Shown: one piece after another, positions 1 to 64,000 of the stretch
Layout: each line of letters starts with the position of its first letter
Position numbering within the stretch: the first letter of the stretch is position 1
NCBI RefSeq assembly: GCF_018448905.1
Contig: NZ_RCWA01000006.1
Span: 1-64,000, forward strand
Direction: 5' to 3'
Source of the DNA: Photorhabdus heterorhabditis
Lineage (GTDB): Bacteria; Pseudomonadota; Gammaproteobacteria; Enterobacterales; Enterobacteriaceae
Length of the DNA stretch: 64,000 nucleotides
Notes under the pieces: generated by a model
What the model saw: only the letters and a program-made list of their open reading frames with translations
What the model was told of the DNA's origin: nothing
Databases searched by the model: none
Program-made: the position numbers and the translations under genes

Positions 1-2
1 AA

Positions 3-1040
3 GAATTGCGACGTCAGCAGGAAGAAGAGCGATTGGAGCGAGAAGCACAGGATGCTTGGTTGAGACAGGAGGAAGAATTACGGCGTCAGCAGGAAGAAGA
101 GTTACGACGTCAACAGGAGGAAGAGTTGCGGCGCCAGCAGGAAAATGAATTACAGCGCCAGCAGGAAGAAGAATTGCGACGTCAGCAGGAAGAAGAGCGA
201 TTGGAGCGAGAAGCACAGGATGCTTGGTTGAGACAGGAGGAAGAATTACGGCGTCAGCAAGAAGAAGAGTTACGACGTCAACAGGAGGAAGAGTTGCGGC
301 GCCAGCAGGAAAATGAATTACAGCGCCAGCAGGAAGAAGAGTTGCGGCGCCAGCAGGAAGAAGAGTTACGACGCCAGCAGGAAGAAGAGTTGCGGCGCCA
401 GCAGGAAGAAGAGTTACGGCGCCAGCAGGAAGAAGAGTTGTGGCGCCAGCAGGAAGAAGAGTTGCGGCGCCAGCAGGAAGAAGAGTTACGACGTCAACAG
501 GAAGAAGAGTTACGACGTCAGCAGGAAGAAGAGTTACGACGTCAACAGGAAGAAGAATTGCAGCGCCAGCGGGAAAATGAACCGGAATCTTCTGAGTCAT
601 CTAAGCCTAGGAATTCTATGGAGGCGGAATTAAAGAAAAAGAAGAAAGAAGTAGATAGAAGAAGACGAGAGCGTGAGGCAGAGGAAAAGAGAAGACAGGA
701 AGAGGAAGCGAAAAGACAGGAAGAAGAAAAGAAGCGACAGGAAGAAGAAAGGAAGCGACAGAAAGAAGAAAGGAATCGGCAGAGAGAGGAAAAGAAGCGA
801 CAGAAAGAGGAACGGGAACAGAAACGGGAACGCGATCTGTATGAGGAATGGGAACAAAAGACGGAGGAATGGAAAAGTGAAAAAACGAGGGACGAACAGG
901 AATGGAAGGAATGGAAGGAATATGTAGATGCGAAAAAGAGAGATCAACGATATCTTTGGAAAAAAATGGATGCTCGGTATACGGCTAATTTTAGTAGCGG
1001 GAGTGGAGTAAGTTCATCTGAATGGAATGGTGAGGAATGA
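3..1040 (+). CDS. Repetitive EELRRQQ coiled-coil protein, 5' end outside window
   Basis: The reading frame is open at the left edge, so the gene is 5'-truncated by the window; the stop is TGA at 1038-1040. About 190 residues are heptad-like repeats of the form EEELRRQQ, followed by a second charged stretch rich in E/K/R (about residues 205-310) and a short non-repetitive serine-rich tail ending NGEE. The composition predicts a very long single alpha-helix or coiled coil. A 168-bp (56-codon) block beginning at position 3 is repeated almost perfectly from position 171, so the region grows or shrinks by recombination. No catalytic domain is visible. Repeats of this kind occur in surface, cytoskeletal-like and secreted effector proteins; I cannot choose among these. 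The neighbour ssrA is codirectional but 435 bp away. Confidence 0.75.
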   Translation, partial: ELRRQQEEERLEREAQDAWLRQEEELRRQQEEELRRQQEEELRRQQENELQRQQEEELRRQQEEERLEREAQDAWLRQEEELRRQQEEELRRQQEEELRRQQENELQRQQEEELRRQQEEELRRQQEEELRRQQEEELRRQQEEELWRQQEEELRRQQEEELRRQQEEELRRQQEEELRRQQEEELQRQRENEPESSESSKPRNSMEAELKKKKKEVDRRRREREAEEKRRQEEEAKRQEEEKKRQEEERKRQKEERNRQREEKKRQKEEREQKRERDLYEEWEQKTEEWKSEKTRDEQEWKEWKEYVDAKKRDQRYLWKKMDARYTANFSSGSGVSSSEWNGEE

Positions 1041-1110
1041 ATAACAAACAACACCTATACCAACACCTACCAAGTAGCTTAACTCGGCAATCTGCTTAAA
1101 AAGCACTCAT

Positions 1111-1144
1111 CCTTTCCCACATTAAGTATTGCTTGTGGGAAAGG
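1111..1144 (+). terminator. 10-bp stem hairpin after the repeat gene
   Basis: CCTTTCCCAC and GTGGGAAAGG form a perfect 10-bp stem around a 14-nt loop, 70 bp after the stop of the repetitive gene. There is no clean T-run on the plus strand, so it may be a weak terminator or a processing hairpin. Confidence 0.45.
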
Positions 1145-1475
1145 AAAACTTCTGTTTATGAATAATCGACTGCCAGTGATCATAAAAATGTTTCGCTGGC
1201 AGATATTCATTCTCGTTTGGGCTTTGTTGAGATGAAATAAATGTAAAATTGATCTTGATCATAATTTAGTTAAATAATTTTGATAAGTTTTATCTGATTG
1301 TTATTTGCCATAAAGTATTTATTATCTTCTAGTGTGTTTTTCTTGAGTATAGAGTACCGGAAAGATATAACCCAATAAGGTAACGGCTAAACCTGTGGTT
1401 AATTTAACGTGATAGGCACAGAGTAATTTGGGTTTTTCACCAGGAAATATCTCTGAATAATAAGGAGATTATAAA
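1145..1475. other. Intergenic region upstream of ssrA
   Basis: AT-rich non-coding DNA that must hold the promoter of the ssrA-ssrB operon. I see no convincing ORF. A purine-rich ribosome-binding segment (AAGGAG, at about 1462) precedes the ATG of ssrA. No operator could be assigned by eye. Confidence 0.4.
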
Positions 1476-4277
1476 ATGAGAACACGTTCATCATTAGTGA
1501 TTAAACTCACTCTGTTTCTATCACTTACGCTATTTCTTATATGGTTGATTTCTGTCATAGCGACGGCCTTTTTTTCTTTCAAACATGCACACCAGCATAT
1601 GATGAATGAGCTATCACATCTTGCGACTTTACGAGCAGATTTAAGTAATCATCGTTTTGAAGGCGCAGAGAAAGATGCGCAGGAGCTGGCGAGGCGTTAT
1701 GACGCTTATTATGAAAAGTATGAAAATGATAAAAATATTACGTCGAATACTGATAGCAAATATCTTCCCATCGATGGCAATATTTGTCGGCCCGATCACG
1801 AAATAAGTCAGGATAACTGGTTTATTCAGGCATATGGCGCTGCCGGACAAGCTTATTATCTGGACAGCTTTATTTTTAAGCGATCTCAAGGGATATCGAT
1901 TTATCCTCCGGAAAAAATCTCAGATGATTATTTTGTCAAACGGTGTCTTGAATTGGCGAATTTTCCTATGAGTCCCAATCACGATAATATTTATTGGGGA
2001 CAGCCGGAGCATATTCCCGGCAGTGGCTGGAGTATCTCGGTTGCTGCGAGTGATAAAATGGGGCGATTGACTGGATACGCGATTAAGTTCAATGATCTAT
2101 TATCATACGGGCAAGCAGTCACTAATTATGACATTGATCTCTGGCTGAACAGCAATCAACAATTATTGCCGTTTTTCAAAGGGAAATTACCGCAGGATCA
2201 AGAGCAACATATTTTAGCATTGCTGAAAAAAGTCAAATTACATGATGGCTGGCAATATATTCCCGGTTATCAGGTATTACGTATCCAGCTTAAAGGCCCC
2301 GGTTGGCAGCAATTGGTATTGTATCCTACCAGAGGTCTATTTGAGGAAGTCATTGATCAGGCGATTATTCAACTTCCCTTTGCGTTGGTTATTTTATTAA
2401 TGATAACGCTGACTTTATTCTGGATGTTGCATCATTACTTAGCCAAACCGTTATGGCAGTTTGTGGATATTATTGATAAAACTGGGCCGAGCGCTCTGGA
2501 TGTCCGTCTGCCGGAGAATCGGCGTGACGAGTTGGGCCAAATAGCCAGAGCTTACAATGCGTTACTTGATACCCTGAATCAGCAATATTTCACATTAGAA
2601 AATAAGGTGGCAGAGCGCACCAAAGCATTAACGGAAGCAAAGCAACAGGCAGAGTTAGCCAATAAGCGTAAAAGTCGCCATCTGACGACGATCAGCCATG
2701 AATTGAGAACACCACTTAGCGGAACGCTGGGTGCATTGGAATTGCTGAAAACTGGCGAAATGAACAACGAACAATTGCAACTTGCAGAAACGGCACACCA
2801 ATGTACATTATCTTTACTGTTTATTATCAATAAATTACTTGATTTTTCGCGTATTGAAGCCGGGCAGGTTGAATTACAGTATGCAACTTGCCCGTTGTTA
2901 ACATTGTTGGATCAGTCAATGGCGACGATACAGGGAATGGCACACAATAAAAGGTTGACGTTAGAAACTTTTGTCTCCGCTGATGTGCCGCAATCATTAG
3001 TTCTTGATGCAATCCGTGTAAGGCAGATTCTGGTGAATTTGTTAGGAAATGCCTGCAAGTTTACCGATGATGGCGGTATTTGTCTGATTGTTACCCGTTC
3101 AGATAACACGCTGATTTTTGATGTGACTGATAGCGGGTGTGGTGTGGCACCAGAAAATATCTCATCGGTATTTAATCCCTTTTATCAGGTGCAAGAACAT
3201 GCTCAAGGCACTGGGCTTGGGCTGGCTATTGCGGCTACGCTAGCCAAAATGATGGGAGGAAGTTTGAGGTTCAACAGTGCTCTTGGCTTAGGAACCAGCG
3301 TGGTATTTCAACTGCCGCTGACAGATTTTATTGAGCCAGAGTTATTGCAGGGGGAAGTCGATGCCCCATTGGTTTTACATCGTCAACTCATGGCATGGGG
3401 CCTCACCTGTTTGTCAGAACAGCATTACGGCGAGTTATCCGCCAATGACTTACGTTTTTTGCCGGGTCGTTTGCGGGATATTGTAGAGCGTCAGCTATCT
3501 GGAGCACCGCCACCTGTGCAGGATAACGTACCGTTACAGCCTTGGCGTATGCGTGTGTTATTAGTGGATGACGCAGAGACGAACCGGGACATCATTGGCA
3601 TGATGCTGACCCGGTTAGGTCAGGAAGTGCAGTACGCTAAGGATGGTACAGAAGCATTATTGTTAGGCAGGCGTTACCGCTTTGATCTGGTTTTAATGGA
3701 TATATTGATGCCGGGACAATGTGATGGTCTGGAAACCACTCGACTTTGGCGTATTGATTCTGACAATCAAGACTCAGAGTGCATGATTGTTGCTCTGACG
3801 GCAAATACAGTTGCCGAGGAAAAAGAGCGCGCTGCTCAGGCAGGAATGAATGATTACATATCCAAACCGGTTACGATTAACCAATTGGCCCAAATATTAG
3901 AGATGACAGCAGAATATCAGTTACGGCGTGATATTGATTTGATGATACAGCAAGAAACAGACAAGCCATTACTGTCCATAAACTTATTACGTATGCAAGA
4001 AAAGGTTCGCAGGGAATTATTAACTTTACTCGACGAAATTGAACAACATATTACTCAACAGGAGGTATTAGAAAAGCTCTTACATTCTATGAAAGGAGTG
4101 AGTGGGCAGGCAGGGCTTAATTCGTTGTTATGTATCATTGTTGAAATGGAAAACCAGGTACATAACGGCGCTCTGCCGCAAGAGAATGAGCTGATGAAAC
4201 TACGTAAATTAATTAATGCAACACTGTGCTCTGCTGAGGAACACGAGCAGAATGCACCTTTTTCCGCGAGGTCCTAA
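1476..4277 (+). CDS. ssrA: SsrA-like hybrid sensor histidine kinase
   Basis: 933 residues. Inner-membrane tripartite sensor kinase. It has a TM helix at about 10-31, a periplasmic sensor region to about 298, a second TM at about 299-322, and a HAMP linker around 323-370. The HisKA domain carries the phospho-acceptor His408 in ISHELRTP. HATPase_c N and G boxes lie near 520-580 (LVNLLGNA, GTGLGLAI). A receiver domain has Asp742 in VLMDILMPG, and a C-terminal Hpt domain has His870 in LLHSMKG. From memory the sequence tracks Salmonella SsrA along its whole length, for example LHDGWQ.IPG in the sensor region and AKPLWQFVD..KT at the HAMP. It is one base pair upstream of ssrB and surely cotranscribed. 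In Salmonella and Edwardsiella (EsrA) the system activates a type III secretion island in response to the intracellular environment. The signal sensed here is unknown. Confidence 0.9.
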   Translation: MRTRSSLVIKLTLFLSLTLFLIWLISVIATAFFSFKHAHQHMMNELSHLATLRADLSNHRFEGAEKDAQELARRYDAYYEKYENDKNITSNTDSKYLPIDGNICRPDHEISQDNWFIQAYGAAGQAYYLDSFIFKRSQGISIYPPEKISDDYFVKRCLELANFPMSPNHDNIYWGQPEHIPGSGWSISVAASDKMGRLTGYAIKFNDLLSYGQAVTNYDIDLWLNSNQQLLPFFKGKLPQDQEQHILALLKKVKLHDGWQYIPGYQVLRIQLKGPGWQQLVLYPTRGLFEEVIDQAIIQLPFALVILLMITLTLFWMLHHYLAKPLWQFVDIIDKTGPSALDVRLPENRRDELGQIARAYNALLDTLNQQYFTLENKVAERTKALTEAKQQAELANKRKSRHLTTISHELRTPLSGTLGALELLKTGEMNNEQLQLAETAHQCTLSLLFIINKLLDFSRIEAGQVELQYATCPLLTLLDQSMATIQGMAHNKRLTLETFVSADVPQSLVLDAIRVRQILVNLLGNACKFTDDGGICLIVTRSDNTLIFDVTDSGCGVAPENISSVFNPFYQVQEHAQGTGLGLAIAATLAKMMGGSLRFNSALGLGTSVVFQLPLTDFIEPELLQGEVDAPLVLHRQLMAWGLTCLSEQHYGELSANDLRFLPGRLRDIVERQLSGAPPPVQDNVPLQPWRMRVLLVDDAETNRDIIGMMLTRLGQEVQYAKDGTEALLLGRRYRFDLVLMDILMPGQCDGLETTRLWRIDSDNQDSECMIVALTANTVAEEKERAAQAGMNDYISKPVTINQLAQILEMTAEYQLRRDIDLMIQQETDKPLLSINLLRMQEKVRRELLTLLDEIEQHITQQEVLEKLLHSMKGVSGQAGLNSLLCIIVEMENQVHNGALPQENELMKLRKLINATLCSAEEHEQNAPFSARS

Positions 4278-4278
4278 T

Positions 4279-4914
4279 ATGATTTGCTATAAAGTTTTGC
4301 TAGTGGATGATCATGAGCTGATCATAGATGGAATAAAGAACCTTCTTGCTGCATATCCGCGTTATCAAGTAGTCGCGCAGGTTGATGATGGGCTATCTGT
4401 TTATGCTGCCTGCCGGGATCTGGTACCGGATATTGTTATTCTTGATCTTGGCCTTCCGGGGTTAAATGGATTAGATATTATTCCACAGCTTTGCCAACGC
4501 TGGCCAGATTTGCGCATACTTGCCCTGACTGCCCATGATGATGAATTAACGGCCAGCCGTGTATTACGTGCTGGGGCATTAGCTTATGTTTTGAAAACCA
4601 GCTCACAGCAGATATTACTGGCTGCAATTACCAGCGTTGCAGCCAAAAAAAGTTACGTTGATCCTAACCTGAATCAGGAGGCTGTTCACCTGTTAGGGGA
4701 GGGAACGAATGATGACAGTACATTACTTACTCGACGCGAGCGCCAAATATTACAGCTAATCAACGAAGGTAATGGCAACCGTAATATTGCGGAGATGCTA
4801 AGTATTAGTGTTAAAACAGTAGAGACTCACCGCCTTAATATGATGCGAAAACTCAAAGTTCATAAGGTGACTGAATTACTTAAATACTCGAGAAAGTTGG
4901 GATTAATAACTTGA
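4279..4914 (+). CDS. ssrB: SsrB-like response regulator (NarL/LuxR type)
   Basis: 211 residues from ATG 4279, one base after the ssrA stop; an upstream in-frame start at 4216 would overlap ssrA and is rejected. The receiver domain has the acidic pair DDH near residues 9-11 and phospho-acceptor Asp56 in ILDLGLPG. A LuxR/NarL-type helix-turn-helix at about 150-200 (KTVETHRLNMMRKL) binds DNA. Salmonella SsrB is 212 residues and shares the stretches NGLDIIPQL.QRWP and VKTVETHR.NMMRKL.VHKVTELL as I recall them, so orthology is well supported. Phosphorylated by SsrA, it should activate virulence-type target promoters; none of the known targets (SPI-2-like genes) is in this window. A rho-independent terminator follows at about 4974. 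Confidence 0.92.
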   Translation: MICYKVLLVDDHELIIDGIKNLLAAYPRYQVVAQVDDGLSVYAACRDLVPDIVILDLGLPGLNGLDIIPQLCQRWPDLRILALTAHDDELTASRVLRAGALAYVLKTSSQQILLAAITSVAAKKSYVDPNLNQEAVHLLGEGTNDDSTLLTRRERQILQLINEGNGNRNIAEMLSISVKTVETHRLNMMRKLKVHKVTELLKYSRKLGLIT

Positions 4915-4973
4915 TCATGCAGACAGCATTAATGCTGTTGGATGACAATGGGCTATTAGAAATAGCTTGCAGA

Positions 4974-5003
4974 AACAGCCCGATTTATAGGGCTGTTTTT
5001 GTA
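4974..5003 (+). terminator. Rho-independent terminator of ssrAB
   Basis: ACAGCCC and GGGCTGT form a 7-bp stem with an 8-9 nt AT loop, directly followed by a T-run (TTTTTG). It lies 60 bp after the ssrB stop. Confidence 0.85.
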
Positions 5004-5434
5004 TTTGACAATAATATATAAATTGAATTTATGATTTTTTAATGTATGAAGATGATAATAATGTTTTATAAAGGATTAATTAATGTGAAAATATTATTTT
5101 ATTATTGCAGGTTTACTCTCATTTTTTATTAATTTTTTAAAGTTATTTTTTGTTAACTTTTTGTTTTTATTGCATAAATTTTATTTTTTTAATGTTGCTG
5201 TTTAATTAAATAGGTTTTGTGTTTAATGGATTGGTTCTGGCAAAGGTTGTTTTAAATAATTATTTAATATTTATTTGTAATGTTGAAAATTAATATGTAT
5301 ATTTATCTTGAATCTAAAAAATAAAGTTTTTATTTTGTATATAATAAATGTTGAATTTTATTGAATGTTAGTGGGATAGATGATGTATATAAGAATACAT
5401 GTAAATATATTGAAATTTATTATTAATGTTTAAA
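5004..5434. other. Very AT-rich intergenic region
   Basis: About 430 bp of exceptionally AT-rich DNA with long runs of T and A and no plausible coding sequence. Such composition is typical of H-NS-bound regions in enterobacteria; binding is inferred only from composition. It separates the ssrAB operon from the telA pair. Confidence 0.5.
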
Positions 5435-5521
5435 ATTAAAGAATTAAAGAATTAAAGAATTAAAGAATTAAAGAATTAAAGAATTAAAGAATTAAAGAAT
5501 TAAAGAATTAAAGAATTAAAG
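5435..5521. repeat. 8-bp tandem repeat, about 11 copies
   Basis: The unit AATTAAAG is repeated head to tail about 11 times without interruption. It lies about 300 bp upstream of telA in non-coding DNA. Because the array is uniform, slipped-strand changes in copy number are likely. The unit length (8 bp) is less than one helical turn, so each change would also rotate flanking elements relative to each other. Confidence 0.95.
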
Positions 5522-5818
5522 TTTTTCTTCTATAGTTAACCAAGGAAATTTTCTGAAACTTGTTCACAGGATGAGTTTGACAACAATGTTATTGTTGAAA
5601 AGTTCTTTTTTAGTTAGGGAACATTACGTATTCAATATAATTAAGGTCGCTTAAGATTTAGCTTATAACGCTGGTTTATGCAGGCATTTTTTATTTTATA
5701 TGTCAATATTTACAAGCGAAGCAGGAAATAGAACTTGTTTTAAACATGTCATAGATACCATATAATATTCCTATTTTTTATATGATTATTTTACCTATTC
5801 AGCTAACAGGATTATTTC
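5522..5818. other. Intergenic region with probable telA promoter
   Basis: About 300 bp of non-coding DNA between the tandem repeat and telA. A ribosome-binding AACAGGA precedes the telA start by 7-8 bases. No promoter boxes could be assigned confidently. Confidence 0.35.
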
Positions 5819-6922
5819 ATGAGCACTAAAGTTATACCTACCCCAACATTCGGTCATGAGATGGTTATCAATGAGTCAACTACTCTGGTTGATCAAGAAC
5901 ATCTCAACGCATTAATAGATAAGATCGATATTTCTCAACCTGCGGCGGTGATCAGTTATGGTGCCAAGCCGATGGGGGAAATTGCTCGTTTTGCCGATAC
6001 TTTATTAGATAATGTACGGACGAAAGAAGCCAATGAAGTAGGTCAGAAACTTTCAGCTTTAGTCATGTTTATTCGCGAACATGATGCGTTATCCGTAGAA
6101 GAGAAAAGCAGTGGATTTCTAAGAAATTTACCGTTGATCGGTGGAATTTTTAAGAAAGTCGAACGCACCATGATTGATCAGAAGACACTAACACAGCAAG
6201 TCGATACCATTGCCACTCATCTGGATAATGCAATGCTTAACTTGCTGCGTGATATTACTGTATTAGATCAACTCTACGATCGTAATCTGGGTTTTTATAA
6301 AGAAATATCGCTCTATGTTGAAGCGGGCAAACAGAAATTACAACAGATTAAAACAGTGGAATTGCCTTCACTACAGAGAAAGGCAGCAACGTCTCAAGAC
6401 ATGATGGATGCGCAGAGTGTTAAAGATTTGCTGGAAGATATTAATCGTTTTGAACGCCGTATTCATGATTTGGAGCTGTCAAAAACCATTGCTATACAGA
6501 CTGCACCACAGATTCGTATTGTACAAAATAACAACCAGCAACTGGCGGAAAAGATCCAGAGTAGTATCCTTTCGACATTACCAATCTGGAAAAGTCAGAT
6601 GGTACTCAATTTGTCACTGAAAGCGCAGGGTAAAGCGGCTAAATTGCAAAAAGAGGTGGCTGATACGACCAACGATTTATTGCGTAAAAATGCTGAAATT
6701 CTGCAACAGAGCAGCATTGCAACGGCGACTGAAGTGGAACGCTCTATCGTTGACATTGAAACCCTGCGTGATGTGCAGAGTCGTTTGGTCAATACGATTG
6801 AAGATACAATGCGCATTGCGTCAGAAGCGCGTATTAAGCGGACTGAAATCGAGAAAGAGCTATCTTCAATGGAAGATAATTTACGCCAGCGTTTAACTGC
6901 GGCGGCTAATGCACAATATTAA
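5819..6922 (+). CDS. TelA/KlaA-family toxic anion resistance protein
   Basis: 367 residues, soluble, almost entirely alpha-helical. It contains the features I associate with the TelA family (PF05816): an early segment with GFLRNLPLIGGIFKK, a middle region with repeated helical pairs (LYDRNLGFYKEI...YVEAG), and a C-terminal segment with ATEVERSIVDIETLRDVQ. Family members were named for tellurite resistance on plasmids, but many act in envelope stress or in physical-stress tolerance, and the biochemical role is not established. The following xpaC-like gene is 56 bp downstream on the same strand; this pairing is common for the two families and suggests an operon and a joint function at the membrane. 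Confidence 0.85.
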   Translation: MSTKVIPTPTFGHEMVINESTTLVDQEHLNALIDKIDISQPAAVISYGAKPMGEIARFADTLLDNVRTKEANEVGQKLSALVMFIREHDALSVEEKSSGFLRNLPLIGGIFKKVERTMIDQKTLTQQVDTIATHLDNAMLNLLRDITVLDQLYDRNLGFYKEISLYVEAGKQKLQQIKTVELPSLQRKAATSQDMMDAQSVKDLLEDINRFERRIHDLELSKTIAIQTAPQIRIVQNNNQQLAEKIQSSILSTLPIWKSQMVLNLSLKAQGKAAKLQKEVADTTNDLLRKNAEILQQSSIATATEVERSIVDIETLRDVQSRLVNTIEDTMRIASEARIKRTEIEKELSSMEDNLRQRLTAAANAQY

Positions 6923-6978
6923 TCATCTCAAGATGCTTCCTGACAGTAATGGATAATAGATAAGAGTAAAATATATAT

Positions 6979-8019
6979 ATGCCCACACCTCAATCATCGG
7001 CTGACCATAATGCGGCACAGCAGCAGGAACAGGAAGAGTTATCCTTGCTCGATAGCATTAAGCGGTCTTTATCGCGAGTACTGTTTCATATCAAAGTTTT
7101 TGTCCTCGCGTTTACGTTGGCTTGTGTTGCTCTGTTTGTTCCTTGGTCTTTTTTGACCTTGCCTGCGGATGATCATCATATTTCCAGCATGGTGCTATTA
7201 TCAGGCTATATCGGATTATTAGCTCTTTATCCGCCACGTCCACATAGGTTGGCAACTTTGGCCGGTTGGTTGGTAGTGGTGTTGAGTCCATTGGCGGGAC
7301 TGTGGGCTGTTGCGTTGTCGTTTGGTGGGTTAGCGACTTTGCTCATCACTATTATCAGACAACGTAAACTAGAGGTAAGCAGATTCCCGTTATTGCTGAT
7401 AGCAGCGCTTATTATTGTATTGCTGTTTAGAATGGATACCCATGCTATTCCTGCTTGGTTCGGTGTTGCATTTTTTGCCATCGTGCTGATAGCGGCATTT
7501 ATTGAATCTTGGCGCCATCTCCGGCGACAAAAAGCGTTGCGACGCCAACAACAGATTGTTGCTCGTCAACAAGCAGAGGAGCAGCGTCGGCAAGATGAAG
7601 CGCTGGCAGAGTTTGCGGAATATTATCAACAATTGGCTCAGATCAAGAGTTATAAGTCTGGCATGACATATGAGATACAGGAGTTGGTTAGCCAGATTGA
7701 GGAGAAAACGCAGGCGATCATTGGCTGTATGCGAGCTGATGCTAGGGATGTCACGCCCGGTAAATTATTTCTCAACCGTTATTTGCCAATGCTCGTCAAG
7801 TCATTGGAGCGTTGTGTTTCGTTAAAGGAACACAATGCTAATAGCGGACAATTCGAAGAGGTGAGATTACTGACTTATCAAGGGATGCGGGAAATGAGTG
7901 TCGCATTTAGTGAAATGCATCAGCGTTTGTTGGATAACGATATTGACGATCTACGGGTAGATCTGAAAGTAATGAATCAGTTGATCCGTTCCCAAGGATT
8001 TGGTACTAAGCACGATTAA
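6979..8019 (+). CDS. XpaC-like (5-bromo-4-chloroindolyl phosphate hydrolysis family) membrane protein
   Basis: 346 residues. The N-terminal half has about four hydrophobic segments between residues 35 and 175, followed by an R/Q-rich coiled-coil linker (about 175-215). A soluble helical C-terminal domain holds the family-like stretch beginning YYQQLAQIKSY and the later RYLPMLVKSLERCVSL. The last segment resembles the XpaC domain, which co-occurs with TelA proteins; the family name comes from a Bacillus phenotype and no enzymatic activity is proven. It follows telA by 56 bp and is probably cotranscribed. The start at 6979 gives the N-terminal cytosolic stretch; no other in-frame ATG is close. 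Confidence 0.7.
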   Translation: MPTPQSSADHNAAQQQEQEELSLLDSIKRSLSRVLFHIKVFVLAFTLACVALFVPWSFLTLPADDHHISSMVLLSGYIGLLALYPPRPHRLATLAGWLVVVLSPLAGLWAVALSFGGLATLLITIIRQRKLEVSRFPLLLIAALIIVLLFRMDTHAIPAWFGVAFFAIVLIAAFIESWRHLRRQKALRRQQQIVARQQAEEQRRQDEALAEFAEYYQQLAQIKSYKSGMTYEIQELVSQIEEKTQAIIGCMRADARDVTPGKLFLNRYLPMLVKSLERCVSLKEHNANSGQFEEVRLLTYQGMREMSVAFSEMHQRLLDNDIDDLRVDLKVMNQLIRSQGFGTKHD

Positions 8020-8174
8020 AAAGGCTGAAAAATTGATGGGAATTGCGGAGCGGTATCATTGGATGTACTGCTTATCACCGTGGATAGTTAACGATAGTTC
8101 GTTTGGGTGGCTTGTTAATTGAGTCCCTATGAGGACCTTAATGCGGCCCTTTTTCAATCGGCCTGGCGGCATAG

Positions 8175-8957
<783 letters not shown>

Positions 8958-9080
8958 GACCATAGATTTTATCCATTCACAAAATCCTGAAAAAAGGGCC
9001 TCTATCTGGCCGTGACTCAAAATGGCGACGTTTATGATGATTCGGCTAGTCAATATGTTTCCACATTAACGGAGTCCAAG

Positions 9081-9440
9081 ATGGAATTATCACTTTCTAC
9101 TAACTTTTCTACAGCAACCTCATCGACTGAAAAGAAGGGGTGGTACCAAAGCACAACTGCAAAATTGATGTTGTGCTTATTGTTGAGTTTGGCTGTTTGC
9201 TCAATGGCTTTTGCTGGTTCTGACGACGGTGCGCTCGGTGACATTTGGGCGTATATGACTGAGAGCTTGACAGGCGCACCCGGCAAAATCCTTGCAGCAG
9301 CAATGTTGTTCTCTGCTGGTTACTTTTCAGTTCTTAAGCCAAATCCAGGTCTGGCCGTTGTCTCTTTTTTAATGATGTTGATTTTGGCTAACGGTGAAAA
9401 GATCATCAGCGGATTTATGGACGCAGGGGTTCCTCTCTAA
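9081..9440 (+). CDS. Conjugative pilin precursor (TraA/TrhA-like)
   Basis: 119 residues from ATG 9081, chosen because GGAG precedes it by 7 bases; the frame is open further upstream to 9012. A long leader with a hydrophobic segment (29-44) ends in the signal-peptidase site AFA (43-45), giving a 74-residue mature protein. That protein has two hydrophobic helices flanking a short basic loop (LKPNPG), the architecture of F-type pilins. It is the first gene of the traA-L-E-K-B-V-C order, which makes the pilin assignment strong. IncH pilin TrhA is reported to be cyclised; the S26-type peptidase at 54838 would be the candidate processing enzyme here. The final residues GVPL could mark the trimming point. 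Confidence 0.75.
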   Translation: MELSLSTNFSTATSSTEKKGWYQSTTAKLMLCLLLSLAVCSMAFAGSDDGALGDIWAYMTESLTGAPGKILAAAMLFSAGYFSVLKPNPGLAVVSFLMMLILANGEKIISGFMDAGVPL

Positions 9441-9483
9441 TTACCTTTTTGAGGGGGCCACCCCCTCTTAAACAGAGGTTATC

Positions 9484-9798
9484 GTGAACGAACAAACAGC
9501 ACTGAATCATACATATCGCTTCCCGTACCGGATAAATCTCCCGTTACTGATTTTGTTTTGGGACGCTAAACAGCTGGGAGTCGCTTTTTTAGTTATGGCT
9601 TTCGGTAATATTTTTGAGTGCTTTACACTCGCGACCGTAGTGGCAGTGGTTTATTGGTATGCATACAACAAAGCTCTGGAACTCGGAAAAAGAGGGTTAA
9701 TGCGCCACAGATTATGGTGGACAGGATTTCTACCGGGAACGTTTGTTTACTCAAGCCGCTATTTTACTGACCCGTTCATTCGCGAACTGTATTCGTAA
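9484..9798 (+). CDS. traL: TraL, pilus assembly protein
   Basis: 104 residues from GTG 9484. A small inner-membrane protein with two hydrophobic segments (about 20-60) and the family features R.P.RIN.P, LFWDAKQLGV and a C-terminal FVYSSRYFTDPF.R...S. TraL is part of the F-type pilus assembly platform in the inner membrane. It lies 43 bp after the pilin gene and just before traE. Confidence 0.85.
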   Translation: MNEQTALNHTYRFPYRINLPLLILFWDAKQLGVAFLVMAFGNIFECFTLATVVAVVYWYAYNKALELGKRGLMRHRLWWTGFLPGTFVYSSRYFTDPFIRELYS

Positions 9799-9808
9799 GA
9801 GGCAGTAC

Positions 9809-10588
9809 ATGAAATTACTCAGCCAGATTAAAAAATTAGTGACTCTGGGAAAATCTGAATCCCCTGTTCAGGAGAATGTAACTGATGATCTGTCTCAGGA
9901 CAAAGGTCGTTTAAAACCCATCCGAAAGTTACTTAGCCAACAGTCGCAAGAGTCGGGTGCAGGTATTACGTACAGTGAACTAATTTTACGCAATGCTAAA
10001 ATTGTTAAATCTAATATTCTGCTTGCAGCTGTTGTTGCCGCAGTAGTCGTCAAGGTCATGTTTTTTAGCGATCCGATAACGATTATCACTCCGCCAAACA
10101 TGACCGAAGAGATAAAGCTAATCGGCAATAAAACGTCCGAATCTTATAAAACTCAGTGGGCCCTGTTTTTCAGCACCATGGTTGGCAATATTAATCCCAA
10201 AAATATCAATTTTGTAACTGACTACATTACTGAAGCTTTGTCCCCTGAACTCCAGGCCAAAACCTCCGAGGAGTTACAAAATCAAGCGACGCTGATGGCA
10301 ACTCGCGGTGTAGACCAATCATTCTCCCCAAACGATATTTACTACGATCCAAAAAATGACGTGGTTTACGTTTGGGGTAATAAGACTACTCGACTGATTA
10401 ACGTGCCAGACAAAGTAGAATCGTCACGATGGACATATGAATGGGTACTCGGGATGAAGAATGGACGTCCTAGAATCGCGTACGTCAAACAGTACGCCGG
10501 TACACCAAACATCAAAAAAGTAACAATAAACGGCAAAGAGCAGCTGGCTAAGTTAGATGATGCGCCAGTGCAAGCAGGTGGGAACTAA
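9809..10588 (+). CDS. traE: TraE, inner-membrane core component of the T4SS
   Basis: 259 residues. ATG 9809 is preferred over an upstream in-frame start at 9743, which would overlap traL. A basic cytosolic N-terminus of about 70 residues is followed by one TM helix (about 71-92, SNILLAAVVAAVVVKVMFF) and a periplasmic domain, the VirB8-like architecture of TraE. Recognisable stretches include FFSTMVGNINPKN and YDPKNDVVYVWG. TraE bridges the inner membrane and the core complex. It carries a near-match of the dispersed palindrome at 9925-9935 (AAAGTTACTTA). The N-terminal extension is longer than in F TraE (about 190 residues). Confidence 0.85.
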   Translation: MKLLSQIKKLVTLGKSESPVQENVTDDLSQDKGRLKPIRKLLSQQSQESGAGITYSELILRNAKIVKSNILLAAVVAAVVVKVMFFSDPITIITPPNMTEEIKLIGNKTSESYKTQWALFFSTMVGNINPKNINFVTDYITEALSPELQAKTSEELQNQATLMATRGVDQSFSPNDIYYDPKNDVVYVWGNKTTRLINVPDKVESSRWTYEWVLGMKNGRPRIAYVKQYAGTPNIKKVTINGKEQLAKLDDAPVQAGGN

Positions 10589-10590
10589 GT

Positions 10591-11766
10591 ATGAAAAAAA
10601 AATACAGGAGTATTTGTTTTGCGCTGTTAATGGCAGTTCATACAGCTTACGCCGGAGAATATCAGCTCCCGGCTGAGGTGAATAACAACGCAGCTATCGC
10701 TGTACCGGACAATTCAGGTAAGGTTCAGCAAGTTGTCACGGATGCTTTGTCAGTTGCTAAAAAACCGACTACCGATTTACCGTCAGTACAGCTCTCCCCA
10801 GCAGTCAACTCTATTACCGATGCTTTAGCAAAAAAAACGACATTTCTGGATGCCAAAAAGTCGAAGGTTGATGAATACGGTCGAACTGTAAATAATGGTG
10901 CAGAAGGTGCAGCACAACATGCTCAAAGTGCATCAACGAGCAAATCAGAAGCTCTTTACAACGAAGCACGAAACAGATATCAGCAGAGTCAACGTATTAA
11001 TGTTCCGCCTGGAGGAAATGTTGTGTTACCCATTTCCCGTGGTCTGCAAAACCGTATATTTACTACTTTCAAAAATGCCAGCGTTTCCACATCAGCTTCA
11101 GTAGAAGATGCAAGCATTTATGTTGATGGTGGTGCAGTCTATATCACCACAAACAGCGACCGCCCTATTGGCATTATGTTATCGGAAGACAATGTGCCGG
11201 AAAGTACCTACAACCTAACGCTTTTGCCTCTGGATGTACCCGGCGCAATGATCTCGGTTTCAACGCAACTCACATCTGCAATGACGGCGAAACGTGAAAA
11301 GAGTATCGATGATCAGCAGTATCAACAAATGCTTGAACGTTCTCAGCAGGCAGAAATGCAACATGAGGACGCCAAACAAGACGATCATAAGCAACGCGTT
11401 ATCGATTTGCTAACGCCGGTTGCTCTCGGTGAAGTCCCAAATGGGTTTAGCCTCCAGACTGATCGTCTAAGCCGTATCCCTGTGTCAGAACAAACACCAT
11501 GCCGTTTCAGCATGTATGCCAAACTAGGTCAACGCCTAGTAGGTGCGCGTGAGTTGATCGATGTTGTTCTAGTGAAGAATGACAAACCTTATGGTCAGAT
11601 TGTCCCTGACCAGCAGTGTATTAGCGAAGGTGTTATTGCCAGTGCGATTTTTGATAAGGCATTTTTGCAGCCTGGGGAAGAAACCGAGCTATATATTGTC
11701 CGGGATAAACTTTACCAGGAGCGTCAGGCTAGAGTAACAACCCGACCGAGCTTAATTAAAAAATAA
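10591..11766 (+). CDS. traK: TraK, outer-membrane complex component (VirB9/secretin-like)
   Basis: 391 residues from ATG 10591, two bases after traE. The signal peptide MKKKYRSICFALLMAVHTAYA is cleaved at about residue 22. A low-complexity linker precedes the TraK domain beginning near residue 133 (INVPPGGNVVLPISRGLQNR) and the beta-rich segment ASIYVDGGAVYITTNS. TraK forms the outer-membrane core with TraV and TraB. It is longer than F TraK (242 residues) because of the N-terminal linker and a C-terminal extension. Confidence 0.85.
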   Translation: MKKKYRSICFALLMAVHTAYAGEYQLPAEVNNNAAIAVPDNSGKVQQVVTDALSVAKKPTTDLPSVQLSPAVNSITDALAKKTTFLDAKKSKVDEYGRTVNNGAEGAAQHAQSASTSKSEALYNEARNRYQQSQRINVPPGGNVVLPISRGLQNRIFTTFKNASVSTSASVEDASIYVDGGAVYITTNSDRPIGIMLSEDNVPESTYNLTLLPLDVPGAMISVSTQLTSAMTAKREKSIDDQQYQQMLERSQQAEMQHEDAKQDDHKQRVIDLLTPVALGEVPNGFSLQTDRLSRIPVSEQTPCRFSMYAKLGQRLVGARELIDVVLVKNDKPYGQIVPDQQCISEGVIASAIFDKAFLQPGEETELYIVRDKLYQERQARVTTRPSLIKK

Positions 11767-11771
11767 TAAAG

Positions 11772-12212
11772 ATGGATCGAAAAGTAACTTTGCTAGTTAT
11801 AGCCCGATACGGATTGGTGGCATTTGCCGTGTTCATTGCGAGTAGATGTTATTACCAGTCTACAAAGATAAGACGCAGCACAATAGAAATTATCCCGAGT
11901 AATCCGGTGGTCGAATATCGTGATGTACTTAATTCAGAGCAAAGCGTTATCAGGTTATCTGATACCACTCTTAAGAATAAATTTGTTGGTTCAGACGAAG
12001 TTGAACCGACAACCAAAGTGCAGAAAAAATACGATAAAGCTGATGGTGGAAGAGAGAGTTATCACTCGGTACTAAAAAGCCATAATGTGCCGGAACCTGT
12101 AACTTTCAGCTCCAATGATAATTGGGCAAAAGCTGGGGAACCTTACATTGTGCCTCAAATATCTGATCAAGATCGTCAACTCAAGATAAAACGTTATCTT
12201 GCACCTAAGTAA
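11772..12212 (+). CDS. Hypothetical membrane-anchored protein between traK and traB
   Basis: 146 residues with one N-terminal hydrophobic segment (about 5-25, LLVIARYGLVAFAVFIAS) and a polar, probably periplasmic remainder; I do not recognise a family. The position between traK (5 bp) and traB (12 bp) within a tight operon indicates a role in assembling the outer-membrane core. An exact AAAGTAACTTT lies at 11781-11791, covering codons 4-7 (KVTL). Confidence 0.65.
   Translation: MDRKVTLLVIARYGLVAFAVFIASRCYYQSTKIRRSTIEIIPSNPVVEYRDVLNSEQSVIRLSDTTLKNKFVGSDEVEPTTKVQKKYDKADGGRESYHSVLKSHNVPEPVTFSSNDNWAKAGEPYIVPQISDQDRQLKIKRYLAPK
11781..11791. promoter_or_regulatory. Dispersed palindrome copy 1 (AAAGTAACTTT)
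   Basis: Exact AAAGT-A-ACTTT, inside codons 4-7 of the gene between traK and traB, 9 bp after its start codon. Candidate binding site of the ParB-like protein. Confidence 0.6.
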
Positions 12213-12224
12213 TGGAGTTGAGTT

Positions 12225-13601
12225 ATGGATATTAAAAAAACGTGGGCCACGAATAAGTCATTTCGTTACTCAGTTCTGATTATGTTAATTCTGACGCTGA
12301 TATTTGCTATAAGTCAGGCTTTATTCACCAAGCCTGTCAAAAAGCAGACTAAAACAGATAAAAAGGATATGCAGACCAATTTCCTGCTTGATGATTCGCA
12401 AATGAATAAGCTCAGTGGTCAGGAAGCAAAGGCGGTATATGCCGACATTGTAAAACAGAACCGTCTGGACCAGCAGGAAGCTAAACAGGATCGTGAGAAG
12501 GCAGAAAAGCTTCAGGCTGAAACAAAGGCTGAGATGGCAAGTTTGCGCCAGCAGCTCCAGGCAGTCACTCAGCAACTTGCTGATGTGCAGTTGGGTAAGG
12601 CCAACAATGGCAACCGAAGCCTTGATTCACGTAATCCCAGAAATAGTCAGCCTGACACAACTGCTCCGGGTAATGCCCCCTATCAGCTCAATAGAAATGC
12701 CCCGGTAAACGGTGAATTCGCAGCAAACGGTGTTATTCAGCCTCAACGAATGAATCCAATGCGTACTATCACTCAGTCATCAATCAAAACTAGTGGCAAC
12801 AACGGCATCATCGAGGTAACGTCGGTATCTGAACAAATGATTAAAGAAGGTAAAGAGGTTTTCGCCCCGAGCGCAACCCCTGCTTCTAACAGAACTGTAA
12901 AAGGTGATGGCACTACACCGATTGATAGCAAAGCTCGGCATGCAGCGCGTAAAGATGAGATGTTCTTGCCTGCAACGTCAATTATCACTGGTGTGCTGGT
13001 TACCGGCCTTGAAGCCCCAACGAGCATTTCTTCCAAGTCTGAACCTATGCCTGTGACTATGCGCATTAAAAAAGATGTTATTCTGCCTAACAATTTTACG
13101 ATGGATCTTCGCGACTGCAACTTACTCGGTTCTGCGGTTGGTGACCTTGCCTCGCAACGAGCTTATATCCGGGCGACTTCTATTTCATGCGTTAACTCAA
13201 AAGGTAAAGCGTTTGATGTGAAGCTTGAAGCATACGCTGTGAGCGAATTTGATGGTAAAAACGGTATCAAAGGCACTTTGATAAGCCGTAACGGTAATGC
13301 AATTGCTGGTTCCGCAGTAGCTGGTGGACTTTCCGCCCTTGCCGGTAGTCTCAGCCCTAGCCGGGTCTCGTCTCTCAATATCGACCCTAATTCACAAGCT
13401 AAGTATCAAACTCCTAATTTTGATGCTTTAGGCGCTCTGGCTGGCTCTGGAGCAGCAAGCGGTGGCTTGAATCGTCTTGTTGATTACTACACGAGCATCG
13501 CAGAACAACAATGGCCGGTAGTTGAGATTAGCCCAGGTCGTCCGATCACGTTCGTTGTTCAATCCGGCGCAACGATTCCGACAAACCTTGTATCCAGGTA
13601 A
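12225..13601 (+). CDS. traB: TraB, core-complex scaffold (VirB10-like)
   Basis: 458 residues. The cytosolic N-terminus and TM helix (about 15-35) are followed by a coiled-coil region with Q/A/E-rich heptads (about 70-120), a proline/asparagine-rich linker, and the conserved periplasmic domain with FLPATSIITGVLVTGLEAPT (about 248-267). It ends with the glycine-rich segment and FVVQSGATIP typical of TraB C-termini. It spans both membranes and links the inner-membrane ATPases to the TraK/TraV channel. It is translated from ATG 12225 after a GGAGTTGAG ribosome-binding site. Confidence 0.9.
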   Translation: MDIKKTWATNKSFRYSVLIMLILTLIFAISQALFTKPVKKQTKTDKKDMQTNFLLDDSQMNKLSGQEAKAVYADIVKQNRLDQQEAKQDREKAEKLQAETKAEMASLRQQLQAVTQQLADVQLGKANNGNRSLDSRNPRNSQPDTTAPGNAPYQLNRNAPVNGEFAANGVIQPQRMNPMRTITQSSIKTSGNNGIIEVTSVSEQMIKEGKEVFAPSATPASNRTVKGDGTTPIDSKARHAARKDEMFLPATSIITGVLVTGLEAPTSISSKSEPMPVTMRIKKDVILPNNFTMDLRDCNLLGSAVGDLASQRAYIRATSISCVNSKGKAFDVKLEAYAVSEFDGKNGIKGTLISRNGNAIAGSAVAGGLSALAGSLSPSRVSSLNIDPNSQAKYQTPNFDALGALAGSGAASGGLNRLVDYYTSIAEQQWPVVEISPGRPITFVVQSGATIPTNLVSR

Positions 13602-13612
13602 GAGTGGAAACT

Positions 13613-14086
13613 ATGAATAACGAACCTAAATCAGACGAACGGGCAACATCAGAAAATGAGCATGTAGCACCACGTTCGCTAAAGAGAAAGGTAACACTTG
13701 AATTTGAACTTGAAAAGTTACTTTGGGTGGTTGTAATAAGCGGCCTAGTTATGGCCGCAGTATTTTTCGGATATCGTTTTTTCAGTCAGGTAAATTTCAG
13801 TAGTTTTGGTCGTTCGGGGCCAGAAATTGCTGTATTTGATTTTTTAGCAGTCCAGGAAAAATACAAGGCTGATCCAACGGTTTCCGCAAACAGTAATTTT
13901 GATACATACCTCAGAAAACTGATGGCACTTTATCGGGTTCGGGGATATCTCGTAATCGATATAAAATTAACATATACAATTCCACCAAACACGAAAATGG
14001 TTCCATATCTGTCACTGGCTGACCTTGCAGAAGAGTTAAAATCGGAAGGAATTCCTGAAACGATCTACGAGGTTCAGAGCAGGTGA
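13613..14086 (+). CDS. Small membrane protein, possibly TrbI/TrsF-like
   Basis: 157 residues from ATG 13613 (a GTG at 13604 is also in frame). A charged cytosolic N-terminus and one TM helix (about 34-55) are followed by a domain beginning IAVFDFLAVQEKY. The topology and the start of the periplasmic domain (..V.FD......) recall F-plasmid TrbI, which influences pilus retraction, but similarity is weak and the name is tentative. It begins 11 bp after traB, and its stop overlaps the GTG start of the next gene. An exact AAAGTTACTTT lies at 13714-13724 inside the TM coding region (KLLW). Confidence 0.5.
   Translation: MNNEPKSDERATSENEHVAPRSLKRKVTLEFELEKLLWVVVISGLVMAAVFFGYRFFSQVNFSSFGRSGPEIAVFDFLAVQEKYKADPTVSANSNFDTYLRKLMALYRVRGYLVIDIKLTYTIPPNTKMVPYLSLADLAEELKSEGIPETIYEVQSR
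13714..13724. promoter_or_regulatory. Dispersed palindrome copy 2 (AAAGTTACTTT)
   Basis: Exact AAAGT-T-ACTTT, about 100 bp into the coding region of the small TrbI-like gene. Confidence 0.55.
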
Positions 14087-14946
14087 AGAAGCTACTTCCG
14101 TTGCTATTCGCAACGCTTTCAATGTCGCTATGTTCGACCGTTAAGGCAGATGCAAAGGTATTTAATGATACGGATGCAAATGTGTTAATGAGTACAGCAA
14201 AAGATGGTGGAGTGGTAACGCCCAAACTCGACGCATTGCTATCTCAAATGCGGAGATATAAACCGAAAGATGCGATTTTTATTCCTTCAGGTGGATTATT
14301 CGTTTTTGAAGATGAGAAAAAGCAACTTATGGCAGTAACAACTACAGGGCGTTACACAATTAATGGTGGAAGCCTGGTAGATGTCATGAAGCGCACCCAA
14401 CTGTATTCAGTAAATGAATTAAGGGAAAGTTACTTTATTAAACTCAAAGAAGCCCCTTTTCCTCTTTCTACTGTATCTTCAATATCGCTGGGTAACCCAA
14501 AACTCAATCGTCAAGCTGCGATTTTTATTTCGCTGGATTGTGATGGTTGCCAAGATCTCATTAAAAAATTCTATGACAACCGGGAGAAATATCATGTTGA
14601 TGTTGTTTTAATCCCGACGCCTGGAGCAGCAAAAAATAAATTACGTCAACTATGGTGTAGTAAAGAGAAATTTAAAATTACTGATTTTGATGTATTGCAG
14701 TGGTTAACCGGTAATAAAGACGACGTTGAAAAACGATTGCTATCTTTGGAGCAATCACAAGAATGCTCAGTCGAGCCGTTAGTGGCATCCCTGATGTTAG
14801 CCAGCGTGTATAACCTTCAGGGTATACCGTCTGTCGTTCGCGAAGATGGTCTTGCAGGTAATGGTATTCCCCAGGATTTTGACGCTTGGTTAAAACAAAG
14901 CGTTGAGCCCCTTCTGAAAAACCCGTTTGCATCCGATAAAGGTTAA
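14083..14946 (+). CDS. Thioredoxin-fold DsbC-like protein with CDGC motif
   Basis: 287 residues from GTG 14083, which overlaps the preceding stop (GTGA). The signal peptide ends near residue 23 (STVKADAKV). A first domain resembles the DsbC dimerisation arm (FIPSGGLFVFEDEKKQLMAV, GRYTINGG); a second has a thioredoxin-like strand followed by CDGC (SLDCDGCQDLIKK, about residues 160-172). It is a likely periplasmic disulfide isomerase or reductase that helps fold cysteine-rich transfer proteins such as TraV, TraU and TraN. A dsbC-like gene at this place in the operon is usual for IncH-, IncA/C- and SXT-type systems. An exact palindrome copy is embedded at 14426. Confidence 0.7.
   Translation: MKKLLPLLFATLSMSLCSTVKADAKVFNDTDANVLMSTAKDGGVVTPKLDALLSQMRRYKPKDAIFIPSGGLFVFEDEKKQLMAVTTTGRYTINGGSLVDVMKRTQLYSVNELRESYFIKLKEAPFPLSTVSSISLGNPKLNRQAAIFISLDCDGCQDLIKKFYDNREKYHVDVVLIPTPGAAKNKLRQLWCSKEKFKITDFDVLQWLTGNKDDVEKRLLSLEQSQECSVEPLVASLMLASVYNLQGIPSVVREDGLAGNGIPQDFDAWLKQSVEPLLKNPFASDKG
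14426..14436. promoter_or_regulatory. Dispersed palindrome copy 3 (AAAGTTACTTT)
   Basis: Exact AAAGT-T-ACTTT well inside the dsbC-like coding region (codons for ESYFI). Its mid-gene position argues against a simple promoter operator role for every copy. Confidence 0.5.
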
Positions 14947-14949
14947 ATC

Positions 14950-15690
14950 ATGAATTTAAAAAAACTTGCGTTAAGCGTAATTGTTGTTGGTTCGGCTTCT
15001 TATTTGACTGGATGCACAATCGGTAGCTCTGAATCGGAATGCCCCGGCATGGAAAAAGGTGTGATTTGTAAAGGACCACGGGAAGTCATGGAGCTTACGA
15101 ATAACAGTGACGATCTTAGCAATTTGTTTAATAGAGAGAAAAATGAGGGAAAGGGGCAATCGACTGTCAATGACAGTCGGTACCCTGCGGAGATAACGCC
15201 GCCAGGTGGTGTTGTTTATCCTAAATCGAAGGTACTGCACAATCAACCAGTACAATCCACGGCGGTTCAGAGCGCCCCGGCACCACGTTATTATGAGCCT
15301 AATGCAGATATCCCTCGTGCTAAAGACCTCTATTCGATACATAACGGTCAACCGGTGAACCCTACCTTGTCGGCGAATAACATTCAGCAATATCGCTCTC
15401 AGGGCTATAAACAATCCGTAGTCGCACCAGAGCCTCTGGCCGTGCTTCAGCAGGGTAAAGTAATGCGTATTACGTTTGCTCCGTATACAGACGATAACAA
15501 TGCACTGAATTTGCCTGGATACGTGTATGTCAACGTGAAACCTCAGACATGGATCGCCGGAAAAAATGCAACTGACAATCCGGCTCGTATTGTTCCTCTC
15601 GAAGTTCAGGATGCTGCTCGTGACAATATGCAGCAACAGCAGCGTGCTACTCAGGCTGTTAGCTCGAATGGCGTGATCCGTCAGCTGTAA
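14950..15690 (+). CDS. traV: TraV, outer-membrane lipoprotein of the transfer core
   Basis: 246 residues. A lipoprotein signal with lipobox LTGC (Cys at about 22) is followed by the cysteine-containing segment characteristic of TraV (SECPGMEKGVICKGPREV) and a proline/glutamine-rich tail. Anchored in the outer membrane, it stabilises TraB and TraK. It starts 3 bp after the dsbC-like gene and ends 9 bp before traC. Confidence 0.88.
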   Translation: MNLKKLALSVIVVGSASYLTGCTIGSSESECPGMEKGVICKGPREVMELTNNSDDLSNLFNREKNEGKGQSTVNDSRYPAEITPPGGVVYPKSKVLHNQPVQSTAVQSAPAPRYYEPNADIPRAKDLYSIHNGQPVNPTLSANNIQQYRSQGYKQSVVAPEPLAVLQQGKVMRITFAPYTDDNNALNLPGYVYVNVKPQTWIAGKNATDNPARIVPLEVQDAARDNMQQQQRATQAVSSNGVIRQL

Positions 15691-15699
15691 GGAGATAAT

Positions 15700-18408
15700 G
15701 TGACATCTTTTCAGAAGCTTAATGAGGAACTCAAACGTCATAAGTTGGGTTCTTATATACCTATTTTCGACCAGCTGGAAGGTACACCTTACTTTTTGAT
15801 AGACGGCAATAAACTCGGCTTTATGTACATTTGCAACCCTTCTCCTGGAGTTTATGAAAATCAAAAAGATATACTCTCTGAACTGTATAAAATGGATTTT
15901 CCTGTGAATTCAGTCTGTCAGGTTACCTTTTCTGGGTTGCCTGATTTGATCATGCCATTGAGCTCATGGGCATCAAGCCGTGGTGGGCGTATGACTGGCA
16001 AAGACAAAGAAAAAGCGGATCTTCTGAATGCTTACCAGCTTGATTATTTTATCCGTAGTCAGTATGAACCCTTGAAACCTCATTATGATCAGCTGACACT
16101 CCGTGATTTTCAGGTTTGGTTTTCATTCACAATCCCATTACAGAATGCACTACCCACTGAGCTTGAACACCGTCGTATCGACATGTTGTATTCTGAGATA
16201 GTCAGTAAACTGAAAACCATGGGGATGTTCCCTCATCCTGCAAGTGCTGAAAATTGGCTTTATTGCATGGATAAACTTCTCAACCCAGGTAAAAACACCA
16301 GATGGGCTGAAGGCAACATAGAGTTCAATACACTTCGTCATCTAAATGAACAAGTGGATGTTCCAGGTAGGAAATACACTATCGAACATGATTATTTCTC
16401 TTCGACGACGAACAATAGCGATAAGTCTGAAAACCGGTACTTCAAGCAACTATCAGTTCGTAAATTTCCGGAGTATGTCAACTTCGGCTGCATGTATGAA
16501 TTAGTTGTTAACTGGATGCATGGACGAAAAACTGTTTACAACCCATTCATGATAAATTTCACTGTGGTGTTTGCTGATCATAATAAACTCAAAAGTGAAA
16601 ACGTCAGATACAAAGCAATTACCAATAAACAAGCCAGCATACCGATTGTTCTAACTTTCTGTCCTCGCCTACGTGATATGGACAACGATTATATGTCCAT
16701 AACTAAAGAGCTGGAGGACGGCGCAAAACTGCTACTGGGGTACCTGACTTTTACTGTAATGGGTGAAAGTTATGAAGAGGTGTGTACCGGCGCTGAACAG
16801 ATGAAGTCATTTTATCTGGAAAGCCGCGTAAATCTTACTGATGATTCCTACATCATTTTCCCTTCATTAATGTCAATGTTACCAATGTGTAATGATGCGA
16901 AAACGGTACTCGAACTTGACCGGTTTGAAGTCATGACGAACAGTGGAGCTGCCCACCTCACCCCAATCTTTGGACCATGGAAAGGCAACACGCCTAATCC
17001 TGTTATTAACCTTGTCTCACGAGAGGGCCAGCTCATCGGCCTCGACATTTTCAAAACCTCAGCCAGTTATAATGTTGTTGTTGGAGCTACATCCGGTGCG
17101 GGGAAATCATTTTTTTCAGGGTATCTTATCAACAATTATCTCGGTGCTGGACCACGGCTTAATGAGTTAATCCACTACAGAGACGCAATCGAGCATTTTA
17201 AAAGCAATGCTTATAGCGAATTCGATCCGGATGGAGCCCAGGTCTTTGTTGTGGATGTTGGCCGCTCGTACCAAGGTATTGCTGAACAGTATTCCAACAG
17301 CCAGTTTATCGATTTTGGTAAAACACCTACATTCACTCTTAATCCATTTGCCTTTTTGACTGATATCACAGAGGATGCAAGTGAAATTGCAGAAGCATTT
17401 ACATCCAATGGTTACCACGACACGCAAGAGGAAGCCAGTGGAGACACGGCTAAGGATCGTGTTGCACAAACCATTATGGTGCTCAATCAATTGAAAATGA
17501 TGGCATCCGAGTCTGGACAGATTGATGACTATCAACAATCCATAATGCTTAGCCTGATCTCTGAAGAATACAATGAAGCCAAAAAGGAAGGTCGAACTGG
17601 CTCTGTAACAAATTTTGCTAAACGATGCAGTAACTTTCATGACCAACGCATTAAAGATATAGGCGCTCAATTAGGTGCGTGGTCAGATGGCGGCATTTAT
17701 GGTCATCGCTTTACAGATAAGCTGCCCCCGATAAATTTTGACAGTCGTTTCATCGTGTTGGAGTTAGAAGAGCTTAAAGGTACCCCTCACCTGCAAACTG
17801 TTGTTCTGATGTCTATCATCCAGGCAGCTCAACACGCTATGTTCGTCAAACGTGATGGTCGTCGACGTCTCTTCCTGTTAGATGAAGCATGGGAATACAT
17901 CAGGCCGGACAACGCTAACAGCAATGGTAATCATGCCAATAATCATTTTTTCTCTTCTTTCCTTGAAGCCGCCTGGAGACGCTTCAGGAAAACAAACTGC
18001 GCAGGTATTTGTATAACCCAGAGTTTTGAGGATTACTACACATCCGCCGTGGGACGTGCTCTTACTAACAACAGCCCGTGGAAAATTATTCTGAAGCAGG
18101 AAAAAGAGGCAATAGAGGCGATGAAAAAGAACAAATATTTTTCTACGTCTAATGCTGAATACGAACGTATGAAGAATATCCGGACCGAAAAAGGTGTATT
18201 CTCAGAGCTACTGGTTCGTTTTGAGAACGTTCAGGAAATTTGTCGGTTGTATGTTGATAGGAAGATGGAGTTATGTTTTACAACTGACTCTCGAGACCGT
18301 AACCGCTTATGGGACATACAGGCAAAGTTTAATTGTACCTATGGAGAAGCCATAGATCGGCTTTATGAGGAAGAGATGCGCGAAAAATTCGGAATCAGAG
18401 TAGCCTGA
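15700..18408 (+). CDS. traC: TraC, VirB4-family conjugation ATPase
   Basis: 902 residues from GTG 15700 after an AAGGAGAT ribosome-binding site. It has Walker A GATSGAGKSF at about 463-472 and Walker B RRLFLLDEAW at about 721-730, with the F-type TraC N-terminal domain (about 20-300). It powers pilus assembly and substrate transfer from the cytosolic face of the inner membrane. It is the last gene of the A-L-E-K-B-V-C run, and a strong terminator follows. A near-match of the palindrome (GCAGTAACTTT) lies inside near 17630. Confidence 0.93.
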   Translation: MTSFQKLNEELKRHKLGSYIPIFDQLEGTPYFLIDGNKLGFMYICNPSPGVYENQKDILSELYKMDFPVNSVCQVTFSGLPDLIMPLSSWASSRGGRMTGKDKEKADLLNAYQLDYFIRSQYEPLKPHYDQLTLRDFQVWFSFTIPLQNALPTELEHRRIDMLYSEIVSKLKTMGMFPHPASAENWLYCMDKLLNPGKNTRWAEGNIEFNTLRHLNEQVDVPGRKYTIEHDYFSSTTNNSDKSENRYFKQLSVRKFPEYVNFGCMYELVVNWMHGRKTVYNPFMINFTVVFADHNKLKSENVRYKAITNKQASIPIVLTFCPRLRDMDNDYMSITKELEDGAKLLLGYLTFTVMGESYEEVCTGAEQMKSFYLESRVNLTDDSYIIFPSLMSMLPMCNDAKTVLELDRFEVMTNSGAAHLTPIFGPWKGNTPNPVINLVSREGQLIGLDIFKTSASYNVVVGATSGAGKSFFSGYLINNYLGAGPRLNELIHYRDAIEHFKSNAYSEFDPDGAQVFVVDVGRSYQGIAEQYSNSQFIDFGKTPTFTLNPFAFLTDITEDASEIAEAFTSNGYHDTQEEASGDTAKDRVAQTIMVLNQLKMMASESGQIDDYQQSIMLSLISEEYNEAKKEGRTGSVTNFAKRCSNFHDQRIKDIGAQLGAWSDGGIYGHRFTDKLPPINFDSRFIVLELEELKGTPHLQTVVLMSIIQAAQHAMFVKRDGRRRLFLLDEAWEYIRPDNANSNGNHANNHFFSSFLEAAWRRFRKTNCAGICITQSFEDYYTSAVGRALTNNSPWKIILKQEKEAIEAMKKNKYFSTSNAEYERMKNIRTEKGVFSELLVRFENVQEICRLYVDRKMELCFTTDSRDRNRLWDIQAKFNCTYGEAIDRLYEEEMREKFGIRVA

Positions 18409-18416
18409 TTGTTACA

Positions 18417-18444
18417 CGAGTGCGGCCTGCCGCGCTCGTTTTCT
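18417..18444 (+). terminator. Terminator between traC and the reversed operon
   Basis: GAGTGCGGC and GCCGCGCTC form a 9-bp GC-rich stem (one G-T pair) with a 2-nt spacer, followed by TTTTCT. It separates the rightward tra operon from the leftward three-gene operon. Confidence 0.88.
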
Positions 18445-18470
18445 CCACGGTCTTTCCCGGCAGGTTAATC

Positions 18471-18878
18471 TTAAAAATTATCATTGGTAGCGGCAACGCG
18501 AACTGGTTCAGACATGTAGGGTTTAAGTTGAATCGTAACAGTGGCACTATTCTCGTTGTTATCCACTTTTAGTGGAGTTTTCCCAGGCAATGACATAGTC
18601 ACAACTGCCGGGCCTGAGATTGCAAATCCATTTTCCGCAGACGGTGGAACTGTCACAATCCGGACAGCAACATTTTCATACCGGTAATACGAAATGCCAA
18701 ATGTTGAACCAGCTTCTGTATTAGCAACATCCACTACTACTGGTGATAAACCAATGACCTCATTGGTTAAAACATTTTTTACTGAGGCGCCCGGCGGGTC
18801 TGTCACAATCTTGTAGGGAAATGCGCAAACAGGTTGAGACAACATCAACGAAGTTAAGAACATAAGTTTTTTCATCAA
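18471..18878 (-). CDS. Exported PEGA-like small protein
   Basis: 135 residues. The signal peptide ends at about residue 19 (LSQPVCAFPY). The mature part starts YKIVTDPPGASVKNVLTNE, which resembles a PEGA-type beta-rich module (DPPGA.V); the rest is beta-rich without known motifs. It is last in a leftward three-gene operon, with its start overlapping the upstream stop. No function is known; periplasmic or surface location is likely. Confidence 0.65.
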   Translation of the reverse strand: MMKKLMFLTSLMLSQPVCAFPYKIVTDPPGASVKNVLTNEVIGLSPVVVDVANTEAGSTFGISYYRYENVAVRIVTVPPSAENGFAISGPAVVTMSLPGKTPLKVDNNENSATVTIQLKPYMSEPVRVAATNDNF

Positions 18879-19396
18879 ACACCTCGCCGATCAAAATTAA
18901 GCAAGTAATTGATTGATTTATATTTCTTTTTTTCTTCTGGTTGACCAGGGAATATATAATCTAAACTGAAATATAAGGGGAGGGTGACTGATGTTTTTGG
19001 CTTGTTAGTTATTGAGCGGAATGGGTTTGAAATTAGTATCATCTGGTCTTCATTTGTGTAGCACAGACCAATTAGGCCGATTGTTGGCGCTTTGAAGGTC
19101 ATGATAGTACCTGGCGGTATAAGTTGAGTTTTACGTGTCGAATAGCTGCATCTGCTGCCAGCAAATGTGACATTGCTAAGCTCTATGAAACTTTTTGTGC
19201 CATTTCCAGCCAAAAGAAACATGTCAGTCCCGGCACTTTCCACAAAAAAAGCAACTTTGCCATTCGTATTGGCAGTAGTTTGAGCTTCTAGGGATAAGTA
19301 ATAATCAATCGACGGAACAGTATCGTTTATACGGTCAATAGAGGTACATCCGGTTAGTAGCAGAGAGATTGATACCAGAAATTTATTAGTCATCAT
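18875..19396 (-). CDS. Exported lipoprotein, unknown
   Basis: 173 residues with a lipoprotein signal and lipobox LLTGC (Cys at about 17). The beta-rich mature part has two further cysteines in SRCSYSTRKTQ and GLCYTNED, possibly a disulfide. No family is recognised. Its start overlaps the stop of the 19386 gene and its end overlaps the next gene, so the three genes are translationally coupled. As a lipoprotein in a tra island it might be a surface or exclusion-type protein; that is conjecture. Confidence 0.65.
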   Translation of the reverse strand: MMTNKFLVSISLLLTGCTSIDRINDTVPSIDYYLSLEAQTTANTNGKVAFFVESAGTDMFLLAGNGTKSFIELSNVTFAGSRCSYSTRKTQLIPPGTIMTFKAPTIGLIGLCYTNEDQMILISNPFRSITNKPKTSVTLPLYFSLDYIFPGQPEEKKKYKSINYLLNFDRRGV

Positions 19397-20234
19397 TCAT
19401 CCTTAGTGTCATCCTGTGAGGGACGTTAATTTCCATTTTTTCGCCTGGATAAAAGACCATTTCCCGAGTCCAGTATCCCGATCCTCCAACCATAGTATTT
19501 CTTCCGGTTACATAGACTTCTGAAGAAAACTCCATATGAGTTACTTTTCCTGCACTGATCACATGATACGTGTAGCTCGGGGATAATCTGGCTGTTTGAA
19601 TGTCTGTTTTTAGCGTTTTGATGTTTTTGGTTATAACCGGAGGCTTTTTCTCATTTAGCCCCAGTTGTTCAGTTGAACGTAATGCCTTATCAGTTTCGGG
19701 GATTGAAAATGAGAAGGAGTCTAATGATTTTGGCCCAAATATTGCCAGAGCGTCTGGCTCATTTTTCGTGAGCGCTACAACAGCCTGTAAAGGCGTCTCT
19801 GCGAGATTGTTACTAAACGAGATGGTAAGACTGGAGAGAGGTTCCAGCCAAAGTAAACTTTTACCTGCTTCGTCGGAGCTGATTTCGACTGGATTATCCA
19901 GAAGGGTTTTATTTTTTGCTATTACTTTAAAGTCGATTTTAGGGATAACGATAGTTAGGACAGCATGGCGTGATATGTTGATAAGATTTACGTAGTTAAT
20001 CTTATCCAGATGTGTCCTGATGACGGGGCGTCTTGCCTGATTAACCAGCCATTTTCCATCTCCCCAGGAAAAACTAAGATCAATAATATTCGGAACGGTA
20101 TCCGAAGTTGGTTCTCTTTGCTCTGTGGCGACCAGCATCTTTTGAGGTTCTGAAGTCGCCAGAATAGGGTAGGAGACAAACGTAAGTAGGGTTGCCAATA
20201 ATGCTTGTTTAAGACGGCTGTTAGCGGTACGCAT
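19386..20234 (-). CDS. Exported beta-rich protein, unknown (first gene of reversed operon)
   Basis: 282 residues from the ATG whose complement lies at 20232-20234; a longer in-frame start (20318) has no signal peptide at its beginning and is rejected. The signal peptide ends near residue 29 (LLTFVSYPILATSEP). The mature part is beta-rich with an N-terminal VPNIIDLSFSWGDGKWLVN segment and a C-terminal GGSGYWTREMVFYPGEKM. No family is recognised. It leads a leftward operon with a lipoprotein and a PEGA-like protein inserted between traC and the ParB-like gene. A one-mismatch palindrome (AAAGCAACTTT, 19248) lies in the operon. Confidence 0.65.
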   Translation of the reverse strand: MRTANSRLKQALLATLLTFVSYPILATSEPQKMLVATEQREPTSDTVPNIIDLSFSWGDGKWLVNQARRPVIRTHLDKINYVNLINISRHAVLTIVIPKIDFKVIAKNKTLLDNPVEISSDEAGKSLLWLEPLSSLTISFSNNLAETPLQAVVALTKNEPDALAIFGPKSLDSFSFSIPETDKALRSTEQLGLNEKKPPVITKNIKTLKTDIQTARLSPSYTYHVISAGKVTHMEFSSEVYVTGRNTMVGGSGYWTREMVFYPGEKMEINVPHRMTLRMNDD

Positions 20235-20544
20235 TATTTCTGACTCTGATGTAATTCGGTTATTGCATTTATTAACTGACTGAACAGGGAGTAGTGACCA
20301 TGCGAATCGCTCAGGCAAAAAATTCTCCCGGTAAAGTTAATTAAGTCCAGTTCCTGGGAATGGCTTAAAGACATGCAGTACGACCTCATAAGGAATCTAT
20401 CTGATGATCTTACCTGCATAGTGGGTTCGTCATGACCACTTGAGTGGGGGATTTTGGCTTGTATGTGTGCTGCTTTTGGAATAGAGGGGTTGATCATCTG
20501 TAGTGCCAGAGCAATGTAAACAATCTCTATATGTACATATAATA

Positions 20545-20671
20545 TATACCCGTCATCTTTCAAGTTGCCTCTTTGTTGGCTGCACTCGTTCACCCCGGTC
20601 ACATAGTTATCTATGCTCCCGGGGATTCACTCCCTTGCCGTCGCGATGCATCTTGAAATCCATAGGGTATA
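20545..20671 (-). repeat. ERIC element, full length (127 bp)
   Basis: It begins TATACCCGTCATC and ends GGGTATA, with the conserved ERIC core CACCCCGGTCACA and GGGGATTCACTCCC. Its length is exactly 127 bp, the standard ERIC size. The orientation is the reverse of the 25034 copy. Confidence 0.95.
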
Positions 20672-20906
20672 ACCATTTTACTCATTACTTGAACTAAGAG
20701 ATTTCTGGGTGTTTGTATGAGTTTGTAATATAAACACCTGTTTAAATCATACAAATACACACTGCATTTCTAGGTATTTGAGAACCTTGCTTGTTTGTTA
20801 TGGCCTGTGACTTATGTACGGCAGTAACAGCGGCTACAGAGCAACTGAGATGATGGAGCAAGGGTTGAACTCATAAAATTTCACATGTGGACATCAACTT
20901 CTGAAA
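20672..20906. promoter_or_regulatory. Regulatory region upstream of the ParB-like gene with nested repeats
   Basis: A 15-bp near-direct repeat (ATTTCTRGGTRTTTG) occurs at 20701-20715 and 20766-20780. Between them are overlapping inverted repeats: GTGTTTGTATGA at 20709 against TCATACAAATACAC at 20747, and GGTGTTT at 20708 against AAACACC at 20732. This arrangement is what an autoregulated promoter or partition-type site would look like. No protein binding can be shown from sequence. Confidence 0.5.
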
Positions 20907-20917
20907 AAAGTTACTTT
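20907..20917. promoter_or_regulatory. Dispersed palindrome copy 4, abutting the ParB-like start
   Basis: Exact AAAGT-T-ACTTT ending 2 bp before the ATG at 20920, where a ribosome-binding site would lie. Binding here could block expression of the ParB-like gene itself. Confidence 0.65.
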
Positions 20918-20919
20918 TA

Positions 20920-22122
20920 ATGAAATTTACCCCAAACAGCCTACGGTATGCTTTTGCAATAGTTGAATTAGTAGATAGTGATGCAGAAATGGAGAATCGA
21001 ATGATTGGTGAGGCAAGCATTTTCAATACAAAAACGTCTTCTGGCAGGTACATCCGTAACTTGAGGGAGTTTGGCACGAACAATCACGACCGATGCTCTA
21101 CGGCCAATATGGCGTTCTACATTGATCCATTGATCATTAAGGTTACGCCAGGCTTCAATACCCGTGAAATGGGTATGGGAGATGACTATTATCTTTTGCC
21201 TGAAGTTGCTGCCCATATTGAACACATTAAGGATGCGTACATTCGTGGGGAAGAAATCGATCCAGTCAAAGTTCAACTTATTGATGGTGAGCCGTTTATT
21301 CGTCAGGGGCATTGCCGTTTACGCGCTGCAAAACAGGCTATCGCTGAAGGCCATTCTGTTGAAAATTTCATTTGCTTGGAATTCACGGGTGATGAGCTAC
21401 ATGCCGAACTGCAAACCCTGAGTGGTAACAAAGGTCTGCCATTATCGCCTGTTGCAATCGGTGAGTCCTACAAGCGCCTCACTACAGGGCTTGGCGGTTG
21501 GTCCACGGAACGTGTTGCCCAACATCAGGGTGTTTCTGCTGTAACTGTTACGAACTATATTCGACTGACGACGTTACCGCTGGAGTTAAAAAAATATATT
21601 CATGCTGATAACGTCTCCTACACAACGGTGCTAGAAATGGTTGATCAACTCGGCACAACAGAGGCTATCGCTTTTATTAAAAATGAGTTGGCAAGTATTA
21701 TGGCATCCCATAAGCGCGCAAAAGCCAGTAGTACGCCGCCGGTTCTTCGCGTGAAACCTTCGTCGTTTAAAGAACCTCGCGTTCCACCCAAACTGGCAAC
21801 GCGAGCTGTCGAAGGTTTAAAGCACTTTTGCACTAACCTGTGTGAACAACTTATAGAAATTCCTGAAGATCAGGACGAAGTCACTGTTAAGCTCGACCGA
21901 GCAACCATTGAAATGCTTTTAACATTAAAAGAAGACATTTCTAAAACAGAGCAGAAGCAGCTGCGTCGGGCCAATAAACGTGCTGGGAATGATGACAAAA
22001 ATTCACCGAATAACAGTGATGAAAATAGCAGAGCAGGTGCTACGTCATCTGATCAGAAAATGCTTGAAACGGGTAGTCCAGAGTATTCAGGGGTAAACGC
22101 GGTTCTGAATAAGGTGGGTTAA
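20920..22122 (+). CDS. ParB/KorB-like DNA-binding protein, without a ParA partner
   Basis: 400 residues. The N-terminal ParB-type fold has IDPVKVQLIDGEPFIRQGHCRLRAAKQA at about 114-141 (the GxxR-type nucleotide-box region, with Cys where canonical ParBs have Arg). A HTH follows at about 195-216 (STERVAQHQGVSAVTVTNYI), then a charged linker and a C-terminal segment likely to dimerise. No parA is in the window, so a regulator like IncP KorB is a good alternative to a partition protein. The palindrome AAAGTTACTTT directly precedes its start codon, which suggests autoregulation. The start at 20920 has no strong Shine-Dalgarno because the palindrome occupies that place. Two hairpins follow the gene. 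Confidence 0.75.
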   Translation: MKFTPNSLRYAFAIVELVDSDAEMENRMIGEASIFNTKTSSGRYIRNLREFGTNNHDRCSTANMAFYIDPLIIKVTPGFNTREMGMGDDYYLLPEVAAHIEHIKDAYIRGEEIDPVKVQLIDGEPFIRQGHCRLRAAKQAIAEGHSVENFICLEFTGDELHAELQTLSGNKGLPLSPVAIGESYKRLTTGLGGWSTERVAQHQGVSAVTVTNYIRLTTLPLELKKYIHADNVSYTTVLEMVDQLGTTEAIAFIKNELASIMASHKRAKASSTPPVLRVKPSSFKEPRVPPKLATRAVEGLKHFCTNLCEQLIEIPEDQDEVTVKLDRATIEMLLTLKEDISKTEQKQLRRANKRAGNDDKNSPNNSDENSRAGATSSDQKMLETGSPEYSGVNAVLNKVG

Positions 22123-22185
22123 TTGCGGAATGTGAAATTGTGTTGATTCACTAATAGAAATTTCTATGTGGTATCACACCCTTTT

Positions 22186-22241
22186 GTCGGGCTTCTGCCC
22201 GACTCAGGCCGCTGATAAACCTCGTTGAAAATAACGAGGTT
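22186..22241 (+). terminator. Double hairpin after the ParB-like gene
   Basis: Hairpin 1 is GTCGGGC-ttct-GCCCGAC (22186-22203); hairpin 2 is AACCTCGTT-gaaaat-AACGAGGTT (22218-22241), followed by a short T-rich stretch. These probably end the ParB-like transcript. Confidence 0.65.
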
Positions 22242-22282
22242 GGTTTCTTGCATCCTGACTCTATTACAGATAACTGTCAGGC

Positions 22283-22293
22283 AAAGTAACTTT
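22283..22293. promoter_or_regulatory. Dispersed palindrome copy 5 (AAAGTAACTTT)
   Basis: Exact AAAGT-A-ACTTT in the intergenic region 103 bp upstream of the Ig-like exported protein, a natural operator position. Confidence 0.65.
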
Positions 22294-22395
22294 CCCAGTT
22301 TTAGCTGAATTGTAAGAAATTCAGTACCCCTAATTAGACCGTTTGACCGATATTCATCCGGTACAATGTGGCTAATATCAGATAAGGGGCTGACT

Positions 22396-24855
22396 ATGCG
22401 TTTAAAATACATTGCTGGAATGGTGGGGATTGTAATCGAGTTAACCAGTCTTCCCGCCAGTGCTTTGGTTTATAACTTCTCGTTTCAGGATACGAACAAC
22501 ACGGTGGTTAGTGTACGCCCGGTTACTCAAACCCTTTTGAATCCATCAGGTAACATTACACTTAACCTGATCTCCGGACTTGACCGCTACGAAAAAATAA
22601 CCGTGACTCGCGACAGCGACCAGGCGCAAATGTACTCCGGGTACACTACGCTTGTCGGGGTGGCAGATCGGGTAATAGCGCAGAACGGTACTGAGTATTA
22701 TGGTAAGGATATGACGCTCCCGGCCCTTGGTGAAGGTTCATATACGCTGGTCAATGAAACCCTCGATCTCAAGCAGGCTGTCGTCAGCAGTAATACCTAT
22801 CAATTTACTGTTGATAAGACTAAGCCTGTATATACCAGAATTTATCCGGACCCGAACACCGGTTACAGTATGGTGCTTAGTGGTCCGTTATGGGAGCTGG
22901 GGCGTGCCGGCTTCGGTCAGCATAATATTTTTGCGGACGGTATTGAGGATACCAGCGGGATCGACTCAATCAAGCTAATCATTAAACGAGCTGATGGGAC
23001 TGTAGTTTCTGATAATGCTCTCAGCTATGACGTTGCTAATAAACGAGCCTTCTTCACTTGGGCAATAGATGAGCGCACCGGGGCCGGGATGCCCAGCAGT
23101 GATCTTAATGAAGAGTTCACTTTCAATTTTATCGTTAAGGATAAGGCCGGGAATATCCTCACCATTCCACCGCAAAGGTTTAAATATGATGACCAGATTG
23201 GTGAGTATACTCGCTTCGCAGTCTATGATTCTCGCGTCAATACCAGTGTTGTTCCAGGGATAGCATCTGGATATGTTGCCTATAAGCCCGGACTTGTCGT
23301 TCTGGAAAACCCCTATCGCCTCGTCGTCCGGGTACCTAAATCCAACTGGCGACCCTACAGAACGGGAGGCATCACACTGATCAATGCGTATGGCGGCGTG
23401 AATGTCATTTCAGAGGATGCCAGCTATGTTTATGCTGAGTTAAAACTTCCTCAGGGCTTACTGGATGGCAACTACGTTAGGGTGGAGAACACCTATGAGT
23501 GGGGGGGCGGATACCTGACAGGCGTGGAGAGTGATCTCATTTGGGATGCGGCTTCGCTAAAATCTCCGGCCTGGGGATCACCAGCTATTGAACGGCAAAA
23601 ATCTGATGGTACATGGTTTAACAGTGTCAGTTGGTCCAATTTAAAGGCTAAAGATATGCCTGTAAAGCTGACAAACATCCGATTTAACGTACAGGCTCGT
23701 CCTTATGCTCAGAACATTACCGGTCCTGTTGGCTGCAATATTCCCGCAGGCTCAACGTTTTGCACTATATCACTCGCGAGAGATATCACTGTAGGTACTA
23801 CCGGTTATCTGCATGATGGTTATCAAATTCGATCAAGCAGTGAGGCCACGTTCATGACCCCTGTATGGGAAAACGTCGCGTGGCATACTCTGGGTCCAAC
23901 AGTAACAGGATACAAATATAATGATGCAACCAATATTCTCGAGGTTTACGTAAACCAACCCGGAGATGGTTTTTATTTTGATACTGTACGTATAGTGCGC
24001 GTCTGGTTAACAGATAAATCCAAGGCTAATGCTGAAATTTCAGTGATAGGAAAACAAACCGGAAGAAACCAGGCTTCGGGGAACTATACCTATGTGTTCA
24101 ATATGAAAGAGATCCCTGAAGGTGTTTATGATATTCAAATCAATGCTAAAGACTCTTTTGATAATACTGCAAGCCTTGCATATGAGAATATTACTGTCGA
24201 TAACACTCCCCCCATGGTAAATATCAGTTATGAAGATAAGTCTATTAATAAGGATATGACGGTTTATGGACTTGAAAATATCCGCATTAAGCTTTCTGAT
24301 GCGCTGACAAAACCCTCAATGACAAGGATGACTTTGCGAGGTGGGCCAGTGTCTGATTCGGTTGAATTATCCTGGGTTAAAGTTGGAGATAATATGTATA
24401 CACCTAATTATCCAAGAGTTTTTCCTTCAATTTCAGATGGGGAAACCTATACGTTGACAGTCACTGCCACCGACGAAATGAATAACAGCAAGGATGAAAG
24501 TGTCGAGTTTAACTATTTGCCCAATAATCTGGTTCGCATGGAAAATCTGAAAACTCTGGCAGTAAGTAGTTCGCTTAGAACGACTGACAATACCCTCCTT
24601 GCTGTACTTTATGCAAGTCAGTTGCGTAAAAAAGACGGTTCCATTGCAACAGGACTACAGGATGGTGTGCTCACTGTTCGTAAGGATGCGGCCTTCGGCG
24701 TGACGATTAATGGTGTCTCTGCTTTACCAGGTGAAAGTAAAAATATTACTTTAGACCTTGGCTTGGGGGACAGCCGTAATTTCCCTATTTACCCGGCAAA
24801 GTCCGGAAAAACAGGTATTTCAGAATTCATGATCGATATTCCAGAGCTTAAGTAA
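22396..24855 (+). CDS. Exported Ig-like-domain protein, 819 residues
   Basis: 819 residues from ATG 22396 with AAGGGG before it; an upstream in-frame start (22366) would precede the signal peptide. The signal peptide ends near residue 25 (SLPASALVYNF). The mature part is a series of beta-sandwich modules with recurring phrases such as FTVDKTKPVYTR, DEFTF.F.VKDKAGN and ITVDNTPPMVNISYED, typical of bacterial Ig-like/cadherin-like repeats. IncH plasmid R27 carries large Ig-like proteins needed for efficient conjugation, so a role in donor-recipient contact is plausible. No anchor motif (LPXTG, autotransporter domain) is seen. Confidence 0.75.
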   Translation: MRLKYIAGMVGIVIELTSLPASALVYNFSFQDTNNTVVSVRPVTQTLLNPSGNITLNLISGLDRYEKITVTRDSDQAQMYSGYTTLVGVADRVIAQNGTEYYGKDMTLPALGEGSYTLVNETLDLKQAVVSSNTYQFTVDKTKPVYTRIYPDPNTGYSMVLSGPLWELGRAGFGQHNIFADGIEDTSGIDSIKLIIKRADGTVVSDNALSYDVANKRAFFTWAIDERTGAGMPSSDLNEEFTFNFIVKDKAGNILTIPPQRFKYDDQIGEYTRFAVYDSRVNTSVVPGIASGYVAYKPGLVVLENPYRLVVRVPKSNWRPYRTGGITLINAYGGVNVISEDASYVYAELKLPQGLLDGNYVRVENTYEWGGGYLTGVESDLIWDAASLKSPAWGSPAIERQKSDGTWFNSVSWSNLKAKDMPVKLTNIRFNVQARPYAQNITGPVGCNIPAGSTFCTISLARDITVGTTGYLHDGYQIRSSSEATFMTPVWENVAWHTLGPTVTGYKYNDATNILEVYVNQPGDGFYFDTVRIVRVWLTDKSKANAEISVIGKQTGRNQASGNYTYVFNMKEIPEGVYDIQINAKDSFDNTASLAYENITVDNTPPMVNISYEDKSINKDMTVYGLENIRIKLSDALTKPSMTRMTLRGGPVSDSVELSWVKVGDNMYTPNYPRVFPSISDGETYTLTVTATDEMNNSKDESVEFNYLPNNLVRMENLKTLAVSSSLRTTDNTLLAVLYASQLRKKDGSIATGLQDGVLTVRKDAAFGVTINGVSALPGESKNITLDLGLGDSRNFPIYPAKSGKTGISEFMIDIPELK

Positions 24856-25033
24856 GATTGCCAGACTTTTCCTGCGGTACGAAGGAACGGAATGGGTCAG
24901 TTCAGTCTTCAACGTACTTCTGTAGGAAGAGGATTCTTCAGCCGGTTATACAGCTGCGGTGGAGTTTATGCTTAATCAGCAACTATCCGTGGACTCAGAT
25001 GATTCATATCAGTGTAGATAGTGTGTAATGTTA
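24856..25033. other. Intergenic region before the ERIC
   Basis: Non-coding sequence after the Ig-like gene. I see no ORF, strong hairpin or palindrome copy in it. Confidence 0.4.
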
Positions 25034-25160
25034 TATACCCAATGGATTTCAAGATGGATCGCGACGGCAAGGGAGCGAATCCCCGGGAGCATAGAGAACT
25101 ATGTGACCGGGGTGAGTGAGTGCAGCCAACCAAGAGGCAATTTGAAAGATAACGGGTATA
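25034..25160 (+). repeat. ERIC element, full length (127 bp)
   Basis: It runs from TATACCCAATGG to AACGGGTATA, 127 bp, with the ERIC core GAATCCCCGGGAGCATAG and GTGACCGGGGTGAG. Its ends form the expected TATACCC/GGGTATA inverted termini. Confidence 0.95.
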
Positions 25161-25497
25161 CAACGTTTTTAGAGTAATCACAGTAGATCATCCGGCTACA
25201 GTGTCATAATAGTAAGCGGCTCGTGTCGGTATTGTCTGTTATGTAATTAGTGAGGCTGAAGTTCCACGCCATTCAGTCTGCCGTGTCAGCCAGACTGAAG
25301 AGCACGTTTTCCGCGATATTATGTCTATTTCTACCCAGCCGTTGCGGTGGTACTCGTTGAACGCATCTCTTTGATTCAGTTGCCGTTAGGGACTTGGCTT
25401 CTGAGGATAAGAGATTTTCATTGGTTTAGTGCGCAATTTCCTCACGGTTTAGTTATAATCGGTTAAAAATGAAAGCATAGAGAAACAGGAGGTTATT
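25161..25497. other. Intergenic region after the ERIC
   Basis: About 340 bp without a convincing gene. It ends with the ribosome-binding site (CAGGAGG) of the small membrane gene at 25498. No palindrome copy is present. Confidence 0.4.
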
Positions 25498-25821
25498 ATG
25501 GAATATTTGTTCATTATCGCCGTGATTGTTTATGTATGGAAGTTCCGTCGTCCTGCTTCTAAACGTAAAGTAGAAAAAAAAGGTGTCCGTCAGAATCAGA
25601 AAGAGAGGGCAGTGTACCAGAATCATATGGCAAATCTGCATGATTCAGGGCCACACAGTATGAACGTTTTCGAGCGTGTTCGTTGTGGTGGCGACGCCAT
25701 AGATCCAGGAAAAACTCAAGCAGATATAGCGTTAGAGCAATTCCGAAACGAAAATCAGTATAACGATGATTTCAGTAGTAATTTTTCATCCGGGACTAAT
25801 GATTTCAACAGGCCGTGGTGA
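25498..25821 (+). CDS. Small membrane-anchored protein, unknown
   Basis: 107 residues from ATG 25498, preceded by a strong AACAGGAGG site. One N-terminal TM segment (1-16, MEYLFIIAVIVYVWKF) is followed by a basic stretch (residues 17-40) and a polar tail rich in N, S and D. No family is recognised. It stands alone between the Ig-like gene and the convergent S49 peptidase operon; the strong ribosome-binding site and clean TM make it likely real. Confidence 0.6.
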   Translation: MEYLFIIAVIVYVWKFRRPASKRKVEKKGVRQNQKERAVYQNHMANLHDSGPHSMNVFERVRCGGDAIDPGKTQADIALEQFRNENQYNDDFSSNFSSGTNDFNRPW

Positions 25822-26223
25822 TGTGTCTGTTATAAAAAATGCAGATTCATTGATGATAGCCCTATTGTCTGCAAAACATAGTCAGCGGGCATCTCATCAC
25901 TACCTGTTAATTCTATACAACTCAATCAATATGATAGCTAGCCAGTATAACCATCAGTTTGTCATGATCTTCAGGTGTATTTGGAAATGTCATTATGGTT
26001 TTCTGAACTCCAAATGCAGCATCAAGTGAAACTTTCGCAACGTCATATCGCTTTATGACAGCAAGCGCAACCACGTAGCTCAAGGGTATCCTTTTGCCAT
26101 GTCGTTTACTCAGTGCTCCAGATCTGTTATTAACTCAGCTTATTATCTATGACAGTCTGCTGTAAACCCCACGTAGTTCTTCTCTTAAATGACATAAATC
26201 CCATGGCTATAGTAGAACCATGG
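25822..26223. other. Intergenic region between convergent genes
   Basis: About 400 bp between the small membrane gene and the end of the S49 peptidase gene. Short ORFs here lack ribosome-binding sites and look random. No repeat or palindrome copy is seen. Confidence 0.4.
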
Positions 26224-27411
26224 TTACCTCAGTTTTGGGGTCGTGGTGACCGGTAATGCGCTCTGATAGTGCTCTGCAAGACTGGTAAATTGTTCCATTC
26301 CTTTAGCCAGGCTAACAAACAGTCCTAATGCTGAACGCAGATTCTTACGGGGCTCGTTGTATTCTTTAAATTTATCGGTACCGTAGAGCTTTTGAAGCCG
26401 CTCTCGCAGCTCAGTTGTTGTCACCTCTCCATCAATCAGCCCGTAATCTATAGCAGCTGGTGTCAACCAGATCCGTCCGGAATAGAGACCAAGACGTTGG
26501 GCGTCTGAATGGTTCAGGATTTTGCCCTTTCGGCCAAGTTCTACGTCACTGATAAACGTTTCATGCATTTTGTCGAGCAGTTGCGATTTCATAAACTCCT
26601 TGGTTTCCGGGGTCATTGGGTACCAGGGATCGAGAGAGTCTTTGAACTCTCCTGCGATAAGAGGTTCATTCTTTACACCAACCGTCTTCATTACTTCCGA
26701 GACATCCCAGTGATCCATCCTAACGCCAATACTGCCGATAAGCGCGTTACCATCTGCATAGATAGCGTCTGCCCCAGCTGCTGCGTAATAGCAGGCCGAA
26801 GCACATAGGGACTTCACGCTCACGACAACCGGTTTATATTTCTCCCGATCTTCTTTGGCAAAAGTACCTTTACCATCTTTCAGAATTGCCAGAACGTTGT
26901 CTCGGACTTGCTGGTATTCAGACTCTTCAGTGAGGATCGTGCTGTTGGACTGATACTGCTTATCCAGCGAGTTTGAGCTGGTGGATTTCCCACTTTCAGT
27001 AATCTGTATAGCATCCTGTGGTGTATGGATGGAATGTAACTGGCGATAGATGGAGATAGCATCAGAAGGGTTACCTCCACCCGACTCCGCTTCAATCAGT
27101 ACTGCCCGAACATTGGGATTGTCGTATGCTTTTCGTATTGCGCTAGCGATGATTGTACCGTCCCCTGTTTCGCTTCCAGTGCCCATCGTACCAGTGATTT
27201 TAATAATAGCGATATGTGGGCTTTTACCTTCATCATCCTGATATTTATTGTAGATGTTATAGAGTGAGAATCCGACAGCGACGATGGCCAGAGTGGTCAT
27301 CACTGCTTTGGACGTCGCGGTGATACGTAACATTTTATAAAAACGATTTGCCTGAGTATTGAATGATAGTGTGAGCTTGTCGATTGAGTGATTTTCTGGT
27401 TTTTCTGACAT
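26224..27411 (-). CDS. S49-family (SppA-like) membrane peptidase
   Basis: 395 residues. It has an N-terminal TM anchor (about 35-52) and the S49 fold with GTMGTGSETGDGTIIASAIR, ESGGG at about 112, and the nucleophile Ser205 in SLCASACYYAA. The catalytic lysine is probably Lys257 in AGEFKDS, 52 residues downstream; that spacing equals the Ser/Lys spacing of Bacillus SppA. The active site faces the outer side of the inner membrane and would degrade signal peptides or process small exported proteins such as pilins. It is the last gene of the leftward mobilisation operon, 10 bp after the DUF4400 gene, which is unusual company for a housekeeping SppA. A one-mismatch palindrome (AAAGTACCTTT) is inside at 26861. 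Confidence 0.82.
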   Translation of the reverse strand: MSEKPENHSIDKLTLSFNTQANRFYKMLRITATSKAVMTTLAIVAVGFSLYNIYNKYQDDEGKSPHIAIIKITGTMGTGSETGDGTIIASAIRKAYDNPNVRAVLIEAESGGGNPSDAISIYRQLHSIHTPQDAIQITESGKSTSSNSLDKQYQSNSTILTEESEYQQVRDNVLAILKDGKGTFAKEDREKYKPVVVSVKSLCASACYYAAAGADAIYADGNALIGSIGVRMDHWDVSEVMKTVGVKNEPLIAGEFKDSLDPWYPMTPETKEFMKSQLLDKMHETFISDVELGRKGKILNHSDAQRLGLYSGRIWLTPAAIDYGLIDGEVTTTELRERLQKLYGTDKFKEYNEPRKNLRSALGLFVSLAKGMEQFTSLAEHYQSALPVTTTPKLR

Positions 27412-27421
27412 CTAATGTACC

Positions 27422-28084
27422 CTACATAAGTTTTTGGTAATTGGCACAGAGCCTGTTAAGGGAAATTCCCAGTACCAGCAAAGCCAGTGGAGGGAATAGT
27501 TGCGCGATATTGTTGAACAATGACAAATTGGGTAGCAGCAGATAGGTGATTGACAGGAACGTAATGAGCCAAAATGCACGAAACCATATTCTGTAAAACT
27601 GCACAGTTACTTTCCCGAAAACATATCGCTTCAATTTCCATTGATACATGCCGTCAAGAAGCAGTGCGGCCAGGAAGGGTAAGAACACCCAGAACCACCC
27701 CAGCATGAGGAACCAGCGATAGATAGATTGGAAAACCAGCAGGGGGGTATTTCTGGCAGCGTTGTAGTTAAATGACATAGCCTTTTCAGCTATGTTATTA
27801 ATGCCACGGCTGGGCTTCGCATCTTTTGTAGGGATTAAGACCGAATTCAGCCGTTCAATCATGCCGTATTTGGTGACGAGAACCTTGAATGTATTTTCGG
27901 TGTTTTCAATAACAGTTTGCCACCTGTCAGATGGAATGATTGCTTTGCTAGCTGCTATTTCTTGCTGGATTTGCTGGTGCAGCTCTTGGGAGTCCTGTAA
28001 AAAAAGGCTGTACAGAAGGTAACCAATGAGTCCAATAAAAACGAGCGCACGTAACACCATGTAACATTGGCTGTTTTTGTCCAT
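27422..28084 (-). CDS. DUF4400-type (TraJ-like) integral membrane protein
   Basis: 220 residues with four hydrophobic segments: about 10-25, and about 128-150, 168-185 and 192-210 in the second half. The segment FWVFLPFLAALLLDGMYQWKLKR is the DUF4400-like signature (a DG motif after a TM helix). In IncH, IncA/C and SXT-type elements a protein of this kind lies beside the coupling protein gene and is needed for transfer; in R27 it is called TraJ. It starts 3 bp after the preceding gene. The near palindrome ACAGTTACTTT is at 27603. Confidence 0.65.
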   Translation of the reverse strand: MDKNSQCYMVLRALVFIGLIGYLLYSLFLQDSQELHQQIQQEIAASKAIIPSDRWQTVIENTENTFKVLVTKYGMIERLNSVLIPTKDAKPSRGINNIAEKAMSFNYNAARNTPLLVFQSIYRWFLMLGWFWVFLPFLAALLLDGMYQWKLKRYVFGKVTVQFYRIWFRAFWLITFLSITYLLLPNLSLFNNIAQLFPPLALLVLGISLNRLCANYQKLM

Positions 28085-28087
28085 AGT

Positions 28088-29167
28088 TCATTGTCTCCAT
28101 TCGTTCACCAGCTCCAAACGTTCTTCTGGAGTCCGGTAATGATTTTTCCACATTGTCAGTACGCCCAGGTTCCACTGATAGTTTTGCGGAATGACGCGGG
28201 AGATCAACGCGTAAGACACCATTCGCTGGTGGTCATCACTAAGCCACTTAATCTGTCCTGGCTCGGGGAGATAAACGCTGGTGGTTTGCTTATAAGCAAT
28301 ACGGCTAAAGTCGACAAAGTTAAAATCCCATGGTGTCCATAAGCGGTATGCGTCGTTAAAGCTGTTTTTATAAACTGGCAGAGTTAGAAGCGAATCGCTG
28401 AACTCCCGGATAACCTGCTGGCATATTTGTGCACACCGTCTTGCAGCTGTGATGCGAATAGATGGGTAAACGGCATTGGCAACGATGCGGTTGAACATAC
28501 TAATGTACTGACCTGCTGGGTCCGGGAGGCTGTCAATTGTCTTGAGCAGTCGGTTCTTCAAACCCGTTAGGAAAGGCGAGTCTTCAATAGTGATAATTCG
28601 GTCATAGTCAGTATCCTGCTGTTTTGGATGCTTTATCCGGCGAATATTTCGGTACACCACTTCTTCAGGAATGGTAAGGAATGTTGGCAGAAATTTCGAA
28701 AGGTCGATAAAACTTGGCAGCAGATACCAGCCCAAAAGAACGCTGTTGGACTTTACATACTGCTCACGGTCAGCATGATCATCAAAGCTAAGCCTGAATT
28801 GAGCAGGGTTGATGTCAGAGACACTGTTCAGCCAATCAGTTACTGGTCCGCACGCAACAGACCAGTAGTAGTGTTGCTTATCACCATACAAATCCGAAAT
28901 ACTTGTCATCCCTTTAAGCATGAATAGTTCGGAGAGCAGTACCGCTATGTCGTTGAGTGAATCAAGATCACCTTTATTACCAAACTTGATTACCGCCTTA
29001 TGAACATTCTGTTGGAGATTTGTAAGACGAGCAGAGGTTTCAGGATCGCTGGCATATTTGCTCCCGAGAGTAAGAAACTGCTGCTTCATTTTTGAAAGGC
29101 ATTTCTTTATGATGTTCAGGACATGACTATTTAATTGTTTGCTCTGTAGTGTAATTACGTCATCCAT
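28088..29167 (-). CDS. Hypothetical protein downstream of traD
   Basis: 359 residues, soluble, mostly helical, with no signal peptide or membrane segment. I do not recognise a family. It overlaps the end of traD by one base and precedes the DUF4400 gene by 3 bp, so it belongs to the mobilisation operon; similar unassigned genes follow traD in other MOB_H elements. Confidence 0.65.
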   Translation of the reverse strand: MDDVITLQSKQLNSHVLNIIKKCLSKMKQQFLTLGSKYASDPETSARLTNLQQNVHKAVIKFGNKGDLDSLNDIAVLLSELFMLKGMTSISDLYGDKQHYYWSVACGPVTDWLNSVSDINPAQFRLSFDDHADREQYVKSNSVLLGWYLLPSFIDLSKFLPTFLTIPEEVVYRNIRRIKHPKQQDTDYDRIITIEDSPFLTGLKNRLLKTIDSLPDPAGQYISMFNRIVANAVYPSIRITAARRCAQICQQVIREFSDSLLTLPVYKNSFNDAYRLWTPWDFNFVDFSRIAYKQTTSVYLPEPGQIKWLSDDHQRMVSYALISRVIPQNYQWNLGVLTMWKNHYRTPEERLELVNEWRQ

Positions 29168-31251
29168 CAGGTGGCTCTCCGTTTGTGCGTCTCTACTTTT
29201 TTTACGTCAATGTTTCGGCGCAAAGTTACTTTGCTGACAGGCTTAAACAGCATTTCCATTAATGTTGTATCTGGCAGCATTTCACTTTCTGGTACAGAAA
29301 TTGGTATCTGGCCGACTATCTTCCTTCCATCCTGAAGTCGGGCAACGATATGTAAGTTCGGTACCTGTCCGAGTAGCTCTTTAGGAATGGATTCTTCCAG
29401 GCTGGTGGACTTTCTTTCTGATATCGAACCAGAGAAGTTATTATGCGGTACGTTCGTCCCGGTTCCGGTCGTATAGGTCACTTGATTTGTGTTAATTGCA
29501 CTTTTCCCAAAGTTGTCGATGACAAGAGTCTGCGTAGGAAGGTCATTGACACGAAGGCTGATAAAGTTGTTGCAAAGGCCGGTGATCCTGTTTGCTGTTT
29601 CAACATTAGCGGCGGCAATGAAGTCAGAAATGGTCTGGGTACAGACAAACAAAGCAATTTTTGCCGCACGACCTTGAGCAAGCAGGTTAATCATGGACGT
29701 ATTGATTGCAGAATGAGATTCGTCGATAAAAAAACTTATCCGCGAGTGTTTGGACATATTGCCATCAACTGCGTTATAGCGGCGGCCAGCACATGCTGTC
29801 AGATCAGATGTGACCAGCTGAGAAATAGCACGGGCTGATTCTGGGTCTGAAAGGCCGTCGAGCGAGATATATAACACTCCACCGGAATTGAACATCCCCT
29901 CACTGTTAATGACCTTAATGTTGTTTTTAGCAGTCTCCGAGGGAGAGAGTAAGTCATCAAGCGGACTTTCAGTCAGACGTTTAAAAAGAGGCATAATCGA
30001 CGCTGTCATCTTCGCAAAGTGTGAAGGGTCCCATGTGGCGTATTTATTCAATTCTTCTAGCGTCGTTAAGCCGTAGATTCTTTCTTCATTTGGATAATTC
30101 AGGAAATGGATGTCATACCATTCTTTCAGATACTTAAAGCGGTCAACTACGCTGTCGGTTGGCTCGTATTTAACTTTGTTGATCCATTCCGCGGCCCCGT
30201 AGACTTTGGCATAGACACTTTCCATTGCCTTAATAGCAATATTTACGAGAGCAGCTTGACTACTCATGTTCCGGTATATTGACCGAATAGATGGCTTCTC
30301 CCCGGACAGGCGCGTACCCATAATAATTGAGGATACTAAAGCTTCTCCATATCGAACAAAAGGATCAGACTCACCTGGAGTTGAGATGAGACTCATCAGA
30401 CGACTTGTCAGGTCCGTATCGTTGACATAGTTATGGCAAACATCGATTGCTACTGATAGAGATGGCTGACCTGGGTGAAAGTGATAGAAGGGAATCCCGA
30501 GATCCTCACATTCTTTTTTCAAGCCTTTTTGCCAGTCAGCATCGTTTTTAGGGTCAATGACTACCACAACGTGTCCAAGATGAAGCATGCTGGAGCTGAG
30601 CAAGCGAAGCAGAACCGTCTTTCCGGTACCAACGTTGCCGGTGATCAATGTATGCCCAAACCAGTTATCTTCAGTTACGAAGAGTGGTAGGCGTGTATCG
30701 ACACCAAAAATGGCATTATTTCCACCCATTTTACGGGCCAGTGCATCAAAATGACGGGTAATTGGCCTCAGTGGAAACGGAAGGGCTATTTCCTGTTTGT
30801 TACTGGACAGGTTATTAACCTGATAGGCGCGTTCGGCGTGTTCCGGACCCCATTCATATCCGTCGCATAGGTATGTTTTACGCCCCGGGAGGCTTTTATT
30901 CTTTGCCTGAGCTTTTGCCTCAAGTGCTCTGTATTTTCTTTCATCAGAAAACAATTCGCAGTGATTAATATCTCTTAGCTCTTCCAGTGCAACGAACTGA
31001 AATTCTCGCTGGAAAATCCGCCAGTGGGCACGAAAATAGGGGATAGCACTAATTATCCGGTAGATAGCTAGAAGAAATATCAGACCAGTGATGAATAGAA
31101 CAATGGGGGCTATGTTCATACCATCAGCGCTATACCCGTAGAAAAGGGTGTATGTACCGGCAAACAACAAAATAGCTGCACTTCGAAATTCCAGTACCGG
31201 CCTGTACAGGTTTTCCTGGGCATGTAGATTTGTACGTTTTGGCAGTGCCAT
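29167..31251 (-). CDS. traD: TraD/TraG-type coupling protein (T4CP)
   Basis: 694 residues. Two TM helices at about 25-45 and 50-70 are followed by the AAA+-like domain with Walker A LITGNVGTGKTVLLRLL (Lys211) and Walker B ISFFIDESHSA near 505. This VirD4-type ATPase brings the relaxase-DNA complex to the secretion channel. It lies 9 bp after traI. An exact palindrome copy is near its 3' end (29222). It corresponds to TraG of R27 and TraD of SXT; I use traD as the generic name. Confidence 0.92.
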   Translation of the reverse strand: MALPKRTNLHAQENLYRPVLEFRSAAILLFAGTYTLFYGYSADGMNIAPIVLFITGLIFLLAIYRIISAIPYFRAHWRIFQREFQFVALEELRDINHCELFSDERKYRALEAKAQAKNKSLPGRKTYLCDGYEWGPEHAERAYQVNNLSSNKQEIALPFPLRPITRHFDALARKMGGNNAIFGVDTRLPLFVTEDNWFGHTLITGNVGTGKTVLLRLLSSSMLHLGHVVVVIDPKNDADWQKGLKKECEDLGIPFYHFHPGQPSLSVAIDVCHNYVNDTDLTSRLMSLISTPGESDPFVRYGEALVSSIIMGTRLSGEKPSIRSIYRNMSSQAALVNIAIKAMESVYAKVYGAAEWINKVKYEPTDSVVDRFKYLKEWYDIHFLNYPNEERIYGLTTLEELNKYATWDPSHFAKMTASIMPLFKRLTESPLDDLLSPSETAKNNIKVINSEGMFNSGGVLYISLDGLSDPESARAISQLVTSDLTACAGRRYNAVDGNMSKHSRISFFIDESHSAINTSMINLLAQGRAAKIALFVCTQTISDFIAAANVETANRITGLCNNFISLRVNDLPTQTLVIDNFGKSAINTNQVTYTTGTGTNVPHNNFSGSISERKSTSLEESIPKELLGQVPNLHIVARLQDGRKIVGQIPISVPESEMLPDTTLMEMLFKPVSKVTLRRNIDVKKVETHKRRAT
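29222..29232. promoter_or_regulatory. Dispersed palindrome copy 6 (AAAGTTACTTT)
   Basis: Exact AAAGT-T-ACTTT near the 3' end of traD, encoding the SKVTL segment. It is far from any operon start. Confidence 0.5.
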
Positions 31252-31260
31252 ATTTGTTCC

Positions 31261-33882
31261 CTAACGTAATTGAGCAAGAATAGGTGATAGATTGATGTTA
31301 TTTGCTTCGCCAGCCTGCAAAAGATCATGGATGTTGATAGCGTAGCATTTGGCTTTGTAATTGCCTTTGGATAAGGTATATATCGATAGTTGCTGCAAGG
31401 TTTGGTTAAACTCATTCTTATTGAAGGAGTTAGGGAACTGCAACTTTTGAAAAAGAGATTTGGCAATGAATAGACGGTCATCCACGATGAAAAGGTAATT
31501 ATCAGGGAACTTGGCTCCTTTATTTTGAGCGCCGATTAACTCGTTTATGGTATTAATTGCATTAGCAATAGTGGAATAATGCTCTGGAGTTGCGGTGTTA
31601 ACTTCGGTCAACAACTCAATTGTGTAACTTTCACTCTTAACTGGCTTATTTGTTTTTGACTTAATAGGCAAAGCAGGATGTGGTCCAGACGAGTCCTTAT
31701 TTCTGCCTTCAGTCCGGGATGCTCTGTCAGGAGAAGTTACGGGTGATGTATTTATCGGGCCAAACAAGGTCATGAAGTCAGCATGGTACTGTTCGGTATC
31801 AAAGTTATTTTGGGCATGCTGATAATATTCATCATCAACTGGAGGGGTATTATTAAGAATACCCTCCGGGATTGAGATCTTGAGAGAAGGCATTTCAGTT
31901 GAGTAATGCTCATAAGGAAGAGGCAGACTTTCCCTGATAACAGTATCTTTTGCGTAATCTCCATCTGAGGACTCGACAGGGATCGTGTTATATAGCGGAC
32001 TGTCCAATAGTGACTGAATAGTTGTTTCCTGGATATTCACTGTTGCAGTTAGCTGATAGCCAGCGGACTTGGTACCAAGGGCGCTCAGTCGGTTCCCACT
32101 CTCGTCTGGTACAACCCACTCTGTCTCAAGTGAGCCATCTCTGTCCGTTGTATCAAATAGCTCAGTGCTTGCAGGCATGTTTTCTTCAAGGTCTGGCAAC
32201 AGGGACTTGAGACAGGATACTGAGACATAAGGGATACCGTCAGCAACATATAACCCGCCATCTGGTAATTTCCCGGACGTTAACAACTTCTCCAATTTTT
32301 TAAGCAGTTCCCTATTGCCAGAAATAAGAGTCGGGTCATCGTTCTCTGGGGCAATATTGCTAGTGGTTTGCACTGTAATAGGGCTTTGTGTATCTTCGGG
32401 GTCTTTATTTGAACCAGCAATTTGCTTATCGACGGTCTCGCTAACTTTGATAACTGCTTCACGTTTGGGTATAGATCGCAGGAATTCAGTCCGATTACCG
32501 GAATCGTCGACCAGTAAGAAATCTCTGTTCTCATTAACAGAGAAAATGCCTGGTACAGAATCTGGAATAATGTAGGAGTCGAAAAGTAAACCCACCCATT
32601 TAAGCTTTAATAGATTGTACCATTGGGTATTGGCAATACCTTGTTTAAACAGGTCCTTGATATCACCTTCATGAAAATTACCAGGCATGAAGAAATGAAC
32701 AACTCTGGATTCGCTGTACGGTTCCACATAGCCACGCCGAATCAGTGCGTCAACCAATGCAGTGCTACCGATATTCCCTGAGGGAAAGTTGAAATCAATC
32801 TTCTGAAACTCTTTGAGTGCAAAGTCAATGAATGCTGTTTCGTTTAGATAAACCTCACCGCTAATAAGTATGATATGCATCGCTTTATTGTTGTTGTAAT
32901 TATTAATGCCAAGTTCGCGGAAGTTTTCTCTAATCGCGCTTAAAGCACGGGTAGCTGCATCAGTTGATCGTATACCGAGAATTGGGTTGCGAATCAGGTT
33001 GAGATCAGTCCCTGTTGAGAAGTAATCAGCTTTGCGAACACAATTAGATAGAAAGTCATTGGCTCGATTATAATTAATTAATGTGAACAACATGCGATCA
33101 TATATTTGCTCTCGGCTGACAGAGCTAAGATAATTCAAACAGGTGCTGTTGAGTATCCTTTCAAGAAAAATACCTGAGCGGACAACATGTTGGTTGGCTT
33201 CCCTGCTACGCCATAATACCTCATAGTTCTCAACACTCTCATATTTCGCCCAGTCCATAAGGCTTTGTAATAAGGGATTCCATGTTGTTCTGTTTTGATC
33301 ACTTATATTAATAACGTCAACGTCAAAAACTTTTCCGACATCATGGACTAAGCCACAAATGAAGGCTGCATATAAATATCTTTTTTTCCGGTCGACCTCT
33401 TCATCTTGATATCCTATTGGGGAAAGTTCAGTTTCATAGGCATTAATAAGAGCCATTAAACCGACATCCAGACTATGAGAGAAAAGTCCTCCAATGCCAT
33501 TGTGATGATGATTCTCAGAAGCTGGCAATAAGTGGGTCCAGCGAATGAGTTCAACCATTGGACGGATCACAAGATTAGTAAATGTAAACGAATCCGGGTC
33601 ATTAAGATTATCTGGCAATGACAATCTCATCTGAATCTGTTGCAGCTTATCCCTATAAATAGACAGTATTGCCAGTTCATTGAATACAGATATCCCTCGA
33701 GGGCGGGAGGGGCACTCTATGAACTTCAGCACTTCCTTGTTTGGCTTGTGAGGAATATCGAATGTCGTCAATCTTTTTATATGCGTGGGATGTGCGACTT
33801 CGTTTTCTTCAGAGAAGTTATCGATATTGATCCTTCGCCCGAAGATACCTGCTAGCAGCTTTGAGATGAATGTTAAGTTCAT
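31261..33882 (-). CDS. traI: TraI, MOB_H-family relaxase
   Basis: 873 residues. The N-terminal TraI_2 domain has the HD-hydrolase-like metal motif: HHHNGIGGLFSHSLDV at about 124-139 and HDVGK with His180/Asp181. A long low-complexity linker (about 470-720) leads to a C-terminal TraI_2_C-like domain (about 770-873). It nicks oriT and leads the strand into the recipient. It is encoded divergent to the activator pair, downstream of the mobI-like gene, and upstream of traD. Length and domain order agree with R27 and SXT TraI. Confidence 0.9.
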   Translation of the reverse strand: MNLTFISKLLAGIFGRRINIDNFSEENEVAHPTHIKRLTTFDIPHKPNKEVLKFIECPSRPRGISVFNELAILSIYRDKLQQIQMRLSLPDNLNDPDSFTFTNLVIRPMVELIRWTHLLPASENHHHNGIGGLFSHSLDVGLMALINAYETELSPIGYQDEEVDRKKRYLYAAFICGLVHDVGKVFDVDVINISDQNRTTWNPLLQSLMDWAKYESVENYEVLWRSREANQHVVRSGIFLERILNSTCLNYLSSVSREQIYDRMLFTLINYNRANDFLSNCVRKADYFSTGTDLNLIRNPILGIRSTDAATRALSAIRENFRELGINNYNNNKAMHIILISGEVYLNETAFIDFALKEFQKIDFNFPSGNIGSTALVDALIRRGYVEPYSESRVVHFFMPGNFHEGDIKDLFKQGIANTQWYNLLKLKWVGLLFDSYIIPDSVPGIFSVNENRDFLLVDDSGNRTEFLRSIPKREAVIKVSETVDKQIAGSNKDPEDTQSPITVQTTSNIAPENDDPTLISGNRELLKKLEKLLTSGKLPDGGLYVADGIPYVSVSCLKSLLPDLEENMPASTELFDTTDRDGSLETEWVVPDESGNRLSALGTKSAGYQLTATVNIQETTIQSLLDSPLYNTIPVESSDGDYAKDTVIRESLPLPYEHYSTEMPSLKISIPEGILNNTPPVDDEYYQHAQNNFDTEQYHADFMTLFGPINTSPVTSPDRASRTEGRNKDSSGPHPALPIKSKTNKPVKSESYTIELLTEVNTATPEHYSTIANAINTINELIGAQNKGAKFPDNYLFIVDDRLFIAKSLFQKLQFPNSFNKNEFNQTLQQLSIYTLSKGNYKAKCYAINIHDLLQAGEANNINLSPILAQLR

Positions 33883-33895
33883 AGATCCCCTGCTA

Positions 33896-34570
33896 CTAAG
33901 AAGCCTTTAATTCAGCATCAATATATTGCTGTATACTTTTATACTGTTTAATTTTTGTGAGAAATTCTTCAGCTTGATATTTGCCTTTAATTCTGTTTCG
34001 CACATTAAGGGTGCGACTGATTGCATCAATACCGACACGGAGATCAGCTAATAAATGGCTATGCGCGTTGTGATAGTCCAGCGTTCCAATTAAGCCGTAC
34101 AGATGCTGAACATATAGCCGCTCAATGATTTTATTAATACGGAATATGTGTTGAATTAGTTGTCCGGTATTGTAATGGTTATACAGTATTGTCACTGGGG
34201 CATAGGATTGTGGCGTGTAATTTGCAATTTGAAAAAATTCATCTTTTGGTTTTTTATCAATGCTTTCAATGACGCGTTCGGCTGAGTCCGCGACATTCTT
34301 ACGTTCGGCAAGTAAGGTATCGAACCAGTTTTGAATTTTGGTCAGGGAATTAACATCGTTATTCGTAGTGACCGTGCGAAACAGATTATAAATAGCGGTG
34401 CTATTCGATGTCAGTGATTTAAGGATTTGGTCGTCACCTGCGTGAATATAATTATTAAATACAAGAGTGGCAGGTAAAAGCTGTACGCTTATCATACCTG
34501 GATCTTTGCTGCTATCGCGAAATCGCGGTGTACGGGTTTTAACTTCAACGATCTGTTCAACTTCGGACAT
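33896..34570 (-). CDS. Hypothetical protein between mobI-like gene and traI
   Basis: 224 residues, soluble and helical. It begins with a basic/acidic segment (MSEVEQIVEVKTRTPRFRDS) and has a long helical body without recognisable motifs. It reminds me faintly of proteins annotated as integrating-element conserved proteins of the PFL_4669 kind (SVQLLPATLVF), but I cannot confirm that. It sits 13 bp upstream of traI and 14 bp after the mobI-like gene, so it is probably part of the relaxosome operon. Confidence 0.6.
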   Translation of the reverse strand: MSEVEQIVEVKTRTPRFRDSSKDPGMISVQLLPATLVFNNYIHAGDDQILKSLTSNSTAIYNLFRTVTTNNDVNSLTKIQNWFDTLLAERKNVADSAERVIESIDKKPKDEFFQIANYTPQSYAPVTILYNHYNTGQLIQHIFRINKIIERLYVQHLYGLIGTLDYHNAHSHLLADLRVGIDAISRTLNVRNRIKGKYQAEEFLTKIKQYKSIQQYIDAELKAS

Positions 34571-34584
34571 ATAGACTCCTGCGT

Positions 34585-35049
34585 TTAACTGTATTTACGG
34601 ATTTTACGTGCCAGCGTTACGTTGTGTGCGTGTAAGCACTCCAGCGTTTCACGTAGAGGGCTTAATCGGCCTTCGAATTCTTTTATTAAAAGCCACTCCC
34701 AGTCTTTATGTTTTGGAAAGCAGCTAATAGAGTAGGCCCCTCTTTTTGTTGTACTTACACGCAGAGACATTCGTAGGCACGGTACGCCTTTTAATCGTGG
34801 AGCATAATCATTCCAAGTGATGGTTTGTTTCTTTCCATCACCGACGACCGTAACCTTTGGTGCATAACGACCAAGATTTTTATTCTTACCTCCACTTCCT
34901 TGAGATTCTTGTAAGAACTTTTTATTTTTGGCCTGAAAGATTTTCCAGTATTCATTACAGATGGCGTTAGCCTCCTCAACGAGGCGGTCAATTCCACGCT
35001 GCGTCTCTTTTCGGCTCGTCTTAAGTGTCTCAATGAGTATTTCTTTCAT
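34585..35049 (-). CDS. MobI-like auxiliary mobilisation protein
   Basis: 154 residues, basic, soluble. The pattern LVEEANAICNEYW, LGRYAPKVTV, TITWNDYAPRL, then KGVPCLRMSL and EFEGRLSPLRETLECLH resembles MobI of SXT and IncA/C elements (a LGRYG...eW..........E..f..lR layout). MobI acts at oriT beside TraI. As in those elements, it is the first gene of a leftward operon transcribed away from the candidate oriT. The R27 counterpart may be TraH. Assignment is by pattern only. Confidence 0.6.
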   Translation of the reverse strand: MKEILIETLKTSRKETQRGIDRLVEEANAICNEYWKIFQAKNKKFLQESQGSGGKNKNLGRYAPKVTVVGDGKKQTITWNDYAPRLKGVPCLRMSLRVSTTKRGAYSISCFPKHKDWEWLLIKEFEGRLSPLRETLECLHAHNVTLARKIRKYS

Positions 35050-35171
35050 AATTCTCCCTTTTCCGATTACTGTACATGACGCCTTCTGAAGAGTGGTTCA
35101 TTTAAGGGGGGCATTTTTCACTACATGTGCGCCTGATTTTTTAATCCACACCTGCTTACCATTCCCGGTGT

Positions 35172-35273
35172 GCAGCTGCTGAAGTCAATGCGGAACAATT
35201 CTCGAATGGCCGACGGCTGTCCGCCTGGTGCGGTCTGGTTCCACGGCAACACAGCTCAGGCGGTAAAGTTCGG
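35172..35273 (+). mobile_element. IS110-family transposase fragment
   Basis: One frame reads AEQFSNGRRLSAWCGLVPRQ, then HSSGGKVR, the diagnostic C-terminal segment of IS110/IS116/IS902 transposases (F.NGR.LAAWLGLVP.QHSSGGK). Only about 34 residues remain. It shows that the intergenic region has received and lost an insertion sequence. Confidence 0.85.
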
Positions 35274-35390
35274 TTATCTTTTCCTGTATAAACCGGATTC
35301 ACTGACCTAAAACAACAGACACTTTACCGGGTTTGCAAACACTGATGAGAAAACGGCTACTGTCCCTGAATAGCCTAGTCTTGACCAAGG

Positions 35391-35414
35391 TAGTGATATA
35401 CCTATGTAGTGATA
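35391..35414. repeat. Direct repeat TAGTGATA x2, 16-bp period
   Basis: TAGTGATA at 35391-35398 and 35407-35414. It lies in the intergenic region proposed to hold oriT. Confidence 0.5.
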
Positions 35415-35548
35415 AGGAAACAGGGAGCGAATGACATCATGGCGCGGGCAAATTAGTCCAATATAATGCCGAATATATGGTTGCAAACTGTATCAATTCA
35501 ATTCTTGCATCACATGGGACGTCCATATATGGTTTCTACAAATCTCTT

Positions 35549-35720
35549 TTATCGCACTTATGTTGGAAAAGTGTGGTAAGAAAATTTGTTCCTTATCACA
35601 CTATTGGGATAAAAGTGCGACAAGGAATGCTTTGCCTTGTAACATTTTCTACATATAAGTGCGACAAGGTAACTTTGTTCGTATGGCACTTTTTGTTAAA
35701 AGTGAAACAAAGGGATTGTT
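35549..35720. other. Array of four 44-bp inverted-repeat units (candidate oriT or centromere/operator array)
   Basis: Half-sites of the form AAGTGYGRYAAGR start at 35569, 35613, 35657 and 35700 (spacings 44, 44 and 43). Opposed half-sites of the form CCTTRTCRCACTT lie between them (about 35551, 35591, 35635 and 35684). Each unit is an imperfect inverted repeat: for example AGTGTGGTAAG against CTTATCACACT, and AGTGCGACAAGG against CCTTGTAACATT. The array lies between the mobI-like gene (leftward) and the FlhD/FlhC-like operon (rightward), where oriT lies in related elements. Alternatives are a centromere or a regulatory array for the flanking operons. Confidence 0.75.
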
Positions 35721-35792
35721 TCAAATGGCTCATAGCTCTTAAGAATGTCTAACATCTGGATAAAAAAAGTATTACATGATTAAGCCCACGCG

Positions 35793-35803
35793 AAAGTAAC
35801 TTT
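35793..35803. promoter_or_regulatory. Dispersed palindrome copy 7, upstream of the activator pair
   Basis: Exact AAAGT-A-ACTTT about 117 bp upstream of the GTG start of the FlhD-like gene. This is an operator position, so the protein that binds it could control the master activator. Confidence 0.65.
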
Positions 35804-35919
35804 TTTCTTACTACTTGGATGAACTTAGTATTCGTTTTTAGGGCATTGCAAAGTTAAATAAGAAGCAACTCTCTGAATGATTAAAGGCGAGACAATTTAT
35901 ATCCAGAGGAGGATAGGCT

Positions 35920-36738
35920 GTGCTTAACAACTCGCAGCAGGTGTTACAGCAGACACTCAACCGCGTATTTCAAGGCGAGATTACAATAATCAGGGCTTAT
36001 CATCGCCTTTTGAGCGGACTACCTATGGTAGGTTCAGTAAGTTATATTGCAGGTAATCAGCTCTTAACTCACAGATTGTTTACACCCGGCTATAAAATAG
36101 CTATTGATACAGCTCATAAAGCAGGGGGACGCCTTGGGAGTTTACTTATCCCTCGTTTTCGTAATAATGAAGTGAGTTGGGAAAAGTTTTTCACTGCAAT
36201 TCTACAATATGATCTAAATAATTTTCCTGAAGGCGATCCGGAGGAGTTTCACTCATCGTTGTATAAAGACGGCGAGGAGGTTGACCTAGTGAATGGTACG
36301 AAAGGTCTTTATCGTCCGCATCATCTACTGAATTTTCGCGAGCGTATAATTGATGCGCAGTTTGACTATATAATTGAATTGATCTCGGTTGCCAGACTGT
36401 TTCCAGAATTTATAAGCCTTTATCTTGGTTTAAAACCGGAAATCGTACAGGATATTCAGGAATTGAGTGCATCATCACTGAAGCACATAAAGAATGCTGT
36501 ATTATTCCCTCGGGTAATAAACTTTAAATCAGATAGTTTTGGAGAGAGTTCCGCATCACCTCGTAAGGCCAGTGCATGGGCATTTGAAGTTCTTGCAGAC
36601 GTTAAGCGAGGCCATGTTAAAAATGAACTGATCGAACTACTCAGGTATGACACTCAGTTTACTAATGTCAGACAGGATATTGTTTCACACCTGAATTCCA
36701 ATTTATTCGCGAGGGATTACGATGAAGTACACGACTGA
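35920..36738 (+). CDS. FlhD-like transcriptional activator subunit (SetD/AcaD or TrhR type)
   Basis: 272 residues from GTG 35920 after AGGAGG at 35906-35911. About residues 143-205 (FDYIIELISVARLFPEFISLYLGLKP...VINFKSDSF) align by pattern with FlhD (LSYLLLAQRLI...FRLGIN...VCHFRFDS). The preceding 140 residues are not part of FlhD (116 residues) and are of unknown fold. It overlaps the FlhC-like gene by 17 bp, so the two are coupled. SXT (SetDC) and IncA/C (AcaDC) use FlhDC-like hetero-oligomers as master activators of transfer; R27 has TrhR/TrhY at the corresponding place. Likely role: activation of the tra operons. Confidence 0.6.
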   Translation: MLNNSQQVLQQTLNRVFQGEITIIRAYHRLLSGLPMVGSVSYIAGNQLLTHRLFTPGYKIAIDTAHKAGGRLGSLLIPRFRNNEVSWEKFFTAILQYDLNNFPEGDPEEFHSSLYKDGEEVDLVNGTKGLYRPHHLLNFRERIIDAQFDYIIELISVARLFPEFISLYLGLKPEIVQDIQELSASSLKHIKNAVLFPRVINFKSDSFGESSASPRKASAWAFEVLADVKRGHVKNELIELLRYDTQFTNVRQDIVSHLNSNLFARDYDEVHD

Positions 36739-37237
36739 TAAAGCTACGGCTTTATTACGGGCTAGTGAAACAAGGGAGCAAGGAGCCAGTAAGCATACTA
36801 TAAGAATACTTCATGGCAGGAATATTGCAGAAGAGCTTGAATATGAAAACGTTAGAACGACGAAAAGAGGGATTCGTAGCTGGTTAAAAAAACCAGAGCA
36901 CAAACGTGTAACCACAATAATTGTTGACGTAGCTATAAATTATTATGGTTTTGATCCTCTGAATTCCGAAGTATCCATACGTAAGATGGATTTCAATAGC
37001 TTCATGCAACTTCTTTCTGCTATCGGTTACGATACGTACATGATTCATCTAAATAAGATTGTTGAAGTCCTGATTGATCTGAAGGATATTGATGATCTGG
37101 ACAGTTGCATTAAATGTAATAGACCTTATGTTGTACCTTTATCCAATGATACCCATTGCCCTCGCTGCCGAGCTGCATCTTATAATTCAGCTCTGTTGAG
37201 ATACTCTTCCTCCGAACTGGATTACACCGAAGTATAA
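36722..37237 (+). CDS. FlhC-like transcriptional activator subunit (SetC/AcaC or TrhY type)
   Basis: 171 residues from ATG 36722, overlapping the FlhD-like gene by 17 bp. Its C-terminal zinc site CIKC-(14)-CPRC at about 138-158 corresponds in position and spacing to the four-cysteine site of FlhC (CNCC...CSLC). The N-terminal half is helical with basic residues. FlhC-type proteins bind DNA with FlhD. The pair precedes the traF-H-G operon by about 340 bp. The zinc site and the gene pairing are the evidence; overall identity appears low. Confidence 0.6.
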   Translation: MKYTTDKATALLRASETREQGASKHTIRILHGRNIAEELEYENVRTTKRGIRSWLKKPEHKRVTTIIVDVAINYYGFDPLNSEVSIRKMDFNSFMQLLSAIGYDTYMIHLNKIVEVLIDLKDIDDLDSCIKCNRPYVVPLSNDTHCPRCRAASYNSALLRYSSSELDYTEV

Positions 37238-37574
37238 GAAAAAAGTTCACTTAAGGTAAATTTATTGTACCTTGAAAAGTCTCATGTTATTCATCCTTTA
37301 ACATAATTAATATTTTCCTTGGTTGTTGTATGGGATTAATAAACGGCAATGCATTTGCACGTTTACTTCATCATTAATTTATTAGCTTTGGGTTATCTAT
37401 CGGTACATTTACACTCTTTTTAGGCGTTCTGTTAACCTTTTACCTTCTTTTGAGCCTTTCTGCTGGCTGCGGTTCTAGTTTGAGCTTCAGGTTTCCTGTG
37501 AAATAGCCAGTTTAAATGCAGGGGAGGTCGGGAGCTCTATGTCATCATATTCATACTCAATACAGGAGTAGTGT
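37238..37574. promoter_or_regulatory. Intergenic region before traF
   Basis: About 340 bp that should carry the promoter of traF-H-G, the best place to look for a FlhDC-like activator site. It includes a degenerate palindrome form AAAGTTCACTT (37243) and the inverted repeat AAGGTA/TACCTT nearby (37254-37274). A GGAG ribosome-binding site precedes traF. Confidence 0.4.
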
Positions 37575-38618
37575 ATGAACATGCGTAACAGTCTTCCTGC
37601 GATCACTTTACTGATAAGCACTGTGTTGCCATACGGTGTATCAGCTCAGACCGACCAGCAAAAAATTGACGGCACTCCTTTTATTTCAGGACAGGCTTTT
37701 AAGAAAGGGTTCTTCTGGTACGACGATCCCAAAAAGAAGGCAGAGGCGGAATTAGCTCAGCAACAAACCCCGCCTCCTTCTGAGACACCTGCGGAGACAC
37801 AAAAACTAGAATTAAATTCTCAGTGGCTTAAAGAAAATATGCCGTCTTTACTGAAAAGCGCGATGGATAATCCGACCATGGAAAACTTGTCTCGCTATTA
37901 CACGGCGCAACGACTGATGCTTGATATTAGTACCCGCTTTTCTGATAAATCAAAAGAGTACTTTTTAAAGAATCCTATGATGTCTGAAAAGCGCCGTCAG
38001 CCGGTAGAAAAAGTAGCTTTGGATTCCCATCGTGTGGTCGTAGAACAAAACCAGCAAGAGGTTATGAAAACGGTCTTTGAACGATCAGGTCTATTTTTCT
38101 TTTTCCAGAGTACCTGTCAGTTCTGCCATGAAGAAAGCCAGATCCTTTCATTTATGGAAAAATATTACTCAGTAGATATTCTTCCAATTAGCTTGGATGG
38201 CATGCCTCTCCATAACGGCCTTTTCCAGAACTTCAGCGTACCCAACGCTGCCCTTATTGAGCAATTTAAGATTCGAGAAGTCCCAACAATATATTTGGTT
38301 TCTAAAGACGGAAAATCTGCACAACGAATCAGTGAAGGTATGATTTCCGCCGAGGAGCTGAAAAATACGATTCTTCTCGCTGCTCGTGGAATGAACATCA
38401 TTGATGATGCTACGTTCCAGTTAACCCTTGATATTAAACGTCAGTATACCATCGGTGACAGTGGTGTGCTTACCGTCGATAAAAAGACTTTTGATGAAGA
38501 TCCATATCTGCTTCAGAAAGTTATGGATGAGAAACTCCAAGACTACGATATGCCGACAGCTGATCCTATTCACTTGATTACGGGTAGCAATATTTCTGGA
38601 GGTGGTTATGGTCAGTAA
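37575..38618 (+). CDS. traF: TraF, pilus assembly thioredoxin-like protein
   Basis: 347 residues. The signal peptide ends near residue 24 (YGVSAQTD). The TraF family N-terminal segment GFFWYDDP is followed by a proline-rich linker and a thioredoxin-fold domain with an intact CQFC (Cys181/Cys184) and the cis-proline loop VPTIYLV. It works in the periplasm in disulfide chemistry during pilus assembly. It overlaps traH by 11 bp and begins the traF-H-G operon. Confidence 0.88.
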   Translation: MNMRNSLPAITLLISTVLPYGVSAQTDQQKIDGTPFISGQAFKKGFFWYDDPKKKAEAELAQQQTPPPSETPAETQKLELNSQWLKENMPSLLKSAMDNPTMENLSRYYTAQRLMLDISTRFSDKSKEYFLKNPMMSEKRRQPVEKVALDSHRVVVEQNQQEVMKTVFERSGLFFFFQSTCQFCHEESQILSFMEKYYSVDILPISLDGMPLHNGLFQNFSVPNAALIEQFKIREVPTIYLVSKDGKSAQRISEGMISAEELKNTILLAARGMNIIDDATFQLTLDIKRQYTIGDSGVLTVDKKTFDEDPYLLQKVMDEKLQDYDMPTADPIHLITGSNISGGGYGQ

Positions 38619-40020
38619 ACAAAGTTCGGCACCTCGGCTAAAGTTACTTTTCCAGGCTATTATTCTTACTTTTGGAATAAGCCTTAATGCTAACGCAGAT
38701 AATGCGATGCGCAATATCTTTAACGGGATGCTAGCAAAAACTGATCCACAAAGCTTTACAACTGCAACGCGGGTTGGCGCGGTTGGAGGATCGTTTTCCT
38801 ATCGTCAAGTCAACGTGAATACGAACCTTGTTTCAATGTCTTTTCCAAAGGCTTCGGTTGGTTGTAACGGTATCGATGTTTTCCTCGGGTCCTTCAGTAT
38901 GATCAATGGCGACCAGCTGGTTCAGGTTGCCCGAGGTATTGCGCAAGGTGCGGCTATTTATGCCTTTAATGTTGCTATTTCAGCTATTTGTGCCGACTGT
39001 GCAGCAACCATTAATGATATCCAGAACAAACTTCAGGCACTGAATAAGTTCGCCAAGGACAGCTGTAACGCAACTTATTCATTTCTAACCGAGAATGTTG
39101 GTACTCCCGAATCTTTTTCAAATTCTGTGGGAAGTGGCCCGGCATCTGTACTCAACTCCATTAATGGCCTTATTCCTGATTTCGGTGCATCCCAGACCAG
39201 TAATCCTTCGAAAATGACCAGTCAGGCGAAAGCCAAAAACCCAGAAGAATTTATTGAGAAGTTCAGCGGAAACATTCTGTATATGGGGTTCATGAGCATC
39301 GATAACGGTACGCTAGACATTGGGGGTGTCACTGAATTATCTGGTTATCGACTGGCAGAACAGTTGATGTCGCTTGTTGGTACAGTGATTGTTAATTGGG
39401 ACATGAAAGGTGAGAAATCAGGTACTGAGGTCCGTCCACCAACAATGAACGTAACGGATTATATCTACGGACCAACAAATGGCACTGCAATCAAGATGTT
39501 GAAGTGTGCCCCTGCACCTGATCCGAAAACTGAGCGTAAAGCTCAGTGCCTTACTATGACAGAAACAACGGATGGAAGCTTTAAAGGACTTCAGCAAACA
39601 ATGGAAGAGCTCTTACTCAATGTCCAGTCCAAGGTGCTAAATAACCAGCCAATAAGTGACGATGAGGCAAGGATGATTAACCTGATCGGGCTTTCGAACA
39701 TCATCCCGACCCTGAACACGCTTTCTGCTACGGAGGGGTATAGATATATTCAGGATATCAGTACATATGCCGCGACTTCTCTCGTTATAAACATGTTCCG
39801 TCAAGTGACCTCCAAGCTTACCAATATGTCTGTTTCAAATGAGGCATTATCAGCCAGAAATGAGGATATCAAGCGCCTGGTGGATAAGTTAAATGAGCAG
39901 ACAAAAGCTGCCTATGAATTAACGCAGGGACAAACTTCGACCTCTAAATCTTTAATCGGTTACTGGGATGAAGCGAGGATCAAATCTATGTTACAACGCG
40001 ACGCCGGTTACCGTGGATAG
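38608..40020 (+). CDS. traH: TraH, pilus assembly protein
   Basis: 470 residues from ATG 38608, preceded by GGAGG; a GTG two codons upstream (38602) is also possible. The signal peptide ends around residue 30 (GISLNANADNAM). Conserved TraH features include a cysteine cluster (about 90-150: SVGCNGIDVFLGSFS, CADCAATI), the C-terminal coiled coil and a long beta-rich middle. It is required for F pilus assembly in the periplasm or outer membrane. An exact palindrome copy lies in its first codons. Confidence 0.88.
   Translation: MVSKQSSAPRLKLLFQAIILTFGISLNANADNAMRNIFNGMLAKTDPQSFTTATRVGAVGGSFSYRQVNVNTNLVSMSFPKASVGCNGIDVFLGSFSMINGDQLVQVARGIAQGAAIYAFNVAISAICADCAATINDIQNKLQALNKFAKDSCNATYSFLTENVGTPESFSNSVGSGPASVLNSINGLIPDFGASQTSNPSKMTSQAKAKNPEEFIEKFSGNILYMGFMSIDNGTLDIGGVTELSGYRLAEQLMSLVGTVIVNWDMKGEKSGTEVRPPTMNVTDYIYGPTNGTAIKMLKCAPAPDPKTERKAQCLTMTETTDGSFKGLQQTMEELLLNVQSKVLNNQPISDDEARMINLIGLSNIIPTLNTLSATEGYRYIQDISTYAATSLVINMFRQVTSKLTNMSVSNEALSARNEDIKRLVDKLNEQTKAAYELTQGQTSTSKSLIGYWDEARIKSMLQRDAGYRG
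38640..38650. promoter_or_regulatory. Dispersed palindrome copy 8 (AAAGTTACTTT)
   Basis: Exact AAAGT-T-ACTTT covering codons 11-14 of traH (KLLF), 32 bp after the start codon. Confidence 0.6.
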
Positions 40021-40034
40021 GGGGGCGTAGGGCT

Positions 40035-43000
40035 ATGGACTTTAATATCTATACCCTAGGTGACATTGATTTTGTCTGGTCTGCGTTCAACGGTATTGCC
40101 CTGATTTTTTCCAAATACCGCGGTGTCCGAGAGTTCATGACCACGGCAGCAGTGCTTGCTGGGCTTCATTTGTTTTATAAAAGTTACTTATGGCTGCTGA
40201 ATCCGCTTAAAAATGAGATTCCGGTATTTAACTTTATCCTAGGGCTTATCGTTTTTTCAATTGCGGTGATGCGGGTAGATGTCACTATCGAGTCTGTAAA
40301 ATCAGGTGAAGTACGAGCTGTAAATGATGTGCCGATCCTGATAGCAGCTACAGCTACACTTACAACGAACCTTTCTCAGGGACTTTTACGGGATTACAAG
40401 ACCGCATTTGACCCGCTTGCACCACCTGATCTTGCGTCGACAACACTTAATGACGATCTGACGCTTGGTCCAATGATTAAGTTCGTCAAGTTTATCCAGT
40501 GGGGGGGGGACTCACAGGGTTACTGTAGTCTTTTTCCATCACCATCATCCAAAATTGGTAATCTGAATTTATGCCTTACCGTACAGTCAGTATCTCTTAA
40601 CTGCCTTAAAGCGACACAAAACTCAACAGCATCGATAGCTGGTAAGGAAAACATTTTCAACGATATTTTTTCGACTGATATCAGCGATTCAATGTCTAAA
40701 ATTACCGCTGCTGTCAGCAGCGGAATGCGGAATGCTTCAGCTCAGCTGGTGGGTACTAATGGCAGTATTTCGAAGCCATGTTCGGAAGTGTGGGCAGATG
40801 TGCTGGCTATCAAGGATCGGCCTGAGTCCCAGAACTTGATGCGCACAATCGGACAAGTAAACGGAATCCTGAGTCCAGATGATGCTACAGGCTATGGTGG
40901 TGATGCTGACTTCACCAGCACGTTGAAAGCGGCGAACGGGCTTTACGGCAAAGCGATTCAGGCCCATGACGCAATGACGAACCTTTTTGTCCTGAATAAT
41001 CTTCAAAAAGGTACACAGCAATACCAGACGGCTCTTGGTCTGGCGACTGAAATGCAGCTCTTTGAGGCTTCGATTAAGCGAGCGAATAACATGGCATCGC
41101 AAGGGCAGCTCTGGCAACATCTTTCAGGTGCTGCTATCTCGTTCCTGGAAATGTTTGCTTATATGGTGGCACCATTCTCATTGTTGATGCTAATTGCTCT
41201 GGGTGGTAATGGTGTAGCCGCTGCGGCCAAGTATCTGCAACTCGTCGTTTTTGTGAATATGTGGCCGATTACCGCAGTGATGGTAAATGCATATGTTAAA
41301 AAGGTTGTCACAGCTGATTTGGATACCTGGACAACACTAAATGCCAGCAATAACGCTGTTACATGGAGTGGACTCGCTGGTGTCGCTGAAACTTACAGTT
41401 CGTATCTTTCAGTCGCGTCGGCCCTTTACGCACTGATCCCTGTTCTGACGTTGTTCGTGATGACACAGAGCATTCATCCGATGATGTCTGCGACGAAGGG
41501 TATTACCCCTGATGCGCCTATCAATAACTCACATCTGACACCACAGGTATGGACTGCACCTGATGCAGGAAAAACAAGTTTCGGTGATGTAAGCCACACA
41601 TCAGCTGTTTCAACCGGTCAGGGGTTATATCAGGGAGGGTTTAACAACTCGAATCTGCCACGTATTGGTGAGTGGAATGTAGGTAGCCAGATCTCTGACA
41701 GTATGGGGCATGGTGCGGCTTCACAGCTAAGTAATATGCGATCCAGTCAGCAGTCTTTTAGTCGATCGTTGAACAACGCAACAGAGCTTGCAAAAACCGG
41801 TGCTCATAATGACCAATATTCCCAGCAATTAGCGCAGACAATTGCTCTTTCCGACAAATTGTCCTCTACGATGGCTAACAGTTTGGCTAAGTCCACTGGT
41901 ATGAGTTTCAGTACAGGGAAAACCAGAGCTCAATCGTTCCTGCTGACTGGTGGAGCCAGTGGTCTTTTTAGAATAGGTACGCCTAGTGGCTCCCCTGTTA
42001 ATGTGTCAGGAGGTGTAGACGGTAGTTTTACAGCTTCGGCGGTTCAGAGCAATAACGTGTCCGAATCGATGAATAAGATTTTGAACGGCGCATATCAGGA
42101 TGCGATATCGACCGACCTAGCAACTGCACAGGAGCTGCGTAAAGGCTTAACCAGTTTGAGTTCAGACACATTTGGTACAAATTCTTCGGTAAAAGACGCA
42201 TTTAGCCAGGTTCAACAAGACGCTCGGTCAGTATTGAGTAGCGCATCAACGACGGTTACAACTGATGGTAAACAAGGCAGTTCAAATGGAATGCAATTTT
42301 CTCAAACTGTCAACCTGGATGCAGTTAGTGACTCCATTAAAGGTACCGTGAATGAAGATTCTGTACGTACCTTTGCCCGTGCAAATGGTTTAAATGAAGA
42401 TGCATTCACAGGTAAATATAATTCATATCTCGATATGTTTCGAAACAGCAATACTTTGGGGGAGAGTATCAACCGTCGTGACGCACTCGTTTCAGCCGTG
42501 CGCGATGAAAGTAACGCAAAAATCAGGCTTGATGCTGAAGAAACTCAGGAACATAACATGCAGGATATGCGTGATACTTCAGCCTTGTTGAAAAGCCTCA
42601 CATCTACGTTTGGGGCTAACAATCAACAGCTTAACCCTGTTATCAATCAGCTGGATTCGATTACAGGCGGCAAATCTGCGGGCAATTATGTAGTTGAACA
42701 ACAAGGTAAATTGGGTAGACCTGATACATCTGGAGTCATGTCGGCAAATCAGATTAATGCTGCTGGTAATCAGGTGGCCGGGAATGTTAACGCGCACCAG
42801 AGGCAACAAGATAAGACGGCAAACAAAAATCCGGATGGCACTGTTGCAGGAATTAAAGTGGCTGATCTTAATGATGAAATTGCAAGGGGAGTATATAACG
42901 GCAGGGCCAATCAAAACAGAGCTGCAGTGGTGTCTCAGGATGAACAGAACGCAATACAAAAAATTGATGATACAAGTAAACCATTTACGAAGAGAGGCGC

Positions 43001-44027
43001 CGAAACTCTTACAGCGATAGAACAGGCTGTAACCGACAATCTGCGTAAAACAGACGTGTTTCTGGATGCTGTTACCGGGGCTAAGCCTGCCGCAGTTCTC
43101 AGCGGAGCAGTAAAAAATGCTCAGTATGAGATGAACACCGACCGAAATTTCGAGTCAGCTGATTCATATATTGAACGGGTGAATCAGTCAAATAAGAGTA
43201 ATAAAGAGAAGGGGCAGAATTTGGTTGCTCAGGCTGCATTCACACTTGGAGTTATGGAACGTTCTGGCCCAGGTAGTGCTGATTCAGGTCATGATTCCAA
43301 GGAGCAGGTAGAGATGTTAAGACAGGAAGCCAGAAAATATGGCGTTGACGCAAGTTATGATGATTTAAGACGGATACACATGCAATCTTCACGTTATAAT
43401 AATGGTCACGCCAGCGTAGACGATGTAGTCAAGGCTACATACCCGGATGGCAGTAATCACAGTGATAATAGCGACAGGAGTTACCTGAGGCAGAGCTATG
43501 TTATTGGAACACCTGTACCGACGGAAATTGATGATCAGGGTGGAAAACAAATCAGACAAAATGACATATCGGGTAATAGCGCACTCGGTGTCGCTAAAGG
43601 GGTTACATATTATGTCGACGATGGTGTTCAAAACGTACTTGGGAAGCTGGGGCTCGGGATGATAGGAGATGGCGCGAGGCATATTGGTCGGTTCACGGGC
43701 TCATCAAATTCAGCTGCGGATACTTTAAACCTCAATGCGATGTCCACGTCGTTGACCGGTAATATAGGCCAACTTGCTAAAATTAATGCTACGATTAATG
43801 CTACGAAAGATAATATGGGTTTTTCAGCTGATAGTATGCAGCCTTATGAAAATGCGAAACAAACCAATCTCAGCAACATCAAAACAACATTAAGTGAAGA
43901 TCCCCATTACGGGCCAGAAGTGGCCGATAAGTTCTCAACATTCTATTCATCCCTTCCCAATAACATTGGACAGGAAGATGCCAAAGACCGTATGGAACAG
44001 TTCCTTAATGAGAACAAGAAAAAATAG
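40035..44027 (+). CDS. traG: TraG, pilus assembly and mating-pair stabilisation protein
   Basis: 1330 residues, much longer than F TraG (938). The N-terminal TraG_N membrane domain has hydrophobic segments at about 10-80 and 370-480. The remainder is a large polar S/N/Q-rich, helical periplasmic region. F TraG acts in pilus assembly (N-terminus) and in mating-pair stabilisation and entry exclusion (C-terminus). A near palindrome (AAAGTTACTTA) is at 40190, and a run of nine G lies at 40501-40509 within the frame (WGGD). Start ATG 40035 follows traH by 14 bp. Confidence 0.9.
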   Translation: MDFNIYTLGDIDFVWSAFNGIALIFSKYRGVREFMTTAAVLAGLHLFYKSYLWLLNPLKNEIPVFNFILGLIVFSIAVMRVDVTIESVKSGEVRAVNDVPILIAATATLTTNLSQGLLRDYKTAFDPLAPPDLASTTLNDDLTLGPMIKFVKFIQWGGDSQGYCSLFPSPSSKIGNLNLCLTVQSVSLNCLKATQNSTASIAGKENIFNDIFSTDISDSMSKITAAVSSGMRNASAQLVGTNGSISKPCSEVWADVLAIKDRPESQNLMRTIGQVNGILSPDDATGYGGDADFTSTLKAANGLYGKAIQAHDAMTNLFVLNNLQKGTQQYQTALGLATEMQLFEASIKRANNMASQGQLWQHLSGAAISFLEMFAYMVAPFSLLMLIALGGNGVAAAAKYLQLVVFVNMWPITAVMVNAYVKKVVTADLDTWTTLNASNNAVTWSGLAGVAETYSSYLSVASALYALIPVLTLFVMTQSIHPMMSATKGITPDAPINNSHLTPQVWTAPDAGKTSFGDVSHTSAVSTGQGLYQGGFNNSNLPRIGEWNVGSQISDSMGHGAASQLSNMRSSQQSFSRSLNNATELAKTGAHNDQYSQQLAQTIALSDKLSSTMANSLAKSTGMSFSTGKTRAQSFLLTGGASGLFRIGTPSGSPVNVSGGVDGSFTASAVQSNNVSESMNKILNGAYQDAISTDLATAQELRKGLTSLSSDTFGTNSSVKDAFSQVQQDARSVLSSASTTVTTDGKQGSSNGMQFSQTVNLDAVSDSIKGTVNEDSVRTFARANGLNEDAFTGKYNSYLDMFRNSNTLGESINRRDALVSAVRDESNAKIRLDAEETQEHNMQDMRDTSALLKSLTSTFGANNQQLNPVINQLDSITGGKSAGNYVVEQQGKLGRPDTSGVMSANQINAAGNQVAGNVNAHQRQQDKTANKNPDGTVAGIKVADLNDEIARGVYNGRANQNRAAVVSQDEQNAIQKIDDTSKPFTKRGAETLTAIEQAVTDNLRKTDVFLDAVTGAKPAAVLSGAVKNAQYEMNTDRNFESADSYIERVNQSNKSNKEKGQNLVAQAAFTLGVMERSGPGSADSGHDSKEQVEMLRQEARKYGVDASYDDLRRIHMQSSRYNNGHASVDDVVKATYPDGSNHSDNSDRSYLRQSYVIGTPVPTEIDDQGGKQIRQNDISGNSALGVAKGVTYYVDDGVQNVLGKLGLGMIGDGARHIGRFTGSSNSAADTLNLNAMSTSLTGNIGQLAKINATINATKDNMGFSADSMQPYENAKQTNLSNIKTTLSEDPHYGPEVADKFSTFYSSLPNNIGQEDAKDRMEQFLNENKKK

Positions 44028-44140
44028 GCAAAATTAATAAAAATCCACACTTAGGTGCTGAGGTCTCCAGAAAAAATGAGAAACAGGCATAACGTTATGT
44101 GATCTACTAATTGTGCCAACAATTTCAGTGAGATCACTAC

Positions 44141-44267
44141 TATACCCAATAGATTTCAAGTTGCAGTGCGGCGGCAAGTGAACGCATCCCCAGGAGCATA
44201 GATAACGATGTGACTGGGGTAAGTGAACGCAGCCAACAAAGCAGCAGCTTGAAAGATGAAGGGTATA
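44141..44267 (+). repeat. ERIC element, full length (127 bp)
   Basis: TATACCCAATAGATTTCAAG at the left end and GAAGGGTATA at the right; core CATCCCCAGGAGCATAG and GTGACTGGGG. It differs from the other three copies in its inner arms (GCAGTGCGGCGG against GGATCGCGACGG), so it arrived from a distinct ERIC subfamily. Confidence 0.95.
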
Positions 44268-44306
44268 TATCTGTTCATAATTTTGCCCGGGATGCCTTAG
44301 CGCCGT

Positions 44307-44453
44307 TTCATAAATACCGGCGTTGTCAACGCAGTGCTACTCAACGGCGCATTGTTGATGCTGACCCGTATCGGGTACTTTCTGCCCGAGTGGGCTCAGA
44401 TTAAAAAAATTAAATGCGTCGATCGTTTTCTGGGGAAGGCGTCACTTCATGAA
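44307..44453 (+). mobile_element. IS4-family (IS10-like) transposase N-terminal fragment
   Basis: One frame reads VVNAVLLNGALLMLTRIGYF, then LPEWAQIKKIKCVDRFLGKASLHE. This matches the start of IS10-type transposases (the LT.LGR.LP..A..KH.IKR.DR.LGN..LH pattern). A stop precedes it and the frame is lost after about 50 residues; no inverted ends were found. Confidence 0.7.
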
Positions 44454-44688
44454 TCAACCTGTTCTTTGGTCTCGTTTTTATTTTACAGACTTGTATGGTG
44501 ATACTTGACGTTGTGAAACAGTACACGGAGCTAACACCCCGGAGAAACTTTCCCCCACCTTGTGTCGGCGGGAGTCCCCTTTCGAAGGAAAAGATGGGAG
44601 CTTATCGGTCGTGTCCGGCGCCAGTTACAAAAAACTGGCGATTCTTGACACTATTTATTTAATATTAAAGCAGAAAGACATCCTCATA
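44454..44688. other. Intergenic region with a small hairpin
   Basis: GCCAGT and ACTGGC (about 44620-44637) form a 6-bp stem with a loop of about 8 nt near the end of the leftward lytic transglycosylase gene. It may act as part of its terminator. Nothing else is recognised. Confidence 0.4.
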
Positions 44689-45240
44689 TTAAAGCTGGTA
44701 ATCGGCCTGAATATCTGTGGTCTGGTATGCTCCGTGCTGAGTATGCCCATTGTAACTGGTCCAGGGCTGGGTCCACTGATAAAGCTCATGCATGCCATTT
44801 CGTTGTTGAATTCTGCGATTGTATCGTTCCATGAATTTAAAAATGTATACAGCTCTGACTTTCGGCGTTTTACTATTGTAGTCACCGATACCCTCAAAAA
44901 CATTTCCCTTGCGATCAACTATCTTGCGATAGAGCCACCATGTTCCTACCCAAAAATTTGCACAAGCATCATAGGCAAGGACTTTCCATGTTACCTTGGG
45001 GAAGTGTTCCCGGATCTCCGGTAAGTTTGAAGAGTTGATCTGCATTGGTCCGATATCATAGCTGCCATTAGTGTTGTGAACGAAAGAACCAACCTTTCCC
45101 CCTTCGTTATCAAATAATGTGAACACCAGCTCTGGATCGATGCCAAAAAAGTTTGCGGCATCACTGACACACTGGTTTCTGATTTCGACAGGGACTGCAA
45201 TGGGTATTGGCCTTTCATGTTCTGCTGGTGGGGTAAACAT
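44689..45240 (-). CDS. Peptidoglycan lytic transglycosylase (SLT-like)
   Basis: 183 residues. The SLT-like fold begins about residue 20; the catalytic Glu is Glu46 in FTLFDNEGG, followed by SYDIGPMQINS (66-76) and, in the second half, ACANFWVGTWWLY and IGDYNSKTP. Transfer regions usually carry such an enzyme (Orf169/TraT/VirB1 type), which opens peptidoglycan for the channel. No signal peptide is visible from the only available ATG at 45240, so export needs another route or an unseen start. It is a single leftward gene between traG and dsbC. Confidence 0.78.
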   Translation of the reverse strand: MFTPPAEHERPIPIAVPVEIRNQCVSDAANFFGIDPELVFTLFDNEGGKVGSFVHNTNGSYDIGPMQINSSNLPEIREHFPKVTWKVLAYDACANFWVGTWWLYRKIVDRKGNVFEGIGDYNSKTPKVRAVYIFKFMERYNRRIQQRNGMHELYQWTQPWTSYNGHTQHGAYQTTDIQADYQL

Positions 45241-45391
45241 AATCGTGATTCCGGTGTTATCAACTTGCTTTTATTGTCCTTCATTCCTGTTCTGAGTCTG
45301 TCTACTTAACCCCGTTACTTTCTGTTTTAAGTGAACAAGGTGGTCTGAATGTGTTTGGTACTATAAGCGGACAAAACAAATGGGGGTGTTG

Positions 45392-46144
45392 ATGAAACGG
45401 AAACTATTAGCTCTGACTGTAACCCTGAGTGCCGTGACGGTATTAACCGGAACAGGTTCAGTCTTAGCTGAAGTTAAAAATCCTGGCACAGAGTTGTCTG
45501 TTGAAGTCAGGGAAAAATTAACGAGTGTAGGGTTGTCAATACAACATATTGAACCTTCACCATTGAAAGGCATTTTCACGGTTGTATCAAAAGAGGGGGT
45601 GAGTTACGTCGACAGTACCGGCAATTATATCTTTACAGGCAGTCTGTTCCGTGTAAACGGTAAAAAAGTCGAAAATACGACCGAGCAGACTGTTCTCAAT
45701 GGAGTGAGAAATTTCGCTGTAAACACACGGACAATTACCTATAAGTCACCGAAAGAAAAATATGTGTTGGGTATATTCACTGATATAACTTGCGGATTTT
45801 GTCAGAGACTTCACCATGACATTAATGATTACCTTAATGCAGGCATTACCATTAAGTATCTTGCATTCCCCCGGGCCGGTGTGAATTCCGTCGTTGCAGA
45901 TAATATGGCGAAAATCTGGTGTGCCACAGATCCTTCAAAATCGTTAACTCAGGCAATGAACGACGCCAGACTGCCTGACGGGCGGCCTATAGCTGAATGT
46001 CAGGAGCTTATAAGATCGCACTACCAGATAGCATCAACCATCCCTTTACAGGGTACTCCCACGATGGTGACGTTGAGTGGTAAACCTCAGTTATTTACTG
46101 GATGGGTAAGTCCTGAAAATCTTGTTAAGAAGATGAGTGATTGA
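45392..46144 (+). CDS. DsbC-type disulfide isomerase
   Basis: 250 residues from ATG 45392; an earlier ATG (45380) adds four residues before the signal peptide. The signal peptide ends near residue 27 (GTGSVLAEVK). An N-terminal dimerisation domain is followed by a thioredoxin fold with active site CGFC in FTDITCGFCQRLH, and the cis-proline loop TPTMV. It shuffles disulfides in the periplasm and should fold the cysteine-rich TraU and TraN and pilus proteins. It is separate from the CDGC protein at 14083. Confidence 0.85.
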   Translation: MKRKLLALTVTLSAVTVLTGTGSVLAEVKNPGTELSVEVREKLTSVGLSIQHIEPSPLKGIFTVVSKEGVSYVDSTGNYIFTGSLFRVNGKKVENTTEQTVLNGVRNFAVNTRTITYKSPKEKYVLGIFTDITCGFCQRLHHDINDYLNAGITIKYLAFPRAGVNSVVADNMAKIWCATDPSKSLTQAMNDARLPDGRPIAECQELIRSHYQIASTIPLQGTPTMVTLSGKPQLFTGWVSPENLVKKMSD

Positions 46145-46145
46145 G

Positions 46146-46156
46146 AAAGTTACTTT
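46146..46156. promoter_or_regulatory. Dispersed palindrome copy 9 (AAAGTTACTTT)
   Basis: Exact AAAGT-T-ACTTT one base after the dsbC stop codon and about 20-33 bp before the small ORFs that follow. Confidence 0.6.
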
Positions 46157-46175
46157 GTAGTTTGATGACTGACAA

Positions 46176-46385
46176 ATGGATTACCTTAATGAAACATACA
46201 ATCTTAATCACGGTATTGTTATTATCGGTTTCCGCTCTGCAAATTATATTAATGGTGCATATCCGGCGCAGGCATCACTTGCCAGGCAGAAGGTAAGTGA
46301 TGATACAGCGAAGAAACTTAAAAGCTCTATGGCTGAACGTAAGGATGGATCATGTCAAAGTTGCATCGCTGCTGTGAGCATATAA
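46176..46385 (+). CDS. Small ORF with possible frameshift, uncertain
   Basis: 69-codon ORF. A better-looking signal peptide (MKHTILITVLLLSVSALQ) lies in another frame starting at 46189, while the rest of this ORF (SANYINGAYPAQASLARQK, then a Cys pair CQSC near its end) looks like a mature exported peptide. One small frameshift would join the two into an exported protein of about 65 residues. It overlaps the start of the next gene. Confidence 0.3.
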   Translation: MDYLNETYNLNHGIVIIGFRSANYINGAYPAQASLARQKVSDDTAKKLKSSMAERKDGSCQSCIAAVSI

Positions 46386-46777
46386 GTGGACTGCCTGGGA
46401 CATGCTATCTGGACAGTCCGGCTATTCTTCTGGCCTACCATCTGACGTTCAAAAGATTTAGGTTATGTATGGCTCTCTGGTTTATCTGGATCGTTGCGAG
46501 CCTGATATGTGGCTTTGGCGAGTTGTTGCCAGTCCGATACTTGATTTTCTCATTACCCTGCCAATTTCTTGCAATAGGCATCATCCAGTTTCAGCTGAAT
46601 GCACTGCATCCGGAAAAAAAGATGAGCAAAAATCTGCTCAGCAAAATACTCAAAAGTAATGAGGTGAGTGAGGATGAGAAAGCTCAGATTAGAAAGATTT
46701 TCATCAGTAAATCAGAACCCCTGAGAATGGGGGATTTGTACCGACTCCGAGACTTTAACCGACAAATACCGAAATAG
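46352..46777 (+). CDS. Small inner-membrane protein, unknown
   Basis: 141 residues from ATG 46352, with two hydrophobic segments at about 39-56 and 60-82 and a charged C-terminal helical tail. No family is recognised. It sits between dsbC and dsbA, so it is probably part of the same thiol or transfer module. Confidence 0.5.
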   Translation: MSKLHRCCEHISGLPGTCYLDSPAILLAYHLTFKRFRLCMALWFIWIVASLICGFGELLPVRYLIFSLPCQFLAIGIIQFQLNALHPEKKMSKNLLSKILKSNEVSEDEKAQIRKIFISKSEPLRMGDLYRLRDFNRQIPK

Positions 46778-46924
46778 TGCCGATGTTGTTACCATGGAAC
46801 TACAGACCCGGCTTATAGGAATAAGTAGAATTGGTGGATTAAGTGACTCGGGAAGCCTAGGTGCTTTCATTATAATGAATCGGAAAACTCACCTAAGGTT
46901 CTATTACTCATTGAAAGGGTTAAC

Positions 46925-47734
46925 ATGAAGGCATTGTCATTTCTGAAGCCACTGACTGGCGTGGTCATTACTGCCATCATTGCCGCTGGTACAACAGTTT
47001 TTGTGACAAACCACTATTTCCAGACGAAGAATTATTCTGAAGATGAAATCGGGAAAATTGCTGCTAATTACCTGATTAAAAATCCGGACAATCTTCTAAA
47101 AGCAGGTAAGGCCCTTGAAGAGAATAATGCAAATGCGTTCATTGATCGGTTACTTCCCTATGCACCTGCGCTTTTTGACACCTCCGTTACGCCTAACTAC
47201 GGCCCTGATAATGCTGATGTCGCGGTTATCGAATTCTTTGACTATCTCTGCCATTATTGCCAGCAGGTAAGCTCTACCGTCGGGCAGGTGATCCAGCAGG
47301 TCCCCAACGTTAAGTATTTCTTCAAAGAGTTCCCTATTTTTGCCTCCGCTAAACCAGTTTCGGGTCAGTCTGCGGCTACCGGTTTACATGTCTACAAAAA
47401 CTTCGGTTCTAAAGCATACCTTCGTTACCATAATAATTTGATGGTGACTACGGGTACGTTTGGCCGTGATAAACGAGTGTTCACGGAAAGTGATCTGAAA
47501 GTGGTCGTTGAAAAATCCGGCTTTAACCAGGCATTCAGCGACGATGAGAAAGAGAAATATGAACAGGTAATTACAGCCAATATGCAGTTGGGGGAACAGC
47601 TGGGCATTAACGGCACGCCTGGATTTATTGTCATGAACAAGAAAAATCCGACGGCGGCCACCACATCCTTTATTCCCGGGGCTACAGATATCAATACGCT
47701 TAAAGACGCGATCAATAAGGCTCGGGGCAATTGA
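46925..47734 (+). CDS. DsbA/ScsC-like thiol oxidoreductase
   Basis: 269 residues. An N-terminal TM anchor (about 10-30) is followed by a helical stalk (35-85), then a DsbA-type thioredoxin fold with CHYC in FFDYLCHYCQQV and the cis-proline stretch GINGTPGFIVM. The stalk plus DsbA fold recalls ScsC/BdbD-like enzymes. It is a probable disulfide oxidase for transfer proteins in the periplasm. GGGTTAAC precedes ATG 46925. Confidence 0.85.
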   Translation: MKALSFLKPLTGVVITAIIAAGTTVFVTNHYFQTKNYSEDEIGKIAANYLIKNPDNLLKAGKALEENNANAFIDRLLPYAPALFDTSVTPNYGPDNADVAVIEFFDYLCHYCQQVSSTVGQVIQQVPNVKYFFKEFPIFASAKPVSGQSAATGLHVYKNFGSKAYLRYHNNLMVTTGTFGRDKRVFTESDLKVVVEKSGFNQAFSDDEKEKYEQVITANMQLGEQLGINGTPGFIVMNKKNPTAATTSFIPGATDINTLKDAINKARGN

Positions 47735-47864
47735 TCCATTACCCCGAGTAATCACAACCGGTGGGATTGGACTTGTCTGTGTGTGGTTATTACGTTTTAA
47801 CAACTGCAAGCTCATCCCATCGTTTTGTTTACCATTTATATCACAAGCATCACAGGTGCGTCTT

Positions 47865-48440
47865 CCTGCGTGAAAAAGTGGCAGAGAAAGTTCTGGAAAT
47901 GGGGGCTAAGGCTGGTGGCGAGATGTCACGAGCATCCCGCTAATGTTCGTCATGATTTTCACTATAAACTTTCCAGACAAATCGTTGACGAAAACCAGTC
48001 CGTGATAGTCGAGACGTTGAAATCATTAAATAGGTTAAAAAAAACCGTAGGTTGGCAAAACATATCGCAGAGGCTTCATGGTATAGCTTTGTGTCAAAAT
48101 TGGAATACAAAGCAAAACAGAAAGGCATCCATCTGATCAAACTTGATCAGTGGTGCGCGAGTTCAAAAATGTGCTATTGCTGCGGTTATAAAATGCCAGA
48201 AATGCCGTTAAATGTGCGCTTTTGGCCATGTCCTGAGTGTGGTATTAAACATGACCGTTATCTATTACATAAGATATCAACGCGGCATTGAATATCAAAC
48301 AGTAGGGCATAGACAAATTAAAGGCGGAAGAATTTATCGTTTCTGCCCACAGAGGCTTGTGTCAGACTCGTCAAGTTCGAGCAACAGCCTGAGAAGTGAG
48401 AAGCCTCGCCCGATAGGTAGAGCGGGGAGCAGTCACTCGG
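47865..48440 (+). pseudogene. TnpB (IS200/IS605-family) pseudogene with right end
   Basis: Fragments in at least three frames: HPANVRHDFHYKLSRQIVDE (47930-47990), IAEASWYSFVSKLEYKAKQK (about 48064), and the zinc ribbon with CYCC and CPECG plus KHDRY in place of KHDRD (48170-48260). The last part runs AALNIKQ, a TAG, then GIDKLKAEEF. After the stop come CCTCGCCC and GAGCGGGG (48404-48430), the subterminal hairpin expected at an IS605-type right end. No tnpA is present. The coding region is clearly dead. Confidence 0.85.
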
Positions 48441-48754
48441 GTTCGCTTGCTATAATCTGATCAAATCATGGATAATTGATATACTATTCGGATATAGTCG
48501 TCTGTGAATTTGCCTTATTGATGTTTTAAAGTCATATCATATGGCATCAAAAACATCGGTTTAGGGTTCGTTAACAGCAGATTATCTTCTATTACAAAAG
48601 GCAACTACCACTATTGCTGGGCAGCTGATTGAGATAAAAGCAGTATTTTTATTGGCGTATACCGGGAGTCAACTAGCTACTTTTTCTGGAAAATTTCAGT
48701 TAATCGGTATGCCATTAATCTATTGATTATTATAAAAAGCGAGCGAGAAAAAAT
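48441..48754. other. Intergenic region after the TnpB relic
   Basis: About 310 bp of AT-rich DNA; I see no gene. GCGAGCGAGA may serve weakly as ribosome-binding site before 48755. No palindrome copy. Confidence 0.35.
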
Positions 48755-49216
48755 ATGCAAACTATTGGTAACATGATTCATGGTCTGAGAAGAAGTGAAC
48801 TGCTTGAAGTCCTTGATAATTCAAAATTTCCGGTTCAGCATCTCACCAATCCCTTTGCTCGAACTACAAAGGGGCTGTCACAACCTGTCATTTTTGATCT
48901 TGATGGGCTCCACATAACAATCACACCAATTGTCATATCTAAACACGATTGGGACCTCGCCCCAGCTGATACAATCATCATTGAAGTCATTATCCCACCC
49001 GTTGATGAGATTAAGCTGGTAAATGAAGATCAACTTCTCCGGGACAGCGGGATTGGGTTTATACAGCGTGTACCAGCTGGGATAACTATTCGTAGAACTG
49101 TGACTTTCGTAGGCGGAATTACGGTAGATAACCTGCTTTACCAGCTCCAGCTGCTATGTGTAAGCGCTTTGCATCTGCTTGGAGAAGAAAGTGAAGAGAG
49201 TGAGAAATATCAATAA
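48755..49216 (+). CDS. Unknown soluble protein, 153 residues
   Basis: Alpha/beta protein with no signal or TM segment. A short helical start (MQTIGNMIHGLRRSELLEVL) is followed by a beta-rich middle and a hydrophobic C-terminal helix (NLLYQLQLLCVSALHLLG). The fold sketch resembles small secretion chaperones, but this is only an impression. Its end overlaps the next gene by about 25-40 bp. Located just after the TnpB relic, the pair may be cargo rather than transfer genes. Confidence 0.55.
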   Translation: MQTIGNMIHGLRRSELLEVLDNSKFPVQHLTNPFARTTKGLSQPVIFDLDGLHITITPIVISKHDWDLAPADTIIIEVIIPPVDEIKLVNEDQLLRDSGIGFIQRVPAGITIRRTVTFVGGITVDNLLYQLQLLCVSALHLLGEESEESEKYQ

Positions 49217-49634
49217 AGTAGTGGTAGTGGCTGGAGGTGTACTGGTAGCCTGTCTTCTTGTTTGCTGGGGCTTGGGAAAGATATTTCATAAAGACGATCT
49301 AATAAACCTGACAGACAACAGACTACAGAAAGTCTCAAACTTCATATCATGTTCAGTTAATATCCCTTCACTTAATATTGCAGTGAAAGGAAAAGATTTA
49401 ATCTCTATAAATGGTATTGATTCAAAAGTGATATCTATAAGCAATAATTATAGGAGTCATAATTCTAAACATATTAATTGTAATGGAAAAAAACTCTCCA
49501 ATATTAAGGTTATTGAAACAGCATCTTATTCATTTTTGATGGGTAAGGATAATAAATCTATTTACATGGCAGATTTTAAAAATAAATTTAATGACGAAAT
49601 GATTTCTGGTAGCTGGGTCTTTAATGCGGGATAA
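49191..49634 (+). CDS. Unknown membrane-anchored protein
   Basis: About 147 residues from GTG 49191 (a TTG at 49179 is also in frame; the start is uncertain). The basic N-terminus and a single TM (about 9-30, VVVVAGGVLVACLLVCWGLG) lead to an asparagine- and lysine-rich extracytoplasmic domain with two cysteines. The codon usage is more AT-rich than in the tra genes, suggesting separate acquisition. It overlaps the previous gene, so the two form an operon. Confidence 0.5.
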   Translation: MKRVRNINKVVVVAGGVLVACLLVCWGLGKIFHKDDLINLTDNRLQKVSNFISCSVNIPSLNIAVKGKDLISINGIDSKVISISNNYRSHNSKHINCNGKKLSNIKVIETASYSFLMGKDNKSIYMADFKNKFNDEMISGSWVFNAG

Positions 49635-49689
49635 GGGCATGCAGACATCACAGCTTCAGTTCCCTGCTAAGGCACAAAATTAAGGTGTT

Positions 49690-49920
49690 CGTGTCTGGTT
49701 GTGCGATGGAACGGACGGTAAAAAAGGCTACAAATGGCACTCTGCAAGTGATGGACTCCTTATGACAACGGGTATTGTTCCGACTGAAACTGGGGCAACC
49801 TTCCAGCAGTTTCAGTACCGATTACCCGTCAATGAGATAGATAGTGTAAGGGTCGGTACATTCTTGTTGGGGGTCCTAACCTTGAAGATACCCTAGGTAT
49901 CTTCAGAATCAATTATTACA
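49690..49920 (+). pseudogene. Degenerate coding fragment
   Basis: One frame reads GVRVWLCDGTDGKKGYKWHS and continues to VGTFL. After a G-run near 49870 the coding signal moves to another frame with GPNLEDTLGIFRINYYN. Both ends are missing. I do not recognise the protein. Confidence 0.45.
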
Positions 49921-50093
49921 ACACGTCGGCTTGCTGAATCCAAACGACGAGGCACACAATTATAAAGATCACCACGGCACAAAAGTTAGCTTGGGTGTCG
50001 TGTTTTTTTGTACCTCTATACGTCGTCAGTGATTGATCTTTGTCGTTTAAAGTAACTGTAGAAATTCAGTACTGAATACTACAGGAAACTGTC
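49921..50093. promoter_or_regulatory. Leader of the large Ig-like gene
   Basis: Contains the one-mismatch palindrome AAAGTAACTGT at 50049-50059, 35 bp upstream of the start codon. It is otherwise unremarkable. Confidence 0.45.
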
Positions 50094-53000
50094 ATGAGAA
50101 AATCCGGAGTAAGCCTTGCTCTGTTGTTTTCGCTATTTGCACCGCCCAAGAACCTGCATGCTGAAGCAATCATGATTTCAGGTAAGCTCGAAGCTGAGTT
50201 ACCCAAAATAAATTTTGCTAAAGATTCAGGTGATCTCGTTGCTTACGTGAACTCAACCACCATAACTGCTTCAGGGGACGGAACGGCTTGTAACGTCACA
50301 GTGGATAATCGCGCCACATCTACACTCGATAACCTAGTCTGTTTTTTTGAGTGGTTGCCTAACGCATACGGCATGACTGCTAACGGTTTCATACTATCAG
50401 GTATCCCCAACCAGGTCGGCGAAATGAAACTGCCGTACTTGGTTTCCTATTATTCAGGGCGTGAACGACAGAAAGTCGAGATTATACGCTCTGAATATAC
50501 TGTCTCTACGGTTGCGCCTGTTAAACCGGTAATTACAGGTATGAAATCTTCAATCAACGGGCAGGTTCTTGAAGGATTTATCGTCGACTCATACATTAAA
50601 GATGAAGCCCTCAGAAACATCACTGTACAGATTCAACCACGTGATTTCATTCAGTATATTTCAGTTGGTAATGGTTCATCATGTGAGGTCCCGGTTGGTG
50701 GGGATAACTGCACGATAACGGTCGGAAGTGTACGGGTGAGTGACTCTGATGAATTGCAGGGTTCACGGAACATTACTGTTACAGTCAATTCAAAAAATAA
50801 CTATTTCGTTCCACCGGAGACGCATAATCTTACTTTGCGTTGGGATTACCGCCCCCCGGTTGTTGACCATACATTATGGAATTTCACTGATGATGCCAGA
50901 ACCATCGATGTTGGTGGTCAGAGCATTTACACTGGGCCGAAAACTGTTGCTGTTGCTGTCAAGGTTCCCCAACAGGGCACAACAGGGGAATGGTGGCTCC
51001 CAACCTCTATGACACTAACACTAATCCCTGATGGTGTTTTCAAACCAGTAACAAAAGTCACTCTTGATGATGGTACCGTTCTTGATTTTAATCAGACGTG
51101 GACGACGCCGACCAAACGTACTTTGCTGCCCGTAACCGGTCCGCAGTTGGTGAGGGATGAATATCTTTATATATTCGATGTCCAGGATCTGATTAGTGGA
51201 TCTTACAGCGCAAGCTTTGCGGTTGAAAACAAAAGCGCAAACAAGTCTGTTTATGATGAGACTAATTCCAAGCTTATGCTCAGTGACTCACCGTCTCTTC
51301 TTGTTATTAAAGATGGGCAGGGATTGGGCAAGCGAGCTCCTGTTTATTTTCTGAATGAGGTCATCGTAGCGGCGTTCCAGGGGCAAGAAGGTATTGCGGA
51401 TATCAAGTCTGCAACGATTGACAACAAAGTTGTGAAATTAATGCCGACCAGCCATAAAGGGATTTATTACCTGCCTGCCGGTGACGACCTCGCACTTAAT
51501 GTAGATCATCAACTGACTCTGGTAGCAGAAAATATTTACGGTAAACAAACAACTCTGGAAACTACCTTTGAATATATGCCCATGGGCTTTACCCTTAAGA
51601 ATCTGGAAAAGGGAACAAAATTGTATTCACGAGTTCGCCAATACACGGATTTGATGTCTCAGACCTCTGGGACAAACTGCACTTTGTTTACAACCAAGGA
51701 AAATGCTGATGAATATCTGAAATGGGTGGGTAATAACCCAAATATCATTGCTTGTTACCCACAGTGGAACAATGTCCCAGATGGACTTGAGTTTTACTTT
51801 AAAGGGCGTACCCCTGGCTTGAGTGGATTCTTCAATGTAACCGGTGAAAACCTTCTGGATTACTACGTTTATATGACGAATGCCAGAGGTTCCAGGGCTG
51901 TGGCGGTGCGTAACCGTTTCAAGCTGAATGCAGAACTCCCATATGACCCGGTTATTACATACAAAAAGAGTAAGACTATTGCAGGCATTAATCCTAATAC
52001 GGCGCTCGTGTACACATCTGGGGGGGAAGCTGCTCGTATCGTTGCGAAGGTTGTTCCGTCAGACATTAACATAACGACCAAACAAAACGGTGAGGAACCG
52101 GTAAAAACAGCGTACAAAAATAGATCATCAAGTATTGATGCGACAAGTTTTGTCCAGCGTCTGAAATTTGGTCCATCTTCGTTGTGGACCAAGAATGTTA
52201 TGGATATTGATGTTGCCTATGCAAAAGACCCGGCGCTTCATACCCAAGACATACTGAATGTCTATACCGTTCCGGACTTTAACATCATGACATATCTTAA
52301 AGTTGATGATAAGAAAACCGCCACCGGACTTAAGCTACCGCTGACGATCAATATTGGCCGCTATAAGAATGACTGTCGCTGTACCAAGTTCGTTCGTTCC
52401 GATATGGGTGAGTGGGATGTCACGGTATATGCACAAAAGAGCATCTACGCGATAGATCATGAGACAGGCCGTTACAAGACGACGTATGAGCGTACCGCCC
52501 TGACTAAGCCATTGCCTGTAAATGACGAGGGTATTGTAGCTACCAAAATTGATATTAAAGGACTGGACCTTGGTAATCATCGTCTGATAGCCGTGGCTCA
52601 GGTTCGCTCACCATTTGAAGACTTCGTAATGAAACGTGAAAGTAGTGCTGTCAGTATTCGCGTTTACAACGGCAAAGAGCTGGAAGGCGGTCTCTCCAAG
52701 GGTCAAATCATAGGAAGAATCCCGCTAAGTACAGTGGTTTCATTTAAAACTAAGTCAACAGTTGATGCTGATGCCTTATCCCCAACGGAGTGGCAAACGT
52801 CCGAAAACAACGGTACCACTTGGACTAAGCTGACCGAGATGGATGGAAGGCGCAGTGTAACCATCAAGAAGACTACGGTTGGAAAATGGCTGTACCGTGC
52901 AAAAATGAAGAATAAGTTTACCAACCTTGAATCGTTGACCGATGTCTTGACAGTGGTCACATACAAGGAGCCCAAAGTATCAATTAAGGTTGTACCGACA

Positions 53001-54380
53001 CTGGAAGGCAATGATATTCCGGTACAACTGATGGATAACGGCGAGCCCGTGCCTGAAGGGACGGCAGAAGTGGTCTGGTCTGAGGATAAGGAAAACTGGT
53101 CCGAAGGCAGCACATCGTACAACATCACTGCATCGGATGAACTGCCCCAGTACATCTATGCCCGAATGCGCTATTCGGATTCTGATGGATTGACCGGTGA
53201 ACAAGCTTGGAAGGAAACCTCTGCAAGAGTCACTATAACTAAACCAAAACGTCTGTCAGTTAAGGCAACGGGTAGTTCGATGGTTGAAGTGGGGCAGCAG
53301 GTAAACCTGACGGGCTCCTATATCAACCCGAACGAAAAGGTTGATGATAATGAAGAAGTTAGTGAAGAGTGGAAAACGCCAGACGGCCAGATCATCAAAG
53401 GGTCGGCGCTGAATCTAACATTGACTGAAGATATGCTCGACAAGCAGGGTTACGCCGCGTTTGAGTACAGTGCTTGGCTGACAAAACATAAAGAAAAAAC
53501 CATTTCGACAAGACGTGTATCTGTTAAATCTTGGGTATACAAATTCCCAGAGGTGAAAATGAACACGCGTCTTCGTTATGCAATGGCCCCGTCAACCCTG
53601 ACTGTTTCACTGTCGGGAGTTGATGATGAATACCCGGGAGTGACGTATACCCGTGAATGGATTTACAACAAAGAGGAACTGAAGCTCATTAAAGATGACG
53701 GCGATAAGAAGGAATTCTCCATATTGAACTCAGGAAAATATACTTTATTTGTTGTCTTTAAAGATAATCGTGGCAACGAAAGTCGTCTTGAAAATACATT
53801 TATCGTGGATGATCAAACACCGATGAAGGTAGAAATGACGCCTAAGTTCTCTAACAAGTATATGCGAGCCCCACTTGACGTAACTTTACGCTCAAATATC
53901 AAATTGTCTCACTCAGCTGATGTGGTCGATACGGTGACGTACAAGCTGAACGGACAAGCAATTGATGGAGGTAGAAATTACTGGGCTCAATTCTTACCTG
54001 GTTTGGCAGAAGGCAAATACCAGCTGGTTATTGAGGTGGTAAGTAAGTTTGGTCAGCGCGGCACTGCGAACGTTGATTTTGACGTAGTCAAAAATGCTCC
54101 TCCCAAGTGCATATTAGATTATACGGAAACCAATCTGAGCTGGAATTTTACTAATAAATGTACGGATTCCGATGGTAAAATGCGCAAATATGAATGGTAC
54201 ATTAACGACGAGCAGAGAAATGTATTCGGCAATTCAGCAACACTGTCGAAGAACCTCAATAAGGGTAAACAGGTCGTAAAAGTGATTGCTTATGATGACA
54301 GTAACGATTCTGATACGCAAACCGTGACGGTCTATGATCCTAATGATAGCCAAATGGCGCCGCCTACAGTTGCAAACTAA
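50094..54380 (+). CDS. Giant exported Ig-like protein, 1428 residues
   Basis: The signal peptide ends at about residue 24 (KNLHAEAIM). The remainder is a string of beta-sandwich modules with features such as an NASGDGTACNVTV-like opening, VDDQTPMKVEMTPKF, and a final PKD/Ig-like module CILDYTETNLSWNFTNKC...VIAYDDSNDSDTQTVTVYD. Bacterial Ig-like proteins of similar size on IncH plasmids are secreted and aid conjugation. No membrane anchor or autotransporter domain is visible, so secretion may use the transfer apparatus or another system. A rho-independent terminator directly follows. It shares domain style but not clear sequence identity with the 22396 protein. Confidence 0.75.
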   Translation: MRKSGVSLALLFSLFAPPKNLHAEAIMISGKLEAELPKINFAKDSGDLVAYVNSTTITASGDGTACNVTVDNRATSTLDNLVCFFEWLPNAYGMTANGFILSGIPNQVGEMKLPYLVSYYSGRERQKVEIIRSEYTVSTVAPVKPVITGMKSSINGQVLEGFIVDSYIKDEALRNITVQIQPRDFIQYISVGNGSSCEVPVGGDNCTITVGSVRVSDSDELQGSRNITVTVNSKNNYFVPPETHNLTLRWDYRPPVVDHTLWNFTDDARTIDVGGQSIYTGPKTVAVAVKVPQQGTTGEWWLPTSMTLTLIPDGVFKPVTKVTLDDGTVLDFNQTWTTPTKRTLLPVTGPQLVRDEYLYIFDVQDLISGSYSASFAVENKSANKSVYDETNSKLMLSDSPSLLVIKDGQGLGKRAPVYFLNEVIVAAFQGQEGIADIKSATIDNKVVKLMPTSHKGIYYLPAGDDLALNVDHQLTLVAENIYGKQTTLETTFEYMPMGFTLKNLEKGTKLYSRVRQYTDLMSQTSGTNCTLFTTKENADEYLKWVGNNPNIIACYPQWNNVPDGLEFYFKGRTPGLSGFFNVTGENLLDYYVYMTNARGSRAVAVRNRFKLNAELPYDPVITYKKSKTIAGINPNTALVYTSGGEAARIVAKVVPSDINITTKQNGEEPVKTAYKNRSSSIDATSFVQRLKFGPSSLWTKNVMDIDVAYAKDPALHTQDILNVYTVPDFNIMTYLKVDDKKTATGLKLPLTINIGRYKNDCRCTKFVRSDMGEWDVTVYAQKSIYAIDHETGRYKTTYERTALTKPLPVNDEGIVATKIDIKGLDLGNHRLIAVAQVRSPFEDFVMKRESSAVSIRVYNGKELEGGLSKGQIIGRIPLSTVVSFKTKSTVDADALSPTEWQTSENNGTTWTKLTEMDGRRSVTIKKTTVGKWLYRAKMKNKFTNLESLTDVLTVVTYKEPKVSIKVVPTLEGNDIPVQLMDNGEPVPEGTAEVVWSEDKENWSEGSTSYNITASDELPQYIYARMRYSDSDGLTGEQAWKETSARVTITKPKRLSVKATGSSMVEVGQQVNLTGSYINPNEKVDDNEEVSEEWKTPDGQIIKGSALNLTLTEDMLDKQGYAAFEYSAWLTKHKEKTISTRRVSVKSWVYKFPEVKMNTRLRYAMAPSTLTVSLSGVDDEYPGVTYTREWIYNKEELKLIKDDGDKKEFSILNSGKYTLFVVFKDNRGNESRLENTFIVDDQTPMKVEMTPKFSNKYMRAPLDVTLRSNIKLSHSADVVDTVTYKLNGQAIDGGRNYWAQFLPGLAEGKYQLVIEVVSKFGQRGTANVDFDVVKNAPPKCILDYTETNLSWNFTNKCTDSDGKMRKYEWYINDEQRNVFGNSATLSKNLNKGKQVVKVIAYDDSNDSDTQTVTVYDPNDSQMAPPTVAN

Positions 54381-54393
54381 AGCACAATAAATA

Positions 54394-54424
54394 AAAACCC
54401 GGCTGTGTGGCCGGGTTTTTTCGT
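54394..54424 (+). terminator. Rho-independent terminator of the Ig-like gene
   Basis: AACCCGGC and GCCGGGTT pair around TGTGTG, followed by TTTTTTCG. It lies 15 bp after the stop. Confidence 0.92.
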
Positions 54425-54482
54425 TTTATATTTTACCCTCTCCGCCCTAGTCGCCTTGTAATGCGCCGTATACCCCTTTAAA

Positions 54483-54493
54483 AAAGTAACTTT
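54483..54493. promoter_or_regulatory. Dispersed palindrome copy 10 (AAAGTAACTTT)
   Basis: Exact AAAGT-A-ACTTT in the 457-bp region between the Ig-like gene and the S26 peptidase operon. Confidence 0.65.
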
Positions 54494-54610
54494 AGTGCGA
54501 GGGATTATTTCAATCGCCCCCACGGATAAAATAATTTTCCTTGTTTAGCGAACCGACCATGTCATCACCAATCTGGCATTAATGCCGTTTCGCAGCTAGA
54601 ACCGACTTAC

Positions 54611-54621
54611 AAAGTTACTTT
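54611..54621. promoter_or_regulatory. Dispersed palindrome copy 11 (AAAGTTACTTT)
   Basis: Exact AAAGT-T-ACTTT, 128 bp after copy 10 and about 220 bp upstream of the S26 peptidase. The only intergenic region with two copies. Confidence 0.65.
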
Positions 54622-54837
54622 AACAATTACCTCAGTTCGATTGGTCATTATTTCCCATCCCAAAACCAGCCTGCAATGTCTTGAAAATACATCTCTAAAT
54701 GGACCTGAAATAGGCTTTGAACGTTGGATAATTGGGACAGTAAAGGATAAACCCATATACGGTGAAATGGCTAAGCGACGTCACAACTGTTCAATAAAAG
54801 CCTGCTCTTAGGCAATCCAATAATTGGCTAAAAGATT

Positions 54838-55359
54838 ATGAAAATGCTGAAAATAATTATTCCTGAGACGCGAGGGTTTCTGGCTTTGGACTGGTATGTT
54901 CCAGCCAATCTTCTTCTCGTGGTAATCGTCCTTTTCATGTTTTTTTCTCGTTTTACCTTTGGTTATGGACTGCTTTACGGTTGCCTCCCGGTTGATATGT
55001 ACATGATTGATCATAAAGACAAAAGCTTTCATACGGGAGAAATGATTGCTTTTAACATGCCCAAGACCGTTAGGTTTATCAATGAAGGGGAGAAAGTTAT
55101 CAAAATTGTAGCTGGTATCGGTGGTGAAAAAATAAAGGTCACCATGGACGGTGTTTATAACGGGGATAAATTTTTTAAGGTCAATGCCCAAAGGATATCC
55201 AGCAAGTACAAAATAAGCCGATCCACTATCGAAAAAGAACTAACCATTCCTGAAGGTAAGGTTTTTCTTGTCGGGCAAACAGACCATTCATGGGATTCCC
55301 GTTTTTGGGGGCCTGTAAGAATCGATACAGTTATCGGGAAAACATATGCGCTCTACTAA
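54838..55359 (+). CDS. S26-family conjugative peptidase (TraF of RP4 / TrhP type)
   Basis: 173 residues. One TM segment at about 20-42 (VPANLLLVVIVLFMFFS). The S26 core has EGEKVIKIVAGIGGEKI at about 83-99, whose Lys corresponds to the general base, and near its end GQTDHSWDSRFWGPV, the conserved SxDSR box. At the nucleophile position, where the family has S-L/M-P, this protein has Cys in GCLPVDMYM. It would process, and perhaps cyclise, the pilin at 9081. First gene of the operon with trbC/traW, traU and traN, as in R27 (trhP-W-U-N). Its end overlaps the next gene by 14 bp. Confidence 0.78.
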   Translation: MKMLKIIIPETRGFLALDWYVPANLLLVVIVLFMFFSRFTFGYGLLYGCLPVDMYMIDHKDKSFHTGEMIAFNMPKTVRFINEGEKVIKIVAGIGGEKIKVTMDGVYNGDKFFKVNAQRISSKYKISRSTIEKELTIPEGKVFLVGQTDHSWDSRFWGPVRIDTVIGKTYALY

Positions 55360-56857
55360 AATTAATTCAACGTCATTGTTGCTTTTGACATTTTCTGCAA
55401 TTTGTTCCAATGCAATATCGGCTCCTTCCGTCCAGCAATATCAGCATGATGCTGAGATTATTGCAAGGCAAGCTAAGGCGTTGGATGGTGATGTCTCTTT
55501 TGCTAACAATAATCCAGAATCAACGCTCCCCGGTAATGTACCCGCTCCCAACATCAACAAGTACATTCAGCAGGCTGAGAAACTTAAAACTAGTGGTGTC
55601 TTAGATAACAAGGTGAACAGTGGCTATGTTCCGGGTATGCATGTTGACAGCGTTCAGGCAGTCATAGACCAGACTCGGTTAATACATGAGTCACAGCAGA
55701 TGGGGCAGATCGTAGAGGAAATAAGCCGCCGGCGAGACGAAATTCAAGTTGATGCAAAAGCAAATGAGCTGGCAGAACAGACAGTAGAGAGCAAGGCGAA
55801 GGTTATGCGTTCCCAGGCAACAAACATTGAAAAAATGTTCGGTAGCTACGGAATTACTGCATCCGGCTGGGAAAGAAAAATGGACGACAATAGGAGCAAG
55901 GAGCTCTCTACAGGCATCGGTCTGACTATATTCGCCTCTTTCAGTATGCCGGATTACGTGTTCACCGATGTTCTTCGTACCGCATCAGAGCACAATGCTC
56001 GTGTGGTTCTCAACGGGCTTAAAAAGGGTACCACCACGCTCGTAGAGACGCAGGCAGCAATAAAGCAGTACATTGTCAAAGCCAAACTTAAAAATGAACC
56101 CTTAATTACCCTCGACCCAGAGAGTTTTTCGCAATATCAGGTAACTCAAGTCCCGACGATGATTTCGAGAACGGAAAACCGGTTTGCCCGAATCGCTGGT
56201 ACCTTCAATGTGGACTACTTCGAACGTGAGATGAAAAGCTACCCGAATCGGGATATTTTCCCAGTTGCAGGCACAACATATTTGGTAGAAGAAAAAAGCA
56301 TTATCAAAGAGCTTGAGGAGAGGGGAGAGAAATACGACTGGGAAAGCGCTAAGAAACGCGCTCTGGGCGACACTTGGAAAAATCAATGGATGATTAATCT
56401 GCCTCCAGCATATGAGTATAAAGAATGGCTTATCGACCCAACAATCCGGGTTACACAAGATGTGAAAGACAGACAAGGCAGGACGTTGGCATATGCCGGT
56501 GAAATGATTAACCCTCTCACTCGGTTCCCGCAAAATCTTACCATGTTGATTTTTGATCCGATGAGGCCCGAGCAAGTTGAATGGGCTGAGAAAAAATACA
56601 AATCAGTTCTCGGTTCCGGGAAAGTACTGCCTATGTTCACCCGAATTGACATCACTAACGGGTGGGATGACCTGAACGATCTTCGTGAAAAATTCAATGG
56701 GAAAGTTTTTAAGGTTAACGAACAAATAATTAGGCGTTTTCATGTTAAGGCAACCCCCGTCGTAATCAGCGTTGATCACGATAAATTCCGTGTGGTGCAG
56801 TTTAGTGAAGCGGAAATAAAAGGGACTGGTACGCCTGCATCAGCACAGGAGAAATAA
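55346..56857 (+). CDS. TrbC-TraW fusion (TrhW-like) assembly protein
   Basis: 503 residues. The signal peptide ends at about 25 (SNAISAPSV). The central TrbC domain has GLTIFASFSMPDYVFTDVL (about 190-210) and QVTQVPTMI. The C-terminal TraW domain has PTIRVTQDVKDRQGRTLAYA and LLIFDPMRPEQVEWA (about 350-430) and ends with a TrbC-like KVFKVNEQIIRRFHVKATPVV. TrbC and TraW are separate in F but fused in IncH and related systems. Acts in the periplasm in pilus assembly and mating-pair stabilisation. Confidence 0.85.
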   Translation: MRSTKINSTSLLLLTFSAICSNAISAPSVQQYQHDAEIIARQAKALDGDVSFANNNPESTLPGNVPAPNINKYIQQAEKLKTSGVLDNKVNSGYVPGMHVDSVQAVIDQTRLIHESQQMGQIVEEISRRRDEIQVDAKANELAEQTVESKAKVMRSQATNIEKMFGSYGITASGWERKMDDNRSKELSTGIGLTIFASFSMPDYVFTDVLRTASEHNARVVLNGLKKGTTTLVETQAAIKQYIVKAKLKNEPLITLDPESFSQYQVTQVPTMISRTENRFARIAGTFNVDYFEREMKSYPNRDIFPVAGTTYLVEEKSIIKELEERGEKYDWESAKKRALGDTWKNQWMINLPPAYEYKEWLIDPTIRVTQDVKDRQGRTLAYAGEMINPLTRFPQNLTMLIFDPMRPEQVEWAEKKYKSVLGSGKVLPMFTRIDITNGWDDLNDLREKFNGKVFKVNEQIIRRFHVKATPVVISVDHDKFRVVQFSEAEIKGTGTPASAQEK

Positions 56858-56859
56858 GA

Positions 56860-56994
56860 ATGAAAGCGGGATTCATTATGGGCGCACTATTTGCAACCTG
56901 GCTGACGTTAAATTATCCAACCGAAGTGCGTGATGCTTTTAATAAAGTAACTACAGTGCTTTCGGATGGTTATTCAGCTATTAACAATAAGTGA
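56860..56994 (+). CDS. Small 44-residue membrane protein
   Basis: ATG 56860 after GGAGAAATAAG and 2 bp from the stop of trbC/traW. 44 residues with an N-terminal hydrophobic segment (about 3-17, AGFIMGALFATWLTL) and a polar tail. The tight fit between trbC/traW and traU (8 bp) supports it as real. Function unknown. A near palindrome (AAAGTAACTAC) lies in its coding region at 56944. Confidence 0.6.
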   Translation: MKAGFIMGALFATWLTLNYPTEVRDAFNKVTTVLSDGYSAINNK

Positions 56995-57002
56995 GTCGCT
57001 AA

Positions 57003-58052
57003 GTGGAAAAGTTTAAAAAGTTACTTTTAGAAACGCTAATGACCCTGATGTTGCTTTTCTCATTGCCTGCAATGACAATGGCCGCTGATAACGGCGTCGC
57101 AAATGGTGCAATGTGTCAGAGCGCCGGAGTATGGAAGGGACTCATTAAAAATATCTGCTGGAGCTGTATTTTCCCGATGAGGATCATGGGCATTGGCGCG
57201 GCTCCGGAAGGGGCCGCTCCATCTCGCCCTGTCTGTACGTGTACTGACCAGAATGGTGTACCTGAAGTGGGCTGGCAGCTGAGCTTTTTCCAGCCTGTCA
57301 AAATTGTCGAAGTCGTTAAGGCCCCTTGGTGTAGCCCATTTCTTGAAGGAACCATGTTGCAAAAGTCTCAGTTTGACCTTGGCAAAAACAATACTAATCA
57401 GCCAATGACAGCCAACGAAGCAGGCTTCTATGATGTGCATCTTTGGGAATTCCCGATTATGACCATGCTTAAGTTACTCATCATTGGGGAATGCACTGCC
57501 GAACCTTATGTTGATGCCAGCCTAACATATATCAGTGAAGTTGATCCTATGTGGGAAAGTGATCTTCTTACGCTGATCCTAAACCCTGAAGCTGCTGTAT
57601 TTGCTAACCCGATTGCTTCTATGGTTTGTGCGGCGGACTGCGTCAAAGTAACCGCAGGAAATGATAATCTGTCAGCGCACTTCTGTGCCGGTTGCGATGG
57701 GAATATGTATCCCCTGACCGGACATGTTTACGCAAATGATGACGCAGTACGGGCTAGTTCTCTGGTTACCCAACGAATGATTACCAAACTCCACCGGCAG
57801 GGCATGCTCATGCGAACCATGGGCGCAGACGCGATGTGTGAAAAGTCATGGGAATACTTTACGCCGCGTTCGCAATACCGGCTTTCAATGCTGTTTCCGA
57901 CTCCTGAAGCTGAGGGGCCGGGTTGCTGCCACCGGCTTGGTGATTCAGTCCATGCTTGGTCAACCCTTAAAGGTGGGCGTAAGCGTATCGGGGTAGATAG
58001 CTATGTCTACATGTTATGGCGCTATAACGATTGTTGTGTTCGTTTCCTCTGA
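57003..58052 (+). CDS. traU: TraU, pilus assembly protein
   Basis: 349 residues from GTG 57003. Signal peptide to about residue 27. Cysteine-rich mature protein with the TraU features MCQSAGVWKGLIKNICWSCI, FPMRIMG, then CSPFLEG and CTAEPYVDASLTYISEVDP, and CCHRLGDS and RYNDCC near the end. It is needed for DNA transfer rather than pilus synthesis in F and depends on disulfide bonds, which explains the Dsb proteins in the region. An exact palindrome covers codons 5-9. Confidence 0.9.
   Translation: MEKFKKLLLETLMTLMLLFSLPAMTMAADNGVANGAMCQSAGVWKGLIKNICWSCIFPMRIMGIGAAPEGAAPSRPVCTCTDQNGVPEVGWQLSFFQPVKIVEVVKAPWCSPFLEGTMLQKSQFDLGKNNTNQPMTANEAGFYDVHLWEFPIMTMLKLLIIGECTAEPYVDASLTYISEVDPMWESDLLTLILNPEAAVFANPIASMVCAADCVKVTAGNDNLSAHFCAGCDGNMYPLTGHVYANDDAVRASSLVTQRMITKLHRQGMLMRTMGADAMCEKSWEYFTPRSQYRLSMLFPTPEAEGPGCCHRLGDSVHAWSTLKGGRKRIGVDSYVYMLWRYNDCCVRFL
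57017..57027. promoter_or_regulatory. Dispersed palindrome copy 12 (AAAGTTACTTT)
   Basis: Exact AAAGT-T-ACTTT 14 bp after the traU start codon (KLLL). Confidence 0.6.
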
Positions 58053-58067
58053 CGAAAGGGAAAATTG

Positions 58068-61000
58068 ATGAAGCTAAAAAAAACAATAGCATCACTGATT
58101 GCTGTTTCCCTAGTCACTAACACTATGAGCTGGGCATTTTATGTCACGCTCATAAATCTGGCACTGACGCCGCGAGTTATTGCGGCGGATGAGATATTTG
58201 ACCAGCTCGATAATAATTTTGACTTGGCAAATCCAAACTCTAACCGTAACGCTACGACCAGTGCTCAGGAAATTATAGAAAAATACAAAAATGCCAGCTC
58301 CGGTGAGAATTTAAGCGGAACGATAAGTGAAAAATATATAGGCAACGCTGAAACTAAAGATCTTAATGTCGGAAAATATGGTTCATTTAACACCAATGAG
58401 TCAGTAATGAGTAATGCCTCTAAAGATGGGAAGTCCATTGGTGGCTCGGTTTCATTACCTAGTATGACCGGTTCAACCATCAATTCCAACTATACGAAAG
58501 AAGGCGTTAAATTACTTTCGCGTGATGACAGCGGTAATATAGAAATAAGTAATAACCCGAATATCACTCCTGGGACCCAAACAAGCACCGAAGAAATATT
58601 CGGTTCAGAACAGCATCATGGAGACTCTAAGTTCGCTGCGGGGGATAGCTATGGCGACGAAGATGGCTTTATCAATGACATAAAAACCCGAAAAAGTCAG
58701 TTATTCGATGCACAAAGCTACGATGGCGTCGCATATCGTACGCTTGTTAATGCGAACAAAGATAACCCATCACCGGCAATAAAACCCAATGACCCGATGT
58801 TTACAGCTGGTAGAAATGAAATTGGTAATGCGGTTGCTGGCACTGGTAACTGGTTGCAGGACTGTTCTACAGATAAAAAAACGCAGACAATAACGACACA
58901 CTACCCCGATTACAAAGAGTATTACTGTAATTCTCCGAAAAAGGATAACTTCAGCAGCTGTACCATAACTAGGGATTTTACTGTACCTGTCTACATATCC
59001 GGGGGTAACGGGGATTTATCAGTTTGTGGTGACAACTGTGTACGTATCTGGTTCGGTCGACGTGATGATAACTACTGGATAGATGGCGTATACGATAATG
59101 CCCTGACTTTAAAATTCCACCAAGACGCGAAGCTCGCTTCAGCAAAAATTATTGCAGCTGAATGGGATGACCATATGCGAGTAACACTTGATAATAAGCA
59201 AATTTTCGCCCATTTCGACGGAGTTTATCGTGAAACAGACTATGAAGCTCCGCGAGGTAGTTGGGAATTAGGCCATTCGTGGAAACTAGATCACGTTATC
59301 GATATAACAGATAAGGTGAGGGATTCGGTTTATAACGAACCCGACCGCGAAGTGACCATGGCTTCGCGTGTTTGGGTTGGGGGAAAAGGTGAAGGCTATT
59401 TTCAGGTTGAATTAACGTTCGAAAATCTCAAGCTCGAAGATAAACATATCCAGGAACCGGCCGGATGTTACGACGCGGTGAAAACCCCGGACACCTTCTG
59501 TCGTTTTGACCGATTTGCGGATATAGATGTGGGTACAAAGCGTCTTCCTAACGACATTCTTGATTTGGCGAAGCCACTATACGATGGGGATAAAAGTTAT
59601 CTGACCTGGAAGACAAACTTGGAAGGTTACTTTTGTGATCCGTTAGCAAAGGAGAAACTCTGTGCTTACGATGCAAATGGAAATATCATGAAGGACCAAG
59701 CAGGGAAAAACCTTTGCTACACGTATAACGACATCAAAAATATGCCTGACGCTTGTGCGCAGTATAAGAATGACGCTGTCTGCACCATGGATAAACAGAC
59801 TTGTGCAGAAGGATGGCTCGATAGTGGGACAAACACTTGCTATATGTATGAACAGAAATGGACATGTGATCGTGGCAACGATGTTATTCGTGAAGTGGAA
59901 TCAGAGACCAATTCATGTGTGAGTATGATCCCTTGCTCTGGCGGTACCTGTGAAACAGGCCGAAAAGGGGAGAACGGTGATTTCGGTAAGGTAGCAGCCT
60001 ACAGTAACATGGTCCAGTACATGCAGGGGGAAGCTAAATGTACCGACCCGAATGATCCCAACACATGTGTTGTCTTTGAAGGTAAGAAAGAATGGTGTGG
60101 ACGTTCAGTCGGATTTGTTAATGGATTAGCAAAAACAGATTGTTGTGAAGCTCCCCAAGGTACGGCTAGTCCGTTACAAGCAATCGTCTACGCCGGTTCA
60201 ATGATGAGGAATGCGAACTGGGAATATATTAGTGGTAAATTAGCTGCATGGACGGGAGGGGAAACGGGTACGTGGTCTACCATGGCAAATGCGGTAGGTG
60301 AATGGACAGCTACAGCTGGTAAATCTATTGGTCAGATGTGGAGTAATATTACACAGCCTATTACCTCTGCATACGAATCAATTGCAGGAAACCTGAGCCG
60401 TTGGGTTGGTTCTACTAGTGTGTCCGGTAGCGCTGCATCAACGGGCGGGCAGCTAACAAAAGACACAATGCAAACATTTGGCATGGGGGCAATTAAACAA
60501 CAGTTAATGAACAAGGCTTATGAACATATGCCAGCAACTATCAGAAACTTTGTGTTTGACCAAACCGCAACACAAGCTACTGGACAGGCAGTATTTTCAT
60601 CTGCGGTAACAAACTTTATGCTGGCTCTTAACATTATTGGTTGGATATATACTGCTTACCAGATAACCAAAATGCTTCTTGAGATGCTGGTAGCTTGCGA
60701 TCAAAAGGAAATGGAAGCCTCAATACATAAAAACCAGAAGTCATGTTTCACATTAGACACTGATCGATGTGTGAAATATCTTAACCTTGGTTTCACAAAA
60801 AAATGCGTTAAAAAGGCGACAGATATGTGTTGCTACAACTCGATGTTGTCACGAGTCATAATGCAACAGGCATACCCTCAATTAGGGATAGATCCTGTAG
60901 CCTCAAACTGCGCGGGGCTGTCAATTGTGCAAATACAGAATCTCGATTTTGATAAGATAGATCTTACTGAATGGATTAACGATGCAGTACAAGTCGGAGA

Positions 61001-61262
61001 AGTCCCTGATCAATACTCCCAGTTTTCTGAAGAGTCGGTAGCACAAATGCTTCCATATAAGAACAACGACTATATAGGAACAACAGATCGCACGATTAAG
61101 GCGATGGAAGGAGAAGATAATATGATTAAGGCTAGACTTGAGCAAACTCAGGCGATAAAGGAAGAAAATGTGGATTGTAGTTATCTCCCTCGTCCGGCGA
61201 TTTGTGAGGTCGGGTCGACCAGCAAAGATCCGTTGACAGGGAAGGAGTTACCAAAATATTAA
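58068..61262 (+). CDS. traN: TraN, outer-membrane mating-pair stabilisation adhesin
   Basis: 1064 residues from ATG 58068, with GAAAGGG upstream. Signal peptide ends near residue 40 (ALTPRVIAADE). Very rich in cysteine, with TraN-type clusters in the second half such as CAEGWLDSGTNTC, CDQKEMEASIH and CCYNSMLSRVI, and a glycine/serine-rich middle. TraN binds a recipient outer-membrane protein and so helps decide host range; the N-terminal half is expected to be the variable recognition part. Last gene of the operon, followed by a terminator. A one-mismatch palindrome (AAGGTTACTTT) lies at 59623. Confidence 0.9.
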   Translation: MKLKKTIASLIAVSLVTNTMSWAFYVTLINLALTPRVIAADEIFDQLDNNFDLANPNSNRNATTSAQEIIEKYKNASSGENLSGTISEKYIGNAETKDLNVGKYGSFNTNESVMSNASKDGKSIGGSVSLPSMTGSTINSNYTKEGVKLLSRDDSGNIEISNNPNITPGTQTSTEEIFGSEQHHGDSKFAAGDSYGDEDGFINDIKTRKSQLFDAQSYDGVAYRTLVNANKDNPSPAIKPNDPMFTAGRNEIGNAVAGTGNWLQDCSTDKKTQTITTHYPDYKEYYCNSPKKDNFSSCTITRDFTVPVYISGGNGDLSVCGDNCVRIWFGRRDDNYWIDGVYDNALTLKFHQDAKLASAKIIAAEWDDHMRVTLDNKQIFAHFDGVYRETDYEAPRGSWELGHSWKLDHVIDITDKVRDSVYNEPDREVTMASRVWVGGKGEGYFQVELTFENLKLEDKHIQEPAGCYDAVKTPDTFCRFDRFADIDVGTKRLPNDILDLAKPLYDGDKSYLTWKTNLEGYFCDPLAKEKLCAYDANGNIMKDQAGKNLCYTYNDIKNMPDACAQYKNDAVCTMDKQTCAEGWLDSGTNTCYMYEQKWTCDRGNDVIREVESETNSCVSMIPCSGGTCETGRKGENGDFGKVAAYSNMVQYMQGEAKCTDPNDPNTCVVFEGKKEWCGRSVGFVNGLAKTDCCEAPQGTASPLQAIVYAGSMMRNANWEYISGKLAAWTGGETGTWSTMANAVGEWTATAGKSIGQMWSNITQPITSAYESIAGNLSRWVGSTSVSGSAASTGGQLTKDTMQTFGMGAIKQQLMNKAYEHMPATIRNFVFDQTATQATGQAVFSSAVTNFMLALNIIGWIYTAYQITKMLLEMLVACDQKEMEASIHKNQKSCFTLDTDRCVKYLNLGFTKKCVKKATDMCCYNSMLSRVIMQQAYPQLGIDPVASNCAGLSIVQIQNLDFDKIDLTEWINDAVQVGEVPDQYSQFSEESVAQMLPYKNNDYIGTTDRTIKAMEGEDNMIKARLEQTQAIKEENVDCSYLPRPAICEVGSTSKDPLTGKELPKY

Positions 61263-61290
61263 AAAAGGGGCCGAAATGGCCCTTTTCTTT
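61263..61290 (+). terminator. Rho-independent terminator of the traN operon
   Basis: AAAAGGGGCC and TGGCCCTTTT pair around GAAA, followed by CTTTT. It may work in both directions, since a minus-strand gene relic ends just beyond it. Confidence 0.9.
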
Positions 61291-61306
61291 TATCCCAAAT
61301 TCTACA

Positions 61307-61620
61307 TTACCATTTGCCAACCAGTGTTTTTTCCGGGAACCCTTTATTCCCCGTTTCACCTGAGAACAAGTAGTAATCTTTCCCATTAATAGATACGCTC
61401 GGCATGCGAGGAGAGGTTTTCGGATTGTTAGGACGTAAAATGAAGCCATTAAATCCTTTAGAACCTTCATCCATCGTTGTTGGAATTAGCGTATAACGGA
61501 TGAGGGAATAATTACCTTTAGGCAAATTGAGTTGAGACAGCTCCGGTCCAGTAGCCGGACGAATCGTCTGGTAATCAAATAATCAGTCACCAAAAGCGGT
61601 ATCTTTTGATGGTGTTGTAG
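61307..61620 (-). pseudogene. Degenerate minus-strand gene
   Basis: A frame open from about 61580 to the TAA at 61307 encodes DYQTIRPATGPELSQLNLPK and later FNGFILRPNNPK and SINGKDYYLFSGETGNKGF. An in-frame TGA interrupts it at about 61585, upstream of which the same frame continues with CVLATTPSKDTAFGD. No start is found. Not recognised; it looks like a decayed exported protein. Confidence 0.45.
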
Positions 61621-61785
61621 CTAATACACAACTGTCGAATTACGCAGAAAAAATCAAAAAGCTGCTATGCACCCAGATAAAATTTGCGCCAGTAATCGGC
61701 AAGGGGGAATTTACTAAGGATTATAATCGTTTTGTAAAACTAAAGAGGGACGTATGGGTATGCCACATCTGAACGAAAAATAATC

Positions 61786-61893
61786 ATGCCCAATATGAAT
61801 AGAGATAATATTCTTATTGCAGTACCGGGGAGTGGTAAATATTTTACGCTGATTCAGCGGGTAATTGAGATCCTGAGAAATCATCTATTTTGA
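61786..61893 (+). pseudogene. UvrD/Rep-type helicase N-terminal fragment
   Basis: A 35-codon frame reads MPNMNRDNILIAVPGSGKYF, then TLIQRVIEILRN, then a stop. This is the start of a UvrD-like helicase, with the Walker A (PGSGK) and following TLIQR helix; the residue after the Walker lysine is Tyr where Thr is needed, and everything downstream is missing. Confidence 0.6.
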
Positions 61894-62240
61894 AAAAGAT
61901 ATATAGGATGCAGAGTTATGATTAATAAGGAACAGTGACGAGGAGCAAATTAATAACCAGGACAGTATTTACATCTGACATTTATTGATGTATATATTAA
62001 ACGCTAGATAAAAAAATTAAAAATAAAGCAGTGCCTACAAATTAAATAGACTTAAATGCAGTACTAAACAGCTCCAGACCCATCAAAACGGGTTTTCAAA
62101 CTTTAGCCGACAAAAGCGGCCAGCTCTGATATCAGGCTGAAGGACATCACCGTAAAAAGTAATAAAGTTTACTTTTGTCGCTGATGCGATTTCGCACATC
62201 TATAGTCCGGCTAATCCGATTTTCTCAAATCGTAACGAGT
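61894..62240. other. Non-coding, probably degenerate region
   Basis: No gene is recognised. It contains a form of the dispersed palindrome with one inserted T (AAAGTTTACTTT at 62164-62175). Confidence 0.4.
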
Positions 62241-62264
62241 CTATAGCTCCAATTGGAGCTATAG
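62241..62264. promoter_or_regulatory. Perfect 24-bp palindrome
   Basis: Left half CTATAGCTCCAA followed by its exact reverse complement. It lies 146 bp upstream of the unknown gene at 62410. A perfect palindrome of this length with no loop is more typical of a regulator or recombinase site than of a terminator. Confidence 0.7.
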
Positions 62265-62409
62265 CAAGTTGCGTACTGTCTAATGCCAGATCAGTTTAAA
62301 ATCAGGCGGTTTATTTTCTACGGGAGATAAACGACAGACGAAAGTCTAGATTCAATCAATACACGACAGTGTCTGATTGTTGACTAAATTATGTGTATAG
62401 GTACTAAAC

Positions 62410-63315
62410 ATGACAACTTTAAACCCCAAAGATAACCATGCCCTCGCGTTAGCCCTGTCTCAAACTTATGCAAGCATCTATGGCGAAGCTAAGTCTGAGG
62501 AAATCTATAAAGACCTGCGAAACGCTTTCAATGATGAAAATAGTGACGCAGAATTTGCAGTAGTATTTCAGCGGGATAAAGCAATAGTGTTAAAGCTTAA
62601 TGCGTTAACTCCGTTGCAAAGCATTGGCAATATGGTTTCTATAAACAGTAAATATTACCATGTGAATTGCAAGAAATTAGATGTTAAAGAAATTGATTTT
62701 AACAAAGAGGTAGAAATGCTGCGATCTTTTCCTGTTATCCGTATGGTAAAAGACAAAAAAGAGTTTAATAAAAAAGTTAGCGAACAATTTGAGTCTTTTG
62801 GTCTGAACGAATATTTAAATGCTGAAGACCTTCATTACTCATTTGCTAAAGCTAAAGAGTTAAATAATGAACGTCTGAGTGCATGGTTGGCTGATATTAT
62901 CGACAAGCAACGCAAATATATTTTGCGTGAGCATTTCGTTAAGGTTTCTGAAGCACACTATGATTCACTCGACGATTTCAACAATGCAGTACGCCCTTTG
63001 ATGTTAGAACTTGGTTTTCCTGAAGAGTTGGTGAATCATTCATTTAACTCACTGAAACTTCATGATTCGAAATCTTGGGATTATACAGTTGCTAAGCAAA
63101 TCGAATTTCTCGCTAAAAAGGAATATTACCTTATAGAGGAACGTATCAAACTTGAAGCTCTCAAAGAGAAATATAAGGTTTTATCTGACGATGATGCTAA
63201 AGATACGAAAAACGATTCAACTAACAAACGCAAAATAGGTTTTAATGTCTTTAAGATTATTGGCTATGTGTTTTGGTTATTGCTTAATAAATTTATTTTC
63301 CATTCTCATGAATAA
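62410..63315 (+). CDS. Unknown protein with C-terminal membrane segment, 301 residues
   Basis: Soluble helical N-terminal region rich in K/E, with a C-terminal hydrophobic segment at about 280-296 (FKIIGYVFWLLLNKFIF), so it is probably tail-anchored in the membrane. No family recognised. Base composition is AT-rich. It is the only intact gene between traN and the right edge, in a region of relics, which suggests a recent gain or a selected function. Confidence 0.65.
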   Translation: MTTLNPKDNHALALALSQTYASIYGEAKSEEIYKDLRNAFNDENSDAEFAVVFQRDKAIVLKLNALTPLQSIGNMVSINSKYYHVNCKKLDVKEIDFNKEVEMLRSFPVIRMVKDKKEFNKKVSEQFESFGLNEYLNAEDLHYSFAKAKELNNERLSAWLADIIDKQRKYILREHFVKVSEAHYDSLDDFNNAVRPLMLELGFPEELVNHSFNSLKLHDSKSWDYTVAKQIEFLAKKEYYLIEERIKLEALKEKYKVLSDDDAKDTKNDSTNKRKIGFNVFKIIGYVFWLLLNKFIFHSHE

Positions 63316-64000
63316 CCTGAAAATGGAGGATCTTTACAGGAGCTTCTCTTTTATATAGAGAGGAGTAGAACATGACATTTCTTGGAAATATAAACAAAGT
63401 GTTGGTATCAGGCATTGTCATTTGTATGCTGGAGATATTGCATTACTGATTAAACGGGTAAACAAGCGGAAAGTGGTGACAGAGGATGATGAAACGGATA
63501 TTGAATGTATTATCCAGATCAAAGTTCCTCCAGAATTACGGGAAGTAAGTTTTATAGATGTACAAACTGGATAGGTTTGGTCAACCAAATTCTAAACAGA
63601 ACTGATACCCCCCAATAAGGGAGCAATCCCTTACCATGGGATTCTCCCTATGGGATTCCCATGCAAATAAAAAAGGCTTTTATAGATGAACATCAAATGG
63701 ACTTTTCGATCTGATTAAAGAACCTGATGATAACCAGCCGGATGATTTATCATTCGGTATTAATATTTAGCCGGCCTCTGGCAGAAAAGGTGATCGTAGT
63801 TGTATCTGATGGTTAAATCCTTCGTTTCCTGTTATTAGGAAATGAGAAAGATATTATCAAGACAAAATGGATAGATTTTTTCTTTCGCAGAGGATGGTAA
63901 TTATATTCATGTTGTAAATTCCTGACCTAATAAGGACTTCGCTGAATATTTTCATATACCTTTTAAAAGTGTCAGCCAAATCCGTCAGACTAGGACATTT
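63316..64000 (+). pseudogene. Degenerate coding remnants to the right edge
   Basis: Short coding-like pieces in different frames: HLYAGDIALLIKRVNKRKVV (about 63418-63480), EDDETDIECIIQIKVPPELR (to 63540), FDLIKEPDDNQPDDLSFGIN (about 63700), and FFFAEDGNYIHVVNS (about 63885). None is long enough to identify. The region looks like a decayed gene cluster. Confidence 0.45.

Follow-up and report, generated by a model that had tools for sequence, protein, structure and literature searches.

A dispersed 11-bp palindrome of IncHI-type backbones, very probably a protein-binding site, with an orphan ParB-like protein as candidate reader

The palindrome AAAGTWACTTT is scattered in 12 exact copies over an IncHI-type transfer backbone of Photorhabdus heterorhabditis and, among the 20 plasmid records that we counted, it forms a site set specific to the IncHI plasmid family. 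Judged from its sequence and conservation, the set very probably consists of binding sites for a plasmid-encoded protein. We tentatively propose, with somewhat less than even confidence, that a dimeric IncHI DNA-binding protein reads these sites and that it is most likely an orphan member of the ParB/KorB superfamily, here called paralogue A. Among the major carriers of multidrug resistance are the IncHI1 plasmids, with R27 as their archetype, the IncHI2 plasmids and related Klebsiella plasmids. A dense, strictly conserved lattice would suggest that a global protein of these plasmids has gone unrecognised. The site set makes the question of joint control of most R27 genes directly testable, and the word itself is a simple sequence mark separating IncHI backbone from acquired DNA. 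No earlier description of the set was found in the open papers searched, the R27 and R478 sequence papers aside.

Results

The palindrome in the window and the host genome

We analyzed a window of 64,000 nucleotides, the first part of contig NZ_RCWA01000006.1 (180,946 bp; C6). The original prediction, made from the letters of the window, had listed 12 exact copies, and all were located where it had placed them. It had put the chance expectation at far less than one copy; 100 dinucleotide shuffles of the window gave a mean of 0.09 and a maximum of 1. The word was described as a perfect 5-bp inverted repeat around one A/T, and the centre base is indeed A or T in 12 of 12 copies. When the arms of all 5+1+5 palindromes in the window were compared, the runner-up arm had 2 copies versus 12 for this one. 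There were 24 matches with at most one mismatch, versus 2.28 expected, and 12 of these were one-mismatch copies. Nine of those 12 had been given beforehand, one of them misplaced (40190 for 40180), while those at 4649, 5139 and 31801 had been missed. The flanks of the 12 exact copies are unrelated to one another.

The absence of exact copies from the first 9 kb and beyond 57.1 kb also held for the whole of C6, on which exact copies are confined to the span 11781..57027. Elsewhere in the 5.05-Mb genome, about 4.87 Mb held 6 copies, close to the scaled chance level, so that the density in the host chromosome did not contradict the prediction. Across 394 genomes of the order we counted 0-25 copies each, within the range of the reversed-word control (0-28). 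We rejected a host regulon on these two results.

The label "transfer region" that the prediction had given to this DNA proved apt, since protein homology marks about 9-70 kb of the contig as IncHI-type backbone and runs on past the end of the window to about 69.7 kb. The transfer genes are of IncHI type and stand in IncHI order. A search of this draft genome for an IncHI (Rep_3-type) replication initiator found nothing at E<=0.01, and we therefore call the element IncHI-type rather than an IncHI plasmid.

Table 1. Sites and genes discussed, with window coordinates and the position of corresponding sites in relatives.
Feature	Position	Strand	Context
IncHI-type transfer backbone holding the sites	9012..63315		Protein homology to R27, R478, W08, W13
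Exact site	11781..11791		+9 in htdO-like ORF 11772-12212, 5' end; R478 htdO site at +6
Exact site	13714..13724		+110 in ORF 13604-14086; site at +102 in homologous R27 gene
Exact site	14426..14436		+343 in htdT-like ORF 14083-14946; exact at same aligned codon in W08; absent from R27, R478
One-mismatch copy, inner-position change	19248..19258		Possibly a weaker site
Exact site	20907..20917		ATG of ParB-like ORF 20920 lies 2 bp downstream; W08 sites likewise just upstream
Orphan ParB-like protein (paralogue A), leading candidate reader	20920..22122	+	Pfam HTH_ParB above cut-off; PHROG ParB-like
Exact site	22283..22293		Between ParB-like and Ig-like genes; R27, R478, W08 sites upstream of Ig-like homologue
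Exact site	29222..29232		+2019 in traD, near 3' end; same codon exact in R27, R478, not in W08
Exact site	35793..35803		Upstream of ORF 35920; R27, R478 sites in same intergenic stretch
One-mismatch copy, inner-position change	38010..38020		Possibly a weaker site
Exact site	38640..38650		5' end of trhH-like ORF 38602; same codon exact in R27, R478
Exact site	46146..46156		Directly past stop of ORF 45380-46144; R478 site spans stop of homologous gene
HtdA-like gene, rival candidate for plasmid-wide control	48755..49216	+	Homologous to R27 17061-17513, annotated transfer repressor
Exact site	54483..54493		rsp/trhF intergenic stretch; one site there in R27, one in R478
Exact site (second)	54611..54621		rsp/trhF intergenic stretch
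Exact site	57017..57027		Codon 5 of trhU-like ORF 57003; same codon exact in R27, R478, W08

The palindrome on plasmids

Eleven related plasmid records carried 41-75 copies of the word each (R27 42, R478 47), whereas 9 other records held 0-5, and reversed-word controls on the plasmid records gave 0-3. In the record with 5 copies, 4 of them sit in an IncHI fragment. AAAGTWACTTT showed the largest excess among all palindromes scanned in R27, R478, W08 (NZ_AP021951, a distant Klebsiella relative of R27), W13 (first 400 kb) and C6. On R27 and R478 the sites lie at a density of about one per 4-6 kb, both within and between genes. Genes contain half of the R27 sites; the 21 that are wholly genic are spread over the three frames (12, 4 and 5), and the intergenic ones have no promoter-side preference. 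Spacing was slightly even on R27 (CV 0.73 versus 0.97, P 0.02) and not even on R478 or W08. One-mismatch copies were most numerous for the inner positions of the word in R27, R478, W13, W08 and W18. No 6-mer co-motif stood out alike across the four plasmids tried.

Conservation in position

We scored codon-aligned conservation on the ten fixed positions of the word. Of the genic R27 sites, 7 of 14 were exact at the same codon in W08, versus a background of 0.9% (p 1.8e-11). Where the encoded peptide was identical, 5 of 5 were exact versus 8.4%, and this exactness above background indicates that selection acts on the DNA. Weaker pairs were R478 with W08 (5 of 12 versus 6.0%) and C6 with W08 (2 of 4). 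For the window, each of the 12 sites is matched by a site in the corresponding gene context of one or more relatives, with codon alignment for 4 only; 3 of these 4 were still exact versus 1.6-1.9% background. In the other direction, only 3 of 10 genic R27 sites were exact in C6. Many sites are kept at the same places in related elements across long divergence, as the original prediction required. By gene order, ORF 35920 is probably trhR-like. Near the trhH-like counterpart of the 38640 site, W08 has two sites, neither at the aligned codon. C6 is without exact sites from 57 to 70 kb, a stretch whose homologous genes hold several in R27, R478 and W08.

Paralogue A

In this genome, HTH_ParB was matched above cut-off by a single protein, the one encoded next to the site at 20907. 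Among the backbone ORFs scanned, it alone was recognised as a sequence-specific DNA-binder. All 12 carriers tested, this element included, encode paralogue A, a co-occurrence with the sites that many other core genes share. HTH_ParB was present in 7 of 8 rows of the paralogue A alignment (A2) at E<=0.01, and the A2 profile matched solved ParB/Spo0J/Noc chains. A scan of viral contigs with this profile yielded no relatives of A. Sites lie just upstream of the gene in C6 and W08; in R27 and R478 the nearest one is about 1.95 kb upstream.

We placed the recognition helix of A by alignment to ParB. The predicted helix differs among C6, R27, R478 and W08 with the core site unchanged, and for this reason we offer A as the reader as a proposal. 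At the positions that we take to be ParB-CTPase motifs, G-x-x-R-x-x-A is kept in 7 of 8 A2 rows, the Comamonas row ending in G. In the third motif, C6, R27, R478, AP028318 and Comamonas retain GN, but the Klebsiella/Raoultella rows W08, W17 and W18 read GA, which makes nucleotide binding by A doubtful in these three. Structure prediction of A was poor (mean pLDDT 42.7) and lent the reading no support. The R27 counterpart of A is 45191, which by gene order is probably R0042. In a portion of the published R27 expression table, R0042 has the highest signal, and it is induced in the htdA mutant (PMC7366339).

Discussion

Alternative explanations

That the copies are short and half of them genic might suggest chance, a short repeat that is mobile, or an effect of codons or composition. 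The shuffles, the reversed-word control, the unrelated flanks, the use of three frames and conservation beyond the peptide are all contrary to this, and we regard these explanations as ruled out for practical purposes. The reader could be a second ParB-like protein, paralogue B (R27 92336, R478 216013, W08 116136), autoregulated from upstream sites, with the C6 copies either kept by A or decaying as relics. Pairs or clusters of sites do lie upstream of B in R27, R478, W13 and W08 (in R27 and R478, pairs about 100 and 225 bp upstream), and the B recognition helix has an H..R pattern common to R27 and W08. B was not found in this genome, in W17 (60 sites) or in W18 (49 sites), however, so we rejected it as a universal reader, and the exactness of the codon-aligned window sites argues against simple decay; we consider the explanation improbable. 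A further paralogue, C, was likewise rejected as a universal reader, since A as query retrieved it from neither W08 nor C6.

The ParA-partnered ParB of the main partition module (R27 23081-24088) is about equally doubtful as the reader. Excerpts of the IncC study report just such an arrangement, with dispersed sites read by the ParB of parAB-053 (PMC10954446), and ParA and ParB homologues occur in R478, W08, W13 and W18 (ParB identity 45-83%). We did not find this ParB in this genome at E<=1, an empty result that alone shows little, nor on C6 despite its 12 sites; we rejected it too as a universal reader. In addition, R27 and R478 have no site within 3 kb of the parA start, whereas IncC has one in the parA promoter.

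The sites might instead serve the plasmid-wide HtdA-TrhR/TrhY circuit, with one of these regulators binding directly. According to passages of the R27 expression study, an htdA mutant derepresses most expressed genes (139 of 181 at 25 C), and the htdA-independent genes that it names are those for transposition, tet, cit, muc and parAB (PMC7366339). We mapped htdA-independent 5' ends, taking cit as the tcu genes, and 6 of 7 (three of the seven in one transposon) lie at least 3 kb from a site, versus 14% of random positions. HtdA is encoded by C6, R27, R478, W08 and W18. Most of the named htdA-independent genes are on acquired segments, however, which are site-free anyway. The genic half of the R27 sites and the missing promoter-side preference would be unusual for an activator. 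In addition, W18 yielded no homologue of TrhR or TrhY, and HtdA lacks a Pfam match as well as any convincing relative in the PDB. We think direct reading by this circuit rather unlikely. We give a little more weight, still as a minority possibility, to an unrelated core protein whose fold is unknown, or to an organiser of nucleoid type with a MatP- or Noc-like role, gene control being secondary. Several core ORFs without a Pfam match have the same distribution as the sites, and an architectural role fits genic sites, sites in convergent gaps and the slightly even R27 spacing. Against it stand the uneven spacing in R478 and W08 and the recognition of A as the only sequence-specific DNA-binder in our scan.

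Comparison with known systems

The IncP (RK2) KorB operator differs from AAAGTWACTTT in sequence and in length (13 bp), and the KorB copy number is lower than that of the IncHI-family set. Passages of two papers describe 12 palindromic 13-bp operators for KorB, a ParB-family global regulator that also acts in partition (PMC10954446), and show KorB to be a CTP-binding protein that slides and exerts silencing at a distance (PMC11790492). KorB binding and CTP use are proven; the IncHI set is known from sequence. A KorB-like operator set, as the original prediction proposed, is the best-supported reading, the sites being family-specific in the records counted, conserved in position, selected as DNA and spread over the backbone. 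The nearest precedents from experiment, IncP KorB and IncC ParB, are also systems of this sort. Contrary to the prediction, the set is not peculiar to this element: it occurs on related plasmids too, with about 3-6 times as many sites as the 12 of KorB.

By analogy with KorB and IncC ParB, paralogue A would load at each site, and loaded A might then act across neighbouring kilobases, repressing or organising the backbone and perhaps aiding segregation; CTP use or sliding would be part of the same analogy. A bolder picture, which we hold to be unlikely if conceivable, is of an orphan ParB-like clamp, separate from both IncHI partition systems, that loads at a lattice of about 40-75 palindromes and so has the whole backbone in sliding range. 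Such a clamp would exert whole-plasmid control, carrying out the repression of most R27 genes that depends on temperature and HtdA, and would set backbone apart from acquired DNA.

IncC and IncA plasmids offer the closest likeness in layout: as excerpts of their study relate, a large MOBH/MPF_F plasmid carries many scattered, near-identical parS palindromes, mostly intergenic and some genic, with one close to the gene of a parB-like regulator (PMC10954446). Our blind scan recovered the published IncC sites, 13 in pAR060302 and 13 each in two further IncC records. The IncC core, TTTCACATGTGAAA, is an even palindrome unrelated in sequence to AAAGTWACTTT, and its copy number is 13-14 versus 41-75 in the IncHI family. 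Its binder, shown by EMSA in the same excerpts, is the ParA-partnered, KorB-domain ParB of parAB-053 (PMC10954446), whereas the IncHI candidate is an orphan without an adjacent parA. IncC records with a distant (32%) homologue of A lack AAAGTWACTTT, which speaks for A. That the proven IncC reader is the ParA-partnered ParB and not the A homologue counts against A and lowered our confidence in it.

ParB-fold proteins with roles beyond segregation include Noc, VirB and BisD, as set out in passages of a further paper (PMC12704722). Noc-type and orphan ParB systems differ from the IncHI set in sites, host and function. By NCBIfam, resemblance to Noc belongs to paralogue C, not A, and lies far below cut-off. 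IncC-type parS was rejected as a co-motif, with only 0-4 words within two mismatches per sequence in the six tried. One IncC-parS-like word in the window, at 20879, may be due to chance.

Distribution of the palindrome

All 12 exact copies of AAAGTWACTTT (the sites) claimed for the window were confirmed at their given positions, and dinucleotide shuffles gave an expectation of 0.09, in line with the original prediction of far less than one copy from base composition. With up to one mismatch allowed, the window held 24 copies against 2.28 expected. The arm AAAGT around a one-base centre accounted for 12 copies, while the runner-up palindrome of the same design had 2. Flanks of the window copies were unrelated in appearance. 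The 5.05-Mb draft genome (226 contigs) contained 18 exact copies, the 12 in the window and one each on six other contigs, the latter being approximately the chance level for ~4.87 Mb when scaled from the shuffle expectation; the host density proposed as a check is thus at background. Across 394 genomes of the order, the word occurred 0 to 25 times per genome and the reversed word, our control, 0 to 28 times.

We counted exact copies per whole record in 20 records picked from search listings.

Exact copies of AAAGTWACTTT per record
Record	Copies	Group
R27	42	related (IncHI)
R478	47	related (IncHI)
CP082418	47	related
CP130474	41	related
OW969840	75	related; replicon not typed IncHI
AP021951	74	related; replicon not typed IncHI
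CP141633	72	related; replicon not typed IncHI
CP072946	45	related
AP028318	41	related
CP084493	60	related
CP139091	49	related; replicon not typed IncHI
pAR060302 (IncC)	0	non-member
Comamonas	0	non-member
Pseudomonas	0	non-member
Providencia	1	non-member
Citrobacter CP057148	5	non-member
F	0	non-member
R64	1	non-member
NC_019153 (IncC)	0	non-member
OR041628 (IncC)	0	non-member

The reversed word occurred 0 to 3 times per record across all 20. AP021951 and CP139091 have a backbone in common with the IncHI type; the relatedness of OW969840 and CP141633 was judged only by the ParB-like gene, its neighbours and MOBH/MPF_F typing. Four of the five copies in CP057148 lie in one ~6 kb fragment, the fifth elsewhere, and the fragment's proteins match R27 at 57–100% (5 of 7 at 87% or above), showing that copies travel with IncHI DNA. 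The same fragment, on a plasmid typed non-mobilizable, has mobI and a trhR-like gene and may hold an IncHI-type transfer origin.

We then scanned palindromes with arms of 4 to 6 bases and spacers of 0 to 10 in R27, R478, AP021951, the first 400 kb of CP072946, contig C6 (which includes the window) and pAR060302. AAAGTWACTTT showed the largest excess in the first five. In pAR060302 the same blind scan returned TTTCACATGTGAAA, with 13 copies there and in each of two further IncC records. That sequence is the dispersed parS already published for IncC (PMC10954446), and its recovery serves as a positive control for the method. R55 has 14 scattered parS sites, and ParB bound two of them and one SGI1 copy in gel shifts (PMC10954446).

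Nature of the region

Contig C6 is 180,946 bp, with the window as bases 1–64,000. Pfam matches in the region include TraK, TraE, TraU, TraN, TraF, TrbC, TraI_2 and similar. By protein comparison, ~9 to 70 kb is IncHI-type backbone in blocks of R27/R478 gene order, with no exact copy of the word at 57–70 kb; the other 110 kb is unrelated to IncHI except for a distant second TraD and three weak matches. We found no Rep_3-type initiator in the draft genome, no tRNA on the contig and no overlap of at least 20 bases between its ends. We call the element "IncHI-type" because a plasmid with another replicon and an integrated form are both possible.

Positional conservation

Sites were compared by codon in reciprocal-best genes after protein-guided alignment, ignoring the centre base and counting unaligned sites as misses. 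Seven of 14 R27 genic sites were exact at the same codon in AP021951, versus 554 of 60,870 background 11-mers (0.9%; p = 1.8e-11); where the peptide was identical, the figures were 5/5 versus 487/5,777 (8.4%). The other pairings were R27 to CP139091 (7/9 exact; background 1.3%), R27 to R478 (16/21; 11.8%), R478 to AP021951 (5/12; 6.0%), and C6 to R27 (3/4; 1.6%), to R478 (3/4; 1.9%) and to AP021951 (2/4; 1.0%). These codon comparisons indicate that selection acts on the DNA at the sites, and the positional conservation in relatives on which the prediction was to be judged is present. Window sites in traD, trhH and trhU were exact in R27 and R478, that in htdT in AP021951 only. Each of the 12 window sites had a site in the corresponding gene context of at least one relative, eight by neighbourhood without codon alignment, and some neighbourhood matches could be coincidence at one site per ~4 kb. 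Conservation is not complete: C6 has no exact copy in its backbone at 57–70 kb, and only 3 of 10 R27 genic sites were exact in C6.

Twenty of the 42 R27 sites were wholly intergenic, versus 19.6% of the plasmid (p = 4e-5), without promoter-side preference; 21 were wholly genic and one lay at a gene edge. Genic sites used all three frames (12, 4 and 5), and six, against an expectation of 3.35, were no more than 150 nt from a start. Spacing was slightly even in R27 (P = 0.02), not in R478 or AP021951. The centre base was A or T in 42/46 copies in R27 and 47/54 in R478, and one-mismatch copies in R27, R478 and CP072946 mostly differed at the inner position. Flank preference was clade-dependent: the next outer position was A in R27 (63/84 half-sites), R478 (60/94) and CP072946 (63/86), a purine in AP021951 (144/148) and CP139091 (94/98), and without clear preference in the 24 half-sites of C6.

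Candidate readers

R27 and R478 encode three ParB-like paralogues (A, B and C) besides the main ParA/ParB. Paralogue A is present in 12/12 carriers, namely the 11 related records and this element, and this genome has no other HTH_ParB match above the cut-off. Among solved chains, the profile of A has matches to ParB, Spo0J and Noc (E 4e-6 to 4e-4); a structure prediction was too poor for use. In C6 and AP021951, A has sites directly upstream; in R27 and R478 the nearest is 1.95 kb off, and site pairs stand upstream of B, not of A. The strongest point against A as reader is its predicted recognition helix, which varies among carriers. That the IncC reader is a ParA-partnered ParB (PMC10954446) also counts against A. 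In favour of A, IncC records NC_019153 and OR041628, with a distant (32%) homologue of A, have zero copies of the word. As for the others, B was not found in this genome, nor in CP084493 or CP139091 (one place each, at A), although their site counts are 60 and 49; AP021951 and C6 gave no match for C. Homologues of R27's main ParB occur in R478, AP021951, CP072946 and CP139091, but neither C6 nor the genome as a whole gave a match. In both R27 and R478, parA is more than 3 kb from the nearest site.

Mechanism and expression

Most likely, a KorB-like protein loads at the sites and uses them as operators. The original prediction of an element's own KorB-like operator set is supported for "KorB-like" as the likeliest reading and fails for "own", given 41–75 copies on 11 related records. 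KorB is a CTP-binding, sliding clamp that silences from a distance (PMC11790492); by analogy, a site every 4–6 kb would put the whole backbone within reach of such a protein. Dispersed sites of this kind are already known from IncP and IncC. What we rate as new is the different site sequence, the copy number, ~3–6 times the 12 of KorB and the 13–14 of IncC, and the lack of a ParA partner for the candidate reader, unlike the ParA-partnered ParB of IncC. We found no account of the IncHI site set in the open papers searched; the R27 and R478 sequence papers may mention it.

From the number of annotated genes that lie between repHIA (R0036) and transposase R0046, we infer that A of R27 is R0042. 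This "partition protein" had a signal of 6132 at 25 °C against 2278 at 37 °C and was induced in an htdA mutant, in which 139 of 181 expressed R27 genes are upregulated at 25 °C (PMC7366339). Site lattice and regulon, both plasmid-wide, may be two faces of the same system. In CP139091 we found no homologues of the Tra1 genes, TrhR and TrhY among them, and 49 sites are still present; this is weak evidence, since the Tra1 loss may be a recent deletion.

Other features

Coordinates of candidate and minor features
Record	Position	Feature
C6	20879–20892	TTTCACATGTGGAC, IncC parS core with two mismatches; close upstream of the 20907 site and ParB-like gene
C6	20907	site
C6	20920	paralogue A
C6	47825–48460	zinc-ribbon-like coding remnants, possibly TnpB-type gene (by eye from sequence)
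C6	~70–181 kb	large ORFs including a TonB receptor and an NRPS-type gene; further run of large ORFs on the minus strand; ParA, DnaB, TcpQ and TraD-like genes, resembling a second, distantly related transfer system
NZ_CP057148.1	~169.6–175.6 kb	IncHI1-like fragment
NZ_CP101744.1 (Comamonas)	46770, 46806, 50395, 51551, 58581, 109439, 133205, 137945	TTTCGCATGCGAAA

The TTTCACATGTGGAC match may be chance, there being four words within two mismatches per 181 kb. The Comamonas record has its own dispersed palindrome, TTTCGCATGCGAAA, with 8 copies in its first 140 kb; two flank a ParB-like gene, two lie a few kb upstream, and the sequence looks like a variant of IncC parS. NZ_AP021951.1 also has 23 copies of another abundant palindrome, CCCCCG around a 4-base spacer.
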